Both the position numbers and the translations under genes were made by a program. DNA of 64,000 bases, taken from positions 719,501-783,500 of the forward strand of contig NZ_KN525716.1 of the NCBI RefSeq assembly GCF_000789235.1. The letters are read 5' to 3'. Position 1 is the stretch's first letter; each line of letters opens with the position of its first letter. This stretch comes from Wocania ichthyoenteri Th78. GTDB taxonomy: Bacteria > Bacteroidota > Bacteroidia > Flavobacteriales > Flavobacteriaceae. The notes beneath the pieces were generated by a model. It worked only from the letters and a program-made list of their open reading frames with translations. It was not told the DNA's origin and ran no database searches. This document shows, piece by piece, positions 1-64,000 of this stretch.

Positions 1-332
1 AATGTATGCATATAGCCTAATCCACCATGCAAATCAATTGCCAAAACATCCTGAAGTTTTATCCCAAATGAATAATCTCCTCTCAAATAAAAAGCCGTTT
101 CAACTTTTTTGTGATAATAGCCTCCTGCATAAATATTGAATTCAGAAAAAAAGTATTTTCTGTCTTTCTTTTTTAGGGTCATACCAATTTCTCCCCCTGG
201 ATTAAAATTGTTAAACCCTTTTGCCTTGTAATGAATGTTTTCATTCATAATTGAAATGGATAGTTGTTTATTGTCTTGAGCATTTATAGTAGTTGAAATA
301 AATACAGCTGCGACTATAATTAATTTTTTCAT
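1..332 (-). CDS. Partial secreted/outer-membrane hypothetical protein (N-terminal 110 residues)
   Basis: An open frame starts at an ATG at 332 and runs off the left edge of the window, so the C-terminus is missing. The start MKKLIIVAAVFISTTINAQ is a typical Bacteroidota signal peptide ending in a Gln after the cleavage site. The following residues alternate polar and aromatic positions (for example YFFSEFNIYAGGYYHKK) as in outer-membrane beta strands. I do not recognise a family. It lies upstream-out of the D-lactate dehydrogenase-like gene on the same strand, about 90 bp away, so it could be the next gene of the same transcript. Confidence 0.6.
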   Translation of the reverse strand, partial: MKKLIIVAAVFISTTINAQDNKQLSISIMNENIHYKAKGFNNFNPGGEIGMTLKKKDRKYFFSEFNIYAGGYYHKKVETAFYLRGDYSFGIKLQDVLAIDLHGGLGYMHT

Positions 333-421
333 TTAATGATTATTGTTAAAAATTTGAATATTTTTGGTTAACTAAATATGTCTTTACTTTTCATAGTAAG
401 TCGATTTTGTGTCAACTTAAT

Positions 422-3334
422 TCAGGACGAGACAAAAGATTTAAACAAAATAGTTGATGGATGATAAGCCTTTTTACCAACAACATCGTCAATTTGATGT
501 CTGCAACTAGCTCCAGAAGCAGCAATGATAATGTCATCATCTATATTTCTGATTTTTGGAAATAATGTATCTTCTCCGATTTTAACGCTTATATCGAAAT
601 GCTCTTTTTCATAACCAAATGATCCTGCCATTCCACAGCAACCCGAATTAATAATGGTTACTTTATAATTTTCAGGAATTGACAGCACTTTAAATGTCGG
701 CTCCATGCTACTTAAAGCCTTTTGGTGACAGTGGCCGTGCACTTTTATGACTTGTGCCTCTTTTGTAAACTGATTGGACGAAATATTGTTTTTTTTAAAT
801 TCACGCAATAAAAACTCTTCTATTGTGAACGTGTTTTTTGCAATTTTTTCTGCAGAAACCTTATCAGAAGCTAATCTCAAATATTCATCTCTAAATGATA
901 ATATAGCAGAAGGTTCTATGCCTATTAATGGCTTATCTTCTGTAATATGGTCTTTAAAAAAATTGACATTAATATCAGTGATTTTCTTTGCCTTGTTTAA
1001 GACACCTTTAGAAATAGCGCTTCTGCCGCTTTCTTTATGGTTGGTTATATTCACTTTATAACCCAATTTTGTTAACAGTTCCATGGTATCTTTTCCAATA
1101 GCAACATCATAATAATTAACAAATTCGTCAATAAAAAGAAACACTTCACCTTTTTTATTTGGAAGATTTCTAAATCTCTTTTCATTCTTTCTGTACCAAC
1201 TTTGAAAAGTTGAATTAGATAATTTTGGAATACTTCTTTTTGTGGAAATGCCCATTATTTTCTTTGTGGTATTGGCATTTAATATATAATTGGTAAGAGA
1301 CGGGGCAAGACTTCCTATCTTGTTTAATTTTACATTATGTGCAAATATTTTTGATCTAAATGGGATACCATTCTCCTTATGGTATTGATGTAAAAACTCT
1401 GTTTTTAAGGAAGATACATCAACGTTACTTGGACATTCACTTGCACATGCTTTACAGCTTATACATAAGTCAAATATGTCATGGAGTTCTTCATGATTGA
1501 ATTTATTCTTCTTCTCAGAAGTGGTCAGAAACTCTCTAAGCGCATTTGCTCTGGCACGTGTTGTATCTTTTTCTTTTCTTGTTGCTCTATAACTAGGACA
1601 CATAGTACCGCCAGATTCGGGTAGTTTTCTACAATCACCCGAGCCGTTGCATTTTTCAGCAGCTCTTAAAATCCCTAAACTATCTGAAAAGTCTTGAATC
1701 GTTTCAATTGCTGGTTCTTCTCTATCAATTTCATATCGAAGGTTTTTATCCATTGGAAATGGATCAATGATTTTACCTCTATTAAAAATATTATTTGGAT
1801 CAAAGGACTGCTTTATTCTTTTTAGAAGGGCATAATTTTTATCACCTATCATTTTTGGAATAAATTCCGCTCTTACAATACCGTCACCATGCTCTCCACT
1901 AAAAGACCCTCCATATTTTTTCACCAATTGGGCAGTCTTATTTGTTATTTCCCTAAACAGGGCAACATCTTCTTGCTTTTTTAAATTAAGAATTGGGCGT
2001 AAATGCAATTCGCCTGCACCAGCATGGGCATAGTAAACAGCTTCTTGACCAAATTCTTTCATCATTTGGGAAAACTCAGATATATAATCTGGTAAATCCT
2101 TTACTTCAACAGCTGTATCTTCAATACAGGCAACCGCTTTATCATCACCAACAATATTTCCTAGTAAACCCAGTCCAGCTTTACGAAGTTCTAAAGCTTG
2201 ATATATTTCAGTGCCCGTAAGTTTTGGATAAGCATATCCTAATTTGTTTTTTTTTAAATCTAAAATTAATGCATTAGCCAACATATTAGATTCGTCCTCA
2301 TCATTTGTACAGATTTCAAACATTAATATGGCTTTTGGGTCACCTTCTACAAAAAACCTGTTTTTAAGCTGTTCTCTATTGTTTTTAGTGCAGTCTAAGA
2401 TTGTTTTATCCATCAACTCACAAGTATAAAGGTCATGTTCCATAGCAATAACAACAGCTGCCATACTTTCTTGAATACTCTTAAAATGACCAGCCACAAC
2501 GATATTATTTGAAGGTGGTAAATCATCTAATTGTAACTTTATTTCTGTTGTAAATGCTAGAGTCCCTTCGCTACCAGTTAATAATTTTGATAAGTTTACA
2601 AATGAATCATTTCCTCCAAATAACTTTGATTTAAGTAGTTCATCAACCGCATAACCACTATTCCTTCTGTGAATGGAACTCTTCGGGTATTTCTTTTTAA
2701 TTTCTAATTGATTATCAACATTATTAAGTTCGTTGTAAATAGATTTATAAATAGTGCTCTCTAAAGAATCGCCATCCATTTTCGAGAAAAAGTCTTCACT
2801 TTTAAGATCGTTAAAAACAACTTCAGAGCCATCGCTTAATATAGTTTTAAGTTCAATGACTTTATCTCTGGTAACACCATATTTTATAGAGGTTGTTCCT
2901 GAAGAATTATTCCCTACCATGCCACCAATCATACATCTATTACTTGTTGAAGTATTGGGTCCAAAAAAAAGATTATAAGGTGCCAAAAAATCATTCAATT
3001 CATCTCTAATAACCCCAGGTTGTATAGTAACTGTTTTACTTTTTTCATCAAAGCCTAGTATCTTTGTGAAATATTTTGAAATGTCTACAATAAGACCATC
3101 TCCAACACATTGCCCCGCTAAGGAAGTGCCAGCTGCTCTAGGTATAAGAGGGACGCTATTTTTTGAAGCAAAATCAATTAATGTTTTTAAATCTTGACTG
3201 TTTTTAGGATATACTACACCTAAAGGCAATTTTCTATAAACGGAGGCATCGGTTGAATAAATAAGCTTATGCAACAAATCGATATGCATCTCACCATTTA
3301 TCTTTTTTTTCAATTCTGCTAATAGTTTCCTCAT
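422..3334 (-). CDS. FAD- and 4Fe-4S-binding D-lactate / D-2-hydroxyacid dehydrogenase-like protein
   Basis: A 970-residue membrane-associated oxidase of the GlcD-GlcF/YdiJ/Dld type. The N-terminal FAD_binding_4 domain carries PRAAGTSLAGQ at about residue 65, and the FAD-oxidase C domain has HAGAGELHLRP and GEHGDGIVRAEF. It is followed by a ferredoxin-like part with two cysteine motifs (CNGSGDC...MCPSY and CISCKACASECP) and a C-terminal CCG domain (CHQKAL, SGCCGMAGSFGYEKEH). The family passes electrons from D-2-hydroxyacids such as D-lactate, glycolate or D-2-hydroxyglutarate to quinone. In this cluster D-lactate is the likely substrate, because MurQ (16687-17496) releases it from N-acetylmuramic acid 6-phosphate; that is inference. 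It is the last recognisable gene of the long minus-strand block. D-2-hydroxyglutarate dehydrogenase activity is the main alternative. Confidence 0.85.
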   Translation of the reverse strand: MRKLLAELKKKINGEMHIDLLHKLIYSTDASVYRKLPLGVVYPKNSQDLKTLIDFASKNSVPLIPRAAGTSLAGQCVGDGLIVDISKYFTKILGFDEKSKTVTIQPGVIRDELNDFLAPYNLFFGPNTSTSNRCMIGGMVGNNSSGTTSIKYGVTRDKVIELKTILSDGSEVVFNDLKSEDFFSKMDGDSLESTIYKSIYNELNNVDNQLEIKKKYPKSSIHRRNSGYAVDELLKSKLFGGNDSFVNLSKLLTGSEGTLAFTTEIKLQLDDLPPSNNIVVAGHFKSIQESMAAVVIAMEHDLYTCELMDKTILDCTKNNREQLKNRFFVEGDPKAILMFEICTNDEDESNMLANALILDLKKNKLGYAYPKLTGTEIYQALELRKAGLGLLGNIVGDDKAVACIEDTAVEVKDLPDYISEFSQMMKEFGQEAVYYAHAGAGELHLRPILNLKKQEDVALFREITNKTAQLVKKYGGSFSGEHGDGIVRAEFIPKMIGDKNYALLKRIKQSFDPNNIFNRGKIIDPFPMDKNLRYEIDREEPAIETIQDFSDSLGILRAAEKCNGSGDCRKLPESGGTMCPSYRATRKEKDTTRARANALREFLTTSEKKNKFNHEELHDIFDLCISCKACASECPSNVDVSSLKTEFLHQYHKENGIPFRSKIFAHNVKLNKIGSLAPSLTNYILNANTTKKIMGISTKRSIPKLSNSTFQSWYRKNEKRFRNLPNKKGEVFLFIDEFVNYYDVAIGKDTMELLTKLGYKVNITNHKESGRSAISKGVLNKAKKITDINVNFFKDHITEDKPLIGIEPSAILSFRDEYLRLASDKVSAEKIAKNTFTIEEFLLREFKKNNISSNQFTKEAQVIKVHGHCHQKALSSMEPTFKVLSIPENYKVTIINSGCCGMAGSFGYEKEHFDISVKIGEDTLFPKIRNIDDDIIIAASGASCRHQIDDVVGKKAYHPSTILFKSFVSS

Positions 3335-3421
3335 ATTAGGGTCTTTATTTCTCCTTTATGCAGTTGTTATAGAAATGTCAGCCAATTAATCACATCACCG
3401 TACTTAAAACTTGAATTGACC

Positions 3422-3805
3422 TTATTGTTTTATCGCAATCATCGATATTTCCACATTAACATATTTGGGTAAGTTCGAAACCTCTATTGTTTCTCTGGCA
3501 GGCGCAGTTTCACTATTAAAATAACTACCATAAACCTCATTTATATCAGAAAACTGCTTCATATCCTTAATGAAAATAGATGTCTTTATAACATCTTCAA
3601 ATGACATACCTGCTTCTGATAAAATAGCTTGTAAATTTTCCATACACTTTTCCGTTTCGTGTTTTATAGTTTTATCTACTACTTCACCCGTTTGGGAATC
3701 TATAGGTAATTGACCTGAGATATACAATATGTTATTGACTAACATGGCTTGGTTATAAGGCCCAATTGGAGCCGGAGCATTTGTTGTGTTAATTATTTTT
3801 TTCAT
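3422..3805 (-). CDS. ridA: RidA family enamine/imine deaminase
   Basis: A 127-residue protein of the YjgF/YER057c/UK114 family. It shows GPYNQA at residues 15-20, SGQLPID, the catalytic-region Arg in APARETIEV and a C-terminal VEISMIA strand with the conserved Glu. RidA hydrolyses 2-imino acids to 2-keto acids and ammonia in the cytoplasm. The presence of a D-amino acid dehydrogenase (8637-9893) in the same block gives it a direct job, since that enzyme makes 2-imino acids. It lies 48 bp downstream of the phosphodiester glycosidase and 87 bp upstream of the dehydrogenase gene. Confidence 0.88.
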   Translation of the reverse strand: MKKIINTTNAPAPIGPYNQAMLVNNILYISGQLPIDSQTGEVVDKTIKHETEKCMENLQAILSEAGMSFEDVIKTSIFIKDMKQFSDINEVYGSYFNSETAPARETIEVSNLPKYVNVEISMIAIKQ

Positions 3806-3853
3806 ATTTATTTTTTAAACATTCTATTTAAATTCATTAAACTCTAAATTCAT

Positions 3854-4729
3854 TCAATTATTTTCGGTAAAAACTAAACTATTTGCGACCTTTCTTTCCC
3901 CTTCATGATCAAATATTTCATTATCGCTTGGATAATTTAAGACCCCCTTCGATTCACCAACATTAACCCATAATGTAGAAGACCCTCCTCCGTCTAAATT
4001 AATAGCTGCATTACATCCCAGCGATTTCATCATCAAACTTAACTCCCGTATAGTCATCCCAGATGCTTCTTGACGATAACCATCAACAACAAAAAGAAAT
4101 AATTTATTCTTTGAAATCCCCAAAGCTGAACGTGCATGTCTATCAGTAATAAATGGAATGTTATCCTGCTCTAATATATTTCCTTGCCATATTAATAAAG
4201 GACCAGAAGAAAGAATCGTATTATAATTTTTGACAGTCTCCCAACCTGCCATAGGTTTTTTGAGAATATGCAACGATTCATTAGCATCAATGGCAATAGC
4301 GCCTTCATCTAACATTGGCAAAAACAATAATTCTTCTGGATCCGGCTTAGAGTTGTTAATTAAAGTATCATTTCTTTTAAAGTAACATACGGAACCACCA
4401 TTATCTATATCAAAAAAATTTCCATTTATGGCGAACATTCCATTTAATTTGCTACCCCATGTTGAAGGTTTAATAAACTTTTTACCATCAAATACAACTA
4501 TAGGTTTTAGATTCATTATTCTTAAATCTATTTCTAATACATTTATTGTTTGTTTAGAATTAAAAAGTTCTTGTTTTAAAATGCTTTTATGAATTATACC
4601 TTCATTCAATTCTTTATTATCCCAAACTATATTAACATGTTTTTGAGTTTTAGTGTAATTTGTTTTACAATTAATCAATAATAAAAAGATAAACAAAAGA
4701 CTAAACTGTTTAATTAACATATGTATCAT
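3854..4729 (-). CDS. Phosphodiester glycosidase (NAGPA-type) lipoprotein
   Basis: A 291-residue protein with a signal sequence and lipobox (FLLLINC, Cys near residue 21), so probably anchored in the envelope. The body is the NAGPA/phosphodiester glycosidase fold: GMFAINGNFFD, LFVVDGYRQEASGMTIREL and the signature NLDGGGSSTLWV. In animals this family removes GlcNAc from GlcNAc-alpha-1-phospho-6-mannose; the bacterial substrates are mostly unknown. The start codon overlaps the stop of the D-aminoacylase-like gene in an ATGA arrangement, which suggests translational coupling (an in-frame ATG three codons later is an alternative). A second, secreted NAGPA protein lies at 25173-27215. Confidence 0.8.
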   Translation of the reverse strand: MIHMLIKQFSLLFIFLLLINCKTNYTKTQKHVNIVWDNKELNEGIIHKSILKQELFNSKQTINVLEIDLRIMNLKPIVVFDGKKFIKPSTWGSKLNGMFAINGNFFDIDNGGSVCYFKRNDTLINNSKPDPEELLFLPMLDEGAIAIDANESLHILKKPMAGWETVKNYNTILSSGPLLIWQGNILEQDNIPFITDRHARSALGISKNKLFLFVVDGYRQEASGMTIRELSLMMKSLGCNAAINLDGGGSSTLWVNVGESKGVLNYPSDNEIFDHEGERKVANSLVFTENN

Positions 4730-6393
4730 TTATACTTAATTTTATTTTTATTGTAACCAGGACCACGGATTATTTCCCCAGGAAAAATATTTTGATGTTT
4801 CCCATCATCCAAAGCCATTTTTCCGTTAATTATCACATTCTTCATCCCAGTACTATATTGGTGAGGGTTAGCATAGGTTGCTTTATCATTTATTTCATCC
4901 AAATCAAATACTAAAACATCGGCGTGCCATCCTTCCAAAATGGCTCCTCGCTTCTCAATACCAAAATTTATAGCAGGTGACAACGTTAATTTACCAATAG
5001 CTTCTTCAAGAGAAATAACCTTTTCATCTCTAACATACTTTCCCAATAATCTTGAAAAATTACCATAAGCCCTTGGATGAGGGTTTGAATTAAGAGCATC
5101 TCCTTCGGGCGCTACAGCATATGAATCAGAACAAAAAGTCATATAAGGTAGCTTGATTTTCTTCTTAACATTCTCTTCAGACATTAAAAAATATACGGCA
5201 TTTACATCCTCTTTATTTCTAATGATTAGTTCCACTATAGTTTCTTCAGGACTTAGGTTTAAAGATTTAGAAATTTCTAATAAACTTTTTCCAGTATACT
5301 GCTTAAGACTCTCTTCTTTAAATCCTGTAACCAATATTTTTTCAGGATCCCCAACCGCAGTAAAAAAGTTTTCCCACTCTCCATTAACACTTCTTATTTC
5401 TTTTAATATTAAATGTCTTAGGTTTTTATCTTTTAACCTATTTAACCATTCATCAAATCCGCCTTTTTTAACCCAAGGAGGCATACAAGCGTTAAGTCCC
5501 GTTGCTGCTGCGGTATATGCATACATATCAGTTGTTATTTTTAATCCATTGGCATTAGCAGAATCTATTTTCTTTATAACATGGTCCAATTTGTTCCAAT
5601 TGGTCTTACCCGCTGCCTTTAAATGATAAATTTCACCTCTAATGTTAGCTTTTTCTACAACCTCAATAAACTCATTTACTGCAGACTCAAAATCATTTCC
5701 TTCGCTTCTTATATGAGATGTATAAATTCCTCCGTAGTTACTGACTATTTTAGCCAATTCAATTAATTCTTCTGTGGATGCGTAATTAGCTGGTGTATAA
5801 ATTAAAGCTGAGGAAAGCCCCAAAGCCCCTTCTAACATTGATTGTTCAACCAAATTTTTCATTTTATTCAATTCCTCTTTATTTGGAACGATACTATCAC
5901 TCCCTAATACATTGATTCTAATCGTTGTAGCTCCCACCATTGATCCAATGTTTTGTGTAACACCTTTACTTTTAGAATATTCTAAAAATTCCCCCAATGT
6001 TTTCCAGTATGGATGTTCCCATTCTTTTTGCATAGATTCGTTCAAAGGACCTCTGGAAATGCCTTCACCAAAAACCTCTGTAGTAACTCCTTGTACTAAA
6101 TCACTCATACCCCTGCCATCTTCAAGAAGTGAAAGATCTGCCCAGCTTAATACATTTATAAATCCAGGAGAAACTTCCAATCCTTTGGCATCGATAACCC
6201 TTTTTGCTGTCTTTTTCTCTAAATCTCCAATTTTAATTATAAGACCATCCTTAATTCCTATGTCAGAAATATATGGTTCACTTTGAAGACCGTCATATAT
6301 AGTTCCCTTTCTTATAATAATATCGTAGTGAATATCTTTATTACAGGAAAATAAACCAACGAATAATAAAATCAATACTATACTTTTATTCAT
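4726..6393 (-). CDS. N-acyl-D-amino-acid deacylase-like amidohydrolase (lipoprotein)
   Basis: A 555-residue amidohydrolase-superfamily protein of the D-aminoacylase group, with a lipoprotein signal (LLFVGLFSC, Cys17). The N-terminal beta domain is followed by SPGFIN, then VLSWADL (81-87) where family members normally show a HxH/HxD metal site, then DLVQGVTTEVFGEG. Later metal-site candidates are present (YTSHIRSEG, GEIYHLKAAGKTNW). The C-terminal part has the usual GILEGWHADVLVFDLDEI closing motif. Known members release D-amino acids from N-acyl-D-amino acids; here a muropeptide-derived acyl-D-amino acid or D-amino dipeptide is plausible. The gene overlaps the endopeptidase gene by 8 bp. The missing HxH makes substrate or metal content uncertain. 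Confidence 0.78.
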   Translation of the reverse strand: MNKSIVLILLFVGLFSCNKDIHYDIIIRKGTIYDGLQSEPYISDIGIKDGLIIKIGDLEKKTAKRVIDAKGLEVSPGFINVLSWADLSLLEDGRGMSDLVQGVTTEVFGEGISRGPLNESMQKEWEHPYWKTLGEFLEYSKSKGVTQNIGSMVGATTIRINVLGSDSIVPNKEELNKMKNLVEQSMLEGALGLSSALIYTPANYASTEELIELAKIVSNYGGIYTSHIRSEGNDFESAVNEFIEVVEKANIRGEIYHLKAAGKTNWNKLDHVIKKIDSANANGLKITTDMYAYTAAATGLNACMPPWVKKGGFDEWLNRLKDKNLRHLILKEIRSVNGEWENFFTAVGDPEKILVTGFKEESLKQYTGKSLLEISKSLNLSPEETIVELIIRNKEDVNAVYFLMSEENVKKKIKLPYMTFCSDSYAVAPEGDALNSNPHPRAYGNFSRLLGKYVRDEKVISLEEAIGKLTLSPAINFGIEKRGAILEGWHADVLVFDLDEINDKATYANPHQYSTGMKNVIINGKMALDDGKHQNIFPGEIIRGPGYNKNKIKYK

Positions 6394-7597
6394 AAATAAA
6401 ATTTTTAAAGAAATTAATATCTACCGAATCATTAACATTATGATTACGTATATTTAAATATCGTTTAGCTGCGATATACTTTTTATACTCTTTAAGACTA
6501 AAATCCGGTTTGGTTGAATCTAAACTATTTACTTTCACCATACCTTCTCCAGAAGCATGAATGAACTTACTTTGACCAAGTGAAATACCAACATGATTAA
6601 TCTTTATTTTATCCTTTTCCCTTCGCCCGAAAAAAATCAAATCACCTTTTTCCATTGCACTAAAGTTGCCAATAGAATCAATAAAAACTCCTTTTCTAAA
6701 TTGTTGCGAAGCATCCCTTGGCAACCTTCCGCCATTAAAAAAATAAATAAACTGAGTAAAACCGCTACAATCGACTCCTTTGTATGTCGATCCGCCCCAT
6801 AAGTATGGAATGCCAATAAATTGATTTGCTAATTGTATAATATTAGTTCCGTTTAGGTCCAGTGAAGATTTCCATTCCTCAAAATCTCTTGTATTCTCTT
6901 TTAATACCATTGCTTTTCTCCCATCAGGATATTCAATCTCATGGTGCTTATCAAGTGAACTAGAACTTAGTTTTAAAATATTGCCTGCAGTAAGATTTGA
7001 TATAACCGGTGAATCAACTCCAATTTCTTTATATGAAAAACAAAATGGATTCGTAATGATTACTTTTGGATTTAAAGTCCATTCCTTAAATTCGGCTCTA
7101 TCCATTGAAATAATTGATTCCTTATTTATCCAACCAATATAATTGTCTCCAGTCTGAACTCTTAACCAACCATCTTCATTCATTAAAATCAAAACAGGAT
7201 GGCCTAGTAATATTTGCGAACTAAGTTCAGCACTGTGATCAGGAATAGCTCTTATATTTCCAACTGAGACATTGCAGACCCCATATATTCTATTGGTAGA
7301 ATTAAATTCAGGAACCAGATTTACAAAATTGTTTACCTCAATAAAATTCTTTAATCTCTCTTTAATATCTAAAAAAGCATTCTTTGAAGTAGTCACACCA
7401 GTTAAATTAATGATATCTTGGTCTTCATCAATAACTAATTCATATAATTCATTTTTTGAATCATTAATATGTAGTTTCTTAACTTCTTCAATTGTCACTT
7501 CTAATTTATTCATCACGGTTTTATTATGATTCGAACATTGAATATTCATATAAATAACAAAAGTTACCAATACAGTATTTCTTAATTCAAAAAACAT
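6386..7597 (-). CDS. ykfC: NlpC/P60 gamma-D-glutamyl-L-diamino-acid endopeptidase with SH3 domains
   Basis: A 403-residue protein: probable lipoprotein signal (Cys21), bacterial SH3-like regions (about 105-240, including DGWLRVQTGDNYIGWI) and a C-terminal NlpC/P60 cysteine peptidase. The catalytic Cys277 lies in GVDCSGF; His335 (NHVGISLG) and His347 (FIHASG) complete the site with YkfC-like spacing. YkfC enzymes cut the gamma-D-Glu-DAP bond of muropeptides with a free N-terminal L-Ala. The next gene upstream is the matching L-Ala-D/L-Glu epimerase (YkfB), the same pair found in the Bacillus ykf operon. The product is likely periplasmic or surface-held. The symbol is given by family analogy. 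Confidence 0.85.
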   Translation of the reverse strand: MFFELRNTVLVTFVIYMNIQCSNHNKTVMNKLEVTIEEVKKLHINDSKNELYELVIDEDQDIINLTGVTTSKNAFLDIKERLKNFIEVNNFVNLVPEFNSTNRIYGVCNVSVGNIRAIPDHSAELSSQILLGHPVLILMNEDGWLRVQTGDNYIGWINKESIISMDRAEFKEWTLNPKVIITNPFCFSYKEIGVDSPVISNLTAGNILKLSSSSLDKHHEIEYPDGRKAMVLKENTRDFEEWKSSLDLNGTNIIQLANQFIGIPYLWGGSTYKGVDCSGFTQFIYFFNGGRLPRDASQQFRKGVFIDSIGNFSAMEKGDLIFFGRREKDKIKINHVGISLGQSKFIHASGEGMVKVNSLDSTKPDFSLKEYKKYIAAKRYLNIRNHNVNDSVDINFFKNFIYE

Positions 7598-7618
7598 ACT
7601 TTAAAATTTTATTTATTT

Positions 7619-8635
7619 TCAAAAGATTTCTTTTACACTTATTCCAAGTCCCGAACCTTGAGGTACTTTTATTAATCCATTTTCATAGATGAGTCCTGAT
7701 GCCAAATCATCGTTAAGCAATAATGGACCATCTAGATCCCCAAAATCAGCAAAACTTAGCAAGGGTAAAGCAGCGGCAGTTGCGATTGTCGATTCAACCA
7801 TGCAGCCTATCATTATTTTTATGTTTTTATTCTTAGCTATTTCTATCATTTTCATTGCTGGAGTTATACCGCCGCATTTAGCTAATTTTATATTAATTCC
7901 GTTAAAAACTTTTGCGCATTTTTCAACATCCTCTAATATGATGCAGCTCTCATCAGCAATAATTGGTAAATGAGCTTTTGAACTAAGCTCTTCCATTTCT
8001 ACATAATTATCAGATTTTAAGGGCTGTTCAATAAAAATGACACCAAGACTTTTTAACTCTTTAGATTTATAAATAGATTCATTTAAACCCCAAGCGCAAT
8101 TTGCATCGACTATAAAATCAGCATTTGAAATTTTTCTTAAGCCTTCAATAATCTCGATATCATTTTCAGTTCCCAATTTTACCTTATATAAAGGCCATTT
8201 ATTATCTCTAATTTGCCTTGTCATCATTTCTAAAGAATTGATTCCGATTGTATAACTAGTTGGGTAGCCATTCTTACTAGCACCGAGCATTTGATGTATA
8301 GAAATACCCTGTAATTTACCCATTAAGTCATAGGCTGCAGCATCTAGGGCACTTAGTACAAAATAATTATCATGTAGTATAGCCTTTAATTGAATCCAAA
8401 ATAATTCTGGATTCACAAAATCTATTCTCTCGATGAAGTCTTTATTAATGGCCAAACAATTAACAATATCATTAGTAGTTATATTATAATAGCTATTAGC
8501 ACTAACCTCTCCATAGCCTTTAAATCCTTTATGTGAAAGTTCAACGATAACTGTCTTCCTTTTAGAGTAACTATGTCTTGATATACTAAACTTTTGCTTA
8601 AGTTCAATCTCCTTTATTGTCCATTTTAAATACAT
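7619..8635 (-). CDS. ykfB: L-Ala-D/L-Glu epimerase (enolase superfamily)
   Basis: A muconate-lactonizing subgroup enolase-superfamily enzyme of 338 residues from the ATG at 8635; an upstream ATG at 8689 lies inside the preceding gene and would add an unlikely tail. Visible elements: LYKVKLG (KxK base), FIVDANCAWG (first metal Asp), FIEQPL (Glu), IADESC (Glu) and INIKLAKCGGI with the second catalytic Lys. The family epimerises L-Ala-D-Glu released from peptidoglycan so that normal peptidases can use it. Its place directly beside the YkfC-type endopeptidase supports this over other dipeptide epimerase specificities. Translation starts one base after the stop of the D-amino acid dehydrogenase gene. 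Confidence 0.87.
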   Translation of the reverse strand: MYLKWTIKEIELKQKFSISRHSYSKRKTVIVELSHKGFKGYGEVSANSYYNITTNDIVNCLAINKDFIERIDFVNPELFWIQLKAILHDNYFVLSALDAAAYDLMGKLQGISIHQMLGASKNGYPTSYTIGINSLEMMTRQIRDNKWPLYKVKLGTENDIEIIEGLRKISNADFIVDANCAWGLNESIYKSKELKSLGVIFIEQPLKSDNYVEMEELSSKAHLPIIADESCIILEDVEKCAKVFNGINIKLAKCGGITPAMKMIEIAKNKNIKIMIGCMVESTIATAAALPLLSFADFGDLDGPLLLNDDLASGLIYENGLIKVPQGSGLGISVKEIF

Positions 8636-8636
8636 A

Positions 8637-9893
8637 TCAAAAACGTTCAATAGAATAAAATGATGAATCGAGATGCAGCCTTTGACCAATAATGATTTCT
8701 GAAATTAACTTCCCTGTGGCTGACCCCATACTCATTCCTAACATATTATGCCCACAACCTAAAATTAAATTACTATATTTTCTTGATCGCGATATTATTG
8801 GCAGTCCGTCAGGAGTCATTGAGCGCCAACCCCACCATTCTTCAATTATGTTATTATTGTATGGATTAATTAAATATTCCTCGCTTGAAGTTTTCAAAGC
8901 CTCTAATCTTCTTCTGTTTAAACCTTTTTGATATCCGGAAAACTCCATAGTCCCTCCCAACCTGTAGCCCTTATTACCCCAAGGTGTAGCAACTGTTTTC
9001 CTTTCTTGTAAAATACATGGTATTTTTGGAGCTCCAACAGGGCTATCCATAGTGATACTGTAACCTTTTCCCGGTACAATAGGAATATTGATTTCAAGTG
9101 TTTTTAGTAGTTTGGGTGATAATGCCCCAGAACATATTATCAAATTATCTGACTTTATTCTATGGTTTTCTAAGGATACACCTAAGACCTTATCATTAGT
9201 TGTATCTATTTTCTGTACTTCGATATCATTTAAAAATTTAACACCTTTATCAATTAGTATCTGAGTTAATTCAGATATTAGTTTGTCAGGTTTTAGATGC
9301 CCATCCATTTCATATAACCATCCGCCATAGATATCTTCTTTAATTGCTGGTTCCTTTTTAATAAGTTCACTACCAACAAATGATTTAGCGTTTAAACCGA
9401 TTTCTCTTTTAGTATACCCTATATTCTTAGCCATATGATTGAATGTACTTTCTTTTTTACACACAAATAAAATCCCTTCTTCTTTCCAACCACAATCTAT
9501 ATTATGCTTAATGAACATCTCTTGGTATAGTTTTTTAGAGCTTTCCATTAACTGATACCGACCAATCATGGATTTATGAATCTGAGTATTATTGGTTTTC
9601 AAGGTAAAATTTACAAACCATTTTAAAAGAGAAGGGTCTAATCTCGGTTTAATATAGAACGGAGAGTTAGATTTAAGTATCCAAACAAGAGCCTTTTTCA
9701 TTAAATGTAGATCATTTAATGGTAAAGCATGGCTAGGACTAATTAAACCACAATTACCATGTGAAGCAGCCTCAATTTTGGGCCCTTTATCTATTATAGT
9801 AACATTACACCCTTTCTCTACTAAATAATAAGCAGTACAAAGCCCAATAATACCCCCTCCAACTATAAGCTGTTCGGCATGCACGTAATTCAT
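8637..9893 (-). CDS. dadA: D-amino acid dehydrogenase (DadA-like FAD oxidoreductase)
   Basis: A DAO/glycine-oxidase fold flavoprotein of about 418 residues. I chose the ATG at 9893, which puts the Rossmann motif LIVGGGIIGLCTAYYLVEKG close to the N-terminus; the upstream ATG at 9938 would start inside a hairpin. Other features are GNCGLISPSHALPL, the substrate-domain GGWLYEMDGHLKPDKL, and a C-terminal WWGWRSMTPDGLPII with LGCGHNMLGMSMG, as in DadA. The enzyme would oxidise D-alanine or other D-amino acids to imino acids, passing electrons to the respiratory chain. RidA further down the block can hydrolyse the imine. D-amino acids are expected products of peptidoglycan turnover. Confidence 0.83.
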   Translation of the reverse strand: MNYVHAEQLIVGGGIIGLCTAYYLVEKGCNVTIIDKGPKIEAASHGNCGLISPSHALPLNDLHLMKKALVWILKSNSPFYIKPRLDPSLLKWFVNFTLKTNNTQIHKSMIGRYQLMESSKKLYQEMFIKHNIDCGWKEEGILFVCKKESTFNHMAKNIGYTKREIGLNAKSFVGSELIKKEPAIKEDIYGGWLYEMDGHLKPDKLISELTQILIDKGVKFLNDIEVQKIDTTNDKVLGVSLENHRIKSDNLIICSGALSPKLLKTLEINIPIVPGKGYSITMDSPVGAPKIPCILQERKTVATPWGNKGYRLGGTMEFSGYQKGLNRRRLEALKTSSEEYLINPYNNNIIEEWWGWRSMTPDGLPIISRSRKYSNLILGCGHNMLGMSMGSATGKLISEIIIGQRLHLDSSFYSIERF

Positions 9894-9917
9894 ATAACAC
9901 AAATAAATTATTAAACT

Positions 9918-9939
9918 AGTGCCCCAGAAATGGGGCACT
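9918..9939 (-). terminator. Hairpin between susD-like gene and dadA
   Basis: A perfect 8-bp inverted repeat, AGTGCCCC with loop AGAAAT and GGGGCACT, lies between the SusD stop and the dadA start. On the minus strand it is followed by AGTTTAATAATTTATTT, only a weak U-tract. It probably reduces read-through from the transport genes into the catabolic genes, or protects the upstream mRNA end, rather than stopping transcription completely. Confidence 0.5.
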
Positions 9940-9982
9940 TGATCAAAAAAATTAAAACTAAACTAACTCAAAAACTAACCTT

Positions 9983-11437
9983 TTATTCCTCTATATCCCA
10001 CCATACTTTTTTAATCATATAGTCACTATCATTTCCACCAATACGCTCTACTTCGGCTGGATTGTATTGAATTTCTGTCGAGAACACTTCCATTCGTCTT
10101 ATCCATTCTCCTCCAAAAGCAGCATTAGGATTATCTGGTTGCTGTAGAGCTGGGTATATATTTGTACTATAATCATGACGTCTCATATCAACCCAAATTT
10201 CAGGGTTAAACCCAAGAGACAAATATTTCTGCATCATAATGTGGCTTAGTGTTAAAGAAGCAGTTGTTTGTGGAAATACAGTGGGATTTGCTAAATAAGC
10301 ATCAATATCTACCTGAGATACTCCTACTTTTAGCATATTAGCAATTACGCCAGATTCTAACGCACTTAAAGCACGATTTTTATTATCTGCTAAAAAGGCT
10401 GCTTCAGCTTCTATAAATTTTACTTCTTCAAACGTCATCAAAGGATAAGGGGTTGTATCAGTGGTATAATATTTCCCAAAAGTAGGACTAACCATGTCTG
10501 CATTCATACCATCTAAGGTATTCCCATCTTTGACTCCTCTATATTCTCCGTCAGCTGCTGCTGTATTAACAATGAAGTTAATTCTTGGATCTTCAACACC
10601 ACCTAAATTATCTCCTTTTAAATAATCAACAACTGTTTTATGCCAAAATGTACTGTAACCTCCATAACCGTCTGAACTCCCTGTTGGTCCCCAAGGATTA
10701 GATTGCTCCCAAGCTCCTGAGTAAACAAATCCAGCATCATCTGTTGTACTTGTAAAACCCTGATCTACAAGACTCAAAACTTCAGAAGGGTCATAGTAGG
10801 ATTTTTTAGTTAAGTGATTTAGCAATCTAGCCTTTAAACTATATCCAAAACGAATCCATTTATTCAGATCTCCATTATACATAATATCGCCTTCAGATAA
10901 TGGTCTAAAATTATTATTACTTTGAAGATCCGAAATACCTTCATCACATAAATTTAGTAATTCTCTATATACAAATTCTCCATCATCAAACTTAGGTTGA
11001 CTAACCCCTTTAAAAGCATCTGTATAATACACATCACCAAAAAAATCTACAGTTACACTGAACGCAAAAGCTTTTATAAGTTTTCCTGCTCCTCTATAAT
11101 GAAGCGAACCTTCTTCTTCTGCAAACTGCATCATTAATTCATTGTTAGACCCTACACGCCAATAATTGTTTTGAAACGAATAATTAGTCCATGCAAAAGT
11201 AGACCAGTCGTTAGGTACTCCCCAAGTAAAAGAACGATGCTGTGTAATTGTTGTAGTAACGAATGATGTTAGCCCCATCATATTCATAGTTCCGTCTATA
11301 ACACTTGGCATCATTTTATCTGGTGTTGTTGACGTAGGTCCATTAGGATCTTCATTAATATCAAAGAAGTCATTGGAGCAAGATTGAAATACAATTGCCA
11401 AAAAAGCAATTGCCAATATATTTTTAATAATTTTCAT
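9983..11437 (-). CDS. SusD/RagB-like outer-membrane lipoprotein (SusD-like_2 type)
   Basis: About 484 residues from the ATG at 11437, which gives a clean lipoprotein signal MKIIKNILAIAFLAIVFQSC. After the lipid Cys the mature start SNDFFDINEDPNGPT and the later TPYPLMTFEEVKFIEAEAA are typical of the SusD/RagB nutrient-binding family, the SusD-like_2 branch often paired with STN-bearing SusC proteins. It forms the lid of the outer-membrane importer encoded 10 bp upstream (11448-14882). The ligand cannot be read from sequence; in this cluster a muropeptide or peptidoglycan fragment is the best guess. RagAB-type pairs are known peptide importers. Confidence 0.88.
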   Translation of the reverse strand: MKIIKNILAIAFLAIVFQSCSNDFFDINEDPNGPTSTTPDKMMPSVIDGTMNMMGLTSFVTTTITQHRSFTWGVPNDWSTFAWTNYSFQNNYWRVGSNNELMMQFAEEEGSLHYRGAGKLIKAFAFSVTVDFFGDVYYTDAFKGVSQPKFDDGEFVYRELLNLCDEGISDLQSNNNFRPLSEGDIMYNGDLNKWIRFGYSLKARLLNHLTKKSYYDPSEVLSLVDQGFTSTTDDAGFVYSGAWEQSNPWGPTGSSDGYGGYSTFWHKTVVDYLKGDNLGGVEDPRINFIVNTAAADGEYRGVKDGNTLDGMNADMVSPTFGKYYTTDTTPYPLMTFEEVKFIEAEAAFLADNKNRALSALESGVIANMLKVGVSQVDIDAYLANPTVFPQTTASLTLSHIMMQKYLSLGFNPEIWVDMRRHDYSTNIYPALQQPDNPNAAFGGEWIRRMEVFSTEIQYNPAEVERIGGNDSDYMIKKVWWDIEE

Positions 11438-11447
11438 AACATTATTT

Positions 11448-14400
11448 TTAAAATGAAACATTAATTCCTAAAGACACACCTTTTGTCGTAGGTGTACCTG
11501 CATAGTCTATACCAATAGAACCAGTGCCTCTAACACCTGCTCCACCGGAATCTACTTCTGGATCACTTCCTGAATAATCAGTAAACAAAAGCAAGTTTTT
11601 ACCTGTAAGATTCAATGAAGCACTTTTAATTGGCAACTTGCTAATTATGCTTTCAGGTAAATTGTAATTAAGAGAAATATATCTTAGCCTTACCCAGCTT
11701 CCATCTTCAATGAAATTTTGAGCATTTCTTGCATATATGTTTTGATAATAATTTTGGTCTAAAACAACTTGTTGAGTGTTAGGTGATCCATCAGCTAAAA
11801 CTCCATCAAAGACTGTAGTGGCACCTCTATCAATTGTTTTAGTGCTTAAACCGCTTTTAACTAACTCATGCTCAGTACCATTAAATATATCCCCTCCTTG
11901 TCTGAAATCAAATAAAAATGATAAACCAAAATCTTTATATTTAAAAGTATTCGTAATACCTCCAATCCAATCTGGCTCTCGATTAGCATTTAAGTTTTGA
12001 TTAGTAAGAACTATAGGGTACCCGTCTGCTCCTATAACTAAATCACCATTATCGTTACGTTGCCAAGAAGAACCTTCTAATCCAAAAAATGTTTCTCCAA
12101 CAAAAGATGCTCCTTGAGCTAAACCAGAAACAGTTATAGCATCAGATTGCACAAAAAGAGGTAACTCTGAAGGAAGGCTTACTAATTTACTTTTGTTAGT
12201 ACTCCAATTAACATTTACATTCCAACTAAAATTGTTATTTCTTATTGACACGGCATTAAGAGCAATTTCATATCCTTCATTCTCTACTGTACCACCATTT
12301 ACTAATAAGAATACAAAACCAGCTCCTTGGCTTACTCTAGGTTGTGTGATTTGGTCATTACTCTCTATGTTATAATATGTAAAATCAACTCCCAATTTAT
12401 TCTTAAAGAATCTAAGGTCTGTCCCTATTTCAAAAGATGCGGTTGTTTCAGGTTTTAAAAATGGATTATTACCAAAAAATCCGGTTCTAAAACCTCCTCC
12501 AGTACCAGGATTGTTTTCTAAACTAGAAGCAAGTTTATGTGCTGGTGCATCTTTACCTACTTCTGCCCATGTTCCCCTTATTTTACCATAAGAAAGTAAC
12601 GATTCTTCTCCTAAATCTAAAAGCTCAGAAAATACCAGACTTGCCCCTACAGAAGGATAAAAGAAGCTTCTATTTTGCCTAGGCAAAGTAGATGTCCAGT
12701 CATTACGCCCTGTAAAGCTTAAAAAAGCAATTCTTTTATAGTCAAATTGTAAACTACCGAATGCACTTACAATACGCTTTCTAGTTATAAACTGATCTGA
12801 TAAAACATTACTTGTATTTCTAATTCCTACAAAATCTGAATTATTAAAATCAGTCCCAAAAAGCGTAGTAGTACTAGTATTAGTCCATTCCACATTATTA
12901 CCCAATAATAGGGTGGAGTTTAAACCATCTACTATTTCTTTATTTAAAGTGAAAATTAAATTTGAAGTTTTAATTTTACTAGAATTTTCTGATAAAAACA
13001 GCCCTCCGTCTTGGTTTCCTGTTAAAGTAGTTCCAGGAGTACGCAATCCTTCAAAATGCTGATTATAAAAATCTAAACCGTATTTATAAGAAATGTTTAA
13101 CCAATTAAAAGGATCATAGCTCATGTTGTATAGACCAATGAAACGATCTAATTTGTCCTTATTAGTATTGTTACGAGCCGACCAAATAGGGTTATCTATT
13201 GACCCAAAATTTCTCGGGCTATTATCTGCGTTTAGATAGTTTCTCACATCATCATTTTTAGGCCAATTGATTAAACCAATCATTACTCCACCTGAACCTC
13301 CTAACACACCAGGACCTTCTAAGGGTTTCAAACTATTAGAATTAGTATAATTAGCGGAACCGCCAATAGTCAAATTTTTTAATACCTTAGTATTGCCTTT
13401 AATTTTTACTGTAGTTCTATCATAATCCGTATTAGGAATAATTCCTTTTTGATCAGTTCTTGAGCCACTAAAGTAAAATGTTGCACTTTCAGAACCTCCA
13501 CTAGCACTCAAATTATGAGTTGTTAAATCACCCGTAGTAAAAAAATTATCAAAATTGTTATACGCAGTTCCACTAAGAGCTGGTCCCCATGATAAATGAG
13601 TATCAGTATCAACCCCACCTATTCCTTGTTGAAAAGCACTTTGAGTATCTGGAACTTGATTTACAGACATAGTCTCAAACGTGCTACTATAATTAAATTT
13701 GGTTACACCACTTTTTCCACTTTTTGTAGTAATAATAATAGCTCCATTAGAAGCCCTTATGCCATACAATGCTGCTGCAGCTGGACCTTTTAGCACAGAA
13801 ATAGATTCAATATCTGATGGATTTATATCTAACGCGCGATTAGAATTTGATACAGTTCTTGCCAATTGTCCACTTGCACCGATTGGTTCCCCAAGAGTTT
13901 CATTATCTATTGGAAGTCCATCAATAACGAATAAGGGCTGATTATTACCATCAATAGACGTACCTCCTCTTATTAGAATGCTAGATGAAGCTCCTGGAGT
14001 GCCTCCAGAACTTGTTACTTGTACCCCAGCAATTTGTCCCTGCAAAGTATTTGCAACATTAGGCTGTTGAGATTCTTCAATTACATCTCCTTTTATTGTT
14101 TGCACAGCATAACCTAAAGAACGTTTTTGTTCTTTTCTTCCAAACGAAGTAACGACAACTTCATTTAAAACAGCTATATCTTCCTTCAAAACAACATCAA
14201 TCTCACTTCGATTTGTTACTACAACTTCTTCAGAAATCATTCCAACATAAGAAAATACAAGGACTGCATTATCACTTGACACTGTTATGGAGTAATTCCC
14301 ATCAAAATCTGTTGTTGCTCCATTAGATGTTCCTTTCTCAAGTACAGTCGCACCTGCCAAGGGCAATCCATCATCTGTAGAAACCTTACCCTTGATAGTT

Positions 14401-14882
14401 AGTTGATAATTATTTTTATCAGTTAAATCCTTAATTGTTAAACTTTTAATTTGAGCATCTAAATCTCCAGTAGCATCATTTCTATTTTCAAAAAAAGAAG
14501 TGTTTTCAGCTTTTTTATTAATTTGTTCTTTAATAACAATATGTGTCCCCACTTGCTCGAATGTCATATTTGTAAACTTCAAGACAAACTTTAGCACACT
14601 ACTTACAGACGAATCAGTAAATGACTTAGTCACATTTTGAGAATTTTCAAATTTTTTCGGATTATATATTAATCTAAAACCACTTGTGTTTTCTATTTTC
14701 TGTAAGGCTTGTTCAATTGGTTCTTTTTTAAATTTAATATTTACATAAGTGTCATCAATATTCTGCCCTATACTTTCGTGAGCAAAAATTGAAGTTATTA
14801 AACCAAAAAAAACAAAGAGATGTAAGGAGAGTTTCATGAGGTATTTGATAGATTTACTAGAAATCTTAAAAATATTTTTCAT
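11448..14882 (-). CDS. SusC/RagA TonB-linked outer-membrane transporter with STN signalling domain
   Basis: About 1144 residues from the ATG at 14882 (the upstream ATG at 14957 lacks a signal peptide). Order of parts: signal peptide, STN domain (YVNIKFKKEPIEQALQKI onward), carboxypeptidase-regulatory-like beta sandwich (ATVLEKGTSNGATTDFDGNY), a TonB-box region with VLNEVVVTSFG, the plug (PNVANTLQGQIAGVQVTSSGG, ASNGAIIITTKSG) and a 22-stranded barrel ending in GVSLGINVSF. The STN domain is the mark of transducers that contact a FecR anti-sigma factor, and fecR plus an ECF sigma gene lie immediately upstream. The protein therefore both imports the substrate and signals its presence. Confidence 0.9.
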   Translation of the reverse strand: MKNIFKISSKSIKYLMKLSLHLFVFFGLITSIFAHESIGQNIDDTYVNIKFKKEPIEQALQKIENTSGFRLIYNPKKFENSQNVTKSFTDSSVSSVLKFVLKFTNMTFEQVGTHIVIKEQINKKAENTSFFENRNDATGDLDAQIKSLTIKDLTDKNNYQLTIKGKVSTDDGLPLAGATVLEKGTSNGATTDFDGNYSITVSSDNAVLVFSYVGMISEEVVVTNRSEIDVVLKEDIAVLNEVVVTSFGRKEQKRSLGYAVQTIKGDVIEESQQPNVANTLQGQIAGVQVTSSGGTPGASSSILIRGGTSIDGNNQPLFVIDGLPIDNETLGEPIGASGQLARTVSNSNRALDINPSDIESISVLKGPAAAALYGIRASNGAIIITTKSGKSGVTKFNYSSTFETMSVNQVPDTQSAFQQGIGGVDTDTHLSWGPALSGTAYNNFDNFFTTGDLTTHNLSASGGSESATFYFSGSRTDQKGIIPNTDYDRTTVKIKGNTKVLKNLTIGGSANYTNSNSLKPLEGPGVLGGSGGVMIGLINWPKNDDVRNYLNADNSPRNFGSIDNPIWSARNNTNKDKLDRFIGLYNMSYDPFNWLNISYKYGLDFYNQHFEGLRTPGTTLTGNQDGGLFLSENSSKIKTSNLIFTLNKEIVDGLNSTLLLGNNVEWTNTSTTTLFGTDFNNSDFVGIRNTSNVLSDQFITRKRIVSAFGSLQFDYKRIAFLSFTGRNDWTSTLPRQNRSFFYPSVGASLVFSELLDLGEESLLSYGKIRGTWAEVGKDAPAHKLASSLENNPGTGGGFRTGFFGNNPFLKPETTASFEIGTDLRFFKNKLGVDFTYYNIESNDQITQPRVSQGAGFVFLLVNGGTVENEGYEIALNAVSIRNNNFSWNVNVNWSTNKSKLVSLPSELPLFVQSDAITVSGLAQGASFVGETFFGLEGSSWQRNDNGDLVIGADGYPIVLTNQNLNANREPDWIGGITNTFKYKDFGLSFLFDFRQGGDIFNGTEHELVKSGLSTKTIDRGATTVFDGVLADGSPNTQQVVLDQNYYQNIYARNAQNFIEDGSWVRLRYISLNYNLPESIISKLPIKSASLNLTGKNLLLFTDYSGSDPEVDSGGAGVRGTGSIGIDYAGTPTTKGVSLGINVSF

Positions 14883-14944
14883 AATTTTGTAGTATTCGTT
14901 AGTACTAATTAAATGCCATTGGCGTGGCGTTTGATTAAAATGAG

Positions 14945-14970
14945 CCGGAAGAATCATCTTCCGGTTTTTT
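14945..14970. terminator. Intrinsic-terminator-like hairpin between fecR and susC
   Basis: CCGGAAGA, loop ATCA, TCTTCCGG forms a perfect 8-bp stem followed on the plus strand by eight Ts. On the coding (minus) strand the stem is followed by CTCATTTT, so termination in that direction is partial at best. Its position splits the sigma/anti-sigma genes from the transporter genes and may let susCD be transcribed mainly from its own sigma-dependent promoter. Confidence 0.5.
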
Positions 14971-15016
14971 TTGTAATTGTTGAGTTATTTCATATTTAAG
15001 TGGGTTTTTAAGTTAT

Positions 15017-15979
15017 TTAGTCATTACAAGATTTTCCAGATATTTTTATTTTACCGTCTTTAATTTCATAATCAAATTTTTGTGCTGAACTCAATAAATC
15101 CAAAGCTTTAAAAATTGTAACATTACTTTCAATATTAGCTGTATAAACACATTGTTTTAACTGTGGATTAATAAACTCAAATTTCACATTATACCATTCC
15201 TCAAAGCTCTTAGAAATAGAAAGCAGCGTTTGATTATTAAATTTCAACTTGTCTTCATGCCAAACGATTTTACTAAATTGTTTTTTATAGCTATTATCTT
15301 GTGTTTTATTATAAACCAATTGATCATTAGGTAATAATATTTGTTTATTAGTATTATTATTGTTCTTAGATTTTTTATCCACAACTGCTACCTTCCCTTC
15401 CTTTACTGAGATAATTATAGAATCTTTTTGACTTCTAGCATCTACATTAAAACTTGTGCCTAAAACCTCAATATCTAAATCTTCTGTATGTACAATAAAA
15501 GGTTTATCTTTATTCTTAGTGATTTCAAAAAAAGCTTCGCCTTTCAAAAAAACCTCTCTCTTGTTACCATCAAAACTCTTAGGGTATTTTAATTCACTAG
15601 ATGAATTTAGCACTACGACACTTCCATCTGTTAAAACAATGCGGGATCTTAAAGCATGATCAGTTACTTTCATGTTTAAATCATTACCATGAATTGAGTA
15701 ATAAGATAAAATTCCAATAGAGATAAAAATTAAAATAGACGCCGCAATACGAATACTCTGGATATTTTTATTAAACCAATTTAATTTTTTTACTTTAATA
15801 ACGTTTTCAAATATCCTCTTTCCTAATAAATTCATTTCTGCTTCATCCAAATTCAGATGCTCTGAGCCTGATGACTTTTCTAGACCGTCATACCAAATCT
15901 CAACAATTTCCCTTTCTCTTTCTGAACAAATTCCAGAAAGGTAATTCTTAATCATTAGCTCTGTAACTTTATTTTTCAT
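15017..15979 (-). CDS. FecR-type anti-sigma factor
   Basis: A 320-residue single-pass inner-membrane protein. The short cytoplasmic N-terminus (sigma-binding, includes ICSEREREIVEIWYDG) is followed by a membrane segment at about residues 73-92 (IRIAASILIFISIGILSYYS). The periplasmic FecR domain has HALRSRIVLTDGSVVVLNSSS, FLKGEAFFEITKNKDKPFIV and VLGTSFNVDARSQ. The C-terminal DUF4974-like STN-binding region follows (LKFNNQTLLSISKSFEEWY). It should hold the ECF sigma factor until the STN domain of the neighbouring SusC reports substrate binding. Confidence 0.92.
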   Translation of the reverse strand: MKNKVTELMIKNYLSGICSEREREIVEIWYDGLEKSSGSEHLNLDEAEMNLLGKRIFENVIKVKKLNWFNKNIQSIRIAASILIFISIGILSYYSIHGNDLNMKVTDHALRSRIVLTDGSVVVLNSSSELKYPKSFDGNKREVFLKGEAFFEITKNKDKPFIVHTEDLDIEVLGTSFNVDARSQKDSIIISVKEGKVAVVDKKSKNNNNTNKQILLPNDQLVYNKTQDNSYKKQFSKIVWHEDKLKFNNQTLLSISKSFEEWYNVKFEFINPQLKQCVYTANIESNVTIFKALDLLSSAQKFDYEIKDGKIKISGKSCND

Positions 15980-16079
15980 GTGAATTGATAAATATAATTA
16001 GTAAGTCAGTTCAAAATCAAAAACCCCCTATATGCCTTTAATCTTTTTATGTTTTCTTATATAAAAAGGTTTGTTATTT

Positions 16080-16655
16080 TTAGAGTATAAATAATGATAA
16101 AACCTCTTTAAGATGAAGTCTTAAAACCTTAATAGCTTTAGTAATTTGATTTTCAACTGTTTTTGGTGATATCTCAAGCTTTTTTGCTATTTCCTTGTTA
16201 GATAAATTTTCATATCTACTCAATCTAAAAACCTCAGCACACCTATTTGGCAGATTATTAACCTCATTCTCAATTGCAGTATATAACTCATTATAGGCTA
16301 CAAGTCTTTCAGTATTATAACTATTAATATTTTTGATTTTTGATTTTTCAGCAGAGTACTTTCTTCTAACATTTATTGCATTAAAATGATTTATAATTAC
16401 ATACTTTAGTGCAGTATGAAGGTATGCGGATAACTTTTTACTTAAAATAATTTTTTCTCTTCTAACCCATAGATTAGTAAAAATATCTTGAATTATATTT
16501 TCACAAATATCTTTATCTCCAATTTTAGAATATGCAATCCTGAACAAATTTAACCAATAGCGATTATATAGTTCTTTGTATGCAGAATGATTTCCGTTTT
16601 GCATTAAAAGAACTAACTCCTCGTCTGATATGGTTTTTATATTATCGGAATTCAA
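16080..16655 (-). CDS. ECF RNA polymerase sigma factor
   Basis: A 191-residue sigma-70 family protein of the Bacteroidota FecI-like group. Region 2 includes YKELYNRYWLNLFRIAYSKI and ENIIQDIFTNLWVRR; region 4 has LPNRCAEVFRLSRYENLSNKEIAKKLEIS as the helix-turn-helix. It is encoded 100 bp before fecR and 31 bp after murQ on the same strand. It should drive the adjacent susCD genes and perhaps the downstream catabolic genes when the substrate is present. Confidence 0.92.
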   Translation of the reverse strand: MNSDNIKTISDEELVLLMQNGNHSAYKELYNRYWLNLFRIAYSKIGDKDICENIIQDIFTNLWVRREKIILSKKLSAYLHTALKYVIINHFNAINVRRKYSAEKSKIKNINSYNTERLVAYNELYTAIENEVNNLPNRCAEVFRLSRYENLSNKEIAKKLEISPKTVENQITKAIKVLRLHLKEVLSLFIL

Positions 16656-16686
16656 AGCTACATTTTAAGGATTAAATATAATAAAC

Positions 16687-17496
16687 TTAACATTGATCTA
16701 AAACATTTTTAACAGAACCATATTTTGAAAGAAGTCTATAAGCCTCGATGTCATCAATATTGAGCTCTTCCATAATAATACCTACTCCTCTGTTTATCAA
16801 CTTTTTATTGTTAAGCGCCATATTCACCATTTTATTTCCTTTTACCTTTCCCATTTTTATCATAATAGCGGTCGAAATCATATTAAGAACTAATTTTTGT
16901 GCTGTTCCTGCCTTCATTCGAGAACTACCTGTTAAAAACTCTGGACCCACAACGACTTCAATAGCGAGATCAACTAATTCAGAAATAGGTGCATTTCTAT
17001 TACACGACATGGATCCAGTGTAAAGACCTTCATCCTTAGCCTTTTTAAGAGTGCCGAGAACATAAGGTGTTGTGCCAGATGCAGCGATTCCTAAAAGACT
17101 ATCTTTAGAATTCACATTTTCACTTTGTAAATCCTTCCATCCCTGATCCTTATCGTCCTCAGAATTTTCAACGGCGGTTTGAATAGCTTTCTCTCCTCCC
17201 GCTATAAGACCAACGATCATATCTTTTGAAACTCCGAAGGTTGGAGGACATTCTGAAGCATCAAGGATTCCCAACCTTCCACTAGTTCCTGCTCCAATAT
17301 AAAACAATCGTCCACCACGACTCATCCGATCTACAACTTGGTTAACAAATATGGTGATTGATGAAATTTGCTTTTCAACTGCATATGCAACCTTTTTATC
17401 TTCATTATTAATATTTAGCAGCATGAGGTTTGTATCCATTTTCTCTAAATTTTTATAACTTGATTCTTGTTCTGTTGTTTTAATAAAATGTTCCAT
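16687..17496 (-). CDS. murQ: N-acetylmuramic acid 6-phosphate etherase
   Basis: A 269-residue SIS-fold protein that matches MurQ throughout: SRGGRLFYIGAGTSGRLG, DASECPPTFG with the catalytic Glu, GGEKAIQTAVENSEDD with the second Glu, LLGIAASGTTPYVLG and SSRMKAGTAQKL. MurQ splits the lactyl ether of MurNAc-6-phosphate to give GlcNAc-6-phosphate and D-lactate in the cytoplasm. This is the clearest marker that the surrounding locus deals with peptidoglycan sugar. No MurNAc kinase gene is visible in the window. Length is a little under the usual 295-300 residues but no key motif is missing. Confidence 0.95.
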   Translation of the reverse strand: MEHFIKTTEQESSYKNLEKMDTNLMLLNINNEDKKVAYAVEKQISSITIFVNQVVDRMSRGGRLFYIGAGTSGRLGILDASECPPTFGVSKDMIVGLIAGGEKAIQTAVENSEDDKDQGWKDLQSENVNSKDSLLGIAASGTTPYVLGTLKKAKDEGLYTGSMSCNRNAPISELVDLAIEVVVGPEFLTGSSRMKAGTAQKLVLNMISTAIMIKMGKVKGNKMVNMALNNKKLINRGVGIIMEELNIDDIEAYRLLSKYGSVKNVLDQC

Positions 17497-17631
17497 AATT
17501 ACATATTAAATTTTCATGCCTATAATATAAAGCAAAGGCATATATCAATTAAAAATTAGGTATTACTTTTAACTTACAACCATATTTATAGTAATATCCG
17601 CTTAATTTGTTTAACATTTGGTTGAATAAAA

Positions 17632-19107
17632 TTATTTAAAAATTGATTTTGAAAATAGCGCTTTATCTTTGATCATAAGCAGCAAGAAAAAAGTTATTAA
17701 TCCATTAATAGGCAGCACCAGAAAACCTATATTAAAATTCAAGAAATCCAAAGTAAATTCACTAATACCGAATGTTAAAATGGGAGATAAAATACAGATA
17801 AAAGGAACCTTAGTTTCTTTAATTCTATAATTTGTAACTAAACCAAAAGTAAATAACCCCAATAAAGGACCATAAGTATAACCAGCCGCTAATAGAGCAT
17901 AGTTTATAATACTATCATCCTTAATATAATAGAAGCACAGTATGATGATTAAAACCACAAAAACCACAACCATGTGAATTTGTTTCCTTAGCTTCTTTGG
18001 ATTTTTCTTTACTTTAAAAAATAAATCTTGATATGCAGAAGTTGTAAGTGCCGTCATAGATGAATCTGCACTTGAAAAAGATGCGGCAATGACACCTAGT
18101 AAAAATATGATTCCAATCCATTCAGGAGTATGTTCTAATGCCAGAGTACCATATATTTGATCCGTATTAATGAATTCTCCCGAAACATCTTTTGGAAAAG
18201 AAATATTTCTGAATTTAATAAATTCAAAAAGTAAAAACCCCAAGATTAAGAACAATAGATTAGTTAAAAACAAAGCGATACTAAAAAATAATATATTTTT
18301 TTGTGACTCTTTTATGGATTTACAAGCAAGTGATTTTTGCATCATATTTTGATCTAGTCCAGTCATAGAAATTGCAATGAACACCCCTGCAATAAATTGT
18401 TTGAAAAAATTTGAGCCCTCATTAAACTCCCAATTAAAAACTAATTCGGGCAATTGAGATATCAGAATATTGGATAAATCGACAGAAGTAACATTGATCT
18501 GATCCATTATATATATCAACATGGTAAATAAGGCTATTAAAATAAATAACGTTTGTAGCGTATCTGTATAAATTATGGTTTTAATACCACCATTTTTTGT
18601 ATACAACCAAATAAAAAATAATATAAAGATAACAGTAGCTTCAAACGGAATATTCAGGTTGTCAAATAATATTTTTTGAAGCACTAAGGCCACAATTAAC
18701 AACCTCAATGACGCACCTACCGCCTGAGAAACTAAAAAGAAAATAGCTCCTGCTTTTTGTGAAGTTCTACCGAACCTGTTACCCAAATACTCATAAATGG
18801 AAACTAATTTAAGTTTGTAGTATAATGGAATTAATATATAGCTAATTACAGTATAGCCAACCATATAGCCAATTACTATCTGTAAATAGTAAAAGTTGTT
18901 GTTACCGACTTCTCCTGGAACAGAAATAAAAGTGATTCCGGATAGTGAGGCACCTATCATTCCAAATGCAACAAGGCTCCATTTGGCGTCACGATTAGAC
19001 GTGAAAAATAAATCATTATTACTCTCCTTGTCGCTTGATAAATATGCAATCAATAAAAGTATTGATATGTATATAATAAAAATTGCAACCCCTATTGACG
19101 TCCGCAT
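17632..19107 (-). CDS. Sodium:solute symporter (SSS family), candidate amino-sugar/MurNAc importer
   Basis: A 491-residue protein with about 13 hydrophobic segments and SSS-family features: the first helix VAIFIIYISILLLIAYLSS, GMIGASLSGITFISVPGE, GGIKTIIYTDTLQTLFIL and LLGVIAASFSSADSSMTALTTS with the Na2-site serines. It should use a sodium gradient to bring a solute across the inner membrane. Its position 135 bp upstream of murQ on the same strand makes MurNAc, a MurNAc disaccharide or a muropeptide the best candidate. Substrate assignment is inference; sialic acid- and sugar-type members share the same fold. Confidence 0.85.
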   Translation of the reverse strand: MRTSIGVAIFIIYISILLLIAYLSSDKESNNDLFFTSNRDAKWSLVAFGMIGASLSGITFISVPGEVGNNNFYYLQIVIGYMVGYTVISYILIPLYYKLKLVSIYEYLGNRFGRTSQKAGAIFFLVSQAVGASLRLLIVALVLQKILFDNLNIPFEATVIFILFFIWLYTKNGGIKTIIYTDTLQTLFILIALFTMLIYIMDQINVTSVDLSNILISQLPELVFNWEFNEGSNFFKQFIAGVFIAISMTGLDQNMMQKSLACKSIKESQKNILFFSIALFLTNLLFLILGFLLFEFIKFRNISFPKDVSGEFINTDQIYGTLALEHTPEWIGIIFLLGVIAASFSSADSSMTALTTSAYQDLFFKVKKNPKKLRKQIHMVVVFVVLIIILCFYYIKDDSIINYALLAAGYTYGPLLGLFTFGLVTNYRIKETKVPFICILSPILTFGISEFTLDFLNFNIGFLVLPINGLITFFLLLMIKDKALFSKSIFK

Positions 19108-19281
19108 ACTTCAAAAGACAGTTTAAATTGAACATCGAAAAAAGGCGACTTAAATATAGTCTTAATAAACACATGGAATTTGGGAATGAGAAAATCATTT
19201 TTGAGTAGATACAGCAGACTACTCTTAGATTTCCTAAAATCTAAACTAGTTAACATTATTTGGCGTAATTCGTTAATACTC

Positions 19282-19304
19282 ATTCTACATATAACATGTA
19301 GAAT
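19282..19304. promoter_or_regulatory. 9-bp perfect inverted repeat upstream of the symporter gene
   Basis: ATTCTACAT, spacer ATAAC, ATGTAGAAT lies between the Lrp-type regulator stop (19325) and the symporter start (19107). It has no U-tract on the coding strand, which argues for an operator rather than a terminator. Since the neighbouring gene is an Lrp/AsnC regulator, it is a candidate binding site, but nothing confirms it. Confidence 0.35.
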
Positions 19305-19324
19305 ATTTTTAAATAATCTTTAAT

Positions 19325-19810
19325 TTAGGGTTTATCAATTGGTGACCATGATACATTCTGAGAAGCCCATTTATACACTTTAAAATACACAGTAGTGTTC
19401 GTGTTATGAACCCCCTTTATTTTATGAATTTTATTTTGAATCATATCCACCATTTGAACATTATCCTTACATAATACATTAATTTCAATTTGATAGTTTC
19501 CTGATATCAATGCTAAAAATCTAACATCACTAATTTTCATAAGTGCTGTTACCACCTTATTAAGTTCCAAGGCAGGTTTTACCTCAATATTTACTCTAGC
19601 ATATGAATTAAATCCAGCCTTAAGTGGATCAGTCCAGCTTATAATATGAATTATTTTATCACGTACTAATCTATTGTATCTATTACTAACTGTTCCAACG
19701 GCCAAATTTAACTTTCCCGCTATCTCAGAAAAAGATTTTCTACCATCGTTTTGTAATTCTGAAATAATTTTAACATCAATAGTGTCAATTGAGAAGCTAT
19801 TTCTATCCAT
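19325..19810 (-). CDS. Lrp/AsnC family transcriptional regulator
   Basis: A 161-residue protein with an N-terminal winged helix-turn-helix (KIISELQNDGRKSFSEIAGKL, then LAVGTVSNRYNRLVRDKII) and a C-terminal RAM ligand-binding domain (VKPALELNKVVTALMKISDVRFLALISG). The family senses amino acids or related small molecules. It is encoded on the same strand upstream of the symporter and murQ genes and is probably their local regulator; an amino acid from muropeptides would be a fitting ligand, which is inference. Confidence 0.88.
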   Translation of the reverse strand: MDRNSFSIDTIDVKIISELQNDGRKSFSEIAGKLNLAVGTVSNRYNRLVRDKIIHIISWTDPLKAGFNSYARVNIEVKPALELNKVVTALMKISDVRFLALISGNYQIEINVLCKDNVQMVDMIQNKIHKIKGVHNTNTTVYFKVYKWASQNVSWSPIDKP

Positions 19811-20472
19811 TTAAAAATTTATCAATGCACAATATTATGAAATAATTTTAATAATTCACATATTAAATGAAATATTTCCAATAATTATAGCTAAAACGTA
19901 ATTTTTTTAAATTTATTCACATTGTTGATCTATCAACTAAACTGATAAAAACCATTATTCAAAATTTGTTATTTACATAAAAAAACTAAGATAACACCTT
20001 TATGCCCCACCTTAAATGTCTTTAAATTTGAAGTAGTTAATAAATCTTCTGGTCTAGAGCCTTAATAATTATTCTTTAGCTCAAAAATAGGGGCTTTATA
20101 GATTTGAACTGACTTATAATATAACCAAACTAGCATTGAAGTCCATGAGAATTATTTGCTATTTACATTAATAAAAAATCGTATTCATTAACTATCATAG
20201 TGGATATCTTGTATGAACCCAAAAACACCAAATCTAGTATTTATAAATGATTGATGGAGTTTCTCTAAATACTAGCCAAAAAAGGATTTAAATACAATGT
20301 TTCAGGTTACCAACTGGTTAAATCCACACAAGCTATAATATGAAATTAGTCTGTAAAGAATAGAAAAAACTTGATACTGTTTTTCGATACGGGTATCGAT
20401 TAAGTCAACAATTAATAACACTAAAGGTCAACTATGGATTTGAAAATAAAAGATCTAATCAAAATAACTGTT
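19811..20472. other. AT-rich divergent intergenic region
   Basis: About 660 bp between the divergently transcribed Lrp-type regulator and the amidohydrolase gene. I see no open frame with protein-like composition. It must hold the promoters of both directions. The only clear structured sequence is the palindrome at 20384-20399. The length and very low GC are compatible with a decayed insertion, but no recognisable element remains. Confidence 0.5.
20384..20399. promoter_or_regulatory. Palindromic operator candidate upstream of the amidohydrolase operon
   Basis: TCGATA-CGGG-TATCGA, a perfect 6-bp inverted repeat, sits 35 bp before the first ATG at 20434 and stands out from its AT-rich surroundings. 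Position and symmetry suggest a regulator site for the four-gene plus-strand operon. The regulator is not identified. Confidence 0.35.
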
Positions 20473-22146
20473 ATGGTACGAAAATTATTATTGTTTTTAA
20501 TATTATTTACATTCACTTTTGCCCTATTTGAAGCATGCCAAAATAAACCGCCAGAGGCCGATAAAATTATTATTAACGCAAAAATATGGACTGGGAATGA
20601 CAAACAGATTACTGCACAAGCCATGGCTATAAAAGGGGATTCAATACTAGCAATAGGAAACAATGAAGATATTTATAAATACAAACACTCTAATTCCAAA
20701 ATAATTGACTTTAAAAATGCTTTTGTTACACCAGGTTTTATAGACTCTCATGTACATCTAATGCAATCAGGACATAGTCTTTCGAGTGTTCAACTCAGAC
20801 TGGCAAATTCAAAAAGAGCATTCACTAATACTATTGAATCTTATATACAAGATAAGGATCCGGGCACATGGATTTTGGAAGGGAATTGGGATCATACTCT
20901 TTGGGGTGGTGAGCTACCACATAAAGAATGGATAGATAGCTTTTCAAAGAATAATCCTGTTTTCATTTGCCGATTAGATGGACATATGGGATTAGCAAAT
21001 TCCTTGGCTTTAGAATTAGCTGGTATAGACAAGAACACATTAGATATTGAGGGTGGAACTATTGTTCGAAATGAAGACGGAACACCTACGGGAATCCTAA
21101 AGGATAATGCCATGTTCCTCGTACTTGATAAAATCCCATCATACAGTAAAAATCAAAATAGAAAAGCTTTGGCAGAAGCCACTGAATATCTGTTTTCGAA
21201 TGGTGTAACATCAGTACATGACATGGGTACCATTAGTGACTACCAAACGTATCAAACGGCACAGCGTGAAGGTGCATTAGATTTAAGGATTTATTCGGTA
21301 ATGCCCTTAGACAAATGGCATGAAGTGAAAGAACTTGTTCATAAACATGGCAAAGGAGATAAGTGGCTTCAAATAGGAGGTCTAAAAGGTTTTGTTGATG
21401 GATCACTTGGATCACATACTGCAGCATTTGAAAACCCCTACATAGATACCCCAGACGATTCAGGGTTCTTTGTAAATGACGAGTCATATTTGTACAAGTG
21501 CATCTCAAATGCTGATAAATCTGGACTTCAAGTTATGATTCACGCCATTGGTGATAAAGCCATCAACTCACTTTTAAATCTGTATGAGACCATTTCAAAA
21601 GAAAACAACTTACAAGACAAGAGGTTTAGAATTGAACATGCCCAACACATCTCGGAAAAGGACATTGCTAGATTTTCAAAATTGAATATTATTCCTAGCA
21701 TGCAACCATATCACGCAATTGATGACGGAAGATGGGCAGAAAAATTAATTGGTCCTAAACGTATAAAAACCACATATGCCTTCAAATCGCTTATAGATTC
21801 AGGTGCCTTGATAGCCTTTGGAAGTGATTGGTCCGTAGCTCCAGCAAATCCCATAGAGGGAATTTATGCAGCCGTGACCAGAAGAACTCTAGATGACAAA
21901 AATCCTAACGGTTGGGTTCCTGAGCAAAAAATAACCGTAGAACAATCCTTATTAGCATATACAAAGAATGCTGCTTATGCAGCTTTTAACGAGTATAAAA
22001 CTGGCACCCTTGAACCAGGTAAATTAGCAGATTTTGTTGTTTTAAGTGACAATTTGATGGCAATAGATCCTAAAAAACTAAATAAAGTAAAAGTATTAAA
22101 GACCTATGTTGGTGGTAAAAAAGTTTTTGATATAAGTGAAAAATAA
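20473..22146 (+). CDS. YtcJ-like amidohydrolase (amidohydrolase 3 family), envelope-targeted
   Basis: From the ATG at 20473 the product is 557 residues and begins MVRKLLLFLILFTFTF followed by ALFEACQ, a signal sequence with a lipobox-like Cys; the upstream ATG at 20434 would bury it. Domain order is the composite beta sandwich and TIM barrel of the amidohydrolase superfamily: GFIDSHVHLMQSG (HxH), GGLKGFVDGSLGSHTA, MIHAIGDKAINSLL, RIEHAQHIS and IAFGSDWSVAPANPIEGIYAAVTR. The closing GTLEPGKLADFVVLSDN is standard. YtcJ-type enzymes hydrolyse amide-like bonds of poorly known substrates. It is the first gene of a four-gene plus-strand cassette. Confidence 0.83.
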   Translation: MVRKLLLFLILFTFTFALFEACQNKPPEADKIIINAKIWTGNDKQITAQAMAIKGDSILAIGNNEDIYKYKHSNSKIIDFKNAFVTPGFIDSHVHLMQSGHSLSSVQLRLANSKRAFTNTIESYIQDKDPGTWILEGNWDHTLWGGELPHKEWIDSFSKNNPVFICRLDGHMGLANSLALELAGIDKNTLDIEGGTIVRNEDGTPTGILKDNAMFLVLDKIPSYSKNQNRKALAEATEYLFSNGVTSVHDMGTISDYQTYQTAQREGALDLRIYSVMPLDKWHEVKELVHKHGKGDKWLQIGGLKGFVDGSLGSHTAAFENPYIDTPDDSGFFVNDESYLYKCISNADKSGLQVMIHAIGDKAINSLLNLYETISKENNLQDKRFRIEHAQHISEKDIARFSKLNIIPSMQPYHAIDDGRWAEKLIGPKRIKTTYAFKSLIDSGALIAFGSDWSVAPANPIEGIYAAVTRRTLDDKNPNGWVPEQKITVEQSLLAYTKNAAYAAFNEYKTGTLEPGKLADFVVLSDNLMAIDPKKLNKVKVLKTYVGGKKVFDISEK

Positions 22147-22257
22147 AAACATCGAATTATGTAATTACCATTTACCTAAAAAACAATTTAAAGTCTAGTC
22201 TCGAATAGCGGCTATTAGAATAAAATAACAATCAATAAAGTAATTAAAACATATCCT

Positions 22258-23376
22258 ATGCGTCTATCTTGCAATGCAGCCATATCTAAAGGTAACGGTA
22301 CATTTTCTATAGAAACTATTGACATAGAAAAACCTGAGGATGAAGAAGTTATAATACAAATAAAAGCGGCCAGTCTGTGCCATACAGATCTTAATTCTTT
22401 ACATTGGGGTAAACCTTTGGTCATGGGACACGAAGGTTCAGGGATCGTTACTCAAATTGGCAAAAAAGTTAGAAGTGTAGCTATTGGAGATCCTGTTATT
22501 TTAAACTGGGCAACTCCCTGCGGACATTGCTATCAATGCCATAAAGAAAACGAACATCTTTGTGAAAACAACTCTCCTGTTATTGCAGGTTCCAATGGGT
22601 ATAACTCTGGTCACGCACATTTAGAAGGAACTAAATGGAAAGGACAACCTATATTGCGGTCTTTTAATATTGGAACACTTTCAGAATATACTTTAGTTAA
22701 AGAGATTGCAGTTGTAAAAAATCCTTTGCCGAATATGTCACATGCATCAGCTAGTATGATAAGCTGTGGCGTTATGACTGGATTTGGTTCGGTTATGAAT
22801 GTTGCTAAAATAACGGCTCAAGATTCCACAGTTGTTATAGGTGCAGGTGGTGTTGGCTTAAATATTATTCAAGCGGCTAAGCTGTGTAAGTCCAAAATGA
22901 TCGTGGCCATTGATGTCCATGAAAATCGTTTAGCAATGGCTAAAGAATTTGGGGCAACTCATACGATATTAGCAAGTAAAGACGATAACGGGCTTATCAA
23001 GACTTCACAGGAAGTAAGAACATTAACTAATGGCAGAGGAGCAGACTATGCTTTTGAATGTACAGGCATACCCAAACTTGGAGCGGCACCTCTTGCGATG
23101 ATTCGAAATGCAGGAACCGCTATACAGGTCAGTGGCATTGAAGAGCAGGTATTAATAGATATGACTTTGTTTGAATGGGACAAAAAGTATATAAATCCTT
23201 TGTATGGCCAGTGCAAACCTCAAACAGACTTTCCTAAAATCATTGAATACTATAAACAAGGAAAGTTAATGCTCGATGATATGGTTAGCAAAACTTACTC
23301 AATCGATCAATTACAAGACGCTTTTGATGATATGGAGTCTGGTAAAACAGCAAAAGGAGTCATTGTTTTTAATTAA
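22258..23376 (+). CDS. Zinc-dependent alcohol dehydrogenase (class III-like)
   Basis: A 372-residue medium-chain dehydrogenase. Catalytic zinc ligands are in SLCHTDLNSL and LVMGHEGSGIV; the structural zinc motif is CGHCYQCHKENEHLC. The NAD-binding turn is VVIGAGGVGLNIIQAA with IDVHENR following, where the Asp favours NAD. The sequence resembles the class III / formaldehyde dehydrogenase-like branch but I cannot fix the substrate. It is followed 9 bp later by an esterase related to S-formylglutathione hydrolase, a pairing often seen with aldehyde detoxification. Confidence 0.85.
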   Translation: MRLSCNAAISKGNGTFSIETIDIEKPEDEEVIIQIKAASLCHTDLNSLHWGKPLVMGHEGSGIVTQIGKKVRSVAIGDPVILNWATPCGHCYQCHKENEHLCENNSPVIAGSNGYNSGHAHLEGTKWKGQPILRSFNIGTLSEYTLVKEIAVVKNPLPNMSHASASMISCGVMTGFGSVMNVAKITAQDSTVVIGAGGVGLNIIQAAKLCKSKMIVAIDVHENRLAMAKEFGATHTILASKDDNGLIKTSQEVRTLTNGRGADYAFECTGIPKLGAAPLAMIRNAGTAIQVSGIEEQVLIDMTLFEWDKKYINPLYGQCKPQTDFPKIIEYYKQGKLMLDDMVSKTYSIDQLQDAFDDMESGKTAKGVIVFN

Positions 23377-23385
23377 TGGATCACC

Positions 23386-24192
23386 ATGGGTAAGTCTAAA
23401 TTTAAATCAACAGAAATATCAAACCCTGAGTTCGAAAGTAATAATCTTCGTTTTATTACCGTAAAAACTCCAAATTTAAAAGGAAGAGGAGATATCTGTG
23501 TATTTGTGCCTCCACTAAAAAACTTAAAAGACATCCCTATAGTTACACTATTACACGGTGTTTATGCAAGTGCTTGGGCTTGGCCATTTAAAACGGGGGT
23601 TCATCTCAAAGCTTGGGACATGATGCAAAAGAACATAATCAACCCTATGGTTTTGGTGATGCCTTCAGATGGCTTATGGGGTGATGGATCTGCATATTTA
23701 CCTCATAACGGATTTAATTTTGAGCAATGGATTACCGAGGATGTTATCGAAGGCATAATAGAGAACATCGATATGACTAGCAATAAATCAAGTTTATACA
23801 TTTCTGGCTTATCTATGGGAGGATATGGTGCACTCAGATTAGGTGCCAAATATCATAAAAAATACAAAGCCATTTCAGCCCATTCATCCCTTACAAATAT
23901 TGACCAAATGCATTTGTTTGTTGAAGAAGATATCACATTATATAATCAATCTGGTAAAGAAGAAACCGCTATTATTGAAATCATGTTAAAGCACAAAAAC
24001 AAATTACCACATATTAGATTTGATTGCGGTAAAAATGATATAATGATAGCGCATAATAGACTATTACATCAGCAACTAGAAAAAGCACAGGTGCCACATA
24101 AATTCTATGAATATGATGGCGTTCATGAATGGAAGTACTGGGAAAAACACATTAAGGATACATTAATATTCTTCAATCAATTTAACAATTAA
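23386..24192 (+). CDS. Alpha/beta-hydrolase esterase (EstA / esterase D-like)
   Basis: A 268-residue esterase with LLHGVYASAWAWPF near the oxyanion region, the nucleophile elbow ISGLSMGGYGALRLG, DCGKNDIMIAHN for the acid and GVHEWKYW for the catalytic His. It belongs to the putative esterase family that includes tributyrin esterase and S-formylglutathione hydrolase. No signal peptide, so cytoplasmic. It lies between the alcohol dehydrogenase and dioxygenase genes with 9- and 12-bp gaps, indicating one operon. Confidence 0.82.
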   Translation: MGKSKFKSTEISNPEFESNNLRFITVKTPNLKGRGDICVFVPPLKNLKDIPIVTLLHGVYASAWAWPFKTGVHLKAWDMMQKNIINPMVLVMPSDGLWGDGSAYLPHNGFNFEQWITEDVIEGIIENIDMTSNKSSLYISGLSMGGYGALRLGAKYHKKYKAISAHSSLTNIDQMHLFVEEDITLYNQSGKEETAIIEIMLKHKNKLPHIRFDCGKNDIMIAHNRLLHQQLEKAQVPHKFYEYDGVHEWKYWEKHIKDTLIFFNQFNN

Positions 24193-24204
24193 AATAAACG
24201 AGTT

Positions 24205-25095
24205 ATGTCTAAAATTAAAGATTTATCTAAAGTTCATGGTTTAATTTCTGATTTTTTTAAGTGGCCAGAAACATCCCAAGAATGGGAACAATACAAACTG
24301 TCCAACGAACAGGTCGCTTTTTTCAAAGAGTTTGGTTATTTAGCCAATATAAAACTACTTGAAGAATGGCAAGTTGACCAACTCAATGAAGAACTTGCAA
24401 AGATTCAGGATCCAAATCATCCTGGTAATGATTTATTTCATGAATTCCACACCAATGAATCTACAGATCCAAACAAAACTCTTTTTCATTCATTGGGACA
24501 CTGGCGCGTGACTCCAGGTTTTCACGACGTTAATTGGAATCCCGCTTTTGTTATGGCGGCTAGTCAATTACTAGACAATCGCTCCGTACGCTTTTGGCAC
24601 GATCAGTTATTCTGTAAGCCAGCCAAACATGGTGGTGTTGTCGCGTGGCATCAAGACTATTCCTATTGGACTCGAACCGTTAAAATGCAGCACCTAACTT
24701 GTTGGACTGCACTAGATGATGCAAACAAAAGTAATGGATGCCTACAATATATCCCAAAAAGCCATACGTGGGGTCTACTAGACAAACCTGTTTTAACCGG
24801 TCCCATGGATGAGTTTAAGAATTTCCTAAATGATGAACAGAAATCAGCATTCAAAAACAAAGTTGCCGTAGAGATAAAAAAAGGACATGCTTCATTTCAT
24901 CACCCTCTTATGGTACATGGATCTTATGAAAATAGTTCAGAATTCTCACGACGTGCCTTTGTGTTAAACGTATTTGCAGATGGGACAGTTTCAGATTCAA
25001 ACGATCCCTTATTAAAAGGTGTTCCAATAGTCAAAAAAGGGAATAAAATGGAAGGTCAATTTTTTCCTTTATTATTAGATACTGCTAAGTTTTAA
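24205..25095 (+). CDS. Phytanoyl-CoA dioxygenase family Fe(II)/2-oxoglutarate oxygenase
   Basis: A 296-residue PhyH-family protein. The iron ligands are in VAWHQDYSYWTR (HxD) and HPLMVHGS (distal His), with a downstream RRAFVLNVFADG supplying the 2-oxoglutarate Arg. CTALDDANKSNGCLQYIPKSH is the typical PhyH core. Such enzymes hydroxylate small metabolites; if the target is an N- or O-methyl group the product is formaldehyde, which the neighbouring dehydrogenase and esterase could remove. This last step is inference. It is the final gene of the plus-strand operon. Confidence 0.85.
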   Translation: MSKIKDLSKVHGLISDFFKWPETSQEWEQYKLSNEQVAFFKEFGYLANIKLLEEWQVDQLNEELAKIQDPNHPGNDLFHEFHTNESTDPNKTLFHSLGHWRVTPGFHDVNWNPAFVMAASQLLDNRSVRFWHDQLFCKPAKHGGVVAWHQDYSYWTRTVKMQHLTCWTALDDANKSNGCLQYIPKSHTWGLLDKPVLTGPMDEFKNFLNDEQKSAFKNKVAVEIKKGHASFHHPLMVHGSYENSSEFSRRAFVLNVFADGTVSDSNDPLLKGVPIVKKGNKMEGQFFPLLLDTAKF

Positions 25096-25123
25096 TAAAG
25101 TACCACCTGAAGAAATAAAAAAC

Positions 25124-25152
25124 AAAAAAAGAGCGGTATATCCGCTCTTTTT
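25124..25152. terminator. Bidirectional intrinsic terminator between convergent genes
   Basis: An A-run, GAGCGG, loop TATAT, CCGCTC and a T-run form a symmetric hairpin in the 77-bp gap between the dioxygenase gene (plus) and the secreted glycosidase gene (minus). It works in both directions. Confidence 0.85.
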
Positions 25153-25172
25153 AATGATAATAACTTATTCTA

Positions 25173-27215
25173 TTAATTCTTTAACAACTTTCCTGTTTGA
25201 ATGTTGTTACCTATTCTTAATTTATAAACATAAAGTCCTTTCTTTACTTTTCTGTTACTACTATCACTAGCGTTCCAAATAATATGATTCTTGCCTTTAT
25301 TATTACCGGTTACTTCTACCTCCTTAATCTTAATCCCTTGTAAGTTATAAATTTCTAGTTTCACATAGGTATCATCTTCAGGCACATCATATGCTAATGT
25401 CACTTCATCTTCAAAAGTATTTGGGTAAGCCTTAGCTATACTGACTTTAGATTCATTTAAGTTAGCGGTATAAGCACTCTTATTTGTACCACCAGAATAA
25501 GGGTCAAATCTTAGGGATAAGTCATCTATAGCAAAATCACTACCATTAGCAATACAATTAGTTGAATAAATTGTAATAGTTACACTATCGTTCGCATGTA
25601 TATTTGGAAAATCAAATGAAACCAACCCCCAATCACAAGTGGTCATATTTGGGATAAAACTTCCTGCGTAAACCTGTCCAACGCCATTATCAAAATTGTA
25701 ATAAAATTCCAGCTCAGGAAGCTGAGATGTTGAACTCACATCCAAGACATTGGTTACTCGGCACTGAAATTTCACTAATCCGAAATTTGCTGGTATGGTT
25801 GTCTCTTGCTGCCATACAATTTTTTGATCACAGTTTGAAGTATCAAAAGTGTTTACAATCATAATATTGCCGAAATCTCTGGTAGGGTCACCACAACTAG
25901 CAAATCCGGAATGAAATGAGGAAGCGTAAGGTTGTATGCCATATTTACCCTCATCATTTCCAGTATTATTATAGTCTGTATTAAAATTTAATGCTGTTAA
26001 ATCCTCAAAGTCACCATTCTCTAATAAATTACAATTTGAAACATTAACGTTAAAAAAGTCAGAGTAGAAGATCTCAGCACCTTTTTCAAGTTTTACTCGA
26101 AAACTCTCATTTCCAGCCAAACTACTAAAGTCTGCATCTTCCCAGCTATAAAACCCGTCATCATTAGTACTCCCCAATGACAAGGATCCACTATTGTTTC
26201 CCTCAATAGTTATCTCAACAAATCCAGATAAAGGGTCATTAGAAATCCAATTTATAAATAGTGGTGTCCCATTACATGCCACACTTGTAAGTGCATTTGG
26301 TGATTGTATTAGAATAGAAGGAACAGTAGACACAAAAGGCGAATTACTTACCTTTTTTCTGAACCCCATGAAATTTGGTATTTTCCGGTAAGGTACTGGA
26401 TAAAAAAGTGAGTTTCCACTTGGAGTAAACCATGTAGACGACCCTCCTCCATCTATTACTGCCATATTCCCCTCAGTTATTGACGGAGAAACAGAAATTA
26501 GTTTGGATTTAAGGATGTCAATACTGTGATCACCAGGTTCGAAAATCCGTTCTCCTATTATTAATAAAGTTTCTTTACCAGCAAAGGCATCATTATCTAT
26601 TGCTGTCAATAATGTAAACCTATTACCATCAGACATATCTGAAACGCTGTACAATTGCACATCAAAATCTGAACTAGGGCTAAAATTACCTATTTCAACA
26701 TCATTCTCATTAAATTTTAGAGTTTTTGGGCCTTCGAAAGTAGATCCTCCTCCTGTTAAAACAGGTTCAGAAGATGAGTATTTTATTGCTGTAGATAATT
26801 GAGTCACAAAACTATTTGATTCAAAAAAGGATAAATTGACCATTCCACGGTATTCAGTACCAGTAAATCCAGAATACCTTGAATAGGCTGCAGGGTGATA
26901 ATACTTTTGAAAAGTGGGACTATAAGCATTTTGAATACTTGTTCCTGAAGGCTTTCCCATTTGAGCAATGCCGCCATTAAAAATATCAATTTGAATACAA
27001 TTTAAATTAATGACATACATATATGTTTCATAGTCATAAGGATCAGTAGTATTATAACGGTATAAATCGACGCCATCTCCTGTTGATTCTTGAATGGTCC
27101 AGTCTGAAATCGGTGGAACAAAGGAACTACCACATTGTGCTATCATTTTAGATGTATATAGCATACTAAAAAAAACCATTAAAGTTTTACTTATTCTAAT
27201 TAATTTTAATTTCAT
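25173..27215 (-). CDS. Secreted phosphodiester glycosidase (NAGPA-type) with T9SS sorting domain
   Basis: A 680-residue exported protein: signal peptide, an NAGPA domain in about the first 300 residues ending with MAVIDGGGSSTWFTPSG, one or two beta-sandwich regions (about 310-590, including a Ser/Asn-rich lectin-like part) and a C-terminal type A T9SS sorting domain (AYPNTFEDEVTLAYDVPEDD, GLYVYKLRIG, ending GKLLKN). It should be exported to the surface or medium by the type IX system. It shares the DGGGSST signature with the lipoprotein at 3854-4729, so the locus has one secreted and one lipid-anchored copy. The substrate is a sugar-1-phosphodiester by family. Confidence 0.8.
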   Translation of the reverse strand: MKLKLIRISKTLMVFFSMLYTSKMIAQCGSSFVPPISDWTIQESTGDGVDLYRYNTTDPYDYETYMYVINLNCIQIDIFNGGIAQMGKPSGTSIQNAYSPTFQKYYHPAAYSRYSGFTGTEYRGMVNLSFFESNSFVTQLSTAIKYSSSEPVLTGGGSTFEGPKTLKFNENDVEIGNFSPSSDFDVQLYSVSDMSDGNRFTLLTAIDNDAFAGKETLLIIGERIFEPGDHSIDILKSKLISVSPSITEGNMAVIDGGGSSTWFTPSGNSLFYPVPYRKIPNFMGFRKKVSNSPFVSTVPSILIQSPNALTSVACNGTPLFINWISNDPLSGFVEITIEGNNSGSLSLGSTNDDGFYSWEDADFSSLAGNESFRVKLEKGAEIFYSDFFNVNVSNCNLLENGDFEDLTALNFNTDYNNTGNDEGKYGIQPYASSFHSGFASCGDPTRDFGNIMIVNTFDTSNCDQKIVWQQETTIPANFGLVKFQCRVTNVLDVSSTSQLPELEFYYNFDNGVGQVYAGSFIPNMTTCDWGLVSFDFPNIHANDSVTITIYSTNCIANGSDFAIDDLSLRFDPYSGGTNKSAYTANLNESKVSIAKAYPNTFEDEVTLAYDVPEDDTYVKLEIYNLQGIKIKEVEVTGNNKGKNHIIWNASDSSNRKVKKGLYVYKLRIGNNIQTGKLLKN

Positions 27216-27398
27216 AATTTGTCGTTTTTTTGATTAATATATAGTAATAGGTCAAGTCAAACTTAAAAATCCCCTACTTACCTATTAATTTTAAACTAGT
27301 TTCAATTAAAAAGTCAAGATAATCAACATGCTTTTTAAGAAAACATTTAGCCAATAGACTCAATTATTAGAACCAAATTGAATCCTTAATTCTCCCAA

Positions 27399-28649
27399 CT
27401 AAAAACAAAAAGCCTTCAAGTTTGGCAGTTTTTTCCTTGGTCTTTGTAATTCATAATCATAAATGATTTGACCTAATTTTTCAAAAAATGGCAAACCATC
27501 GGTTTCATAAGCATAGTTATTGTCATCATAAATTTGATTATTATTAACATTAATTACAGCAGAAACAAAAAATTCTATTTTGTTTTTCAAATCTATGATA
27601 TAGGCATTATCAACTAAAAACCCATAAGCTGCACCTGCTTTATTAAAAATTTTAATATAATCTGGAATCTTTACATCAGAATTTCCAAACATAAAATATT
27701 TAACTCGGGAGTCTTTATAGCTATTAACTGGTTTACCATAACCTGACTCTCTTGGTAACATTGACATATATTTATATAAAAATTTATAATCTGAAGAAGC
27801 CAGCAATAACTTTGAATTACTAGCATTAACTTTTGGAAACATAAGTTTTTTCAAGAATTCATGTTGATTACTAATCCCAAATTTACTCTTAACATTAAAA
27901 TCCTTTGGGCTCATAATAAGCGAATCATTATCATAATAACCCACGCCTTTCTTTAAAGATACTTTATCAAAATATAAATGATCTTTTTTCAATGGTTTAT
28001 AATAAACAGTATCTCCGTTTTTCTTTAAAAAAACTACTGGATTTGTGTAACTATTTTGAGTTACGGTAAACGGTGTAGATAATCTATGCCTAATATTCAC
28101 TTGATTGTAGCCTAATGTTTTCAACCTTTTATTAATATATTCAGGTCCAAGAAACTCATAGAGCCTGTTAAAAGCATTATTATCGCTATAAATAAGCATT
28201 TTTTTAATATGATCTGCAACAGTGGGAAACCCTTGTTTCGTAGTTTTATCTTGATACATTCTAGTTTGACCAGCATAGGCACTATCATTCTGCATAATAG
28301 TATACTTGTTCAACTTTCTTTTCTCAAGTAAATGAAGTTTTTCTAATGCCAGTACAGCTACTGGTAGTTTTACAGTACTTGCAGGGTAAAAATAATTTAA
28401 GGAGTCCTCTTGAAATAAGTACGTAGAAAAAATAGGACTATTACCTCTAGTTCTATCCACTTTAGTATAAATAATCTGAATTTCATAAGTATTATTCTTA
28501 CCAAAATACTTATTATAAAATGTTGTGTCTTGTTTCAATAATGTTTCTAAAAAGACATTTTTTTTCTTATTTTCATCAACTGTTTTCTGTGCAAAACAAC
28601 TTGTATATAAGAAAACAGCAATTGAAAATAAAAGAGGTTTTGTTTTCAT
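27399..28649 (-). CDS. Class A beta-lactamase-like serine hydrolase
   Basis: A 416-residue secreted protein with signal peptide (cleavage after SCFA). The penicillin-recognising fold shows S91-x-x-K94 in FYPASTVKLPVAV, the SDN triad at 155-157 (MLIYSDNNAF) and a KAG triad in place of KTG (FNKAGAAYGFL). It is longer than true class A beta-lactamases (about 290), with an insert between the SDN and KAG boxes. Given the GH3 gene upstream it more likely acts on D,D-peptides of peptidoglycan than on antibiotics, but beta-lactamase activity cannot be excluded. Confidence 0.8.
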   Translation of the reverse strand: MKTKPLLFSIAVFLYTSCFAQKTVDENKKKNVFLETLLKQDTTFYNKYFGKNNTYEIQIIYTKVDRTRGNSPIFSTYLFQEDSLNYFYPASTVKLPVAVLALEKLHLLEKRKLNKYTIMQNDSAYAGQTRMYQDKTTKQGFPTVADHIKKMLIYSDNNAFNRLYEFLGPEYINKRLKTLGYNQVNIRHRLSTPFTVTQNSYTNPVVFLKKNGDTVYYKPLKKDHLYFDKVSLKKGVGYYDNDSLIMSPKDFNVKSKFGISNQHEFLKKLMFPKVNASNSKLLLASSDYKFLYKYMSMLPRESGYGKPVNSYKDSRVKYFMFGNSDVKIPDYIKIFNKAGAAYGFLVDNAYIIDLKNKIEFFVSAVINVNNNQIYDDNNYAYETDGLPFFEKLGQIIYDYELQRPRKKLPNLKAFCF

Positions 28650-28780
28650 TGTTTATCTATTTTAATGGCTAAAGAATATTTCTGTTGAATAATTGCAAAA
28701 CTGTTTTATTAAATAATTGATATGGATAAAAACCATATTGTAGTTTGGTTACATTGGCCACATAGGATGTGATTACAAAC

Positions 28781-30520
28781 CTACTCAATTATAATACCTA
28801 TTCCTGATTTATACCTGCTATCAATATCAAATGGTAAAGTCCCCAAACTGGGTGATTTTCCAAAAATCATATCAGCTGATGTTTCTTCAAGAAAGTCATG
28901 ATTTTGATATGTTAAAACAATACTCTCAGCTTGTTCGAGATTATCAAACTTTTTAAGTGCGTAAGCATTCAAAAATGCCACAACAATGGTCTGATTGTCT
29001 GCACATACTTGATGAACTATTCTGGTAGTTGCATCAGCGATACCATAATCGTCAGTACTTAATACTGATTCACTGTGAATCCCTAGTATCACTTTATCAT
29101 AAGATTTTAGTTTATTTAGTATACTGTCTGTTTCTTTTAAACTTGAATTATAAGGAATCAAATAGTGATCCATATCAGTATGCTTTGAAAGTCTTTTTTG
29201 AAATATTGTAAGGCTATCAACCCCTACAGATAAAGAAGCTATTTTTAAGGAATCTAAGTTTCGCATTGGAATAGCATTGTCTTTATTCGACAAAGTCGTA
29301 ATAGCATGTTCAAATAATTTTCTAGTGATATGGGTATATTTAACATTATTAAGATCATCATGTAATCCATCAATATTTATAGAATCCATACTATCTAAAC
29401 CGACCCATTTTTTAAGTTTTAATACGCTTTTACATTTAGAATCAATAACATCTTGAGATATGATGCCCGCTTTAACAGCCTCTTCAATTTTATTAATTCC
29501 CAGATTAATATCTTCTGAAAACAATAAAACATCATTCCCCGCCAATAAGGCTTTAACTTCAATATCACCTGGGGCAAAATATTTAGTGACCCCTTTCATA
29601 TTCAAGGCATCCGTAAATACAAGTCCCTTGAATCCTAATTTAGATTTCAGCAAATCTTTTATAATTTCTGGTGATAAAGTAGAGGGAATATTCTTTTTGT
29701 TTTTTTGTAGATTAGGTACATTTAAATGTGCAACCATAACACTACCTGCCCCTTTATTAATTAAATTTTTAAAGGGGAATAACTCCAAAGAATCCATCCG
29801 CTTCATATCATGTGTCAAAACTGGTAGATCTAAATGTGAATCGGTATTTGTATCACCATGACCTGGAAAATGTTTAATATTGGCTAAAATATTTTTACTG
29901 TGCAATCCTATCATATATTGATAAGACTTTTCTGTTACATTGTATTTATTACTCCCAAATGACCTAAAATTAATTACCGGATTATCTGGATTATTATTAA
30001 CATCAACGACGGGTGCTAAATTGATATGAACACCTAGTCTATTCATTTGTTCCCCAATAGCTGTACCCATATCATTAATAAGTTGATTATCAGATATGGC
30101 ACCGAGAGTCATTTGATATGGATAATTTGAAATACTATCTAATCGCATCCCCATGCCCCATTCGGCATCCATAGAAATGATAAGTGGAACTTTCGAATTT
30201 TTTTGTAGCTTATTTGTTAGCTTTGCTTGACGTTCTGGACCGCCTTGAAAGAAAATAATTCCTCCTACTTTATCTTTACCTACTTCATTCATTAAAGAAT
30301 CAACATATGATTCATCTCTATCCGAATAGGCCTGAATAAAAAAAAGTTGAGCAATTCTTTCTCTAGGAGATAACGATTTCATAATTCCATCTACCCATTT
30401 ATCATTATCTTTAATTTTAGACAAAAAGTCAATATCTGCTTTTTGATTTTGTCCAAAACAATTCGCATAAATGCCGCTAAAAACAATTACAATAATTTTA
30501 CTCCAATAATTCAATTTCAT
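28781..30520 (-). CDS. GH3 beta-N-acetylhexosaminidase (NagZ-like)
   Basis: A 579-residue exported glycosidase (signal peptide ending CFGQ). The GH3 barrel carries IKHFPGHGDTNTDSH at about 215-229, the NagZ-type Asp/His dyad (D227, H229), and VFTDALNMKGV with the catalytic Asp near 305. A GH3 C-terminal alpha/beta-sandwich domain follows. NagZ enzymes release GlcNAc from GlcNAc-MurNAc(-peptide). Many Bacteroidota fuse this GH3 unit to a C-terminal beta-lactamase-like domain; here the two functions are separate adjacent genes. Its peptidoglycan role agrees with murQ. Confidence 0.88.
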   Translation of the reverse strand: MKLNYWSKIIVIVFSGIYANCFGQNQKADIDFLSKIKDNDKWVDGIMKSLSPRERIAQLFFIQAYSDRDESYVDSLMNEVGKDKVGGIIFFQGGPERQAKLTNKLQKNSKVPLIISMDAEWGMGMRLDSISNYPYQMTLGAISDNQLINDMGTAIGEQMNRLGVHINLAPVVDVNNNPDNPVINFRSFGSNKYNVTEKSYQYMIGLHSKNILANIKHFPGHGDTNTDSHLDLPVLTHDMKRMDSLELFPFKNLINKGAGSVMVAHLNVPNLQKNKKNIPSTLSPEIIKDLLKSKLGFKGLVFTDALNMKGVTKYFAPGDIEVKALLAGNDVLLFSEDINLGINKIEEAVKAGIISQDVIDSKCKSVLKLKKWVGLDSMDSINIDGLHDDLNNVKYTHITRKLFEHAITTLSNKDNAIPMRNLDSLKIASLSVGVDSLTIFQKRLSKHTDMDHYLIPYNSSLKETDSILNKLKSYDKVILGIHSESVLSTDDYGIADATTRIVHQVCADNQTIVVAFLNAYALKKFDNLEQAESIVLTYQNHDFLEETSADMIFGKSPSLGTLPFDIDSRYKSGIGIIIE

Positions 30521-31299
30521 ATTTAATGATTTAATGTTGCTAATTTTAACATACTCAGATTACAACTTCCAATAAAAACTAACAGGTTTTAACTTTGAGT
30601 TTCGGAAATTTTCTACTATGATTATGATAAAACTTTCTAAATATATTCTTATAACTAGTAAGTCAGTCTAACATAACAAAACCCCTATTAAGAATATTAT
30701 TAATGTTTGTAAAACTCTCTAGCGATATATTTTTAATTCATCATCTTTTTTTTAGTTCATAAAAAAGTATACAATTAGATAAGAGATTGTCGCTAAACTA
30801 TTAGTATGCATTTCTAATTCAAATTAATTTAGCAAGCCACTGGGAGAACTTTAAATAAAAACAATCGGACGTATTCCTATAACGGATATTTATAACAAGT
30901 AAATAACTGAAAAACAACAATTTACAAGTTTTTTGAGATAAATTTCAAAATCAAGATGTATCTAATTGATAATCAATAATATAAATAATAAATTCATCCA
31001 TTATAGGGATAAGTGCTAAAACAATTGAAGTACAAATATTAAATTTAGGATATAAATAAGAAAACAATAAAAAATTGACTCAAAACAAGCTAAAACATAT
31101 TATAAATGTTAAAGTTTTCATAAAAAGGGGCTAATTCGGTGTCACTAAATTTAAAGGGTCTTTTTAAGCCCTATAAATACTATAAAAATGAGATTTTGGA
31201 TAGTTCCTCTTTATCTGGAAGGATTAAATTTTTCATTCATTATAAACATTATAGTACAAGTTATTTGTAAAACAAATTTGACTCCTATAGCTATTTGCT
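30521..31299. other. AT-rich intergenic junction region
   Basis: About 780 bp without a convincing gene. It contains the promoter of the GH3 operon near 30,530-30,700 and otherwise very AT-rich sequence with stops in all frames. A small open frame at 31211-31405 on the minus strand overlaps the repeat module and has no protein-like features. The region marks the boundary between the peptidoglycan cluster and the repeat-bounded blocks. Confidence 0.5.
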
Positions 31300-31519
31300 C
31301 ATTAATATTTTTATTAAAGAAAAATATGTATATGTAATGGAAAATATTTATAACTATATTAATTATCTTTGAATTTTGAATGCAATTGCATTCAATTAAG
31401 TTCATTTAATTTTTAAGATACAACAAGGTGCGTTAATCGGTGCCTATATTTGTTAAACGTATATTAACTTTTTGAATATCAGCTATTTAAAATAAGTGTT
31501 CGAGCCCCAGCCCGGTCAC
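31300..31519 (+). repeat. Direct repeat module, copy A (candidate attachment site)
   Basis: About 220 bp that reappears at 63426-63658 with only scattered differences. From left to right it holds an AT-rich stretch, a 20-bp perfect palindrome TTGAATGCAATTGCATTCAA (31376-31395), the motif GGTGCGTTAATCGGTGCC (31427-31444) with two GGTGC units 12 bp apart, and a terminal core TTCGAGCCCCAGCCCGGTC ending at 31519. The core reads like the T-loop, T-stem 3' half and acceptor 3' strand of a tRNA, without the rest of the tRNA, as expected at one end of an element integrated by a tyrosine recombinase. Confidence 0.7.
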
Positions 31520-31531
31520 TTAAAATCAACT

Positions 31532-31566
31532 AAAAAGCCCCAAAACGTATGTTTATGGGCTTTTTT
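31532..31566 (+). terminator. Intrinsic terminator after repeat copy A
   Basis: AAAAAGCCC, a 16-base loop and GGGCTTTTTT directly follow the tRNA-3'-like core of copy A. A different hairpin sequence follows copy C at the same position, which fits the idea that the core is the 3' end of a tRNA gene with its terminator. Confidence 0.7.
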
Positions 31567-31600
31567 CATTTTAATTAATATCAATTATTAGCAGTAAATA

Positions 31601-31645
31601 GGTGCGTTAATCGGTGCGTCTTTTTTAAAATAAAAACACGCACCG
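31601..31645. repeat. Extra GGTGC-motif copy with inverted arms
   Basis: GGTGCGTTAATCGGTGC occurs again at 31601-31617, identical to the motif in copies A and C. Here the second half, CGGTGCGT (31612-31619), also pairs with ACGCACCG (31638-31645) across an AT-rich 18-bp loop. There is no tRNA-like core after it. It may be an additional recombinase arm site or the remnant of another copy. Confidence 0.5.
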
Positions 31646-31753
31646 AATAGAACTTAAAACTCTAATTTATAAGTATTTACAACTAAAATTTAATATATAT
31701 CATTTCGCAGTATCTCAAAGATCAATCAATATATTTACACTAATTAATAATTA

Positions 31754-31841
31754 CTAGTGTAATATTTACTCTTGACGTTGTAACGAGGGTAATATTTTAG
31801 TATATTTACCTTTGTTAAAGAAACGAGTGTAATTTTTACTC
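31754..31841 (+). promoter_or_regulatory. Three iterated operator-like repeats upstream of fic
   Basis: Three related 18-bp units start at 31754 (CTAGTGTAATATTTACTC), 31784 (CGAGGGTAATATTTTAGT) and 31824 (CGAGTGTAATTTTTACTC). Units 1 and 3 are imperfect palindromes GAGTgTAA...TTACTC. The start-to-start spacing is 30 and 40 bp, whole multiples of about ten, so the sites lie on the same DNA face. The last unit ends 9 bp before the fic ATG, a position where a bound protein would block expression. Confidence 0.6.
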
Positions 31842-31850
31842 CTGTTAATC

Positions 31851-32936
31851 ATGACTACTTTTAAAAAAAACAAACCTTATAATAGTTTACCTCTATTACC
31901 TCCAAAAATCGCATTGGAAACTACAAAAGTTTTACGTAAAACTATTGAAGCAAGTAGAGCATTAGCTCAACTTAATGGTAGACTAACAAATTTACCCAAT
32001 CCGACACTATTTTTAGATACCATTCATTTACAGGAGGCAAAAGCAAGTTCTGAAATTGAAAACATTATTACTACCAATGATGATTTATATAAGGCAATAG
32101 TGGCTGATAAAAAGTTTGACAACCCAGCTACCAAAGAAGTTATAAGTTACAAAGAGGCTCTATGGAATGGGTTGAAAGCTATTGAAAATCGCCCTTTTAT
32201 ATCGACTAATTTGTGTATTGACATCGTACAAAGTATTAAGAAAAACACCGCTGGTATTAGAACGACTCCAGGAACTGCTCTTAAAAATGTTAAGGGTGAA
32301 ACTATTTATACACCTCCTACCGGTGAGACTATTATTAGGGATAAATTGGAAAACCTTGAGGCCTTTATTAATGGAAAAGGTACTATTGACCCTTTAATTA
32401 AAATGGCATTGATGCATTACCAATTTGAAGCTATACATCCTTTTAGTGATGGTAATGGTAGAACAGGTCGTATTTTATTATTGCTTTATTTAAAAACGGC
32501 AAACCTTTTAGATACGCCCGCATTATTTTTAAGCGAGTTCATCATTAAAAATAAAACGGATTACTATATGAAGCTACGAAATGTTACGGAACATCAAGAT
32601 TGGGAAGCATGGATATTGTATATGCTTGAAATGATTGTTTTCACTGCTAACAAAGCTCTGAAACGTTTAAACATGGTTACAGAGCTCATTCAAGTGATGT
32701 CTGAAGAAATAAAAATTTCATTACCTAAGGTGTATTCAAAGGAATTAGTAGAAATATTATTTAGATTACCTTATACCAAACGTCAATTTTTAATAGATGC
32801 TAAATTAGGTACGCCAAAAACTATTGGCAATTACTTAATTGAATTAGAAAAAGCAGGGTTTTTAATTTCTGAAAAAATAGGTAAAGAAAAACTATATCTT
32901 AATCATAGATTAATGGCTATTTTGGAGAAAAATTGA
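31851..32936 (+). CDS. Fic domain AMPylase-type protein with C-terminal winged helix
   Basis: A 361-residue class II Fic protein. The N-terminal Fic_N region has the inhibitory helix motif SSEIEN (S-x-x-x-E-N, about residue 62-67). The Fic core shows IHPFSDGNGRTGR, the full catalytic HPFxDGNGRxxR, so AMP transfer should be possible when inhibition is relieved. The C-terminus (about 285-355: YTKRQFLIDAKLGTPKTIGNYL, then AGFLISEKIGKEKLYLN) is a winged helix-turn-helix. It is alone on the plus strand, bracketed by repeat copies A and B. A role in autoregulation or defence is possible; targets are unknown. Confidence 0.88.
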   Translation: MTTFKKNKPYNSLPLLPPKIALETTKVLRKTIEASRALAQLNGRLTNLPNPTLFLDTIHLQEAKASSEIENIITTNDDLYKAIVADKKFDNPATKEVISYKEALWNGLKAIENRPFISTNLCIDIVQSIKKNTAGIRTTPGTALKNVKGETIYTPPTGETIIRDKLENLEAFINGKGTIDPLIKMALMHYQFEAIHPFSDGNGRTGRILLLLYLKTANLLDTPALFLSEFIIKNKTDYYMKLRNVTEHQDWEAWILYMLEMIVFTANKALKRLNMVTELIQVMSEEIKISLPKVYSKELVEILFRLPYTKRQFLIDAKLGTPKTIGNYLIELEKAGFLISEKIGKEKLYLNHRLMAILEKN

Positions 32937-32944
32937 TATTGGCT

Positions 32945-33037
32945 AAGGTGCGTGAATCGGTGCCTATATTTGTGAAGTACGTTTTATACTTTTGAATATC
33001 AATTGTTTAAAAAATAGGTTCGAACCCTGCCCAACCC
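32945..33037 (+). repeat. Direct repeat module, copy B (short, diverged)
   Basis: Starting 9 bp after the fic stop, this 93-bp copy matches the right half of copies A and C: AAGGTGCGTGAATCGGTGCC, TATATTTGTGAA, TTTTGAATATCAATTGTTTAAAA and a diverged tRNA-like core TTCGAACCCTGCCCAACCCG. It lacks the upstream palindrome found in A and C and has no terminator after it. It separates the Fic block from the alginate block. Confidence 0.65.
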
Positions 33038-33123
33038 GAAGTCAAAACCTTTCTAATTTTATTACCCATACTGATTAATCAATAAATTGTTTTTATCGCA
33101 AGAAGAAATAAAATGAATTAGTA

Positions 33124-33792
33124 TTACAAAAGTATTCCTTTAATAATATCTATAGTCTTTTTGACATCTTGTTCTAGCTTATCATAGTCTCTATTGGCTA
33201 TAATGTCTTTAGATATTAATTTAGACCCCATCCCAACACATGTAACACCAGCATCAAACCAACCTTTTAAATTCTCTTCTGTTGGCGATACACCTCCTGT
33301 TGGCATAATACTTGTCCATGGCTGTGGCCCTTTTATTCCTTTTACAAATTTTGGTCCGTATAAATCTCCTGGAAATAGTTTTACTATTTCACAACCTAAC
33401 TCTTCGGCTCTTGCTATTTCTGTTAAACTACCACACCCAGGTGACCAAAGTACTTTACGTCGGTTGCAAACTATAGCTATATCTTCTCTTAAAACTGGAG
33501 TGACAATAAAATTTGCGCCTAATGCCATATATAAAGACGCTGCTGCTCCATCAGTCACAGAACCTACACCCATAATCATTCCTGGTAATTCAGTTATGGC
33601 ATATTTTGTTAACGCACCAAAAACCTCATAAGCGAAATCGCCTCGGGCAGTAAACTCCATTAATCGTGCTCCACCATCATAACAGGCTTTAAGCACATTT
33701 TTACTCAGTTCAATATCATTACTGAAAAACAAAGGAATCATACCTGTTTCTTTCATTCTCTGTGCTACTTCTATTCTTGTAAATTGTGCCAT
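33124..33792 (-). CDS. kdgA: 2-keto-3-deoxy-6-phosphogluconate (KDPG) aldolase
   Basis: A 222-residue class I aldolase of the KDPG/KHG family: MGVGSVTDGAAASLYMALGANFIVTP, SPGCGSLTEIARAEELGCEIVKLFPGD with the Schiff-base Lys in EIVKLFP, and SIMPTGGVSPTEENL. It splits KDPG to pyruvate and glyceraldehyde 3-phosphate, the last dedicated step of alginate monomer breakdown. It is the final gene of the minus-strand operon MFS-SDR-KdgK-PFK-KdgA. Confidence 0.93.
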   Translation of the reverse strand: MAQFTRIEVAQRMKETGMIPLFFSNDIELSKNVLKACYDGGARLMEFTARGDFAYEVFGALTKYAITELPGMIMGVGSVTDGAAASLYMALGANFIVTPVLREDIAIVCNRRKVLWSPGCGSLTEIARAEELGCEIVKLFPGDLYGPKFVKGIKGPQPWTSIMPTGGVSPTEENLKGWFDAGVTCVGMGSKLISKDIIANRDYDKLEQDVKKTIDIIKGILL

Positions 33793-33809
33793 TATCTGTT
33801 AGTTATTTT

Positions 33810-35027
33810 TTAATTCCAATTTAATATGTCACGAAAATTATAATTCTCTGGGTTGTTGATATAATCCTTTGCAGCATCATAATCTTGTTCTTCTATATAA
33901 AAAAGATTGTTCATAAATAATTGTGCCATATCTGATTCTATATCTACAAGTCGAGGAGGAACCTTACCATTCTCATCTTCAAAATCTTTAAGGTATAATG
34001 GTGTGATATCTCCATTTGAATTTGCACTAACAATACAGCCAGTTTCTCCTTGTGCGAAAAGTTTTTTTACACCAATTGCTAGCAAAGTACAAAGTGTAAT
34101 ATCGAAAGCGATTGGGTTACAACAACGCAATTCATAACCTATTTCTACAGGACGTGTCTTAATATTAATATCCAATTCCTTTAACTTTAACTGAAGCAGG
34201 TAATTAAAAATATGTGATTTATTTACATTTCCTAATTCAGGATGTCCATGATCATCATAGGTAAAGTTAATACCTGAGTTTTTAATTTCTTCTTCATCCA
34301 TAAAATGAAACACTCCTTCGCTAACTAAAGCCACACCGTAATTAATATTTTGAATTTTACTTTTAATTATTGAGGAAATTATTAGATTAATCAATTTATC
34401 AAAAGTAATTTTCGTTTTATTAAACATTTCAGGGATAATCATCATAGGGAAGTGACATGCCGAAGCGATGCCAAAGGCTAGATGACCAGCAGAACGTCCC
34501 ATCGTTGAAATGACAAACCAATTTTCACTAGTTCTGGCATCTTCATAAATCGTATTACCTATTCGAACTCCTTCATTTTTTGCAGTATGGAAACCAAACG
34601 TTGGGTTTCTATCTGGCAAGGGTAAATCATTATCTATCGTCTTAGGGACGTGAATATGAGAAATCTCAACATCGCTTTTTAATAAAAACTTTGTTAACCT
34701 ATTGGCGGTAGACGCTGTATCATCACCACCAATGGTAACTAATAATTTAACATTTTGTTTTTTGAAAAAGTCAGACTTAAAACTGGAGTCTTTAGGTTTA
34801 AATCGACTCATAATAAGTGTGGAACCGCCTCTGCTAAAAATTCTGTCTGCATGAGCAAAATCAAATTCTTTAATTTCAGGCGCTTCTGAAAACAATCCTT
34901 TGTAACCATAATGTACACCTAAAACTCTAAAATCATCTTTAAGAAAAGTTTTAGCAAGTGTACTAATAACGGCGTTAATACCAGGTGCTGGTCCTCCGCC
35001 ACAAATAATTACTATTGATTTTTTCAT
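33810..35027 (-). CDS. 6-phosphofructokinase family protein, probably PPi-dependent
   Basis: A 405-residue PFK-family protein. ICGGGPAPGINAVIST opens the first Rossmann-like domain; the catalytic PKTIDNDLP (128-136) and MGRSAGHLAFG are present. The nucleotide-site motif is GGDD (100-103) rather than the GGDG of ATP enzymes, and with the Lys of PKTIDND this is the pattern of pyrophosphate-dependent, reversible PFKs. It is encoded between kdgK and kdgA with short gaps (18 and 54 bp), so it is part of the alginate catabolic operon. It could move triose phosphate carbon in either direction; the direction in vivo is not known. Confidence 0.85.
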   Translation of the reverse strand: MKKSIVIICGGGPAPGINAVISTLAKTFLKDDFRVLGVHYGYKGLFSEAPEIKEFDFAHADRIFSRGGSTLIMSRFKPKDSSFKSDFFKKQNVKLLVTIGGDDTASTANRLTKFLLKSDVEISHIHVPKTIDNDLPLPDRNPTFGFHTAKNEGVRIGNTIYEDARTSENWFVISTMGRSAGHLAFGIASACHFPMMIIPEMFNKTKITFDKLINLIISSIIKSKIQNINYGVALVSEGVFHFMDEEEIKNSGINFTYDDHGHPELGNVNKSHIFNYLLQLKLKELDINIKTRPVEIGYELRCCNPIAFDITLCTLLAIGVKKLFAQGETGCIVSANSNGDITPLYLKDFEDENGKVPPRLVDIESDMAQLFMNNLFYIEEQDYDAAKDYINNPENYNFRDILNWN

Positions 35028-35081
35028 ATTAAAAAAGATGCAACCAATAATGAATTAGGTTATTATCTTCTGATATTGAAT

Positions 35082-36122
35082 TTAACGTGCTACTCTTCCA
35101 GAAGCATCGCCTCCCATTAATTTTTCTACTTCTGCAACTGTTACCAAATTAGCATCGCCTTTAATGGTGTGCTTTAAACATGAAGCAGCTACTGCAAAAT
35201 CTAAAGCGTTTTGGTCATTTTCTGGATATTTTAATAATCCATATATTAAACCTCCCATAAATGAATCGCCTCCACCTACTCTATCAACAATATCTGTTAT
35301 TTGATATTGTCGAGTTTCATACATTTTTTTACCGTCGTATAAAACACCTGCCCATGTATTATGAGATGCCGAAATAGAACCTCTTAATGTTGTTATTACT
35401 TTTTTAGCCCTTGGGAATTTTTTCATCATTTGCTTACAAACTGATAAAAAAGCTTCAGCCTTTACGTCGTGTCCTTGAGTAGTAATATCTAATCCTTCTG
35501 GTTTAATTTCGAAATGTTTTTCTGCGTCTTCTTCATTTCCTAAAATAACATCACAGTATGATGTTAACTCAGTCATAATTGCTTCGCGATCTCCACCGTA
35601 TTGCCATAGTTTTGCACGGTAATTTAAATCGGTAGAAATAGTAATACCTTTATCACTTGCAGCTTTTACAGCTTCTAGACAAACATCTGCAGCTCCTTGT
35701 GAAATGGCTGGTGTAATTCCCGTCCAATGAAACCATTCTACACCTTCAAAAATAACATCCCAATCTATCATTCCAGATTCTATTTCTGCAATGGCAGAAT
35801 GCGCTCTATCGTAAACTACTTTACTCCCTCTAGAAACTGCTCCAGTTTCTAAAAAATAAATTCCTAAACGGTCACCTCCATAAACAATTTTATCTACACC
35901 AACACCGCGTTTGCGCATTTCCATCATAGCACATTCACCTATGTCATTTTTAGGTAAACGTGTAACAAAATCTACCGAAACTCCGTAATTTGCTAATGAA
36001 ACGGCTACATTCGATTCTCCTCCACCATAAATAGCATCGAAATTATTGGCTTGTGAAAATCTTAAAAATCCTTGTGGAGCTAATCGCAACATGATTTCTC
36101 CAAATGTGACTACTTTACTCAT
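35082..36122 (-). CDS. kdgK: 2-keto-3-deoxygluconate kinase (PfkB family)
   Basis: A 346-residue ribokinase-family sugar kinase with GGGESNVAVSLANYG near the N-terminus and the catalytic VDRVGGGDSFMGGLIYGLL near the C-terminus. It phosphorylates 2-keto-3-deoxy-D-gluconate to KDPG with ATP. Its neighbours (SDR reductase before it, KDPG aldolase after it) define the pathway step clearly. Confidence 0.92.
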   Translation of the reverse strand: MSKVVTFGEIMLRLAPQGFLRFSQANNFDAIYGGGESNVAVSLANYGVSVDFVTRLPKNDIGECAMMEMRKRGVGVDKIVYGGDRLGIYFLETGAVSRGSKVVYDRAHSAIAEIESGMIDWDVIFEGVEWFHWTGITPAISQGAADVCLEAVKAASDKGITISTDLNYRAKLWQYGGDREAIMTELTSYCDVILGNEEDAEKHFEIKPEGLDITTQGHDVKAEAFLSVCKQMMKKFPRAKKVITTLRGSISASHNTWAGVLYDGKKMYETRQYQITDIVDRVGGGDSFMGGLIYGLLKYPENDQNALDFAVAASCLKHTIKGDANLVTVAEVEKLMGGDASGRVAR

Positions 36123-36150
36123 TATCTATAAAAATTTCTAGTAATTAATT

Positions 36151-36915
36151 TTATATTCCCAAAGCTTGCCCACCGCCAATTTGGATAGTTTCTGCAGTTA
36201 AGAAAGCTGAATCATTACTTGCCAAGAATGAAACAACAGATGCTACATCTTCTGGTTGCCCTAATCTTCCTAACATAATATTGTTTGCCCAAGAAGCAAA
36301 TACGTCTGGTTTAGTTGCTTTAATTTGTGCATGGAATGGTGTATCTATCGTACCAGGTGATACCGCATTTACTCTAATTCCATATTCAGCTAAATCTTTT
36401 GCTAATGCTCTGGTTATTGCATGAACACCAGCCTTAGATGTTCCATAGATTCCTGCTCCAGGTCCTCCTGCTGTCCATCCTGCGTTTGATGTATAGTTAA
36501 TTATTGTAGCGTTTTCTCCTTTTTTAAGGAAAGGTATAGCAGCTCTAGAAGCAAAAAAGACTGAATCTAGATTTAAAGCCATTACAAATCTGTAAAAATC
36601 GGTTGTCATTTCTTCAAACCGAGACCGACCACCTAATCCACCAGCATTATTTACAAGAACATCAATTCTCCCGTACTTTTCACCAATTTTTGTGATGTTT
36701 GCAGTTACTTCTTCTTCTTTTGTAACATCGAATCCGTAATATTCTGCAGTAATGCCTTCTTTAGCAAGCTCTTCAACTCTTTTAGCTCCTGCTTCATCTT
36801 CGATACCATTTAATACAACAGTGTATCCATCTTTACCCAATCTTTTTGCTACAGCAAAACCAATTCCACCTGTAGCTCCAGTAATAATTGCTATTTTTCC
36901 GTTTATATTGCTCAT
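36151..36915 (-). CDS. SDR family DEH (4-deoxy-L-erythro-5-hexoseulose uronate) reductase
   Basis: A 254-residue classical short-chain dehydrogenase: TGATGGIGFAVAKRLG cofactor motif, NNAGGLGG, catalytic Ser/Tyr/Lys in INYTSNAGW and YGTSKAGV, and a C-terminal FLTAETIQIGGGQALGI. In alginate loci this enzyme reduces DEH, the open-chain product made by KdgF, to 2-keto-3-deoxygluconate. It is 28 bp from kdgK. A second SDR is encoded at 49989-50759, so assignment of DEH reduction to this one rests on its kdgK/kdgA context. Confidence 0.85.
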   Translation of the reverse strand: MSNINGKIAIITGATGGIGFAVAKRLGKDGYTVVLNGIEDEAGAKRVEELAKEGITAEYYGFDVTKEEEVTANITKIGEKYGRIDVLVNNAGGLGGRSRFEEMTTDFYRFVMALNLDSVFFASRAAIPFLKKGENATIINYTSNAGWTAGGPGAGIYGTSKAGVHAITRALAKDLAEYGIRVNAVSPGTIDTPFHAQIKATKPDVFASWANNIMLGRLGQPEDVASVVSFLASNDSAFLTAETIQIGGGQALGI

Positions 36916-36957
36916 CTTTTAATATTGTATTTTATTATGTTATATAATTTTTATCTT

Positions 36958-38241
36958 TTAATTTTTTGTGTTTACTACTAATTTTACTTTTTTGATTAAA
37001 AAGAAAATGGATAATACAGCTAGAACTACAGACAGAGTAATAGCTATGAATGCAGGCGTATATGATCCTCCTTTAGTTATACTACCAATAAACCAGTTCA
37101 TTATAATAGGTGAAAATGCAGCTACAGTCCCAGCTAATCCTGCTAATGTACCTACTGATGGTCCTCTAAATAAATCGCTTGATAAAGTTTGAATATTACC
37201 TATGGCAAATTGAAATCCAAAAAGTGCTAACCCTGCTAGATAAATGAATGTCATATAATTAGAATCATTTACAAATAATATAATAGAAACAAAGCCAATT
37301 ATTATTAAAATACTTCCTAACACTATACTTGCTTTCCTTCCAAAATCTACAGAAGTACGTTTTATTATTGCTTCCGTAAATAAGCCTCCTAATATTCCTC
37401 CAGCAGCAGCCATGAGATAAGAGATCCACATTGTTTTTCCTATTTCTTCTATACTTAGTCCAAATTTCGAATTCAGATAGATTGGCATCCAACCCGCAAA
37501 AAACCACCAAATAGGCTCTATGAAAAACCTACATAATAAAACTCCCCAAGGTTGTTTATAACTCAATATTTCGCCAACACCCAAACTTTTAGCGCCTTCA
37601 ACAGCAATATCATTATTTTCTATTCGATCATTAAGTATCAAGTTTCTTTCGTCTTCAGTAATCCAAGGATGATTTTCTGGTTTTGATTTGTTTAAGATTA
37701 GCCAAGGAATAATCCAAAGTAATCCTAATCCACCTAATATTATGTAGGTAGACTTCCATCCAAATTGAGCATATAGAAAAACTATAATAACAGGAGCTAT
37801 TACATTACCTATAGAAGCACCCGAGTTAAAAATCCCTTGTGCTAACGCTCTTTGTTTTACAGGAAACCATTCTCCATTACTTTTTACGGCACCAGGCCAT
37901 AATCCTGCTTCTCCTAGTCCAAGTAAACCACGTACTATTGACAATGAAATTATTCCTCTTGCTACTGCATGAAAAGCTGCAGCTGCTGACCATACTACAA
38001 TAGATACAACAAAACCAATTCTAGTACCGATTTTATCGTACAATCTTCCAGATAAAAATTTACTTGCAGCATACGTTATCATAAAAACATTAAGCATTAA
38101 TGCATAATCAGAATTATCCATGCCAAGATCTTCACCCATTTGTGGCCATAATAATGCAAAAGCAGTTCTATCTATATAATTTATAACGGTTGCTATAAAA
38201 ATTAATATAATAATCCACCAACGTATGCCTTTGATTTTCAT
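36958..38241 (-). CDS. MFS transporter (ACS/hexuronate type)
   Basis: About 427 residues from the ATG at 38241, with 12 membrane segments. The family motif between helices 2 and 3 is FLSGRLYDKIGTRIGF, and the first helix has INYIDRTAFALLWPQMG as in ExuT/GudP-like anion:cation symporters. It should carry alginate monomers or short unsaturated oligomers such as DEH across the inner membrane. It is the first gene of the operon with SDR, kdgK, PFK and kdgA, and has an unusual structured leader (38300-38395). Confidence 0.9.
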   Translation of the reverse strand: MKIKGIRWWIIILIFIATVINYIDRTAFALLWPQMGEDLGMDNSDYALMLNVFMITYAASKFLSGRLYDKIGTRIGFVVSIVVWSAAAAFHAVARGIISLSIVRGLLGLGEAGLWPGAVKSNGEWFPVKQRALAQGIFNSGASIGNVIAPVIIVFLYAQFGWKSTYIILGGLGLLWIIPWLILNKSKPENHPWITEDERNLILNDRIENNDIAVEGAKSLGVGEILSYKQPWGVLLCRFFIEPIWWFFAGWMPIYLNSKFGLSIEEIGKTMWISYLMAAAGGILGGLFTEAIIKRTSVDFGRKASIVLGSILIIIGFVSIILFVNDSNYMTFIYLAGLALFGFQFAIGNIQTLSSDLFRGPSVGTLAGLAGTVAAFSPIIMNWFIGSITKGGSYTPAFIAITLSVVLAVLSIFFLIKKVKLVVNTKN

Positions 38242-38299
38242 AGTTTTAAATTTAAACGTTAGCATTCTACATAATTATTTAAATTATATACTAGAATGT

Positions 38300-38395
38300 A
38301 AAAACTTGTTTAGCTCATTAATTGCTAAACTTTAAATGTGAAGAAATGCTTTTATTGATTTCTTCCCTCCTAATCTTTTTATTTTGAAAAATAAA
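38300..38395 (-). promoter_or_regulatory. Structured leader of the MFS-kdgA operon
   Basis: Read on the minus strand, this 5' region has TTAGGAGGGAAG, then a perfect 8-bp stem GAAGAAAT/ATTTCTTC with a 10-base loop (38341-38366), then a second stem GTTTAGC/GCTAAAC (38308-38330). The purine-rich element and both stem types have counterparts in the susC leader (46717-47006). AGGAGG is far from the start codon and is not the ribosome site of the MFS gene. A shared regulatory RNA element is likely. Confidence 0.45.
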
Positions 38396-38429
38396 ATCGT
38401 GCAACTCTATTTTTCAATTATTTTTATTT

Positions 38430-39128
38430 CTAACTGTAGCAGTATTGATATAATACACTAAAATGATCTTTCATTTTTTCTTTTGCCAAATCAGTTTTTT
38501 GCGCCTTAATGGCTTCATAAATTTCTGTGTGCTCCTTTATGCCTTTTACTGCTTGGTTTTTATCGCAAACATGGTACTTTTCAAAATCTATAATTATTTG
38601 AGGTGTTATTGTTAGCATGAATGTATTCATGGTACTATTTCTACTTGCTTTTGCTATAGCTAAATGAAATAGTAAATCTTCTTGTACTGCATCTTCTCCT
38701 AATAACGCTTTTGCTTCGTATGCATCTAACGTTTCTTTAATACGTATTAAATCATCTTCATTACGTCTTAACGCTGCCAATCGAACTGTTTTCAATTCTA
38801 GCAAAATTCTTGTTTCTACTAGTGATTTAAAATCTGGTGATTCTAATCTTAAAATATCTTCAATCATTCCATTCATAGCAACAACTCCAATATTTGCTAC
38901 AAATGTTCCGCTTTGCGGAATAGACTTTAATAATCCATAAAATTCTAATTTTTGAATCGCATCACGAACATTGCTTCTACTAACTTCAAATTTATCAGAC
39001 AGCATACGCTCTGATGGTAATTTGTCGCCAGGTTCTAAGTTTTTATAATTAATTAAATCTCTAATCTTAGCGATTATAGTATTTTGAGTTTCTCGATTGT
39101 CGCTTATTGTAAGTACCTCTAACTTCAT
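38430..39128 (-). CDS. GntR/FadR family transcriptional regulator of the alginate locus
   Basis: A 232-residue protein with an N-terminal winged helix (PGDKLPSERMLSDKFEVSRS, NVRDAIQKLEFYGLLKS, GTFVANIG) and an all-helical FCD effector domain (about 85-230; metal-site type residues in DLLFHLAIAKAS and IKEHTEIYEAI). Family members that sense uronates, such as UxuR and ExuR, bind ATTGGTnnACCAAT-like palindromes. Boxes of that form occur upstream of this gene and of four other promoters in the locus, so it is the likely repressor, relieved by a pathway intermediate such as KDG or KDPG. The effector is inference. Confidence 0.9.
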   Translation of the reverse strand: MKLEVLTISDNRETQNTIIAKIRDLINYKNLEPGDKLPSERMLSDKFEVSRSNVRDAIQKLEFYGLLKSIPQSGTFVANIGVVAMNGMIEDILRLESPDFKSLVETRILLELKTVRLAALRRNEDDLIRIKETLDAYEAKALLGEDAVQEDLLFHLAIAKASRNSTMNTFMLTITPQIIIDFEKYHVCDKNQAVKGIKEHTEIYEAIKAQKTDLAKEKMKDHFSVLYQYCYS

Positions 39129-39159
39129 ATATTCTATTTATTTACTAGCCCCTCTTTAA

Positions 39160-39171
39160 CTGGTTAACCAG
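39160..39171. promoter_or_regulatory. Single GntR box upstream of the regulator gene
   Basis: CTGGTTAACCAG is a perfect 12-bp palindrome 32 bp before the regulator start codon. It is the single-unit version of the TGGTnnACCA boxes found at the other promoters of the locus, and implies autoregulation. Confidence 0.75.
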
Positions 39172-39249
39172 AAATTATTGTTCAATTTAAAAAAACTTAT
39201 GATTCTAAACTATTCTACTTATGATTTTAAATTGATTTTTATCAAATTA

Positions 39250-40170
39250 TTAATGTGTTACTTCAAGTTTGTAATATTTAACTCTAGCAAATGCACTTTC
39301 TTGAGTTGTAACTAAATAGTTTCCTGCTTTAAAATAATTTTCAAAAACATTCCACTTTTGAATATGAACATTATCATAAACTACAGATTCCTTATCATTT
39401 AAAATTACTTCCATTTTTCCACTTTCCACTTTAACTTCCAAAGTAAATTTATCAAATCCTACTTCTTCAGAAAATGTATGTCCATCATCATCCTTCCACG
39501 AGCTTGTATAAAGTATTTCTGTATCTGATGCATTTAAATCTTTTAACTCTTTTGTTTTTACTCTCACTTTTCCATTATTCCAATAAATCTTCAGCATTGG
39601 TGGCGCATTATTATCATCCTCACCTATTAAATCGCGTTGTTCATTAGTTAGCCTACCATGAATTTGCATGATAATAGTTCTGTGGTAATTCCCTTGAGAA
39701 TCTTTAGATATTTCATCCATTGACAAAGCCCCTTTCATATTACCTCCTTGAGGGAAAGTCCAGTTTGTTTTACCTCCATCACTTGGATTCATTAACTCTC
39801 TTAACTCAGTTCTTGAATACGATGAATTTGTTGTTGAAGCTCCAGGGTATGTATAAAATACTAATGCTCCATTTACAGAATCGTTGTAAAAAAATGGTTT
39901 TAATGTTTCGTTAGTTGCATAATCTATAATTTCCGGCGGTTTAACTTCTGTAGGATTGCCAATCGGTAATGTTACTTTCCAATTGTTTAAATCTATACTA
40001 GGCAAATTGTACGTTGGAGTTACCGGTTCTTCTTCTTTTTCTTCCTCATAAACTCCAACTGGTCTATCTTCAATCTCTGTGTTTTTGCTACAACAAATAC
40101 AAAGCACGCCAAATACTACTATAAAATATAGTGGTTTCAGTATATGTGATATGTATTTTATTTTTTTCAT
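39250..40170 (-). CDS. PL7 alginate lyase lipoprotein
   Basis: A 306-residue lyase with a lipoprotein signal (FGVLCICCS) and an acidic linker rich in Glu. The PL7 beta-jelly-roll shows all three family motifs: SRTELRE (119-125), IMQIHG (167-172) and ENYFKAGNYL near 280. It cleaves alginate by beta-elimination and is probably surface-anchored. It is the last gene of the susC operon and is a clear tandem paralogue of the next gene upstream, sharing most of the catalytic-face residues. Confidence 0.92.
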   Translation of the reverse strand: MKKIKYISHILKPLYFIVVFGVLCICCSKNTEIEDRPVGVYEEEKEEEPVTPTYNLPSIDLNNWKVTLPIGNPTEVKPPEIIDYATNETLKPFFYNDSVNGALVFYTYPGASTTNSSYSRTELRELMNPSDGGKTNWTFPQGGNMKGALSMDEISKDSQGNYHRTIIMQIHGRLTNEQRDLIGEDDNNAPPMLKIYWNNGKVRVKTKELKDLNASDTEILYTSSWKDDDGHTFSEEVGFDKFTLEVKVESGKMEVILNDKESVVYDNVHIQKWNVFENYFKAGNYLVTTQESAFARVKYYKLEVTH

Positions 40171-40177
40171 TTTTGGC

Positions 40178-41095
40178 TTAATGACTTACTTCTAATTCGT
40201 AATACCTCACTTTTGAAAACGAACCTTCATCTCTGGATTGAAAATAGTTTCCTGCTTTAAAATAGTTTTCAAAAACACCCCATCTACGTATATGAATATT
40301 TTCGTAAACTTTATACTCATTTTTATTTAAAATAATGACCATTTTACCTTCTGAAACCTTAACTTCTAAAGTGAATTTTTTAAAACCTACTTCTTGCTCA
40401 AAATTAAAACCTTCGTCATTACCCCAAGCATCTTCATGTAAAATTTCTTCATCTGAAGCATTTAAATTTTTAAGTTCTTTTGTTTTTATTCTTACTTTAC
40501 CTTTATCCCAATATATTTTTAACATTGGTGGTGCATTATTATCTTTTGCTCCTATTAAATCTCGCTGTTCGTTTGTTAAACGTCCATGTATTTGCATAAT
40601 AATGGTTCTATGATATTTTCCTTCTGAATCTCTAGTGGTTTGATCCATAGCTAATTTACCTTTCATATAAGCACCTTGAGCAAAAGTCCAGTTTACATTA
40701 TTGTTTCCAGGTACCATTTGTTCTCTAAGCTCAGAACGGGTATACTTGGTGTTTGCCGTTTTAGATTCTGTTGGCATGGCATGAAAAACGATAGCGCCTT
40801 TTGTTGAATCTATATACATATAGGGTTTAGCTTTTTCATTTTTTGCAAAACCCAAAATTTCTGGCGACTCAATCTCGTAAGGCTTCCCTTTTTCGTTAGT
40901 TACTGGCAATGTAACTTTCCAATGACTTAAATCTATATCAGGTAATCTTACTTTTCTTTTTTTCTTTTTCTTCTTCTTTTTTTCAATTTTAGATCCCGAT
41001 TCTGTAACGCTACCTTTCTTAGTTTGACAAGTAGCGTTAACAGATAGAAATATTGTTAATATAAATACTAATAGTTCTTTTCGGAAAATCTTCAT
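40178..41095 (-). CDS. PL7 alginate lyase, secreted, with poly-lysine linker
   Basis: About 305 residues from the ATG at 41095; the upstream ATG at 41137 would overlap the PKD gene. It has a signal peptide (FILTIFLSVNATCQ) and PL7 motifs SELREQ (preceded by YTR), IMQIHG and ENYFKAGNYF. Directly after the signal region is a run of eight lysines (about residues 39-46) encoded by an A-rich stretch. It is about 8 bp from the downstream PL7 gene and was probably made by tandem duplication. The Cys in ATCQ could be a lipobox Cys, so periplasmic, secreted or lipid-anchored location is open. Confidence 0.9.
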   Translation of the reverse strand: MKIFRKELLVFILTIFLSVNATCQTKKGSVTESGSKIEKKKKKKKKRKVRLPDIDLSHWKVTLPVTNEKGKPYEIESPEILGFAKNEKAKPYMYIDSTKGAIVFHAMPTESKTANTKYTRSELREQMVPGNNNVNWTFAQGAYMKGKLAMDQTTRDSEGKYHRTIIMQIHGRLTNEQRDLIGAKDNNAPPMLKIYWDKGKVRIKTKELKNLNASDEEILHEDAWGNDEGFNFEQEVGFKKFTLEVKVSEGKMVIILNKNEYKVYENIHIRRWGVFENYFKAGNYFQSRDEGSFSKVRYYELEVSH

Positions 41096-41105
41096 GTTTA
41101 TCAAT

Positions 41106-42119
41106 TTATTCAACTGGATCAACAACAACAGAGTCAACTCTTATTTCTTCTTCACCACTGTTCCATAAGAAACCTTTATCATCACTTGGCGTACCATCAC
41201 CATTAACTCCTCTCATTACTAAAGCAACGCTAGAATTATTTCCTGTATTGAATGAATAACTATATGTGTTATAACCATCATCACCTGGGTTATCTACTAC
41301 TCTAACTAAAAGATTATTATCAGCATCTTCCATCTGAGCTACAGAAGTATAACCAAAATCATCTTGAGGATATTCAGCAGCAGTAGCAAAATATGCTGGA
41401 GTATAACCAGATTCGTACCCTGAACCAGATAAAACCCTTATTTCAAGTTGACTAGGAAAGGTACCTGTTTCTATACCTTTAAAGGATGCAACTACTGTTA
41501 TCGTATAATCTGTATTAGGTGTAATTTCAACCTCTTGATATGTTAAATCTTGCTCATCATTATCAAATTTAAGTACATTATCAGATCCTCCATTACCTGA
41601 AGAAGACTCTCCTTGTGCTCCTAAACTTTTATTAATCCAACCAGAACAAGCGCAGTCAGAACCAGAAGATTTAGGTAGCTTGTCAAAATCAGCATTAACA
41701 ATCACTGGGGTTATAGCGGCTGGGGCAGGTGGCTCAACCACTTCTACGGTTAATGAAAATGTACTTGTTACACCTAATTTGTCTGAAGCTGTTAAAGTAA
41801 CTGTATATGTTCCTTCTCCAGAAAAAGTATTTGCTCCATCAACTCCTGTTGATGTGTTTCCATCACCATAATCCCATGCGTAATCTGTAGCACTGCTTGA
41901 TGTATTACCAAATGTCCAAGTTAAATAATCAGCAGTTACTGATGCTGAAAAACTAGCAGTTGGAGGTGTTGCATCTGCCTTTGAATTTGCTTCAGGCAAA
42001 TCGTAAGACAGCCAATCTATTGTTGGATCGCAAGATGAAATTGTAACAACTGTTACCATTGCAAATACGCTAATAATCGCAGTATAAACTCGTTTTTTTA
42101 TTTGATTTATATTTTTCAT
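41106..42119 (-). CDS. PKD-domain surface lipoprotein (SusE/F position)
   Basis: A 337-residue lipoprotein (VTISSC, Cys near 29). A PKD domain at about 50-130 contains AWDYGDGNTSTGVDG and GEGTYTVTLTASD. The C-terminal ~200 residues form a predicted beta-sandwich with a cystine-like SDCACSGW and many aromatics, probably carbohydrate-binding. Its place directly after susD matches the surface glycan-binding proteins of Bacteroidota PULs, and PKD proteins occupy this slot in other alginate PULs. It has no catalytic signature. Confidence 0.82.
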   Translation of the reverse strand: MKNINQIKKRVYTAIISVFAMVTVVTISSCDPTIDWLSYDLPEANSKADATPPTASFSASVTADYLTWTFGNTSSSATDYAWDYGDGNTSTGVDGANTFSGEGTYTVTLTASDKLGVTSTFSLTVEVVEPPAPAAITPVIVNADFDKLPKSSGSDCACSGWINKSLGAQGESSSGNGGSDNVLKFDNDEQDLTYQEVEITPNTDYTITVVASFKGIETGTFPSQLEIRVLSGSGYESGYTPAYFATAAEYPQDDFGYTSVAQMEDADNNLLVRVVDNPGDDGYNTYSYSFNTGNNSSVALVMRGVNGDGTPSDDKGFLWNSGEEEIRVDSVVVDPVE

Positions 42120-42146
42120 GTTTACTTTTTTTAAAGTTATAATCTA

Positions 42147-43574
42147 TTAATACCCAGGATTCTGGTTCATTACTCCTTTACTTAAGTTTATTTCTCTTTG
42201 AGGAATTGGTAACAACAAGTCTGACGACGAGTAACCTAACCCGTTAGCTGCTGAAAATGCTGAAAACACAGATTCCGCTTCGCCAAATCGAACTAAATCA
42301 AAAAATCTATGGTTTTCAAATGCTAACTCTACACGTCTTTCTAATAATAATTCTGCTTTTGTAATCGTTCCATCATCATCATCAGCTAAACCTGCACGGT
42401 TTCTTACCATATTAAATGATGTCAAAGCATTCGAACTTGAAGTATCTGCACCTCCTGCCATAATAGCTTCAACATGCATTAATAATACATCTGCATAACG
42501 TAATACAATCCAATCATTTCCAGCTAAAGTAGCGTCAGAAACAAATGTTTTACCATCTGCCCCACCAGACTCTCCATTTGGAAGATATTTTACTACTTGA
42601 TTTTGCGTAGGCTGAAAAGGATCTATTCTATAAGAATATTGTGCTCTATCTCCTCCAAAATCAGTTAAAGCGGTTACAGCATCTGTAGTTACATAATTAA
42701 CACCACTGGTTCTTCCAACGGCATTCATCCATTCTGCTGAAAAATTTTGACTATCTGCACTTAAAGCTGATTCATAGCCAATTGCAAAAATAATCTCGCT
42801 ATTTCTTTCGTTATAAAAGATATCATTAAAATTAGATTGTAGAACAAAACCACTACCCACTACATCTTCACAAAGTCCTTGAGCTAGAGAGTATTCTCCT
42901 ATTGTTAAATATACCTTAGCTAACATTGCCTGAGCAGCAGCTTTTGAAGCTCTGGTTTTGTATGTATTATCTAGCCCTGCAACAGCGGTTATTAAATCAC
43001 TAACAATTAGATTGTAAACTGTAGAAGTTGCTACTCTTGTATATTGAGTTTCAGTATCTAATGGTGGAATAACTTTATCTATTAATGGAATATCTCCAAA
43101 TAGTCTCACTAAATTAAAATAAGCATACGCTCTATTAAATTTAGCTTCAGCTTCAAAAGCGGCAGCTGTGTTTGCATCTGCTATAACTCCTAAGCTTTCT
43201 AAAACAGTATTGGCTCTAAAAATAACGCTATAAAAGCTGGCATAATAATTTGCAACTATACCATTAGTAGCTTCCACATTATAAAACTCAAATTGTGCTG
43301 CTTCTCCTTCTTGACTTTTAGTTCTGGTATTATCGCTACGCATTTCAGTAAGATAAAACTCGTACTGAACCCCATGATTGTTATTTAAATTGTTGTCATT
43401 TACTCCTTGCAAAGCGTCATAAATACTGATTATTCCTGTTTCAACTTCACTTTCAGTCGTATAGTAAGATCCAGATGTAACGCCAGAACTAGGTATAGGT
43501 TCTAAAAAGTCACTACCACAAGAAGTAAAAATACTTCCTATCATTAGTAAAACTATATATTTTATTTGTTTCAT
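42147..43574 (-). CDS. susD: SusD/RagB-like alginate-oligosaccharide-binding lipoprotein
   Basis: About 475 residues from the ATG at 43574, with lipoprotein signal MKQIKYIVLLMIGSIFTSC and mature start GSDFLEPIPSS. RAYAYFNLVRLFGDIPLI and the C-terminal ELLLERRVELAFENHRFFDLVRFG are hallmark SusD motifs. It closes the SusC barrel encoded 32 bp upstream. The adjoining lyases and KdgF make alginate oligosaccharide the ligand. Confidence 0.93.
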   Translation of the reverse strand: MKQIKYIVLLMIGSIFTSCGSDFLEPIPSSGVTSGSYYTTESEVETGIISIYDALQGVNDNNLNNNHGVQYEFYLTEMRSDNTRTKSQEGEAAQFEFYNVEATNGIVANYYASFYSVIFRANTVLESLGVIADANTAAAFEAEAKFNRAYAYFNLVRLFGDIPLIDKVIPPLDTETQYTRVATSTVYNLIVSDLITAVAGLDNTYKTRASKAAAQAMLAKVYLTIGEYSLAQGLCEDVVGSGFVLQSNFNDIFYNERNSEIIFAIGYESALSADSQNFSAEWMNAVGRTSGVNYVTTDAVTALTDFGGDRAQYSYRIDPFQPTQNQVVKYLPNGESGGADGKTFVSDATLAGNDWIVLRYADVLLMHVEAIMAGGADTSSSNALTSFNMVRNRAGLADDDDGTITKAELLLERRVELAFENHRFFDLVRFGEAESVFSAFSAANGLGYSSSDLLLPIPQREINLSKGVMNQNPGY

Positions 43575-43605
43575 AATATTTATATTATTTATTAAATGCA
43601 TCTCC

Positions 43606-46600
43606 TTAAAAATCTAGATTTAAACCAAAAGATATGGTTCTAAAAATTGGCGATCCTGCTCTTTGATACCCATAAGTAGTGGGTGATTGTCTATCAATTG
43701 ATTCAGGATTAAACCCTGTATAATTATCTGCTGTTTTATACATTAAGTTTTGTCCTGCTGCATATATTCTTAAACCTGAAATATTATACTTTGACAAGAA
43801 ATCTTTTGAAAAATTATATCCAATATTTACATTACGTAACGCAATGTAAGACGCATCTTGAATAATATCATCAGTAAATATTTTTTGCTTTATAAACTGT
43901 TGATCTGGTGTGCTAGAAATAAAATCTTGAGCGCTATTAAATTGGTTGAAGATATATTGATCTCCCATATTTCTAATTTCTGCACCATGGCTTCCTTGGA
44001 ACATAAAACTAAAATCAAAGTTTTTAAATTTAAACTCATTAGAAAAGCTCCATACTAGCTCTGGATATGGATCGCCTAAAGCAGCTTTATCTTCATCATC
44101 AATAATACCATCACCATTTAAATCCTTAACATACACATCTTGTGCTTCTCCTCCGATTGGATGATAAGGGTTTGATAAATATTCCAATGGAATATCTCTA
44201 TCAACAACCCATCCGTAATATGTAGAAATAGGCTGGCCTTCTAAATTAATCCATTCTGCTGCCCTTTTTGGATCAACATTTTGTATTTGCCCATTTGAAT
44301 CAGCAAAGTCTACAAGTGTATTTTTATTAGTTGTTGCAATTATTGTAGAGTTCCAACTAAAGTTTTCTGTAGCAACATTTTTTGTTCTTAATTCAAACTC
44401 GAAGCCTTCATTTTTAACCTCTCCTAAATTAACCAAAGCGCTAGAGAACCCTGTTGTTACTGATACTGGATTGTTTAAAAGTAACTGATCACTCGTTCTT
44501 TGATACCAATCTATTGATCCAGAAATTCTGTTGTTAAAAAGTCCAAAATCAATACCAGGATTAATTTCTACTAATCGTTCCCATTTTAATTCTGGGTTAG
44601 CAATATTTAATGGTGAGAAACCTGGTTGAACACTTCCACCTATACTAGATGTAGTTGCGTTTAATAAAGCTAAAGAGGGGTAATAATCTACCAAAATATT
44701 TCCCGTACTTAAAGCACTAGTACTACTACTAACATCTGGATCGACGCTACCTGTATTTAATCGGTCGTTACCAGTAACACCATAACTTGCTCTAAATTTT
44801 AAATTACTAATTACATCACTATCTTGAAGAAAGTCTTCATTAGATATATTCCATCCAACAGAAGCTGCGGGGAAATTACCGTATTTAAAGTCTGAACCAA
44901 AAATAGAACTTCCATCACGTCTAAAACTTATAGAAGCTAAATATTTATTATCGTATGCATAATTAATTCTAGATACATATGATATTCCGTTTTTTTCCCA
45001 TTCAAAAGCATCAGCTGCAGATATTACTGATGCATTAGTAATTTGTTTAACAGCATCACTAGTGTATCCTGTTCCTGAAATGCTTGAGAAAAAACTATCT
45101 CTGGATTCAAAAACGACTCCAACTGTTGCACCAATATCATGATTCCCAATTGTTGTATTATAATTGAAGAAATTATCTGAAATTAAATATATTTCTCTTT
45201 GAGATATTTCACTCATTTGTGCTGCAGAAGCTCCATTTCTATTAGATTGAACTCCTTGCCATCTTGATCTTTTAGTATCTTGGTATGAACCTGACATTGT
45301 TGTTCTGAAACTCAGGCCTTCAATAATTTCATACTGCCCATAAAGACTACCAAACATTTTAAACTTTTTATCAAAACGCTCTCGCTCTAGCACTTTAGCA
45401 GCAGGATTGGTATTAGATGTATTACTTATATCTGTACCACCTGAAGCAACTGAAGCACCAGCATCTAAATCATAATCATCAAAATGACGCTGTGTTGCAT
45501 AATCACCAATTTGTACATCAGGGTATTTAAATCTATTTACATACTGAATGGTATTTGCATCATGATATACTGGCAACCAATTTGTTTGTCTTAATATATC
45601 GTGTGTAGACCCATCAAAACGTCTTCTTTTTGTATAAGAAGGACTAAAACTAGCACCAATTTTAAACTTATCGCTTACTTTGGTGTCAACTTTAAGTCGC
45701 ATCCCATATTTTTTAAAATTATCTGTTAACAAAACACCCTCATCATCAGAATAATTAATACTCGTTGTAAATTTTGTTTTATCATTTCCTCCTCTTAGCG
45801 AAAGTGAATGACTTGTGATGGTTCCTCCATCAAATATTACATCTTGCCAAGAACGATCTATACCTATAAGTTGTTTGTATCTAGTTCTATCAGAAATTAC
45901 ACCATTTGCAGCAAGTTCTGCTGCTGCTGTCTCAGCAATAGAGAACGTATACGCATCGCTATGTCTAGCTTCTTTAAAGCCAGTGAAAGTACTATAATTA
46001 ATTCGCGCTTTCCCTTCAACACCTTCTTTCATACTTATCATAATAATTCCATTAGACCCCTTAGAACCATATATTGAAGATGATGCTGCATCTTTTAAAA
46101 TCTCAAAAGATTTAACATCGTTCATATTTAAAGATCCTAAAAAATCTGAGTCTACAATAACTCCATCTACAACGATTAATGGCGTAGAATCGCCTGCCAT
46201 AGAACCTACACCTCTAATGGTAATTGTTGGTGCTGCACCAGCTTCTCCATCGGTTGCTTGTATATTAACTCCAGATACTTGACCTACTAAGGCATCATCT
46301 ACCCTAGAAACAGCAATCTGATCTAAATCATCATTAACGACTTTAGAAATTGAACCTGTTAAGTGTGATTTTTTTTGTGTTCCGTAACCAATAACAACAA
46401 CTTCATCTAGTTTAGCCAAATCTTCAGCTAACGATATGTTTATTGCTGTTTGAGCATCTACAATTACTGTTTGAGATACAAACCCAACATATGAGAATTG
46501 TAATACTTCTCCCTTATTTACTTGAATTTGATAGTTTCCATCAAAATCAGTTGTTGTACCTCTAGAGGTATTTAATACTACAACATTTACTCCAGGAATA

Positions 46601-46716
46601 GGAATATTATCTGTTGCAGAAACAACAGCGCCTTTAATTAAGGTTCCATTCTGAGCAAATAAAGTAATATTGAATACCAATAATACTATTAAAAATAGCT
46701 TAGTTTTTAAATTCAT
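43606..46716 (-). CDS. susC: SusC-like TonB-dependent transporter for alginate oligosaccharides
   Basis: A 1036-residue outer-membrane transporter: signal peptide, carboxypeptidase-regulatory-like domain (VVVLNTSRGTTTDFDGNY), DEVVVIGYGTQKK before the plug, the plug itself (DDALVGQVSGVNIQATDGE, SSIYGSKGSNGIIMI) and a barrel ending FRTISFGLNLDF. Unlike the left-hand SusC it has no STN domain, so it is not coupled to a sigma/anti-sigma pair. Regulation instead comes from the operator at 47007-47037 and a long leader. Confidence 0.94.
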   Translation of the reverse strand: MNLKTKLFLIVLLVFNITLFAQNGTLIKGAVVSATDNIPIPGVNVVVLNTSRGTTTDFDGNYQIQVNKGEVLQFSYVGFVSQTVIVDAQTAINISLAEDLAKLDEVVVIGYGTQKKSHLTGSISKVVNDDLDQIAVSRVDDALVGQVSGVNIQATDGEAGAAPTITIRGVGSMAGDSTPLIVVDGVIVDSDFLGSLNMNDVKSFEILKDAASSSIYGSKGSNGIIMISMKEGVEGKARINYSTFTGFKEARHSDAYTFSIAETAAAELAANGVISDRTRYKQLIGIDRSWQDVIFDGGTITSHSLSLRGGNDKTKFTTSINYSDDEGVLLTDNFKKYGMRLKVDTKVSDKFKIGASFSPSYTKRRRFDGSTHDILRQTNWLPVYHDANTIQYVNRFKYPDVQIGDYATQRHFDDYDLDAGASVASGGTDISNTSNTNPAAKVLERERFDKKFKMFGSLYGQYEIIEGLSFRTTMSGSYQDTKRSRWQGVQSNRNGASAAQMSEISQREIYLISDNFFNYNTTIGNHDIGATVGVVFESRDSFFSSISGTGYTSDAVKQITNASVISAADAFEWEKNGISYVSRINYAYDNKYLASISFRRDGSSIFGSDFKYGNFPAASVGWNISNEDFLQDSDVISNLKFRASYGVTGNDRLNTGSVDPDVSSSTSALSTGNILVDYYPSLALLNATTSSIGGSVQPGFSPLNIANPELKWERLVEINPGIDFGLFNNRISGSIDWYQRTSDQLLLNNPVSVTTGFSSALVNLGEVKNEGFEFELRTKNVATENFSWNSTIIATTNKNTLVDFADSNGQIQNVDPKRAAEWINLEGQPISTYYGWVVDRDIPLEYLSNPYHPIGGEAQDVYVKDLNGDGIIDDEDKAALGDPYPELVWSFSNEFKFKNFDFSFMFQGSHGAEIRNMGDQYIFNQFNSAQDFISSTPDQQFIKQKIFTDDIIQDASYIALRNVNIGYNFSKDFLSKYNISGLRIYAAGQNLMYKTADNYTGFNPESIDRQSPTTYGYQRAGSPIFRTISFGLNLDF

Positions 46717-47006
46717 AATTAGTTTTTTTATGTTTAAAGTTAATTAGTAGCCTTACTACTTTTGATTAGCTGTTAATTATTCAGCTAAAAATCACTTTAC
46801 TAAAAACAACTGTTCTGATTAAATTTTTGTAATTTTGCAGAACACATGTTTTATGAAAGTAATACATGCTTGAGTTTTTACTTCCCTCCTAAAAGAAGTA
46901 AATCATTTAAAAGGATAGGCGTGCACCTGTCCTTTTTTTATTCAGTTTATTATCATTTAAAAAGGTGGATTTTTTGAAGGTTATACATTTAGTTTAGTTT
47001 TTTATA
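46717..47006 (-). promoter_or_regulatory. Long structured 5' leader of susC
   Basis: About 290 bases separate the promoter from the susC ATG. In transcript order (minus strand) I see: a GC-rich 9-bp hairpin followed by TTTT (46911-46934); TTTACTTC, loop TTTTAGGAGG, GAAGTAAA (46902-46877); the same GAAGTAAA able to pair instead with TTACTTTC (46862-46855); GTTCTG/CAGAAC; TTAGCTG/CAGCTAA; and TAGTA/TACTA. Two mutually exclusive hairpins around a purine-rich AGGAGG are the pattern of a regulatory RNA switch. On the plus strand the first hairpin is followed by seven Ts and would be a terminator. Confidence 0.5.
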
Positions 47007-47060
47007 ATTGGTTTACCAGATTGGTTTACCAAATATATACTAATTTTTTGTTAAAACAAA
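47007..47060 (-). promoter_or_regulatory. susC promoter with two GntR boxes
   Basis: On the minus strand, TTTG (47057-47060), exactly 19 bp, then TATATTTG (47030-47037) match the Bacteroidota TTTG-N19-TAnnTTTG promoter. The -7 element runs directly into two boxes TGGTAAACCA at 47022-47031 and 47009-47018 (centres 13 bp apart). A protein bound there would cover the transcription start, so repression is the simple reading. Confidence 0.8.
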
Positions 47061-47082
47061 TTAATTTCTAATTTTAACATCT

Positions 47083-47231
47083 CTATTCCATAAAATCTTC
47101 GCGGATTGGGCTAAATACATCAATTAATATTCCTTTTTCTGTACAAATTGCTCCATGCAAGATATTTGGTGAAATATACACTGAATCATCATAATCAAAT
47201 AAAACTGTTTTTAACCTCTTGTAATTGTTAG
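47083..47231 (-). pseudogene. 5'-truncated kdgF remnant
   Basis: Translation on the minus strand from about 47231 to the TAG at 47083-47085 gives a peptide containing DDSVYISPNILHGAICTEK and GILIDVFSPIREDFME. This aligns with the C-terminal 40 or so residues of the intact kdgF (DGVYIEPNLMHSAVCLEE, GMLIDTFSPVREDF), including the His and the D-x-F-x(3)-R active-site set. It begins right after the intact gene's stop and has no start or N-terminal half. It is the relic of a tandem kdgF duplication, diverged at many positions. Confidence 0.85.
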
Positions 47232-47243
47232 CAGATTTTTTTC

Positions 47244-47618
47244 TTATGATTTATCTCCAAAATAGGATACCTCTCCTCCACTTAAGAAATCTTCTCTTAC
47301 AGGGCTAAATGTGTCAATTAGCATCCCTTCTTCCAAACAAACAGCACTATGCATTAAATTAGGTTCAATATACACTCCATCTCCAGCTTCAACAATTTTC
47401 TTTTCTCCATCAATTTCAAATTCAAATTTACCTGAAACACAATAAGTAGCTTGTGTGTGAAAATGTTGGTGTGGAGAACCTAATGCTCCTTTCTCAAATT
47501 TCACTTGCACCATCATGATTTGGTTATCGTAACCTAAGAATTTTCTTGATACACCTCCACCAAGTTCTTCCCATTGCATGTCTTTTGTGATGACGTACTT
47601 TTCGCTAAATCTTTTCAT
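47244..47618 (-). CDS. kdgF: KdgF-type cupin, unsaturated uronate ring-opening protein
   Basis: A 124-residue cupin. Metal ligands H50, H52, Q56 and H90 (SPHQHFHTQATY, NLMHSAV) and the D102-x-F104-x3-R108 set (IDTFSPVRED) match KdgF. The enzyme converts the 4,5-unsaturated uronate released by exolytic lyases to linear DEH. It lies 18 bp downstream of the PL17 exolyase gene, exactly the enzyme whose product it uses. Confidence 0.93.
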   Translation of the reverse strand: MKRFSEKYVITKDMQWEELGGGVSRKFLGYDNQIMMVQVKFEKGALGSPHQHFHTQATYCVSGKFEFEIDGEKKIVEAGDGVYIEPNLMHSAVCLEEGMLIDTFSPVREDFLSGGEVSYFGDKS

Positions 47619-47636
47619 AATTTTAATTGTTTTGTT

Positions 47637-49898
47637 TTATTTGAAATAATAAGAACCTGACCACTCATAATTCTTATGGTTTATTTTTAAGTTGTGTTTT
47701 GCTTCTTTTGAAGCTTCTGTATTTACAGTTATAAACAGTTTTGCATTACCATTTAGATTGGTGATTTGTATTGCTGTGTAAGTTTCAGTATCTAAAACCA
47801 CTTTTAATTCTTTTAAACTACTATTTGAGTTTACTGCAGATTCTGTAATCGGACTATAACTTCCGTGTGCTTCAATTGCAGACACAAAAAGTGTGTTTTT
47901 AGCATTTTTTCGTCTTAACATTAAAGCTGCTTCTCTTCTTAAATTAAATTCTGGATCATTTGCTCCAATTCTTGTAAACAACAATTCATCATTAGTATTC
48001 GTTAGAGTTGTTAAGGTGTAAAACTTCCCTTTATTTAACCATGATAATTTACTATTGTCGCTAAACGCTTTTGCTGTGCCTTCTACAAATAGATGTTGAT
48101 ACCCGTTTTTGTCTCCCAAAGTAGTTAATGTTTTAGGCGTTTTGTAGTCAAAGTTTGTTTGTATTACTTGCCCTAAGAAGTAATACGGAAAGTCATATTT
48201 GTTTACTTTATTAGAAGTTACCTTCATAATATCTAACATATATGGTTTTTCAAAATCTTCGTCTTTTATAATTGCCATAGTACGAAGCATTTCTGTTCCT
48301 GGATATGCATTACTTTCTTTTGCACTTGCAACTTGAATGTTTTTATTTTCTGAAGAAAAATAGTTTAGTACCGAATGATGCTGACTTCCTATTTCATACT
48401 TCCCATTAAAATGAGAGGTTTCATTTTGTGTTACTGTATTATGTGCAATGGTTTGTTTTGCCCAAGTTTTGTTTTCCTTTAGATAATTTCCACCACCTTT
48501 TTGTTCGATATTAACAAATCGTGATAAGCCATAATCTTGAAGAATTTCTTCGCCTTTTTCATATAACGAATAAGATAACTTATCATAATGACCATGACTA
48601 GATCCTTGTGCAGCATATTTAAATACTAGCTCAATATCTTCATGTCGCAATATAGCAACACCTCCTTGTTCTCCATTCGGCCCATCGGAAAGGTTAATAG
48701 ATTTTTTGTTGAAAGGCTCTGCTTTTCCATTTTTAATACCAAGCGCTACTGCTAAACCAGAATCGTCTAACAAAACACGATCTTGTTCTTTAGCTATGCT
48801 TAACAAACCTGGATCTTGTGTTCCAAAATGATACGAAATATCTACTGCTGTAACTAAAGCACTTGTGTAGTACGACATTCCTTTTTGACCATCGTTAAGC
48901 GGGAAAAAATCTCCATCGGCATCAGATAAATTCAACAATGCATTTATTGATTTTAGTAAAACACCATCTTTATATTCAAAGATTTTCAATTCTGGTCTTA
49001 CGTTATGTAAACCTTCAGCAAAAATTAAAAAAGGATACATTGCATAACGCTGATAATATGGTCCTTCATTATAATAACCATCAGGGGAAAAAGGTTCTTC
49101 AATATTGGCCAAAAAACCAGCTTTACCATCTTTATTTAAAAATCCACCATCATCATCTTTTTCTTTAGTATCTAATTTTAAGTCTTTAATTCCATACAAA
49201 GCACGATCGATTAACTCTTGATCATCCATTACTAATCCAATCATTCCTACAGCTGCATTCCCCCAAGTACTATGGTTGTGGACTCTTTGGTAAAATTGCG
49301 GGCTATCTATTGAAATATGATCTGCAAACGGTTTAAATAAATTATTTTCTAACTTGTTTCGTTCTTCATCAGATAAATAATTATAGATACAATCGTATGC
49401 TTGACTTACATATACTAACCAATTAGAATCGTTTAAACATTGCCAAAATAATTTTCCTCTAGCGTATGATCTTGTTCTAGGATGCAATGGTAATGTTTTG
49501 TACAATTCCTCATATTGCATTAACATGTCTTTTACATATTTAGCATATTTTTCATCCTCTAAAATCTGATACAACAAACCAGCTTTTTGTAACACAAACC
49601 AATTACGTTTATGCTTAACATGAGTGTAACCTCCAGAATAATCTTTTGGAACAGGTACGTCTATTCCTGCTTCAATTTCAGCATCTATTTCAGCTTTAAT
49701 AGTTTCCAATGTTTTATCAAAAATTGGAATATTACCCAATTGTGCTCTAATAGCTGTAACACCTTGAGCTGTTAGAATAAGTTTTGGGTGTTGTGATTGT
49801 GAAATAGAATCTGTTTTAGTTACAGATTCATCATTACAAGACACCACTAAACATATAATTGAAAAAAATACTAAGTAATTTTTAAGCTTCTTATACAT
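47637..49898 (-). CDS. PL17 oligoalginate (exo) lyase lipoprotein
   Basis: A 753-residue lipoprotein (CLVVSC, Cys21). The N-terminal alpha/alpha toroid carries the catalytic-region N208-H209 (RVHNHSTWGNAAVG) and EGPYYQRYAMYPF with candidate catalytic Tyr at 281-286. The C-terminal heparinase II/III-like beta domain has GSSHGHYDKLSYSLY and AHNTVTQNETSHFNGKY. PL17 enzymes release unsaturated monomers from alginate oligomers in the periplasm. The gene has its own two-box promoter (49921-49950) and is followed by kdgF. Confidence 0.93.
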   Translation of the reverse strand: MYKKLKNYLVFFSIICLVVSCNDESVTKTDSISQSQHPKLILTAQGVTAIRAQLGNIPIFDKTLETIKAEIDAEIEAGIDVPVPKDYSGGYTHVKHKRNWFVLQKAGLLYQILEDEKYAKYVKDMLMQYEELYKTLPLHPRTRSYARGKLFWQCLNDSNWLVYVSQAYDCIYNYLSDEERNKLENNLFKPFADHISIDSPQFYQRVHNHSTWGNAAVGMIGLVMDDQELIDRALYGIKDLKLDTKEKDDDGGFLNKDGKAGFLANIEEPFSPDGYYNEGPYYQRYAMYPFLIFAEGLHNVRPELKIFEYKDGVLLKSINALLNLSDADGDFFPLNDGQKGMSYYTSALVTAVDISYHFGTQDPGLLSIAKEQDRVLLDDSGLAVALGIKNGKAEPFNKKSINLSDGPNGEQGGVAILRHEDIELVFKYAAQGSSHGHYDKLSYSLYEKGEEILQDYGLSRFVNIEQKGGGNYLKENKTWAKQTIAHNTVTQNETSHFNGKYEIGSQHHSVLNYFSSENKNIQVASAKESNAYPGTEMLRTMAIIKDEDFEKPYMLDIMKVTSNKVNKYDFPYYFLGQVIQTNFDYKTPKTLTTLGDKNGYQHLFVEGTAKAFSDNSKLSWLNKGKFYTLTTLTNTNDELLFTRIGANDPEFNLRREAALMLRRKNAKNTLFVSAIEAHGSYSPITESAVNSNSSLKELKVVLDTETYTAIQITNLNGNAKLFITVNTEASKEAKHNLKINHKNYEWSGSYYFK

Positions 49899-49920
49899 AC
49901 TTATTGTTTATAAGTTTAAA

Positions 49921-49950
49921 TTGGTTAACCAATCTGGTAAACCAAATATA
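49921..49950 (-). promoter_or_regulatory. PL17-kdgF promoter with two GntR boxes
   Basis: TGGTTAACCA (49922-49931) and TGGTAAACCA (49935-49944) have centres 13 bp apart, as at susC, and the outer box runs into TATATTTG on the minus strand (49943-49950). The -33 element is less clear here. The site is 23 bp before the lyase start codon. Confidence 0.75.
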
Positions 49951-49988
49951 CAATAATCATTTAACTATGAAAAATTAATTAAAAAAAA

Positions 49989-50759
49989 TCACATGTTATA
50001 CACACCACCATTAATATCTAATGTCGCCCCGGTTATAAAGCCATCGTATTCTGATGCTAGATACAAAACTGCTCTCGCTACATCATCTGCGTTACCTGCT
50101 CTTTGAATTGGAATACCAGCAGTAGTTGCCGCCGCAGATTCTTTTGTTGTATGTGTATTATGAAACGAAGTTCCAAGAATGAGACCAGGAGCAACAGCAT
50201 TGACTCTTGTACCTTGAGGACCCAATTCTGTAGAAAGCGCTCTTGTTAGCGTTAAAATAGCTCCTTTACTTGTAGAATAGGCTAAAGATCCTGGGTGACC
50301 TCCTTTACGTCCAGCAAGCGATGCCAAATTAACAATACTACTGTTGTCCTTTTTTGCTAAATAAGGAGATGCAGCTCTGGTTACAAACATCATGGATGTA
50401 AGGTTGATATCCATTACCCTGCGCCAGAACTCCGTCTCTATGTCGTTTAACAACCTACGGGCTACAAGTGAACCCGCGTTATTGATTAGTATGTCCAAAC
50501 TACCAAAAGCTTCCACTGTTTTTTCGACCAATGTATTCGCATCTACTTCTTTTGTTAAGTCCCCACTTATAGCAACTGCTTTTTGCCCTTTACTAGTTGC
50601 GTATTTTATCAATTGATTTGCAGTATCAGCACTGGAAAAATAGTGGATAGCGACATTGGCTCCGCTATCAATAAAGTGCTTGGTAATTGATTCACCTATG
50701 CCTTGAGCACCAGCTGTGATAAGAACATTTTTATCAGTTAATTTATCGTTGATTTTCAT
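49989..50759 (-). CDS. Short-chain dehydrogenase/reductase (second SDR of the alginate locus)
   Basis: A 256-residue classical SDR: TAGAQGIGESITKHF cofactor motif, NNAGSLVARR, SIVNLASLAG and YSTSKGAILTL for Ser/Tyr/Lys, and a final FITGATLDINGGVYNM. It is the last gene of the operon that starts with the PL6 gene at 58479. It differs clearly from the SDR at 36151, so it may be a second DEH reductase with other cofactor preference or act on another sugar acid. The substrate is not fixed by sequence. Confidence 0.82.
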   Translation of the reverse strand: MKINDKLTDKNVLITAGAQGIGESITKHFIDSGANVAIHYFSSADTANQLIKYATSKGQKAVAISGDLTKEVDANTLVEKTVEAFGSLDILINNAGSLVARRLLNDIETEFWRRVMDINLTSMMFVTRAASPYLAKKDNSSIVNLASLAGRKGGHPGSLAYSTSKGAILTLTRALSTELGPQGTRVNAVAPGLILGTSFHNTHTTKESAAATTAGIPIQRAGNADDVARAVLYLASEYDGFITGATLDINGGVYNM

Positions 50760-50775
50760 ATTGTTTCTAAGTTAA

Positions 50776-51840
50776 TTAATCATTTTTAGTAAAATAACCT
50801 TGATTAGATACAGAGGTTTCACTAACAGTTATACTTGCTTTTTGAAACCAAACTTCTGCATAGTTTCCATCTTCATATTGTTTTTTGATGTCTCCACCAT
50901 GTGTTTCGGCTCCAGAGCACCAGTTTTTATTTACGGTTGGTGATTTGCCGTTGGTTTGATTATAAGCTCCAAGTTTAAAAAAACAGCCTTCACCTGTATA
51001 GGCTACTTTTCTTTCCACGCCATCCTGACCAATTGGTACAAACAATTCTTGAGTCTGCTGAGGAATATCAGTAGTAGTTGCATATTCTGATTCAATTAGG
51101 TTTTTCGTAAACGATTTAGTTTCATGCCCTTTACTCATAAATTTCAAGTTCATAATACCATCCTTAACTTCAATTTCATAACTAAATTCTTCGCCTAATG
51201 CAATCCCATCTTTAGGCTCTTCTGGATATGTGTTTTCCTCTTTTCCAACAACAGAAAAGTTATTTCCCCAAACAGCAGTTGAATAATCCCATCTTCCTGA
51301 ATTATCATCACCTTCCGTATTGATTTCATAATGCCAAAAAACAGAACCTTTTGTATGACTAGGGAATTTCTTGTAGAATATTTTGAGCGGTTCATTCTCA
51401 TGTCCATCTGCACTATGAATTTGTCCTACAACTACAGAATAAGAAGCCGCTACTCGAGCATCACCAGTAGTAGATACATTCATTACTTTAAGTGTAGCTG
51501 TCAATTTATCATTAGCAGTTTTTGGATACCACTTTTTAGTTTGAGCCAATTCAGTTCTTGTATTATTTGAGGTTCCATGTGTGTCTCCACCATTTGGTGT
51601 CTTAAAAACGATCCAATCGCTATTGCCATCATTTGCGGTATAAAAGAAATCTTTGTTTTCAAAATTATTTGCAACACCAGCATTTGAACCGTCTCCTAAA
51701 ATCAATTTCCAATGATCAAAAAATGGAATTATGTCACTTGCATAAATGGTTTTTTTAGCAGTATTTGTACAACTATTAAGTATTAGAAAAACACCAAGAA
51801 TCAAGAGCGTTGATACTGATGTAACAATCTTTTTATTCAT
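50776..51840 (-). CDS. PL7 alginate lyase lipoprotein (second type, copy 1)
   Basis: About 354 residues from the ATG at 51840 (two closer upstream ATGs give only a polar extension), with lipobox FLILNSC. PL7 motifs are NTRTELAQ, VVGQIHSA and CFFKLGAYNQ. Compared with the pair at 39250-41095 it has longer loops and is more like the gene at 55072-56100, with IPFFDHWKLILGDG at the start of the domain. It lies 17 bp before the SDR gene and 43 bp after the Nramp-like gene. Confidence 0.88.
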   Translation of the reverse strand: MNKKIVTSVSTLLILGVFLILNSCTNTAKKTIYASDIIPFFDHWKLILGDGSNAGVANNFENKDFFYTANDGNSDWIVFKTPNGGDTHGTSNNTRTELAQTKKWYPKTANDKLTATLKVMNVSTTGDARVAASYSVVVGQIHSADGHENEPLKIFYKKFPSHTKGSVFWHYEINTEGDDNSGRWDYSTAVWGNNFSVVGKEENTYPEEPKDGIALGEEFSYEIEVKDGIMNLKFMSKGHETKSFTKNLIESEYATTTDIPQQTQELFVPIGQDGVERKVAYTGEGCFFKLGAYNQTNGKSPTVNKNWCSGAETHGGDIKKQYEDGNYAEVWFQKASITVSETSVSNQGYFTKND

Positions 51841-51883
51841 TTTTTTATTGTTTTGTTTCATTTTTTTTGATCTCAATTAATTA

Positions 51884-53158
51884 TTAGAAATAATTCAAAA
51901 GTGCTACTATACCATTATATGAAATCACTAAAGAAAAGAACAAGGCTGCATACAATCCAATATAAACACCTAAACTAGTTTTATAGTCTTTCATTACTTT
52001 ATTACTCCTTAACATCAATATTATTCCGAGTATAACAATTGGCAATACAAATACATTAAATACTTGAGATAGAATTTGAATCTCTATTGGGTTTGCTCCA
52101 AATGCAGGTCCAATTAAAGCAACTAAACAAGCAACAGCGGTTATAATTCTGAATTGCTTAGAATTAGTATCTAGTTCTCCCGACTGATAATCCGCAATCA
52201 ATAATGGTGCTATTAACAGGCAAGGAAAAATGGATGACAACCCAGCACTTAATGCTCCAAAAAAGAAAATAGTTACTGCCCATTTACCAGCAACTGGTTC
52301 TAAGGTATTCGCCATATCCAGCACATGAGTAACCTCTTTGCCTTGGTAAAATAAAGCACCAGCAGCTACTGCCATTATAGTACCACTAATTACAAATATT
52401 AAAACAGCAGCTGTAATTGCATCTCTTTTTTGTTGGTTTAAATTTTTAATTGTCCATCCTTTTCCTTTTACAAATAGTGGACGAGATAAAAACGTTGCTG
52501 CAGCCATAGTGGTACCAACAAACGCAGCTACTAACATTTTACCTCCGTGTACATCTGGAATTGTAGGGATTAAGCCTTTAACTACATCTACTGAAAGTGG
52601 CTGAACAAAAAACAATGAAAGCAGGAATGACATACCCATTAGGGTAACAAAGATGACAAGTATCTTTTCAAAAAACGTATACTTACCTACCAACATTAAC
52701 AAGTAGAAAATGACTATTACTACAATAGCAATTATTAAAACGGTCTCGTATTCATATCCATTTAAGCTTTCAAAATTTAACACCAATATTTCGAAAATAA
52801 TATTTGATGAAATTCCTAGAATTCCCATTAAAGAGTTCCATTGTCCAAAGGTTACACCTATAATAATTAAGATGGCTAAAACTTTACCATACTTCAAATG
52901 TTTCTTAAAACCATACAAGGCTGTTTCTCCTGTTAATAAAGCATAGTTTCCATATGCAAACATCAATACTCCTGAAAACAAACAACTTAATAATAATACC
53001 CACAATAATTGCATATTAAATTTGCTGCCAGCAACAATCATAGAGGTTACACTACCTGTACCAATGGTATACCCAATAGCAAATATTCCAGGGCCAAAAC
53101 CTAATATTATGGCTATAATTTTTTTAAGAAATGATTTATTAGTTGTTGATGCTTCCAT
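51884..53158 (-). CDS. Nramp-fold membrane transporter lacking canonical metal ligands
   Basis: A 424-residue protein with about 11 membrane segments. The first helix, GFGPGIFAIGYTIGTGSVTS, followed by AGSKFNMQLLWVLLLS aligns with Nramp TM1 and TM2, but the DPGN metal motif reads IGTGS. In TM6, where Nramps have a conserved Met (A/MPH), it has FVGTTMAAATFLSRP. The Asp, Asn and MPH metal ligands are thus missing. It is encoded inside the alginate operon between a PL7 lyase and the kinase-dehydrogenase fusion. It may carry an organic substrate such as a uronate or gluconate, but this is inference. Confidence 0.8.
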   Translation of the reverse strand: MEASTTNKSFLKKIIAIILGFGPGIFAIGYTIGTGSVTSMIVAGSKFNMQLLWVLLLSCLFSGVLMFAYGNYALLTGETALYGFKKHLKYGKVLAILIIIGVTFGQWNSLMGILGISSNIIFEILVLNFESLNGYEYETVLIIAIVVIVIFYLLMLVGKYTFFEKILVIFVTLMGMSFLLSLFFVQPLSVDVVKGLIPTIPDVHGGKMLVAAFVGTTMAAATFLSRPLFVKGKGWTIKNLNQQKRDAITAAVLIFVISGTIMAVAAGALFYQGKEVTHVLDMANTLEPVAGKWAVTIFFFGALSAGLSSIFPCLLIAPLLIADYQSGELDTNSKQFRIITAVACLVALIGPAFGANPIEIQILSQVFNVFVLPIVILGIILMLRSNKVMKDYKTSLGVYIGLYAALFFSLVISYNGIVALLNYF

Positions 53159-53175
53159 AATACTAATTGTTAGTT

Positions 53176-55059
53176 TTAATTCCAGTTAGTGTGGTGACTA
53201 TTTAATGAATCATCATCTAGTCTTTGATATGTGTGAGCTCCAAAATAATCACGCTGTGCTTGTATGATATTTGCTGAAGCATATGGTGTTGTAATCCCAT
53301 TTAAAAACTGAATCGCTTCAGCCAAAGTTGGAGTTGCAATATCATTGAGCACACATTGCGATACTACTTTTTTAACTGCTGGTTTATAGTGATTAAGTAA
53401 ATCTATAAATTGTGAATTGGTCAATATATTGGTTGTGCCCTTGAAGACTTCAACTAAGTTTTCCATCAATGAAGATCTAATAATACAGCCGTTTGTCCAG
53501 ATTCGTGCTATTTCACTTAAATTTATATTCCAATTAAATTTATTAGAAGCTTCAGAAATTAGCTTGAAACCTTGATAATGGTTTATTATTCTTGCAAATT
53601 GATAGGCTTCTAAAATTTCAGATGAAGACAGATTTAATTCTGATGCAACTTCACTTTTAAAATTACTGTTAAGCTGAATTCTTTCGTCTTTAAAAAACGA
53701 AGTATATCTAGCAAATAACGCCGACGCTATTAAGGTACTTGGTACACCGAGTTCCGCTGAAGCAATAGTTGTCCAGTTTCCTGTGCCTTTATTTCCTGCT
53801 TTGTCAAGTATCTTATTAACTAGCCAATCGTTACCTTCTTTTTTTCTTAAAATATCTATTGTTATTTCTAGTAAATAGCTGTTTGCTGTGCTTTTCCAAG
53901 TTTCTAAAACATCAGCTATTTGGTCTAAATTTTGACCTGAAGTTTCTAAAATAGAACACACCTCAGCTAGCAATTGCATTTCTACATACTCCACACCATT
54001 ATGCCCCATTTTTACAAAATGCCCGCTTCCTTCTGGCCCAACATAAGTACAACATGGTAAGTTGTTTTGGTCTTTTGCAGCAATTGTTTCTAGAAAAGGC
54101 TTCACGTTATTGTACGCCTCTAAATCTCCACTTGGCATTATTGATGGCCCATGTAATGCACCTTCTTCGCCTCCCGAAACTCCTGTTCCAACAAAATGAA
54201 TGCCTTTGGATTTTAAATATTCAAAACGTTCTTTAGTTTTTAAATAATTAGAATTTCCACCATCAATTAAAATATCGTTTTTAGATAAATGCGGAAGTAA
54301 ATCTTCAATCAGATAATCTATTGTTTTACCCGCATTAACCATGAGCATAATTTTTCTTGGTTGTTGTAATGACTTTACAAATGCAGCTATATCTTCAAAA
54401 GCAGAAGCTTCTGATAATTCAGAATATTTAGACTTAAAATCTTTAGCTATATTTTCTTCTATACCATCAACGTGTCTATTAAACATTGAAATATTAAACC
54501 CATTATTGGCAAAGTTTCTACATAAGCTTTTGCCCATGACTCCTAAACCAAATAATCCAAATTCTGATGTATTCACTAACTCGTTTTTTATAGTTTTTAT
54601 AATATTCTCTGGTGCTAAACTAATATCAATTTGCAATGCTTTTTTAGGGTTTTCCAAAATATTAAATTGAGATTGTAGTAACTCTGAAGGCATAAAATGA
54701 TCAGGTCTTTTATTAATTCTATTGTAAATCTGATTAAACGATCCAGACAAGTAAACCCATTTCGTTTTGCTTTCAATATCAAAACTTAAAATATCGCGAT
54801 ATGTTTGTTTTAATGCAGAACATACAATTATACAACTGTTTTTAGTCAATTGCTTTTTAGCTAAATCGTTTAAAGCTTCTAACCAATCTTGTCTGTCCTC
54901 ATCATTTAACGGCTGACCATTAGCCATTTTTTTGATATTATTTTTAGAATGAAAATCGTCACCATCAAAAAAAGGAATATTTAATTCTTGGGCTAGCAAT
55001 TTTCCAATAGTGCTTTTTCCACTTCCAGAAACACCCATTATGAAAATTACTTTTTTCAA
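53176..55059 (-). CDS. Gluconokinase : 6-phosphogluconate dehydrogenase fusion
   Basis: A 627-residue two-domain protein. Residues 1-165 are gluconokinase: P-loop GVSGSGKSTIGK and FFDGDDFHSKNNIKKMANGQ, PLNDEDRQDWL. From about 166 it is a complete decarboxylating 6-phosphogluconate dehydrogenase: FGLFGLGVMGKSL, KMGHNGVEYVEMQL with catalytic Lys and Asn, the signature LDKAGNKGTGNW, and the terminal FGAHTYQRL. It should take gluconate to ribulose 5-phosphate with gain of a reduced nucleotide. I see no stop or frameshift between the domains. It could supply NADPH for DEH reduction. Confidence 0.9.
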   Translation of the reverse strand: MKKVIFIMGVSGSGKSTIGKLLAQELNIPFFDGDDFHSKNNIKKMANGQPLNDEDRQDWLEALNDLAKKQLTKNSCIIVCSALKQTYRDILSFDIESKTKWVYLSGSFNQIYNRINKRPDHFMPSELLQSQFNILENPKKALQIDISLAPENIIKTIKNELVNTSEFGLFGLGVMGKSLCRNFANNGFNISMFNRHVDGIEENIAKDFKSKYSELSEASAFEDIAAFVKSLQQPRKIMLMVNAGKTIDYLIEDLLPHLSKNDILIDGGNSNYLKTKERFEYLKSKGIHFVGTGVSGGEEGALHGPSIMPSGDLEAYNNVKPFLETIAAKDQNNLPCCTYVGPEGSGHFVKMGHNGVEYVEMQLLAEVCSILETSGQNLDQIADVLETWKSTANSYLLEITIDILRKKEGNDWLVNKILDKAGNKGTGNWTTIASAELGVPSTLIASALFARYTSFFKDERIQLNSNFKSEVASELNLSSSEILEAYQFARIINHYQGFKLISEASNKFNWNINLSEIARIWTNGCIIRSSLMENLVEVFKGTTNILTNSQFIDLLNHYKPAVKKVVSQCVLNDIATPTLAEAIQFLNGITTPYASANIIQAQRDYFGAHTYQRLDDDSLNSHHTNWN

Positions 55060-55071
55060 TGCTTTTTTGTT

Positions 55072-56100
55072 TTATTGATTGGGTATTGTATTTTCTCCCA
55101 CGGTTGCTTCTTTAAACCAAACTTCTGCATAACTTCCGTTTGCATATTGCTTTGCGATATCGCCACCATAAATTTCTGATTTAGTAGATTTCCCATTAGC
55201 TTGATTATAAGCCCCTTGTTTAAAATATTGTATTTCGCCAGCATAGGCCATTTCACGTTCAACTCCACCACCTTTATCTCTATTTGCGTACACTTTTAAA
55301 ACTTGCTCAGGAATATCTTCTCTAGATGCAAATTCTGATTTTATCAAACTTTTTGTAAACTGAACTGTTTTATGATTTTTATTAGTAAAAGTTAAATACA
55401 TAATACCATTGTAAACATTTACTTCATAACTAAACTCTTCACCTAAGGCAATACCATCCTCTGGTTCTTTTGGGTATTCCGTTGGACTTGAACCAACATC
55501 AGAAAAATTATAACCCCAAACTGCAGTTGAATAATCAAATCTTCCAATATTATCACCTTTGGTATTGATTTCGTAATTCCAAAACACAGAGCCTTTTGTA
55601 TGACCTGGGAACTTTTTATAGAAGATTTTTAACGGTTCATTTTCATGCCCTTCATCACTGTGAATTTGACCAACGACTACTGAATGTGAAGAGGAAACCC
55701 TTGCATCACCAGTTGTTGATACATGCTGAACTTTTAAAGTACCCGTTAATTTTCCGCCTTCTTCTGGAATCCAATGTTTTTTTTCTCCTAATTCTGTTCT
55801 GGTGTTACTTGATGTTCTTGAAGTAATACCAGAATTTGGTGTTTTATAAACTACCCAATCTGTATTGCCATCATTTTCAACATAAAAAAAGTCATCCTTT
55901 TGGAAATTAACTAAACTATCACAATATGTGCCATCACCTAAAAGGATTTTCCATTTATCCATAAATGGAATAACATCGCTTGGGTATTTAACCTGTTCTT
56001 TTATTTCGTTTTTTTTAAATGCCTTTGATTCTATTTTTGAATTGTTTTTACATGAAAAAACTATAAAAACTGGGACTATAATGATTAGTGATTTTTTCAT
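55072..56100 (-). CDS. PL7 alginate lyase lipoprotein (second type, copy 2)
   Basis: A 342-residue lipoprotein (VFIVFSC, Cys17). PL7 motifs are NTRTELGE, VVGQIHSD and QYFKQGAYNQ. It is a close paralogue of the lyase at 50776-51840: both share GDARVSSSHSVV-like and FYKKFPGHTKGSVFW-like segments. It lies 12 bp upstream of the fusion gene. The two copies flank the fusion and Nramp-like genes, which suggests that those two genes were inserted between, or duplicated along with, the lyases. Confidence 0.88.
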   Translation of the reverse strand: MKKSLIIIVPVFIVFSCKNNSKIESKAFKKNEIKEQVKYPSDVIPFMDKWKILLGDGTYCDSLVNFQKDDFFYVENDGNTDWVVYKTPNSGITSRTSSNTRTELGEKKHWIPEEGGKLTGTLKVQHVSTTGDARVSSSHSVVVGQIHSDEGHENEPLKIFYKKFPGHTKGSVFWNYEINTKGDNIGRFDYSTAVWGYNFSDVGSSPTEYPKEPEDGIALGEEFSYEVNVYNGIMYLTFTNKNHKTVQFTKSLIKSEFASREDIPEQVLKVYANRDKGGGVEREMAYAGEIQYFKQGAYNQANGKSTKSEIYGGDIAKQYANGSYAEVWFKEATVGENTIPNQ

Positions 56101-56129
56101 TTTAAGGGTTTATATTACTATTTATAAGG

Positions 56130-56147
56130 TTCCTGCCAGCGCAGGAA
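56130..56147. repeat. Short GC-richer hairpin between PL6 and PL7 genes
   Basis: TTCCTGC-CAGC-GCAGGAA is a perfect 7-bp inverted repeat in the 52-bp gap between the PL7 start and the PL6 stop. No U-tract follows on the coding strand. It resembles short palindromic intergenic repeats and may serve as an mRNA processing or stability element within the operon. Confidence 0.45.
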
Positions 56148-56151
56148 TAAA

Positions 56152-58479
56152 TTAATACATCAATGTCATTACTAAGTTTTCTTCCGTCTTAATTTGTCCT
56201 GAATTGATGATTGTATTATCAGATTCTACATTATTTTTTGCTCCCCAAAGAATAGAAACAAACTTCACTTTATTGTTTTTAAATGTGTTATTGTTAATAT
56301 TTACATTTACAATTCCATTATGATTTAGTAATCTTTTATTTTTCTCTTTTGCACCACAATTAATAAACGTACTATTTGTTACTAATAGGTTTCCACCAAT
56401 AGTAGATTCGTCATAGCCGCCTCTGTAATAATCAATAACATTTGCTTTTACATTATTGAAGTTACAGTTGTTTATAGTTAAATATTCTGTATTATAATCT
56501 CCTTTATCATTTATTTCTTCAGATAGTTCTATACCATTCTCACAGTTAGAAATTGAAGTGTTTTCAAAAGTAATACTTTCTGCAAACGATTCTTTATAGC
56601 CTTTTAATACATAGTTAAAATCGCTTATTTCAGAACCAGAAACTGTTAAACCAAAGTGATTAGACATGTTTTCTTTTAAACTTGCAAATGCATAGTTTGA
56701 ATTGTTCCCTTTTAAGATTATATTATTTACTATTATTTTTCCTTTAGGCTGTAATGAAAATAGAGGTGTGTTAGCTTCTCCAGAATAAACAAGTTGTGCT
56801 TTTGTTTCTCCTTTAGATTGAATAATAAGTGTTTTATTAATTACCAAAGATGTATCTAAACTGTAAACACCTTTAGCTAAAGCAATAACATCTCCATTAT
56901 GTGCTTCATTTATTTTGGTTTGTATTTCCGAAACATTGGTAACATTATGTATTACAGGGTCTTTAACTTTTGCTTCGTTAGAAAACCAAGTAGTGCCATA
57001 TTTGGACTTATCCAAAATATTTGGATTGGAAACATCAACTCCTACAACTGCACCAATACTTTTACTATTCTTCCTAGATGTACCGAATAAATCGTTTTCA
57101 ATAGTGTTAAAACCGAAACCATTATAAGCTTCAACTTCGCTAGGAATTCCGATTGGAAGCATAATATTATCTGATACTTCCTTCAATTCTAAAGATGCTT
57201 CAACAATACCTCCATCAAAACCCTTAAACTTAACCCCCTTGTTATCTACTATATTGTTTTTAAAAGTGACTCCATCTGCTTTATCATTTTCAATAACTAT
57301 ATTTTCATTTCCTTTTTCATTGTACACAATATTATTAGCGACTGTAGTTCTAATGGCTCTTGCTGAACGAATTTCAGATTTTGGTAATACATCTGCTTGC
57401 GCAATATTTGTTCCTACACCAAATTGCCAAGGCGAACTACAATTTACATACGTATTATAGGCAACAACAACGTCAGTAACTTGATTGTAACGATTTAATG
57501 GTGATTTTGGAATTCCATTCATTACTGCCAATGGACTTCTGAAACTTTTCCCTTTTAAATTAAAGAAGTAGTTGTTGGTTACCCAATGCCCCGTATTAAT
57601 AATACGAATTCCTCCATAATTTTCGTTTACACCATCACCTATAAAATAATTCCCGTCAATAGTCACATAATTTCCATGTCGAGTAACTAAAGAACCTTCA
57701 CTTTTATAAAACACATTGTTTCTAAACTCATTAAAGTTTGTTTTACTAGAAATTATCTCAACCTCACCATTACACTCTTCGAACAAATTATTAGCAACCA
57801 AAGTATGGCTTGGTGACATTGATGTATAACTATCCCCCAATTGAATGGTTTCACCACTAGGACCTCCTTTTACAGGTCTTGGTCCAAAATGATTATTTAC
57901 AATTTGATGATAATTATTAATACTTTCAATACCTGCTATATTAATTCTTACAGTTGGTCCTCTATTTGTTTTCCCAGCTATATAACAATTGCTTAACTCA
58001 TTGTGTCTTCCCCAGAAATTTACCCATAAATCACTTTTATCTCGTTTTGGTTTATTGAAATCTTCGATAACACAATTAGTTAATTTACAGTTATTAGCTA
58101 TTTCATCTAATGTATCTTTATGGCTTATTTTAAAATCAACTACAGCATTGGTTGGCGAATAACCATTTTTGAAATATAATCCTTCAGCAACCAAATATTC
58201 ACCTCCGAATTTTAAATACGATTTACCCTCAATGCTAACTTTACCGGCTGTTTCAGCTTTTAGGGTTATTGGGTTATCTTTGGTTCCCTTACCTCTAAAT
58301 TTAATTTCAACATCTTTCCAAATACCATTTGCTAATACAATTAGATCTCCTTCTTTACTGTTTTTAATTGCGTCGTTCAGTTCTTCAATATTAGCTACTT
58401 TAATTTCGCTTGTTTGTGTTTGTTGATTACAAGCCATTAATAAAACAACTAAGCTTAAGGCGAATATGGTTTTCTTCAT
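56152..58479 (-). CDS. PL6 alginate lyase lipoprotein
   Basis: About 775 residues from the ATG at 58479, giving the lipoprotein signal MKKTIFALSLVVLLMAC. It is a chondroitinase-B-like right-handed beta-helix: VANIEELNDAIKNSKEGDLI at the start, then catalytic Lys in EIISSKTNFNEFRNN and Arg in SLVTRHGNYVTIDGNYF. A second parallel beta-helix domain covers about residues 500-775, as in long two-domain PL6 enzymes. It opens the operon PL6-PL7-fusion-Nramp-PL7-SDR. No GntR box is visible in the 180 bp before it. Confidence 0.9.
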   Translation of the reverse strand: MKKTIFALSLVVLLMACNQQTQTSEIKVANIEELNDAIKNSKEGDLIVLANGIWKDVEIKFRGKGTKDNPITLKAETAGKVSIEGKSYLKFGGEYLVAEGLYFKNGYSPTNAVVDFKISHKDTLDEIANNCKLTNCVIEDFNKPKRDKSDLWVNFWGRHNELSNCYIAGKTNRGPTVRINIAGIESINNYHQIVNNHFGPRPVKGGPSGETIQLGDSYTSMSPSHTLVANNLFEECNGEVEIISSKTNFNEFRNNVFYKSEGSLVTRHGNYVTIDGNYFIGDGVNENYGGIRIINTGHWVTNNYFFNLKGKSFRSPLAVMNGIPKSPLNRYNQVTDVVVAYNTYVNCSSPWQFGVGTNIAQADVLPKSEIRSARAIRTTVANNIVYNEKGNENIVIENDKADGVTFKNNIVDNKGVKFKGFDGGIVEASLELKEVSDNIMLPIGIPSEVEAYNGFGFNTIENDLFGTSRKNSKSIGAVVGVDVSNPNILDKSKYGTTWFSNEAKVKDPVIHNVTNVSEIQTKINEAHNGDVIALAKGVYSLDTSLVINKTLIIQSKGETKAQLVYSGEANTPLFSLQPKGKIIVNNIILKGNNSNYAFASLKENMSNHFGLTVSGSEISDFNYVLKGYKESFAESITFENTSISNCENGIELSEEINDKGDYNTEYLTINNCNFNNVKANVIDYYRGGYDESTIGGNLLVTNSTFINCGAKEKNKRLLNHNGIVNVNINNNTFKNNKVKFVSILWGAKNNVESDNTIINSGQIKTEENLVMTLMY

Positions 58480-58614
58480 GTGTTTATTTATTATGTATAC
58501 AAAATTACTTGTAGTCATTTATGTTTTTCTATAAATTTATATATAACTCTTTAAATAGTTAATCTTTTATAAAACACTTTTAAAACTTCATTCGATTATT
58601 CAGGTATTTAAAAA

Positions 58615-58637
58615 AGCCTTTTAATAATTAAAAGGCT
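58615..58637 (-). terminator. Intrinsic terminator of the lamin-tail gene
   Basis: AGCCTTTTAA, loop TTA, TTAAAAGGCT followed by TTTTTT on the minus strand: a 10-bp perfect stem and U-tract 26 bp after the stop of the gene at 58663-59736. Confidence 0.85.
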
Positions 58638-58662
58638 CTTAAATCAATCAAACTAATTCTAA

Positions 58663-59736
58663 TCACTCAATTACTATTTTTTTAACTAGACTACTATTAT
58701 CAGTATTTACTTTTAAAAGATAAATACCAATACTTAAATCTGATACATCCAATCTATTATTAACTAAATTATTTTCAGAAATTACTTTTTTACCAATAAG
58801 GCTATACATTTCTACAGAAGAAACTTTTACAATTTTTGATTCTATAGTTATAATATCTTTTACTGGATTTGGATAAATTTTAAAGTTTGAAGCTAAAACA
58901 TCTTCAGTTGATAAAGTAGTATTTTGAGACGGATTAGCAGAACCTATATGATTTAATTCTGAACCAGCAAAGCTATTAGGGGTGCTTCGATTAGTTGTAG
59001 AGCTTAATACCCAATTTGGCACATTTCCTGACGGAATATCTCCACCAACCCAGTCTGATGTTGACTCATCATTTGTTACAACAGACCCTGTTGAATTTCC
59101 TATTCTAGCTGCATAATCGTATTGGGTTGTTGTTTGTATAACTGTTGCTCCAGCTGGAAACTTTAAAGTTCCTGTTGTTACTATAGCGTCTTCGGCAAAT
59201 ATAACATTGGCATAAGCAAACTCATCATGTGGTAAAGTACCGTCATCATCAGCAAATGAAATACCATCTAAAACTGTCCAACCAGCATAAACCGCCCCAT
59301 CAGGTGTTCCGTCATCATCACTATCTATATCATCACTACTTGAAGGAGCCGTTGCAGACTGAATTAACAAATAAGTATGTGTTTGATCTTCTAAATTACC
59401 ATCATTTAAATCTAAAACAACTGTTGCATCTGGGTCAACGGTATAAGGGTGGCCTGTTGCTAAAAGCACTAAATACCCATTTGATCCTAATGTCAATCCT
59501 GATAAATCCATGATATCAAATTCAATATCACCTGGACTATTACCGTCATCACCATCTCCATCAATTCCAACTAAATATGTTCCTGCTCCAATTGTCGCAT
59601 TTGCAGCACCCCGAATTTCAATATATTCGTTTGGAGCATCAGTCCCTGGAGGGCTTATAAAGATTTCATTTATATAAAGTTGAGCGCTAACTAATTGGCT
59701 AGCAAACAATAAAGTAAAAAGTAATTTTGTTTTCAT
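58663..59736 (-). CDS. Lamin-tail-domain protein with T9SS sorting domain
   Basis: A 357-residue secreted protein: signal peptide (FASQLVSAQ), an LTD-like beta domain starting LYINEIFISPPGTDAPNEYIE, and a C-terminal type A sorting domain (KIYPNPVKDIITIES ... GIYLLKVNTDNSSLVKK). Aspartate-rich stretches (DGDGDDGNSPGD, DDIDSDDDGTPD) suggest calcium binding. No catalytic motif is seen. It is alone in its transcript with a three-box promoter (59800-59844), as strongly marked as that of the PL6 gene next to it, so it is part of the alginate response. Function unknown. Confidence 0.75.
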   Translation of the reverse strand: MKTKLLFTLLFASQLVSAQLYINEIFISPPGTDAPNEYIEIRGAANATIGAGTYLVGIDGDGDDGNSPGDIEFDIMDLSGLTLGSNGYLVLLATGHPYTVDPDATVVLDLNDGNLEDQTHTYLLIQSATAPSSSDDIDSDDDGTPDGAVYAGWTVLDGISFADDDGTLPHDEFAYANVIFAEDAIVTTGTLKFPAGATVIQTTTQYDYAARIGNSTGSVVTNDESTSDWVGGDIPSGNVPNWVLSSTTNRSTPNSFAGSELNHIGSANPSQNTTLSTEDVLASNFKIYPNPVKDIITIESKIVKVSSVEMYSLIGKKVISENNLVNNRLDVSDLSIGIYLLKVNTDNSSLVKKIVIE

Positions 59737-59799
59737 AATTTATTTTATAAAAATTAATATTAATTTTTATAACAAATGGCAGGAAAAAGTAGATTTATA

Positions 59800-59844
59800 T
59801 TGGAAAACCAAATTGGTTTACCAGATTGGTTTTCCAAATATATA
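59800..59844 (-). promoter_or_regulatory. Three-box GntR operator at the lamin-tail gene
   Basis: TGGAAAACCA (59801-59810), TGGTTTACCA (59814-59823) and TGGTTTTCCA (59827-59836) repeat at an exact 13-bp period; the outer two are reverse complements of one another, making the whole site symmetric. The outer box joins TATATTTG on the minus strand. Confidence 0.75.
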
Positions 59845-59938
59845 TATTTATTAATCAAATTATTTTAACATAAAGCTTTAAAACAGATTATTAAATTTCT
59901 CAGTTGACCCTATATACTCATAATAATCTGATAATCAA

Positions 59939-62539
59939 TTAATGGGAAACAATAAGCATTTTAGAACTATTTACACGACTATCGCTAGAAAAATTAATAA
60001 TATATGTTCCGTTTGAAATTAATGATGTGTCTATTTCCGTAGAAGTAGAATTAATTGCTTTCTCAATAATTTTTCTACCATCCAGACTATAAATTTGCAT
60101 AGTCTTGATTACATTATTTAAACTTTTAACATGTAATATATTTTTTGCTGGCATTGGATAAAGCACAATTTTGTTTTCTTGATTCACTTCATCTACAGAT
60201 AAGCTTGAAGATCCATAAAATTCAATTTCACCAACTGCACTCCAAACACTTGTTCTAGTATCCCCAGTACTATTAAATCTTCCGTACCCCATTAATTTAA
60301 CATAACGTGCATTTACGTCTGCAGTAATTTCATATTGATTAAAATCAGTTGTGCTAGTAGCCGTTAATAACAAATCCCCAGAAGTTGGTAACACCATTGT
60401 AAAATCTAAGGGGTCCGTTCCGGTTGTTGAAACCAAAACCTGGAAACCAAAAGCATCTGATTTATTTGTGGTGCTAAACTGTACTAAATCAAGACTATGT
60501 GTACTACCTAAATCATAAATAATATATTCTCCATCACCTTTAACACCGTCTACCACGGTACCATCATCTGCAGCCCAAACTGTACCATTATCTTTATCTA
60601 AAGTATTTGATGCATAATTAGTTTTACCACCTCCAACTTCTTCTTTTGAAAACGAATGAATTGTTACTGGATCTCCAGCTAAACCAGTATTAATAAGGTC
60701 ATAAATATCTGTTAAATCTGCACCTTCTTGCGTAACAGTTAAAGTTCTTACAATATCATCGCCTCCTGGATCTTGAGTAAAAGTTACCATACCTACTCTA
60801 CTACTTGTATTCACATTTTCTGTAACTGTAACCGAAACTGTTGCATTATCAGTACCCGAATTAGTATCAATAGATATCCATGCATCGTTAGATACTGCAG
60901 TCCAACTTACATTTGCATTAACTGAAACATCATAGCTAGCAGCAACTGAAGTAAGCGTTGACAGACTACTAACTGTTAAAGATTCTGGTATTACAATATT
61001 ACAATCACCATCATTTATATTAGCGCCTAAATTATCTAAAAAACAAGCTCCAATTCCGTAACCAACCATAGCATCAGTTGTTGGTGCATAAACACCCATA
61101 TCGGCACCTTTACCTACAGATCCTGTTCCTGAAAAAGTAATAATCTCATCCGAAGCAGTAGCCATAATTCCTGTCTCTTCAGCAAACCCTGCGTTTGTTT
61201 CACCCAAAGTAGTTCCTGTATAAACGTTTCCAGTATAAGTTAATGCTGTACCCATATCTGCATACGAAGTAGGCGTATCACCCGAAATAACGTCTGATAA
61301 ATTTGGATCAGCAGCAGCAAAATAAATTAAGTTATTCGAAACTGTTCCTGTTGGATCGGTAGACCCTTTATCCGTATTATAAAACAAAGGCGCATTCGTA
61401 TTTACAATCGAGTTATTAGAAATAGTAATATTTTCAGATTTTTGATAGCCGTTTGAAGTACCTGTAGCAGTACAAGTAACAGCAGCATTATCACCTCCTC
61501 CTATAAATGTTATACCATTATTCCATTTAGCTTGACTGTTTACGGTAATACAATCTTGAATATAATTATTAGTAATTGTATGGTTACTATCCGTAATTCT
61601 AATCCCTCCGGTACCATCAACGTCTTCTCCTAAAAAGTAATTTCCATCTACTGTAGCGCCAGAACCATGACGTAGAACTAAAGAGCCTCTACATCTTCTA
61701 AAAGTGTTATTCGTAAATATATTGTTTTTGCTTTTATTAGTGATGATTTCATTCTCTCCATCAGACTCAACGAAATAATTATTACTAACCGTAACATTGC
61801 TATTTACATTTTGATATTCACTAGTACCAATACGAATCGTTTCACTATCTCCAGAATTACTTAGCGTGTTATCAATTTTCTCATATCTATAGAAATAATT
61901 GTTGCTAATTGTATGACCAACTGTTGCACATCGATTGTCTTCAGCATTGTATTGATATTCTGCTAAAATCAAAGCACCTGCACTTACTTTATTCATGAAA
62001 GAACAATTAATTACAGTATTGTAAGTTCCGTAAAGCACAATCCACCTGTGTTTTGTGATAGAGCCATTCGCTATATCATCAGCCACGTCATCTGGATCTA
62101 TTGCTAAGCCACCAATAGCACAATTTTGAATGGTACTATAATTAGCATAATCAGTGCCATTTCTGAATTGAATAAAATTGCTAGCTCCATAACCACCATC
62201 CCAATGAAAACCATCAACAACAACGTAATCACCACCAATATTCATTTGTAAACCACCGTTAAAAACAACGCCCCCCGGTGTTTCTGCTCTAAATACAATT
62301 GGATGGCCTGCTGTTCCATTACCAATAAAGTCTATGCGCTCATCAGTACTGTAAGTACCATTTGCCAATATAATTTCATCTCCTGGGCCATAAGTCTGAT
62401 CCTCTAATGCTTCAGGATCTGAAATATTATAAGTGGTTTGAGAAAACACATTATAATTACTGAAAAGAATTAATGTAAAAATGCAACTTCTAAATAAAAT
62501 CCCGCTTATTAAAGAACATAAGGTTTGAGCAATTTTCAT
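59939..62539 (-). CDS. PL6 alginate lyase with BACON, F5/8-type C and T9SS domains
   Basis: An 866-residue secreted enzyme. After a signal peptide comes the PL6 beta-helix (about 35-510) with catalytic Lys and Arg in EIITNKSKNNIFTNN and SLVLRHGSGATVDGNYF. A BACON domain follows (about 525-610; VNANVSWTAVSNDAWISID, GMVTFTQDPGG), then an F5/8 type C (discoidin-like) binding domain (about 625-770) and a type A T9SS sorting domain (VLYPMPAKNILHVKS ... GTYIINFSSDSR). It should attack alginate outside the cell or on the surface. It has a three-box promoter shared with the divergent RraA-like gene. Confidence 0.9.
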   Translation of the reverse strand: MKIAQTLCSLISGILFRSCIFTLILFSNYNVFSQTTYNISDPEALEDQTYGPGDEIILANGTYSTDERIDFIGNGTAGHPIVFRAETPGGVVFNGGLQMNIGGDYVVVDGFHWDGGYGASNFIQFRNGTDYANYSTIQNCAIGGLAIDPDDVADDIANGSITKHRWIVLYGTYNTVINCSFMNKVSAGALILAEYQYNAEDNRCATVGHTISNNYFYRYEKIDNTLSNSGDSETIRIGTSEYQNVNSNVTVSNNYFVESDGENEIITNKSKNNIFTNNTFRRCRGSLVLRHGSGATVDGNYFLGEDVDGTGGIRITDSNHTITNNYIQDCITVNSQAKWNNGITFIGGGDNAAVTCTATGTSNGYQKSENITISNNSIVNTNAPLFYNTDKGSTDPTGTVSNNLIYFAAADPNLSDVISGDTPTSYADMGTALTYTGNVYTGTTLGETNAGFAEETGIMATASDEIITFSGTGSVGKGADMGVYAPTTDAMVGYGIGACFLDNLGANINDGDCNIVIPESLTVSSLSTLTSVAASYDVSVNANVSWTAVSNDAWISIDTNSGTDNATVSVTVTENVNTSSRVGMVTFTQDPGGDDIVRTLTVTQEGADLTDIYDLINTGLAGDPVTIHSFSKEEVGGGKTNYASNTLDKDNGTVWAADDGTVVDGVKGDGEYIIYDLGSTHSLDLVQFSTTNKSDAFGFQVLVSTTGTDPLDFTMVLPTSGDLLLTATSTTDFNQYEITADVNARYVKLMGYGRFNSTGDTRTSVWSAVGEIEFYGSSSLSVDEVNQENKIVLYPMPAKNILHVKSLNNVIKTMQIYSLDGRKIIEKAINSTSTEIDTSLISNGTYIINFSSDSRVNSSKMLIVSH

Positions 62540-62600
62540 TTTAGTTTAATTAAGTTAATTTTTGAAACAATTTCGCAGGTTAATTATAAATGAGTATTTT

Positions 62601-62645
62601 TGGAAAACCAAATTGGTTAACCAGATTGGTTTTCCAAATATAAAT
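62601..62645. promoter_or_regulatory. Three-box GntR operator between PL6 and the RraA-like gene
   Basis: TGGAAAACCA (62602-62611), TGGTTAACCA (62615-62624) and TGGTTTTCCA (62628-62637) at a 13-bp period, with TATATTTG joining on the minus strand. The site lies between two divergent genes, 62 bp from the PL6 start and 55 bp from the RraA-like start, and could control both. Confidence 0.75.
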
Positions 62646-62692
62646 ATATTTTGGTGCTTTACAAATAATTTTAATTAAAAACACTTAACGTC

Positions 62693-63397
62693 GTGAATAA
62701 GCTATCTAAGAAATTAAGAGAAAATCTAAAAAAGATAAGCACTGCAACTATAGCTACATGCTTATATAAAAAAGGGCTAAGAAATCAATTTATTCAAGAT
62801 GTATTCCCTCTTAGTGCTTTAAAAGAAAATATGGTAGGAGAAGCTTTTACGTTAAGATATATTCCTGCACGAGAAGATTTAAACCCTATCACTGTATTTA
62901 AAGATCCTAAACATCCACAAAGAGTTGCTATTGAAACTTGCCCTGAAGGAGCTGTTTTAGTTATGGACAGCAGAAAAGATGCAAGAGCAGCATCAGCCGG
63001 TTCTATTTTAGTTACGCGCTTAATGAAACGAGGTGCAACAGGAATAGTAACCGATGGTGGTTTTAGAGACTCTGAAGAAATTGCTAATCTTAACTTTCAC
63101 TCTTATCATCAAAGACCATCGGCTCCAACAAATCTTACGCTACATCAAGCTATAGACATTAATTCTCCTATAGGATGTGGAGATGTAGCAGTATTTCCTG
63201 GTGATATCATTGTAGGAGATAAAGATGGTGTCATAGTTATTCCTTTTAATATAGCTGAAGAAGTAGCTATTGAATGTGAAGCAATGACACGCTTTGAAGA
63301 TTTTGTGTTAGAGCAAGTAAATAAAGGGCAATCTATATTAGGACTGTATCCACCAACAGACAAGCAAACTTTAGTTGACTTTGAGAAGTGGAAGTAA
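62693..63397 (+). CDS. RraA-family (HMG/CHA aldolase-fold) protein
   Basis: A 234-residue protein starting at a GTG codon (no usable ATG nearby). The RraA fold is shown by STATIATCLYKKG, GEAFTLRYIPA, ATGIVTDGGFRDSEEI with the conserved Arg-Asp, and GCGDVAVFPGDIIVGDKDGVIVIP. The family contains class II pyruvate aldolases for 4-carboxy-4-hydroxy-2-oxoadipate as well as the RNase E regulator RraA. The conserved G-x-R-D site is compatible with a divalent-metal aldolase or decarboxylase acting on a 2-keto acid. It is divergent from the PL6 gene and shares its operator, so a part in uronate metabolism is likely but unproved. Confidence 0.82.
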   Translation: MNKLSKKLRENLKKISTATIATCLYKKGLRNQFIQDVFPLSALKENMVGEAFTLRYIPAREDLNPITVFKDPKHPQRVAIETCPEGAVLVMDSRKDARAASAGSILVTRLMKRGATGIVTDGGFRDSEEIANLNFHSYHQRPSAPTNLTLHQAIDINSPIGCGDVAVFPGDIIVGDKDGVIVIPFNIAEEVAIECEAMTRFEDFVLEQVNKGQSILGLYPPTDKQTLVDFEKWK

Positions 63398-63425
63398 AAG
63401 ATTCAGGTTCTTACAGCTATTTCCC

Positions 63426-63658
63426 CATTAATATTTTTATTTTAATTGATTAAAAACGTGAATATGCATTAGAAAAATATTTATAAGTACCTCAACATTA
63501 ACTATCTTTGGGTTTTGAATGCAATTGCATTCATTTAAGTTCATTTAATTTTTAAAATACAATAAGGTGCGTTAATCGGTGCCTATATGTGTTAAACACA
63601 CATTAACTTTTTGAATATCAACTGTTTAAAATAGTAATTCGAGCCCCAGCCCGGTCAC
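63426..63658 (+). repeat. Direct repeat module, copy C (candidate attachment site)
   Basis: The same module as copy A: AT-rich start CATTAATATTTTTATT, palindrome TGAATGCAATTGCATTCA (63516-63533), GGTGCGTTAATCGGTGCC (63566-63583), TTTTTGAATATCAACTGTTTAAAAT, and a tRNA-3'-like core identical to that of copy A. Together with copy B it encloses the complete alginate locus. Confidence 0.7.
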
Positions 63659-63659
63659 A

Positions 63660-63694
63660 AAAGCCTGAAAACTTAATGCTTTCAGGCTTTTTTA
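63660..63694 (+). terminator. Intrinsic terminator after repeat copy C
   Basis: AAAGCCTGAA, an 11-base loop, TTCAGGCTTT and further Ts. It directly follows the tRNA-like core as in copy A, but with unrelated stem sequence. Confidence 0.8.
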
Positions 63695-63834
63695 TTTTAA
63701 TCTCTTTCAGTTGGTATCAATTAATAGCATCAAATATGATTACTAGTATAATTTAAATACAGAATTTAATTAGAAAATTAACAAAGTAGGAAGAGCCCAG
63801 CTAAGTATAAAATCGTATAAACCCGTTGTGCATT

Positions 63835-64000
63835 TTAAATAATGCTGATTTTTATATTGTTTATTTTTCTATCAAAGACAAATTTGTTAATGTATTGAAT
63901 TACAGTTAGCGAAGTTATTTTAGATATTATTCTGGTCTTAAAGCCTTCAAAAGACTTAGCGTAGTTGCGTCTTATCATGAATTGGTCACACAGTTGAGAA
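63835..64000 (-). CDS. IS982-family-like transposase, C-terminal fragment
   Basis: On the minus strand the last 54 codons before a TAA at 63835 read LCDQFMIRRNYAKSFEGFK, then a Thr/Ile-rich helix and VIQYINKFVFDRKINNIKIS. This end, with CDQFMIRRNYAKS followed by QYINKF, is characteristic of IS982-group DDE transposases in Bacteroidota. The frame continues past the right edge. ACCCGTTGTGCATTTTAAAT at 63821 looks like the terminal inverted repeat just outside the gene. The rest of the element lies outside the window. Confidence 0.72.
   Translation of the reverse strand, partial: SQLCDQFMIRRNYAKSFEGFKTRIISKITSLTVIQYINKFVFDRKINNIKISII

Follow-up and report, generated by a model that had tools for sequence, protein, structure and literature searches.

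A probable accretion array of integrase-less units at tRNA-Lys in the genome of Wocania ichthyoenteri Th78

Spread of polysaccharide loci among the Bacteroidota is generally assumed, and how several of them come to be collected in one genome is less clear. In Bacteroides such loci are carried on conjugative elements, and whole degradation loci are moved between species by integrative elements. The loci of Th78 described here differ in lying in stacked integrase-less units beside a conjugative element and not inside one. For this one site a concrete and testable answer can be offered: a defined tRNA target, defined arms and units, and candidate integrases in relatives.

The closest described systems are streptococcal, namely CIMEs (cis-mobilizable elements), which are integrase-less elements located between attachment sites, and the accretion of ICEs, IMEs and CIMEs, which stack one behind another at the 3' end of the gene they target, with tRNA-Lys among the targets reported there (PMC5704250, PMC7563491). 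The part of this work that deals with the S. salivarius survey gives classical CIMEs of 1.2-13 kb and composites of two or three elements (PMC5704250, PMC7563491). The Th78 units share with them the lack of an integrase, the attachment sites and the tandem stacking at the 3' end of tRNA-Lys; they differ in reaching 30-69 kb, in forming five stretches, in their polysaccharide cargo and in their Bacteroidota host. The accretion process is already known from streptococci, and the size, cargo and site appear to be new. In the open-licence literature, judged by title and with most subscription papers outside it, no such arrays were found described in Flavobacteria. The present array extends CIME accretion, treated in these sources mainly for streptococci, to a host in the Bacteroidota, with units several times as large. 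Tyrosine-integrase ICEs and IMEs of Bacteroidota that target tRNA genes are represented in the same source by NBU1, NBU2 and MTnPi4 (PMC5704250). Compared by description, these have in common with an ICE of a same-genus relative (G003, below) the tyrosine integrase, the tRNA 3' end as target and an integrase gene at one end, and differ from the Th78 units, which have no integrase.

The window is a stretch of 64,000 nucleotides, C1:719501-783500 of the 3.95-Mb genome. The sequence-only reading had described three copies of one module (A, B and C) in one orientation, each ending in a tRNA-3'-like core. The repeats proved to be real: A (31358-31519) and C (63497-63658) were 90% identical across 162 nt, and an 84-nt part of B (32944-33027) had 76% identity to A and 79% to C. 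The 18-base box AGGTGCGTNAATCGGTGC had four exact matches in the window, all on the + strand, when only 0.01 matches with up to 3 mismatches would be expected; four were reached in 0 of 100 shuffles. The fourth match, at 31600, was absent from the earlier list of copies; it precedes the Fic gene, within the left arm of that gene's block. Copies A and C terminate in TTCGAGCCCCAGCCCGGTCAC, the exact last 21 bases of tRNA-Lys. The description of the cores thus stands fully for these two copies and partly for B, where the core is a degenerate version, TTCGAACCCTGCCCAAC. A tRNA search of the window found none. Across the whole genome, TTCGAGCCCCAGCCCGGTCAC occurred at three sites: A, C and C1:680879, the 3' end of a tRNA-Lys(TTT) gene. 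A tRNA gene with the same 3' end, which the earlier note had proposed to look for, was found 38.6 kb left of the window (tRNA-Lys(UUU), anticodon TTT, C1:680826-680899). The features of the window are collected in Table 1.

Table 1. Features of the window (positions are those of the 64,000-nucleotide stretch unless C1 or another contig is given).
Feature	Position	Strand	Basis
Right part of the 68.6-kb unit (C1:682415-751000), polysaccharide-related cargo; left part beyond the window	1..31282		Pfam scan, 44/45 ORFs
Right attachment arm A, with TGAATGCAATTGCATTCA palindrome, box 31426-31443 and TTTTTGAATATCA	31283..31498	+	Homology to C arm; alignment of 14 right arms
Core A, last 21 bases of tRNA-Lys	31499..31519	+	Genome search
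Left arm of Fic unit, with terminator-like stem 31532-31566 (read by eye), box 31600-31617 and inverted partner	31520..31650	+	Alignment of 11 left arms; identical sequence directly behind tRNA-Lys
Fic gene, SoFic-like protein adenylyltransferase family, 361 aa	31851..32936	+	Pfam Fic_N, Fic, SoFic-like_C
Right arm B of Fic unit	32944..33018	+	Alignment of 14 right arms
Degenerate core B, where identity of the two Fic units stops	33019..33035	+	
Alginate-locus unit	33036..63408		33138-63393 homologous to G002:C9:95762-123021
Right attachment arm C	63409..63637	+	Alignment of 14 right arms
Core C, last 21 bases of tRNA-Lys	63638..63658	+	Genome search
Remnant left arm of next unit (C1:783158 to tRNA-Leu)	63659..63736	+	92% over 78 nt to left arm of G003 ICE
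Part of DDE transposase ORF (C1:783335-784213)	63835..64000	-	Occupies place of box and integrase in G003

The window is only the middle of a larger structure, the whole stack having about five times the length first read. The distance from tRNA-Lys(UUU) to tRNA-Leu(GAG) is 167 kb, which five tRNA-like cores (that of tRNA-Lys itself counted) split into stretches of 1.5, 68.6, 1.5, 30.6 and 64.9 kb, the last running from C to tRNA-Leu. A search of the genome with the module at E<=0.001 gave seven matches, A counted, all in C1:680878-848033. The copies beyond the window were a second B (C1:682325), a truncated right arm within the 68.6-kb stretch (C1:714932-715039) and a coreless right arm immediately 5' of tRNA-Leu(GAG) (C1:847939). 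In an integrative element the module corresponds to the right arm plus core, and a complete unit has in addition an unlike left arm. B is a junction in degenerate form. Neither copy of B had a left arm visible behind it, so the block between B and C showed none at its left end. The degenerate B core, these missing left arms, the truncated arm at C1:714932 and the coreless arm by tRNA-Leu indicate that the array is partly decayed or rearranged. Elsewhere on C1, two stretches of at least 2.2 kb each (C1:876544-878715 and C1:880829-883000) were 99.8% identical, the second running up to the limit of the DNA compared.

The same tRNA gap was compared in Th78, G021, G002, G036 and G003; the contig of G001 stops soon behind tRNA-Lys. 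The gap measured 56 bp in G021 (another genus), where the module is absent, and 3.8 kb in G002 (same genus), where it holds one 1196-codon ORF and no module was found. It reached 38.8 kb in G036 (another genus) and 173 kb in G003 (same genus), the content of the latter being largely unlike that of Th78. The outer flanks of the gap match among Th78, G002, G003 and G036, and in G036 and G150 tRNA-Leu stands no more than 60 bp beyond the far core, a spacing resembling that of G021. These comparisons bear out the link drawn in the sequence-only reading between the module and variable gene content, the gap being 56 bp or 3.8 kb without the module and 38.8, 167 or 173 kb when filled. They also support its proposal of serial integration at a single tRNA 3' end, since the cores match tRNA-Lys and the relatives have both uninterrupted and filled sites.

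Arms of the same kind were found in several genera, from which 14 right arms could be aligned up to the core. Eleven aligned left arms had a stem-like stretch in common and most had a box ~100 bp behind the core, which is missing behind C and altered at one G003 site. A sequence model of the right arm matched at least 25 of 397 family genomes at E<=1e-4, a lower bound set by strict filters, in which the training sites match by construction. It gave seven matches in G352, five each in Th78 and G003, four in G232 and three in G374, and no match in the same-genus G001 and G002. Weak matches to the model (~25-32 bits) may be left arms or chance; those at G003 868739, G020 1272878 and G403 17437 stand at left-arm positions. 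Tandem junctions were also seen outside Th78. Two cores of G232 each directly abut a left arm, one of which resembles the left arm of the Th78 Fic unit, and a further arm lies 57 bp 5' of tRNA-Leu. G003 has a second left arm and core ~230 bp before its Fic unit, resembling a unit without genes. Behind C of Th78, 78 nt of ICE-type left arm are followed by a DDE transposase gene, at the place of the box and integrase of G003.

The three large stretches of Th78 contain polysaccharide-related genes, and the small ones a single Fic gene flanked by one left arm and one right arm. As the sequence-only reading had it, the Fic gene is alone between A and B, where it is the sole ORF of at least 100 aa, and the block between B and C is an alginate locus: 4 of its 22 ORFs match Alginate_lyase2, and a SusD protein and a TonB plug-domain receptor are also present among the Pfam families listed. 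Two TonB plug-domain proteins, two sulfatases and glycoside hydrolases were among the families listed for the 68.6-kb unit (44 of 45 ORFs scanned), and two plug-domain proteins, one sulfatase and glycoside hydrolases among those for the 64.9-kb unit (35 of 38). No conjugation genes were among the 25 families listed for each large unit (of 112, 40 and 79 matched in all). The blocks of G003 other than its ICE are probably polysaccharide loci as well, judging by their matches to Th78 genes.

Homology of the alginate locus to G002 begins shortly after B and ends shortly ahead of C, with two gaps at ~33816-35074 (~1.3 kb) and ~59884-62576 (~2.7 kb), the second of which contains an 866-codon Chondroitinase_B-type gene. 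The two long matches form an identity mosaic of 65 to 97%. One lyase of the unit was 79% identical to that of G019 (another genus) versus 63% to the G002 version, and a lyase match was obtained in 11 of 60 genomes, Th78 counted. The G002 locus (L165 and L167, on G002:C9) is on a different contig from the G002 tRNA-Lys, in a stretch terminating at tRNA-Met(CAT). Th78 DNA matched the right flank of this locus well only from tRNA-Met(CAT) onward (C1:2757449-2758233, 91%), and the left flank gave weak matches in many places. The ORFs beside the G002 locus start like ORFs of the G003 tRNA-Lys array. A 53-nt repeat with TTGGTTTACCA-like palindromes precedes genes of the Th78 locus at 46995-47047, 59800-59852 and 62600-62652, and is perhaps a binding site of the locus's GntR/FCD-type regulator.

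The Fic protein had solved SoFic structures as its top matches. A second Fic block lies outside the window, immediately 3' of tRNA-Lys (C1:680878-682415), and differs from window positions 31498-33035 at 2 of 1538 bases; the identity of the two blocks stops at the tRNA-like cores on both sides. Small elements of 7.8 kb in G062 and 14.0 kb in G020 have the order tRNA-Lys, integrase, other genes, Fic, right arm, core, with one extra ORF between Fic and right arm in G020. Loss of the interval from left arm to Fic in such an element may have given rise to the Fic unit. Of 121 four-fold sites, 105 and 106 (87%) are identical between the Fic genes of Th78 and G003, versus 43-72% in 14 of 15 pairs of flanking core genes and 26 of 29 sites in the remaining pair. 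This implies either that the Fic units moved between the lineages after divergence or that they are under unusual constraint. Within the array, the remaining gene pairs of Th78 and G003 mostly showed lower agreement than the core genes, so the cargo is not all recent.

The earlier observation that the blocks contain no recombinase gene was upheld, as PF00589 (tyrosine recombinase) had no match between C1:628816 and C1:1157920 and PF00239 (serine recombinase) had none in the whole genome; a serine recombinase as the mover was dropped on the latter result. A relic of the G003 integrase was not found in C1:640001-883000 (best E 0.84). The closest homologue of this integrase in Th78 has 54% identity and is located at tRNA-Leu(CAA), and no integrase of the G003-type clade was found in the genome. 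As far as these searches reach, Th78 no longer contains the source of the integrase by which the Fic units were placed.

In G003, an open tyrosine integrase gene (P0001) with arm-binding, SAM-like and Phage_integrase domains lies 234 bp behind tRNA-Lys. It opens a 47-kb element with RteC, TraG and TraM domains (39 of 41 ORFs scanned) and a right arm at its end, near 821.6 kb. This element is an ICE with its own integrase. Homologues of P0001 were present at E<=1e-40 in 133 of 299 family genomes. At the 20 integrase sites examined, mostly from the top of the list of these 133, a tRNA gene was just upstream in 19 cases and none in the other; 4 were tRNA-Lys (G232, G062, G020, G129), 13 tRNA-Ser and 2 tRNA-Leu. 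The integrase is shortened to 240 codons in G036, split into two pieces in G232 and interrupted by an in-frame TAA in G129. In Th78 itself (G000), two integrase matches were repeated with equal scores on a second contig (G000:C1:3828782-3830168 and G000:C2:3686-5072), perhaps from a duplicated or circular element.

Taken together, the DNA between tRNA-Lys(UUU) and tRNA-Leu(GAG) is probably an array formed by accretion of integrative elements that belong to a single attachment family, and is composed of integrase-less, CIME-like islands. The resemblance to CIMEs follows from the lack of an integrase in every unit, where an ICE or IME would have its own. The units also lie between attachment sites: the right arms and cores at A and C, and the left arms at tRNA-Lys, at A and partially at C, align with those of integrase-bearing elements, B being degenerate. 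By definition a CIME would further be free of conjugation genes, descend from an ICE or IME through decay and move along with such an element inserted next to it; the ICE-type arm remnant behind C and the shortened and split integrases of G036 and G232 may be traces of such decay. An integrase would recombine the 3' end of tRNA-Lys with the core of an element, the left side of which would rebuild the tRNA end and contribute the terminator-like stem, while the right arm and a copy of the core would be placed at the far side. The intact core would then be reusable, so that units could stack head to tail by repeated site-specific integration, the integrases being lost afterwards. The Th78 units would need an integrase from an incoming relative, such as the ICE of G003. 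Its action on them in trans, as the earlier note had suggested, is plausible because the arms are common to the integrase-bearing relatives. Counter to this reading stand the decayed junctions, the lack of an integrase source in Th78 and the small share of Fic loci (7 of 63) with an arm or core behind the gene. We infer three parts of this model: the identity of the serving integrase, the movement in trans and the order of events.

Alternatively, the copies could be relics of one or two old insertions, with the order of blocks set mainly by homologous recombination between similar arms (~160-320 nt) and no recent site-specific step. Such exchange typically leaves mosaics like that of the alginate locus (65-97% against G002), and it would fit the 90% identity of arms A and C over 162 nt, the decay of arms at several places and the absence of an integrase. 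We regard it as unlikely, since identity of the Fic units stops on the left at the core, the stretch common to tRNA-Lys and arm A there being just ~22 bases long, since core-to-left-arm junctions recur in other genera, and since relatives have integrases at the same tRNA.

In integrons, which have folded single-strand sites of the attC type, a row of co-oriented units is separated by copies of one recombination site, and the Th78 units, likewise co-oriented between copies of one site and without a recombinase of their own, had been compared by the sequence-only reading to a large-scale cassette array. That comparison is an analogy, CIME accretion being the nearest known process. An integron-like array with very large cassettes is highly improbable here: no integron integrase and no other tyrosine recombinase match was found in or near the array, complete relatives have their own integrase, each unit has two unlike arms, the target is a tRNA 3' end, and the units are far above the usual cassette size. 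Least credible of all is that the module marks no mobile units and is a repeat dispersed in the genome or a copy of a tRNA promoter region, although a right arm stands directly 5' of tRNA-Leu and some right arms have promoter-like spacing. The seven of seven genome matches in C1:680878-848033 speak against the common dispersed repeat that the earlier note had named as a counter-case, the arm model has no match in the same-genus G001 and G002, and integrase-bearing elements have the module at their far end; in the genomes examined it was confined to the ends of elements. The G021 tRNA-Lys/tRNA-Leu pair is without it, for which reason a duplicated promoter was dropped.

If serial accretion is accepted, a wider and more speculative role for the site can be considered. 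The tRNA-Lys/tRNA-Leu gap might be a docking site in marine Flavobacteriaceae that stores 30-70-kb polysaccharide loci as integrase-less units with common arms. The integrase of a visiting element might pick up and drop units singly or jointly, so that whole diets would be exchanged between species, and the 1.5-kb Fic unit would be a minimal non-autonomous passenger.

Fic genes are not restricted to these elements, as a right arm or core lies within 1.4 kb behind Fic in only 7 of 63 Fic loci (L071, L104-L108 and L127, with L071, L104 and L106 identical to the records G003, G020 and G062), and Fic was dropped as a marker of the element family. A tRNA-Ser(TGA) gene was found within 5 kb behind Fic in 5 of the 63 loci (L079, L081, L082, L094 and L095). 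L095 has a P0001-family integrase between Fic and tRNA-Ser(TGA), and such Fic genes may frequently be carried at the ends of elements that target tRNA genes.
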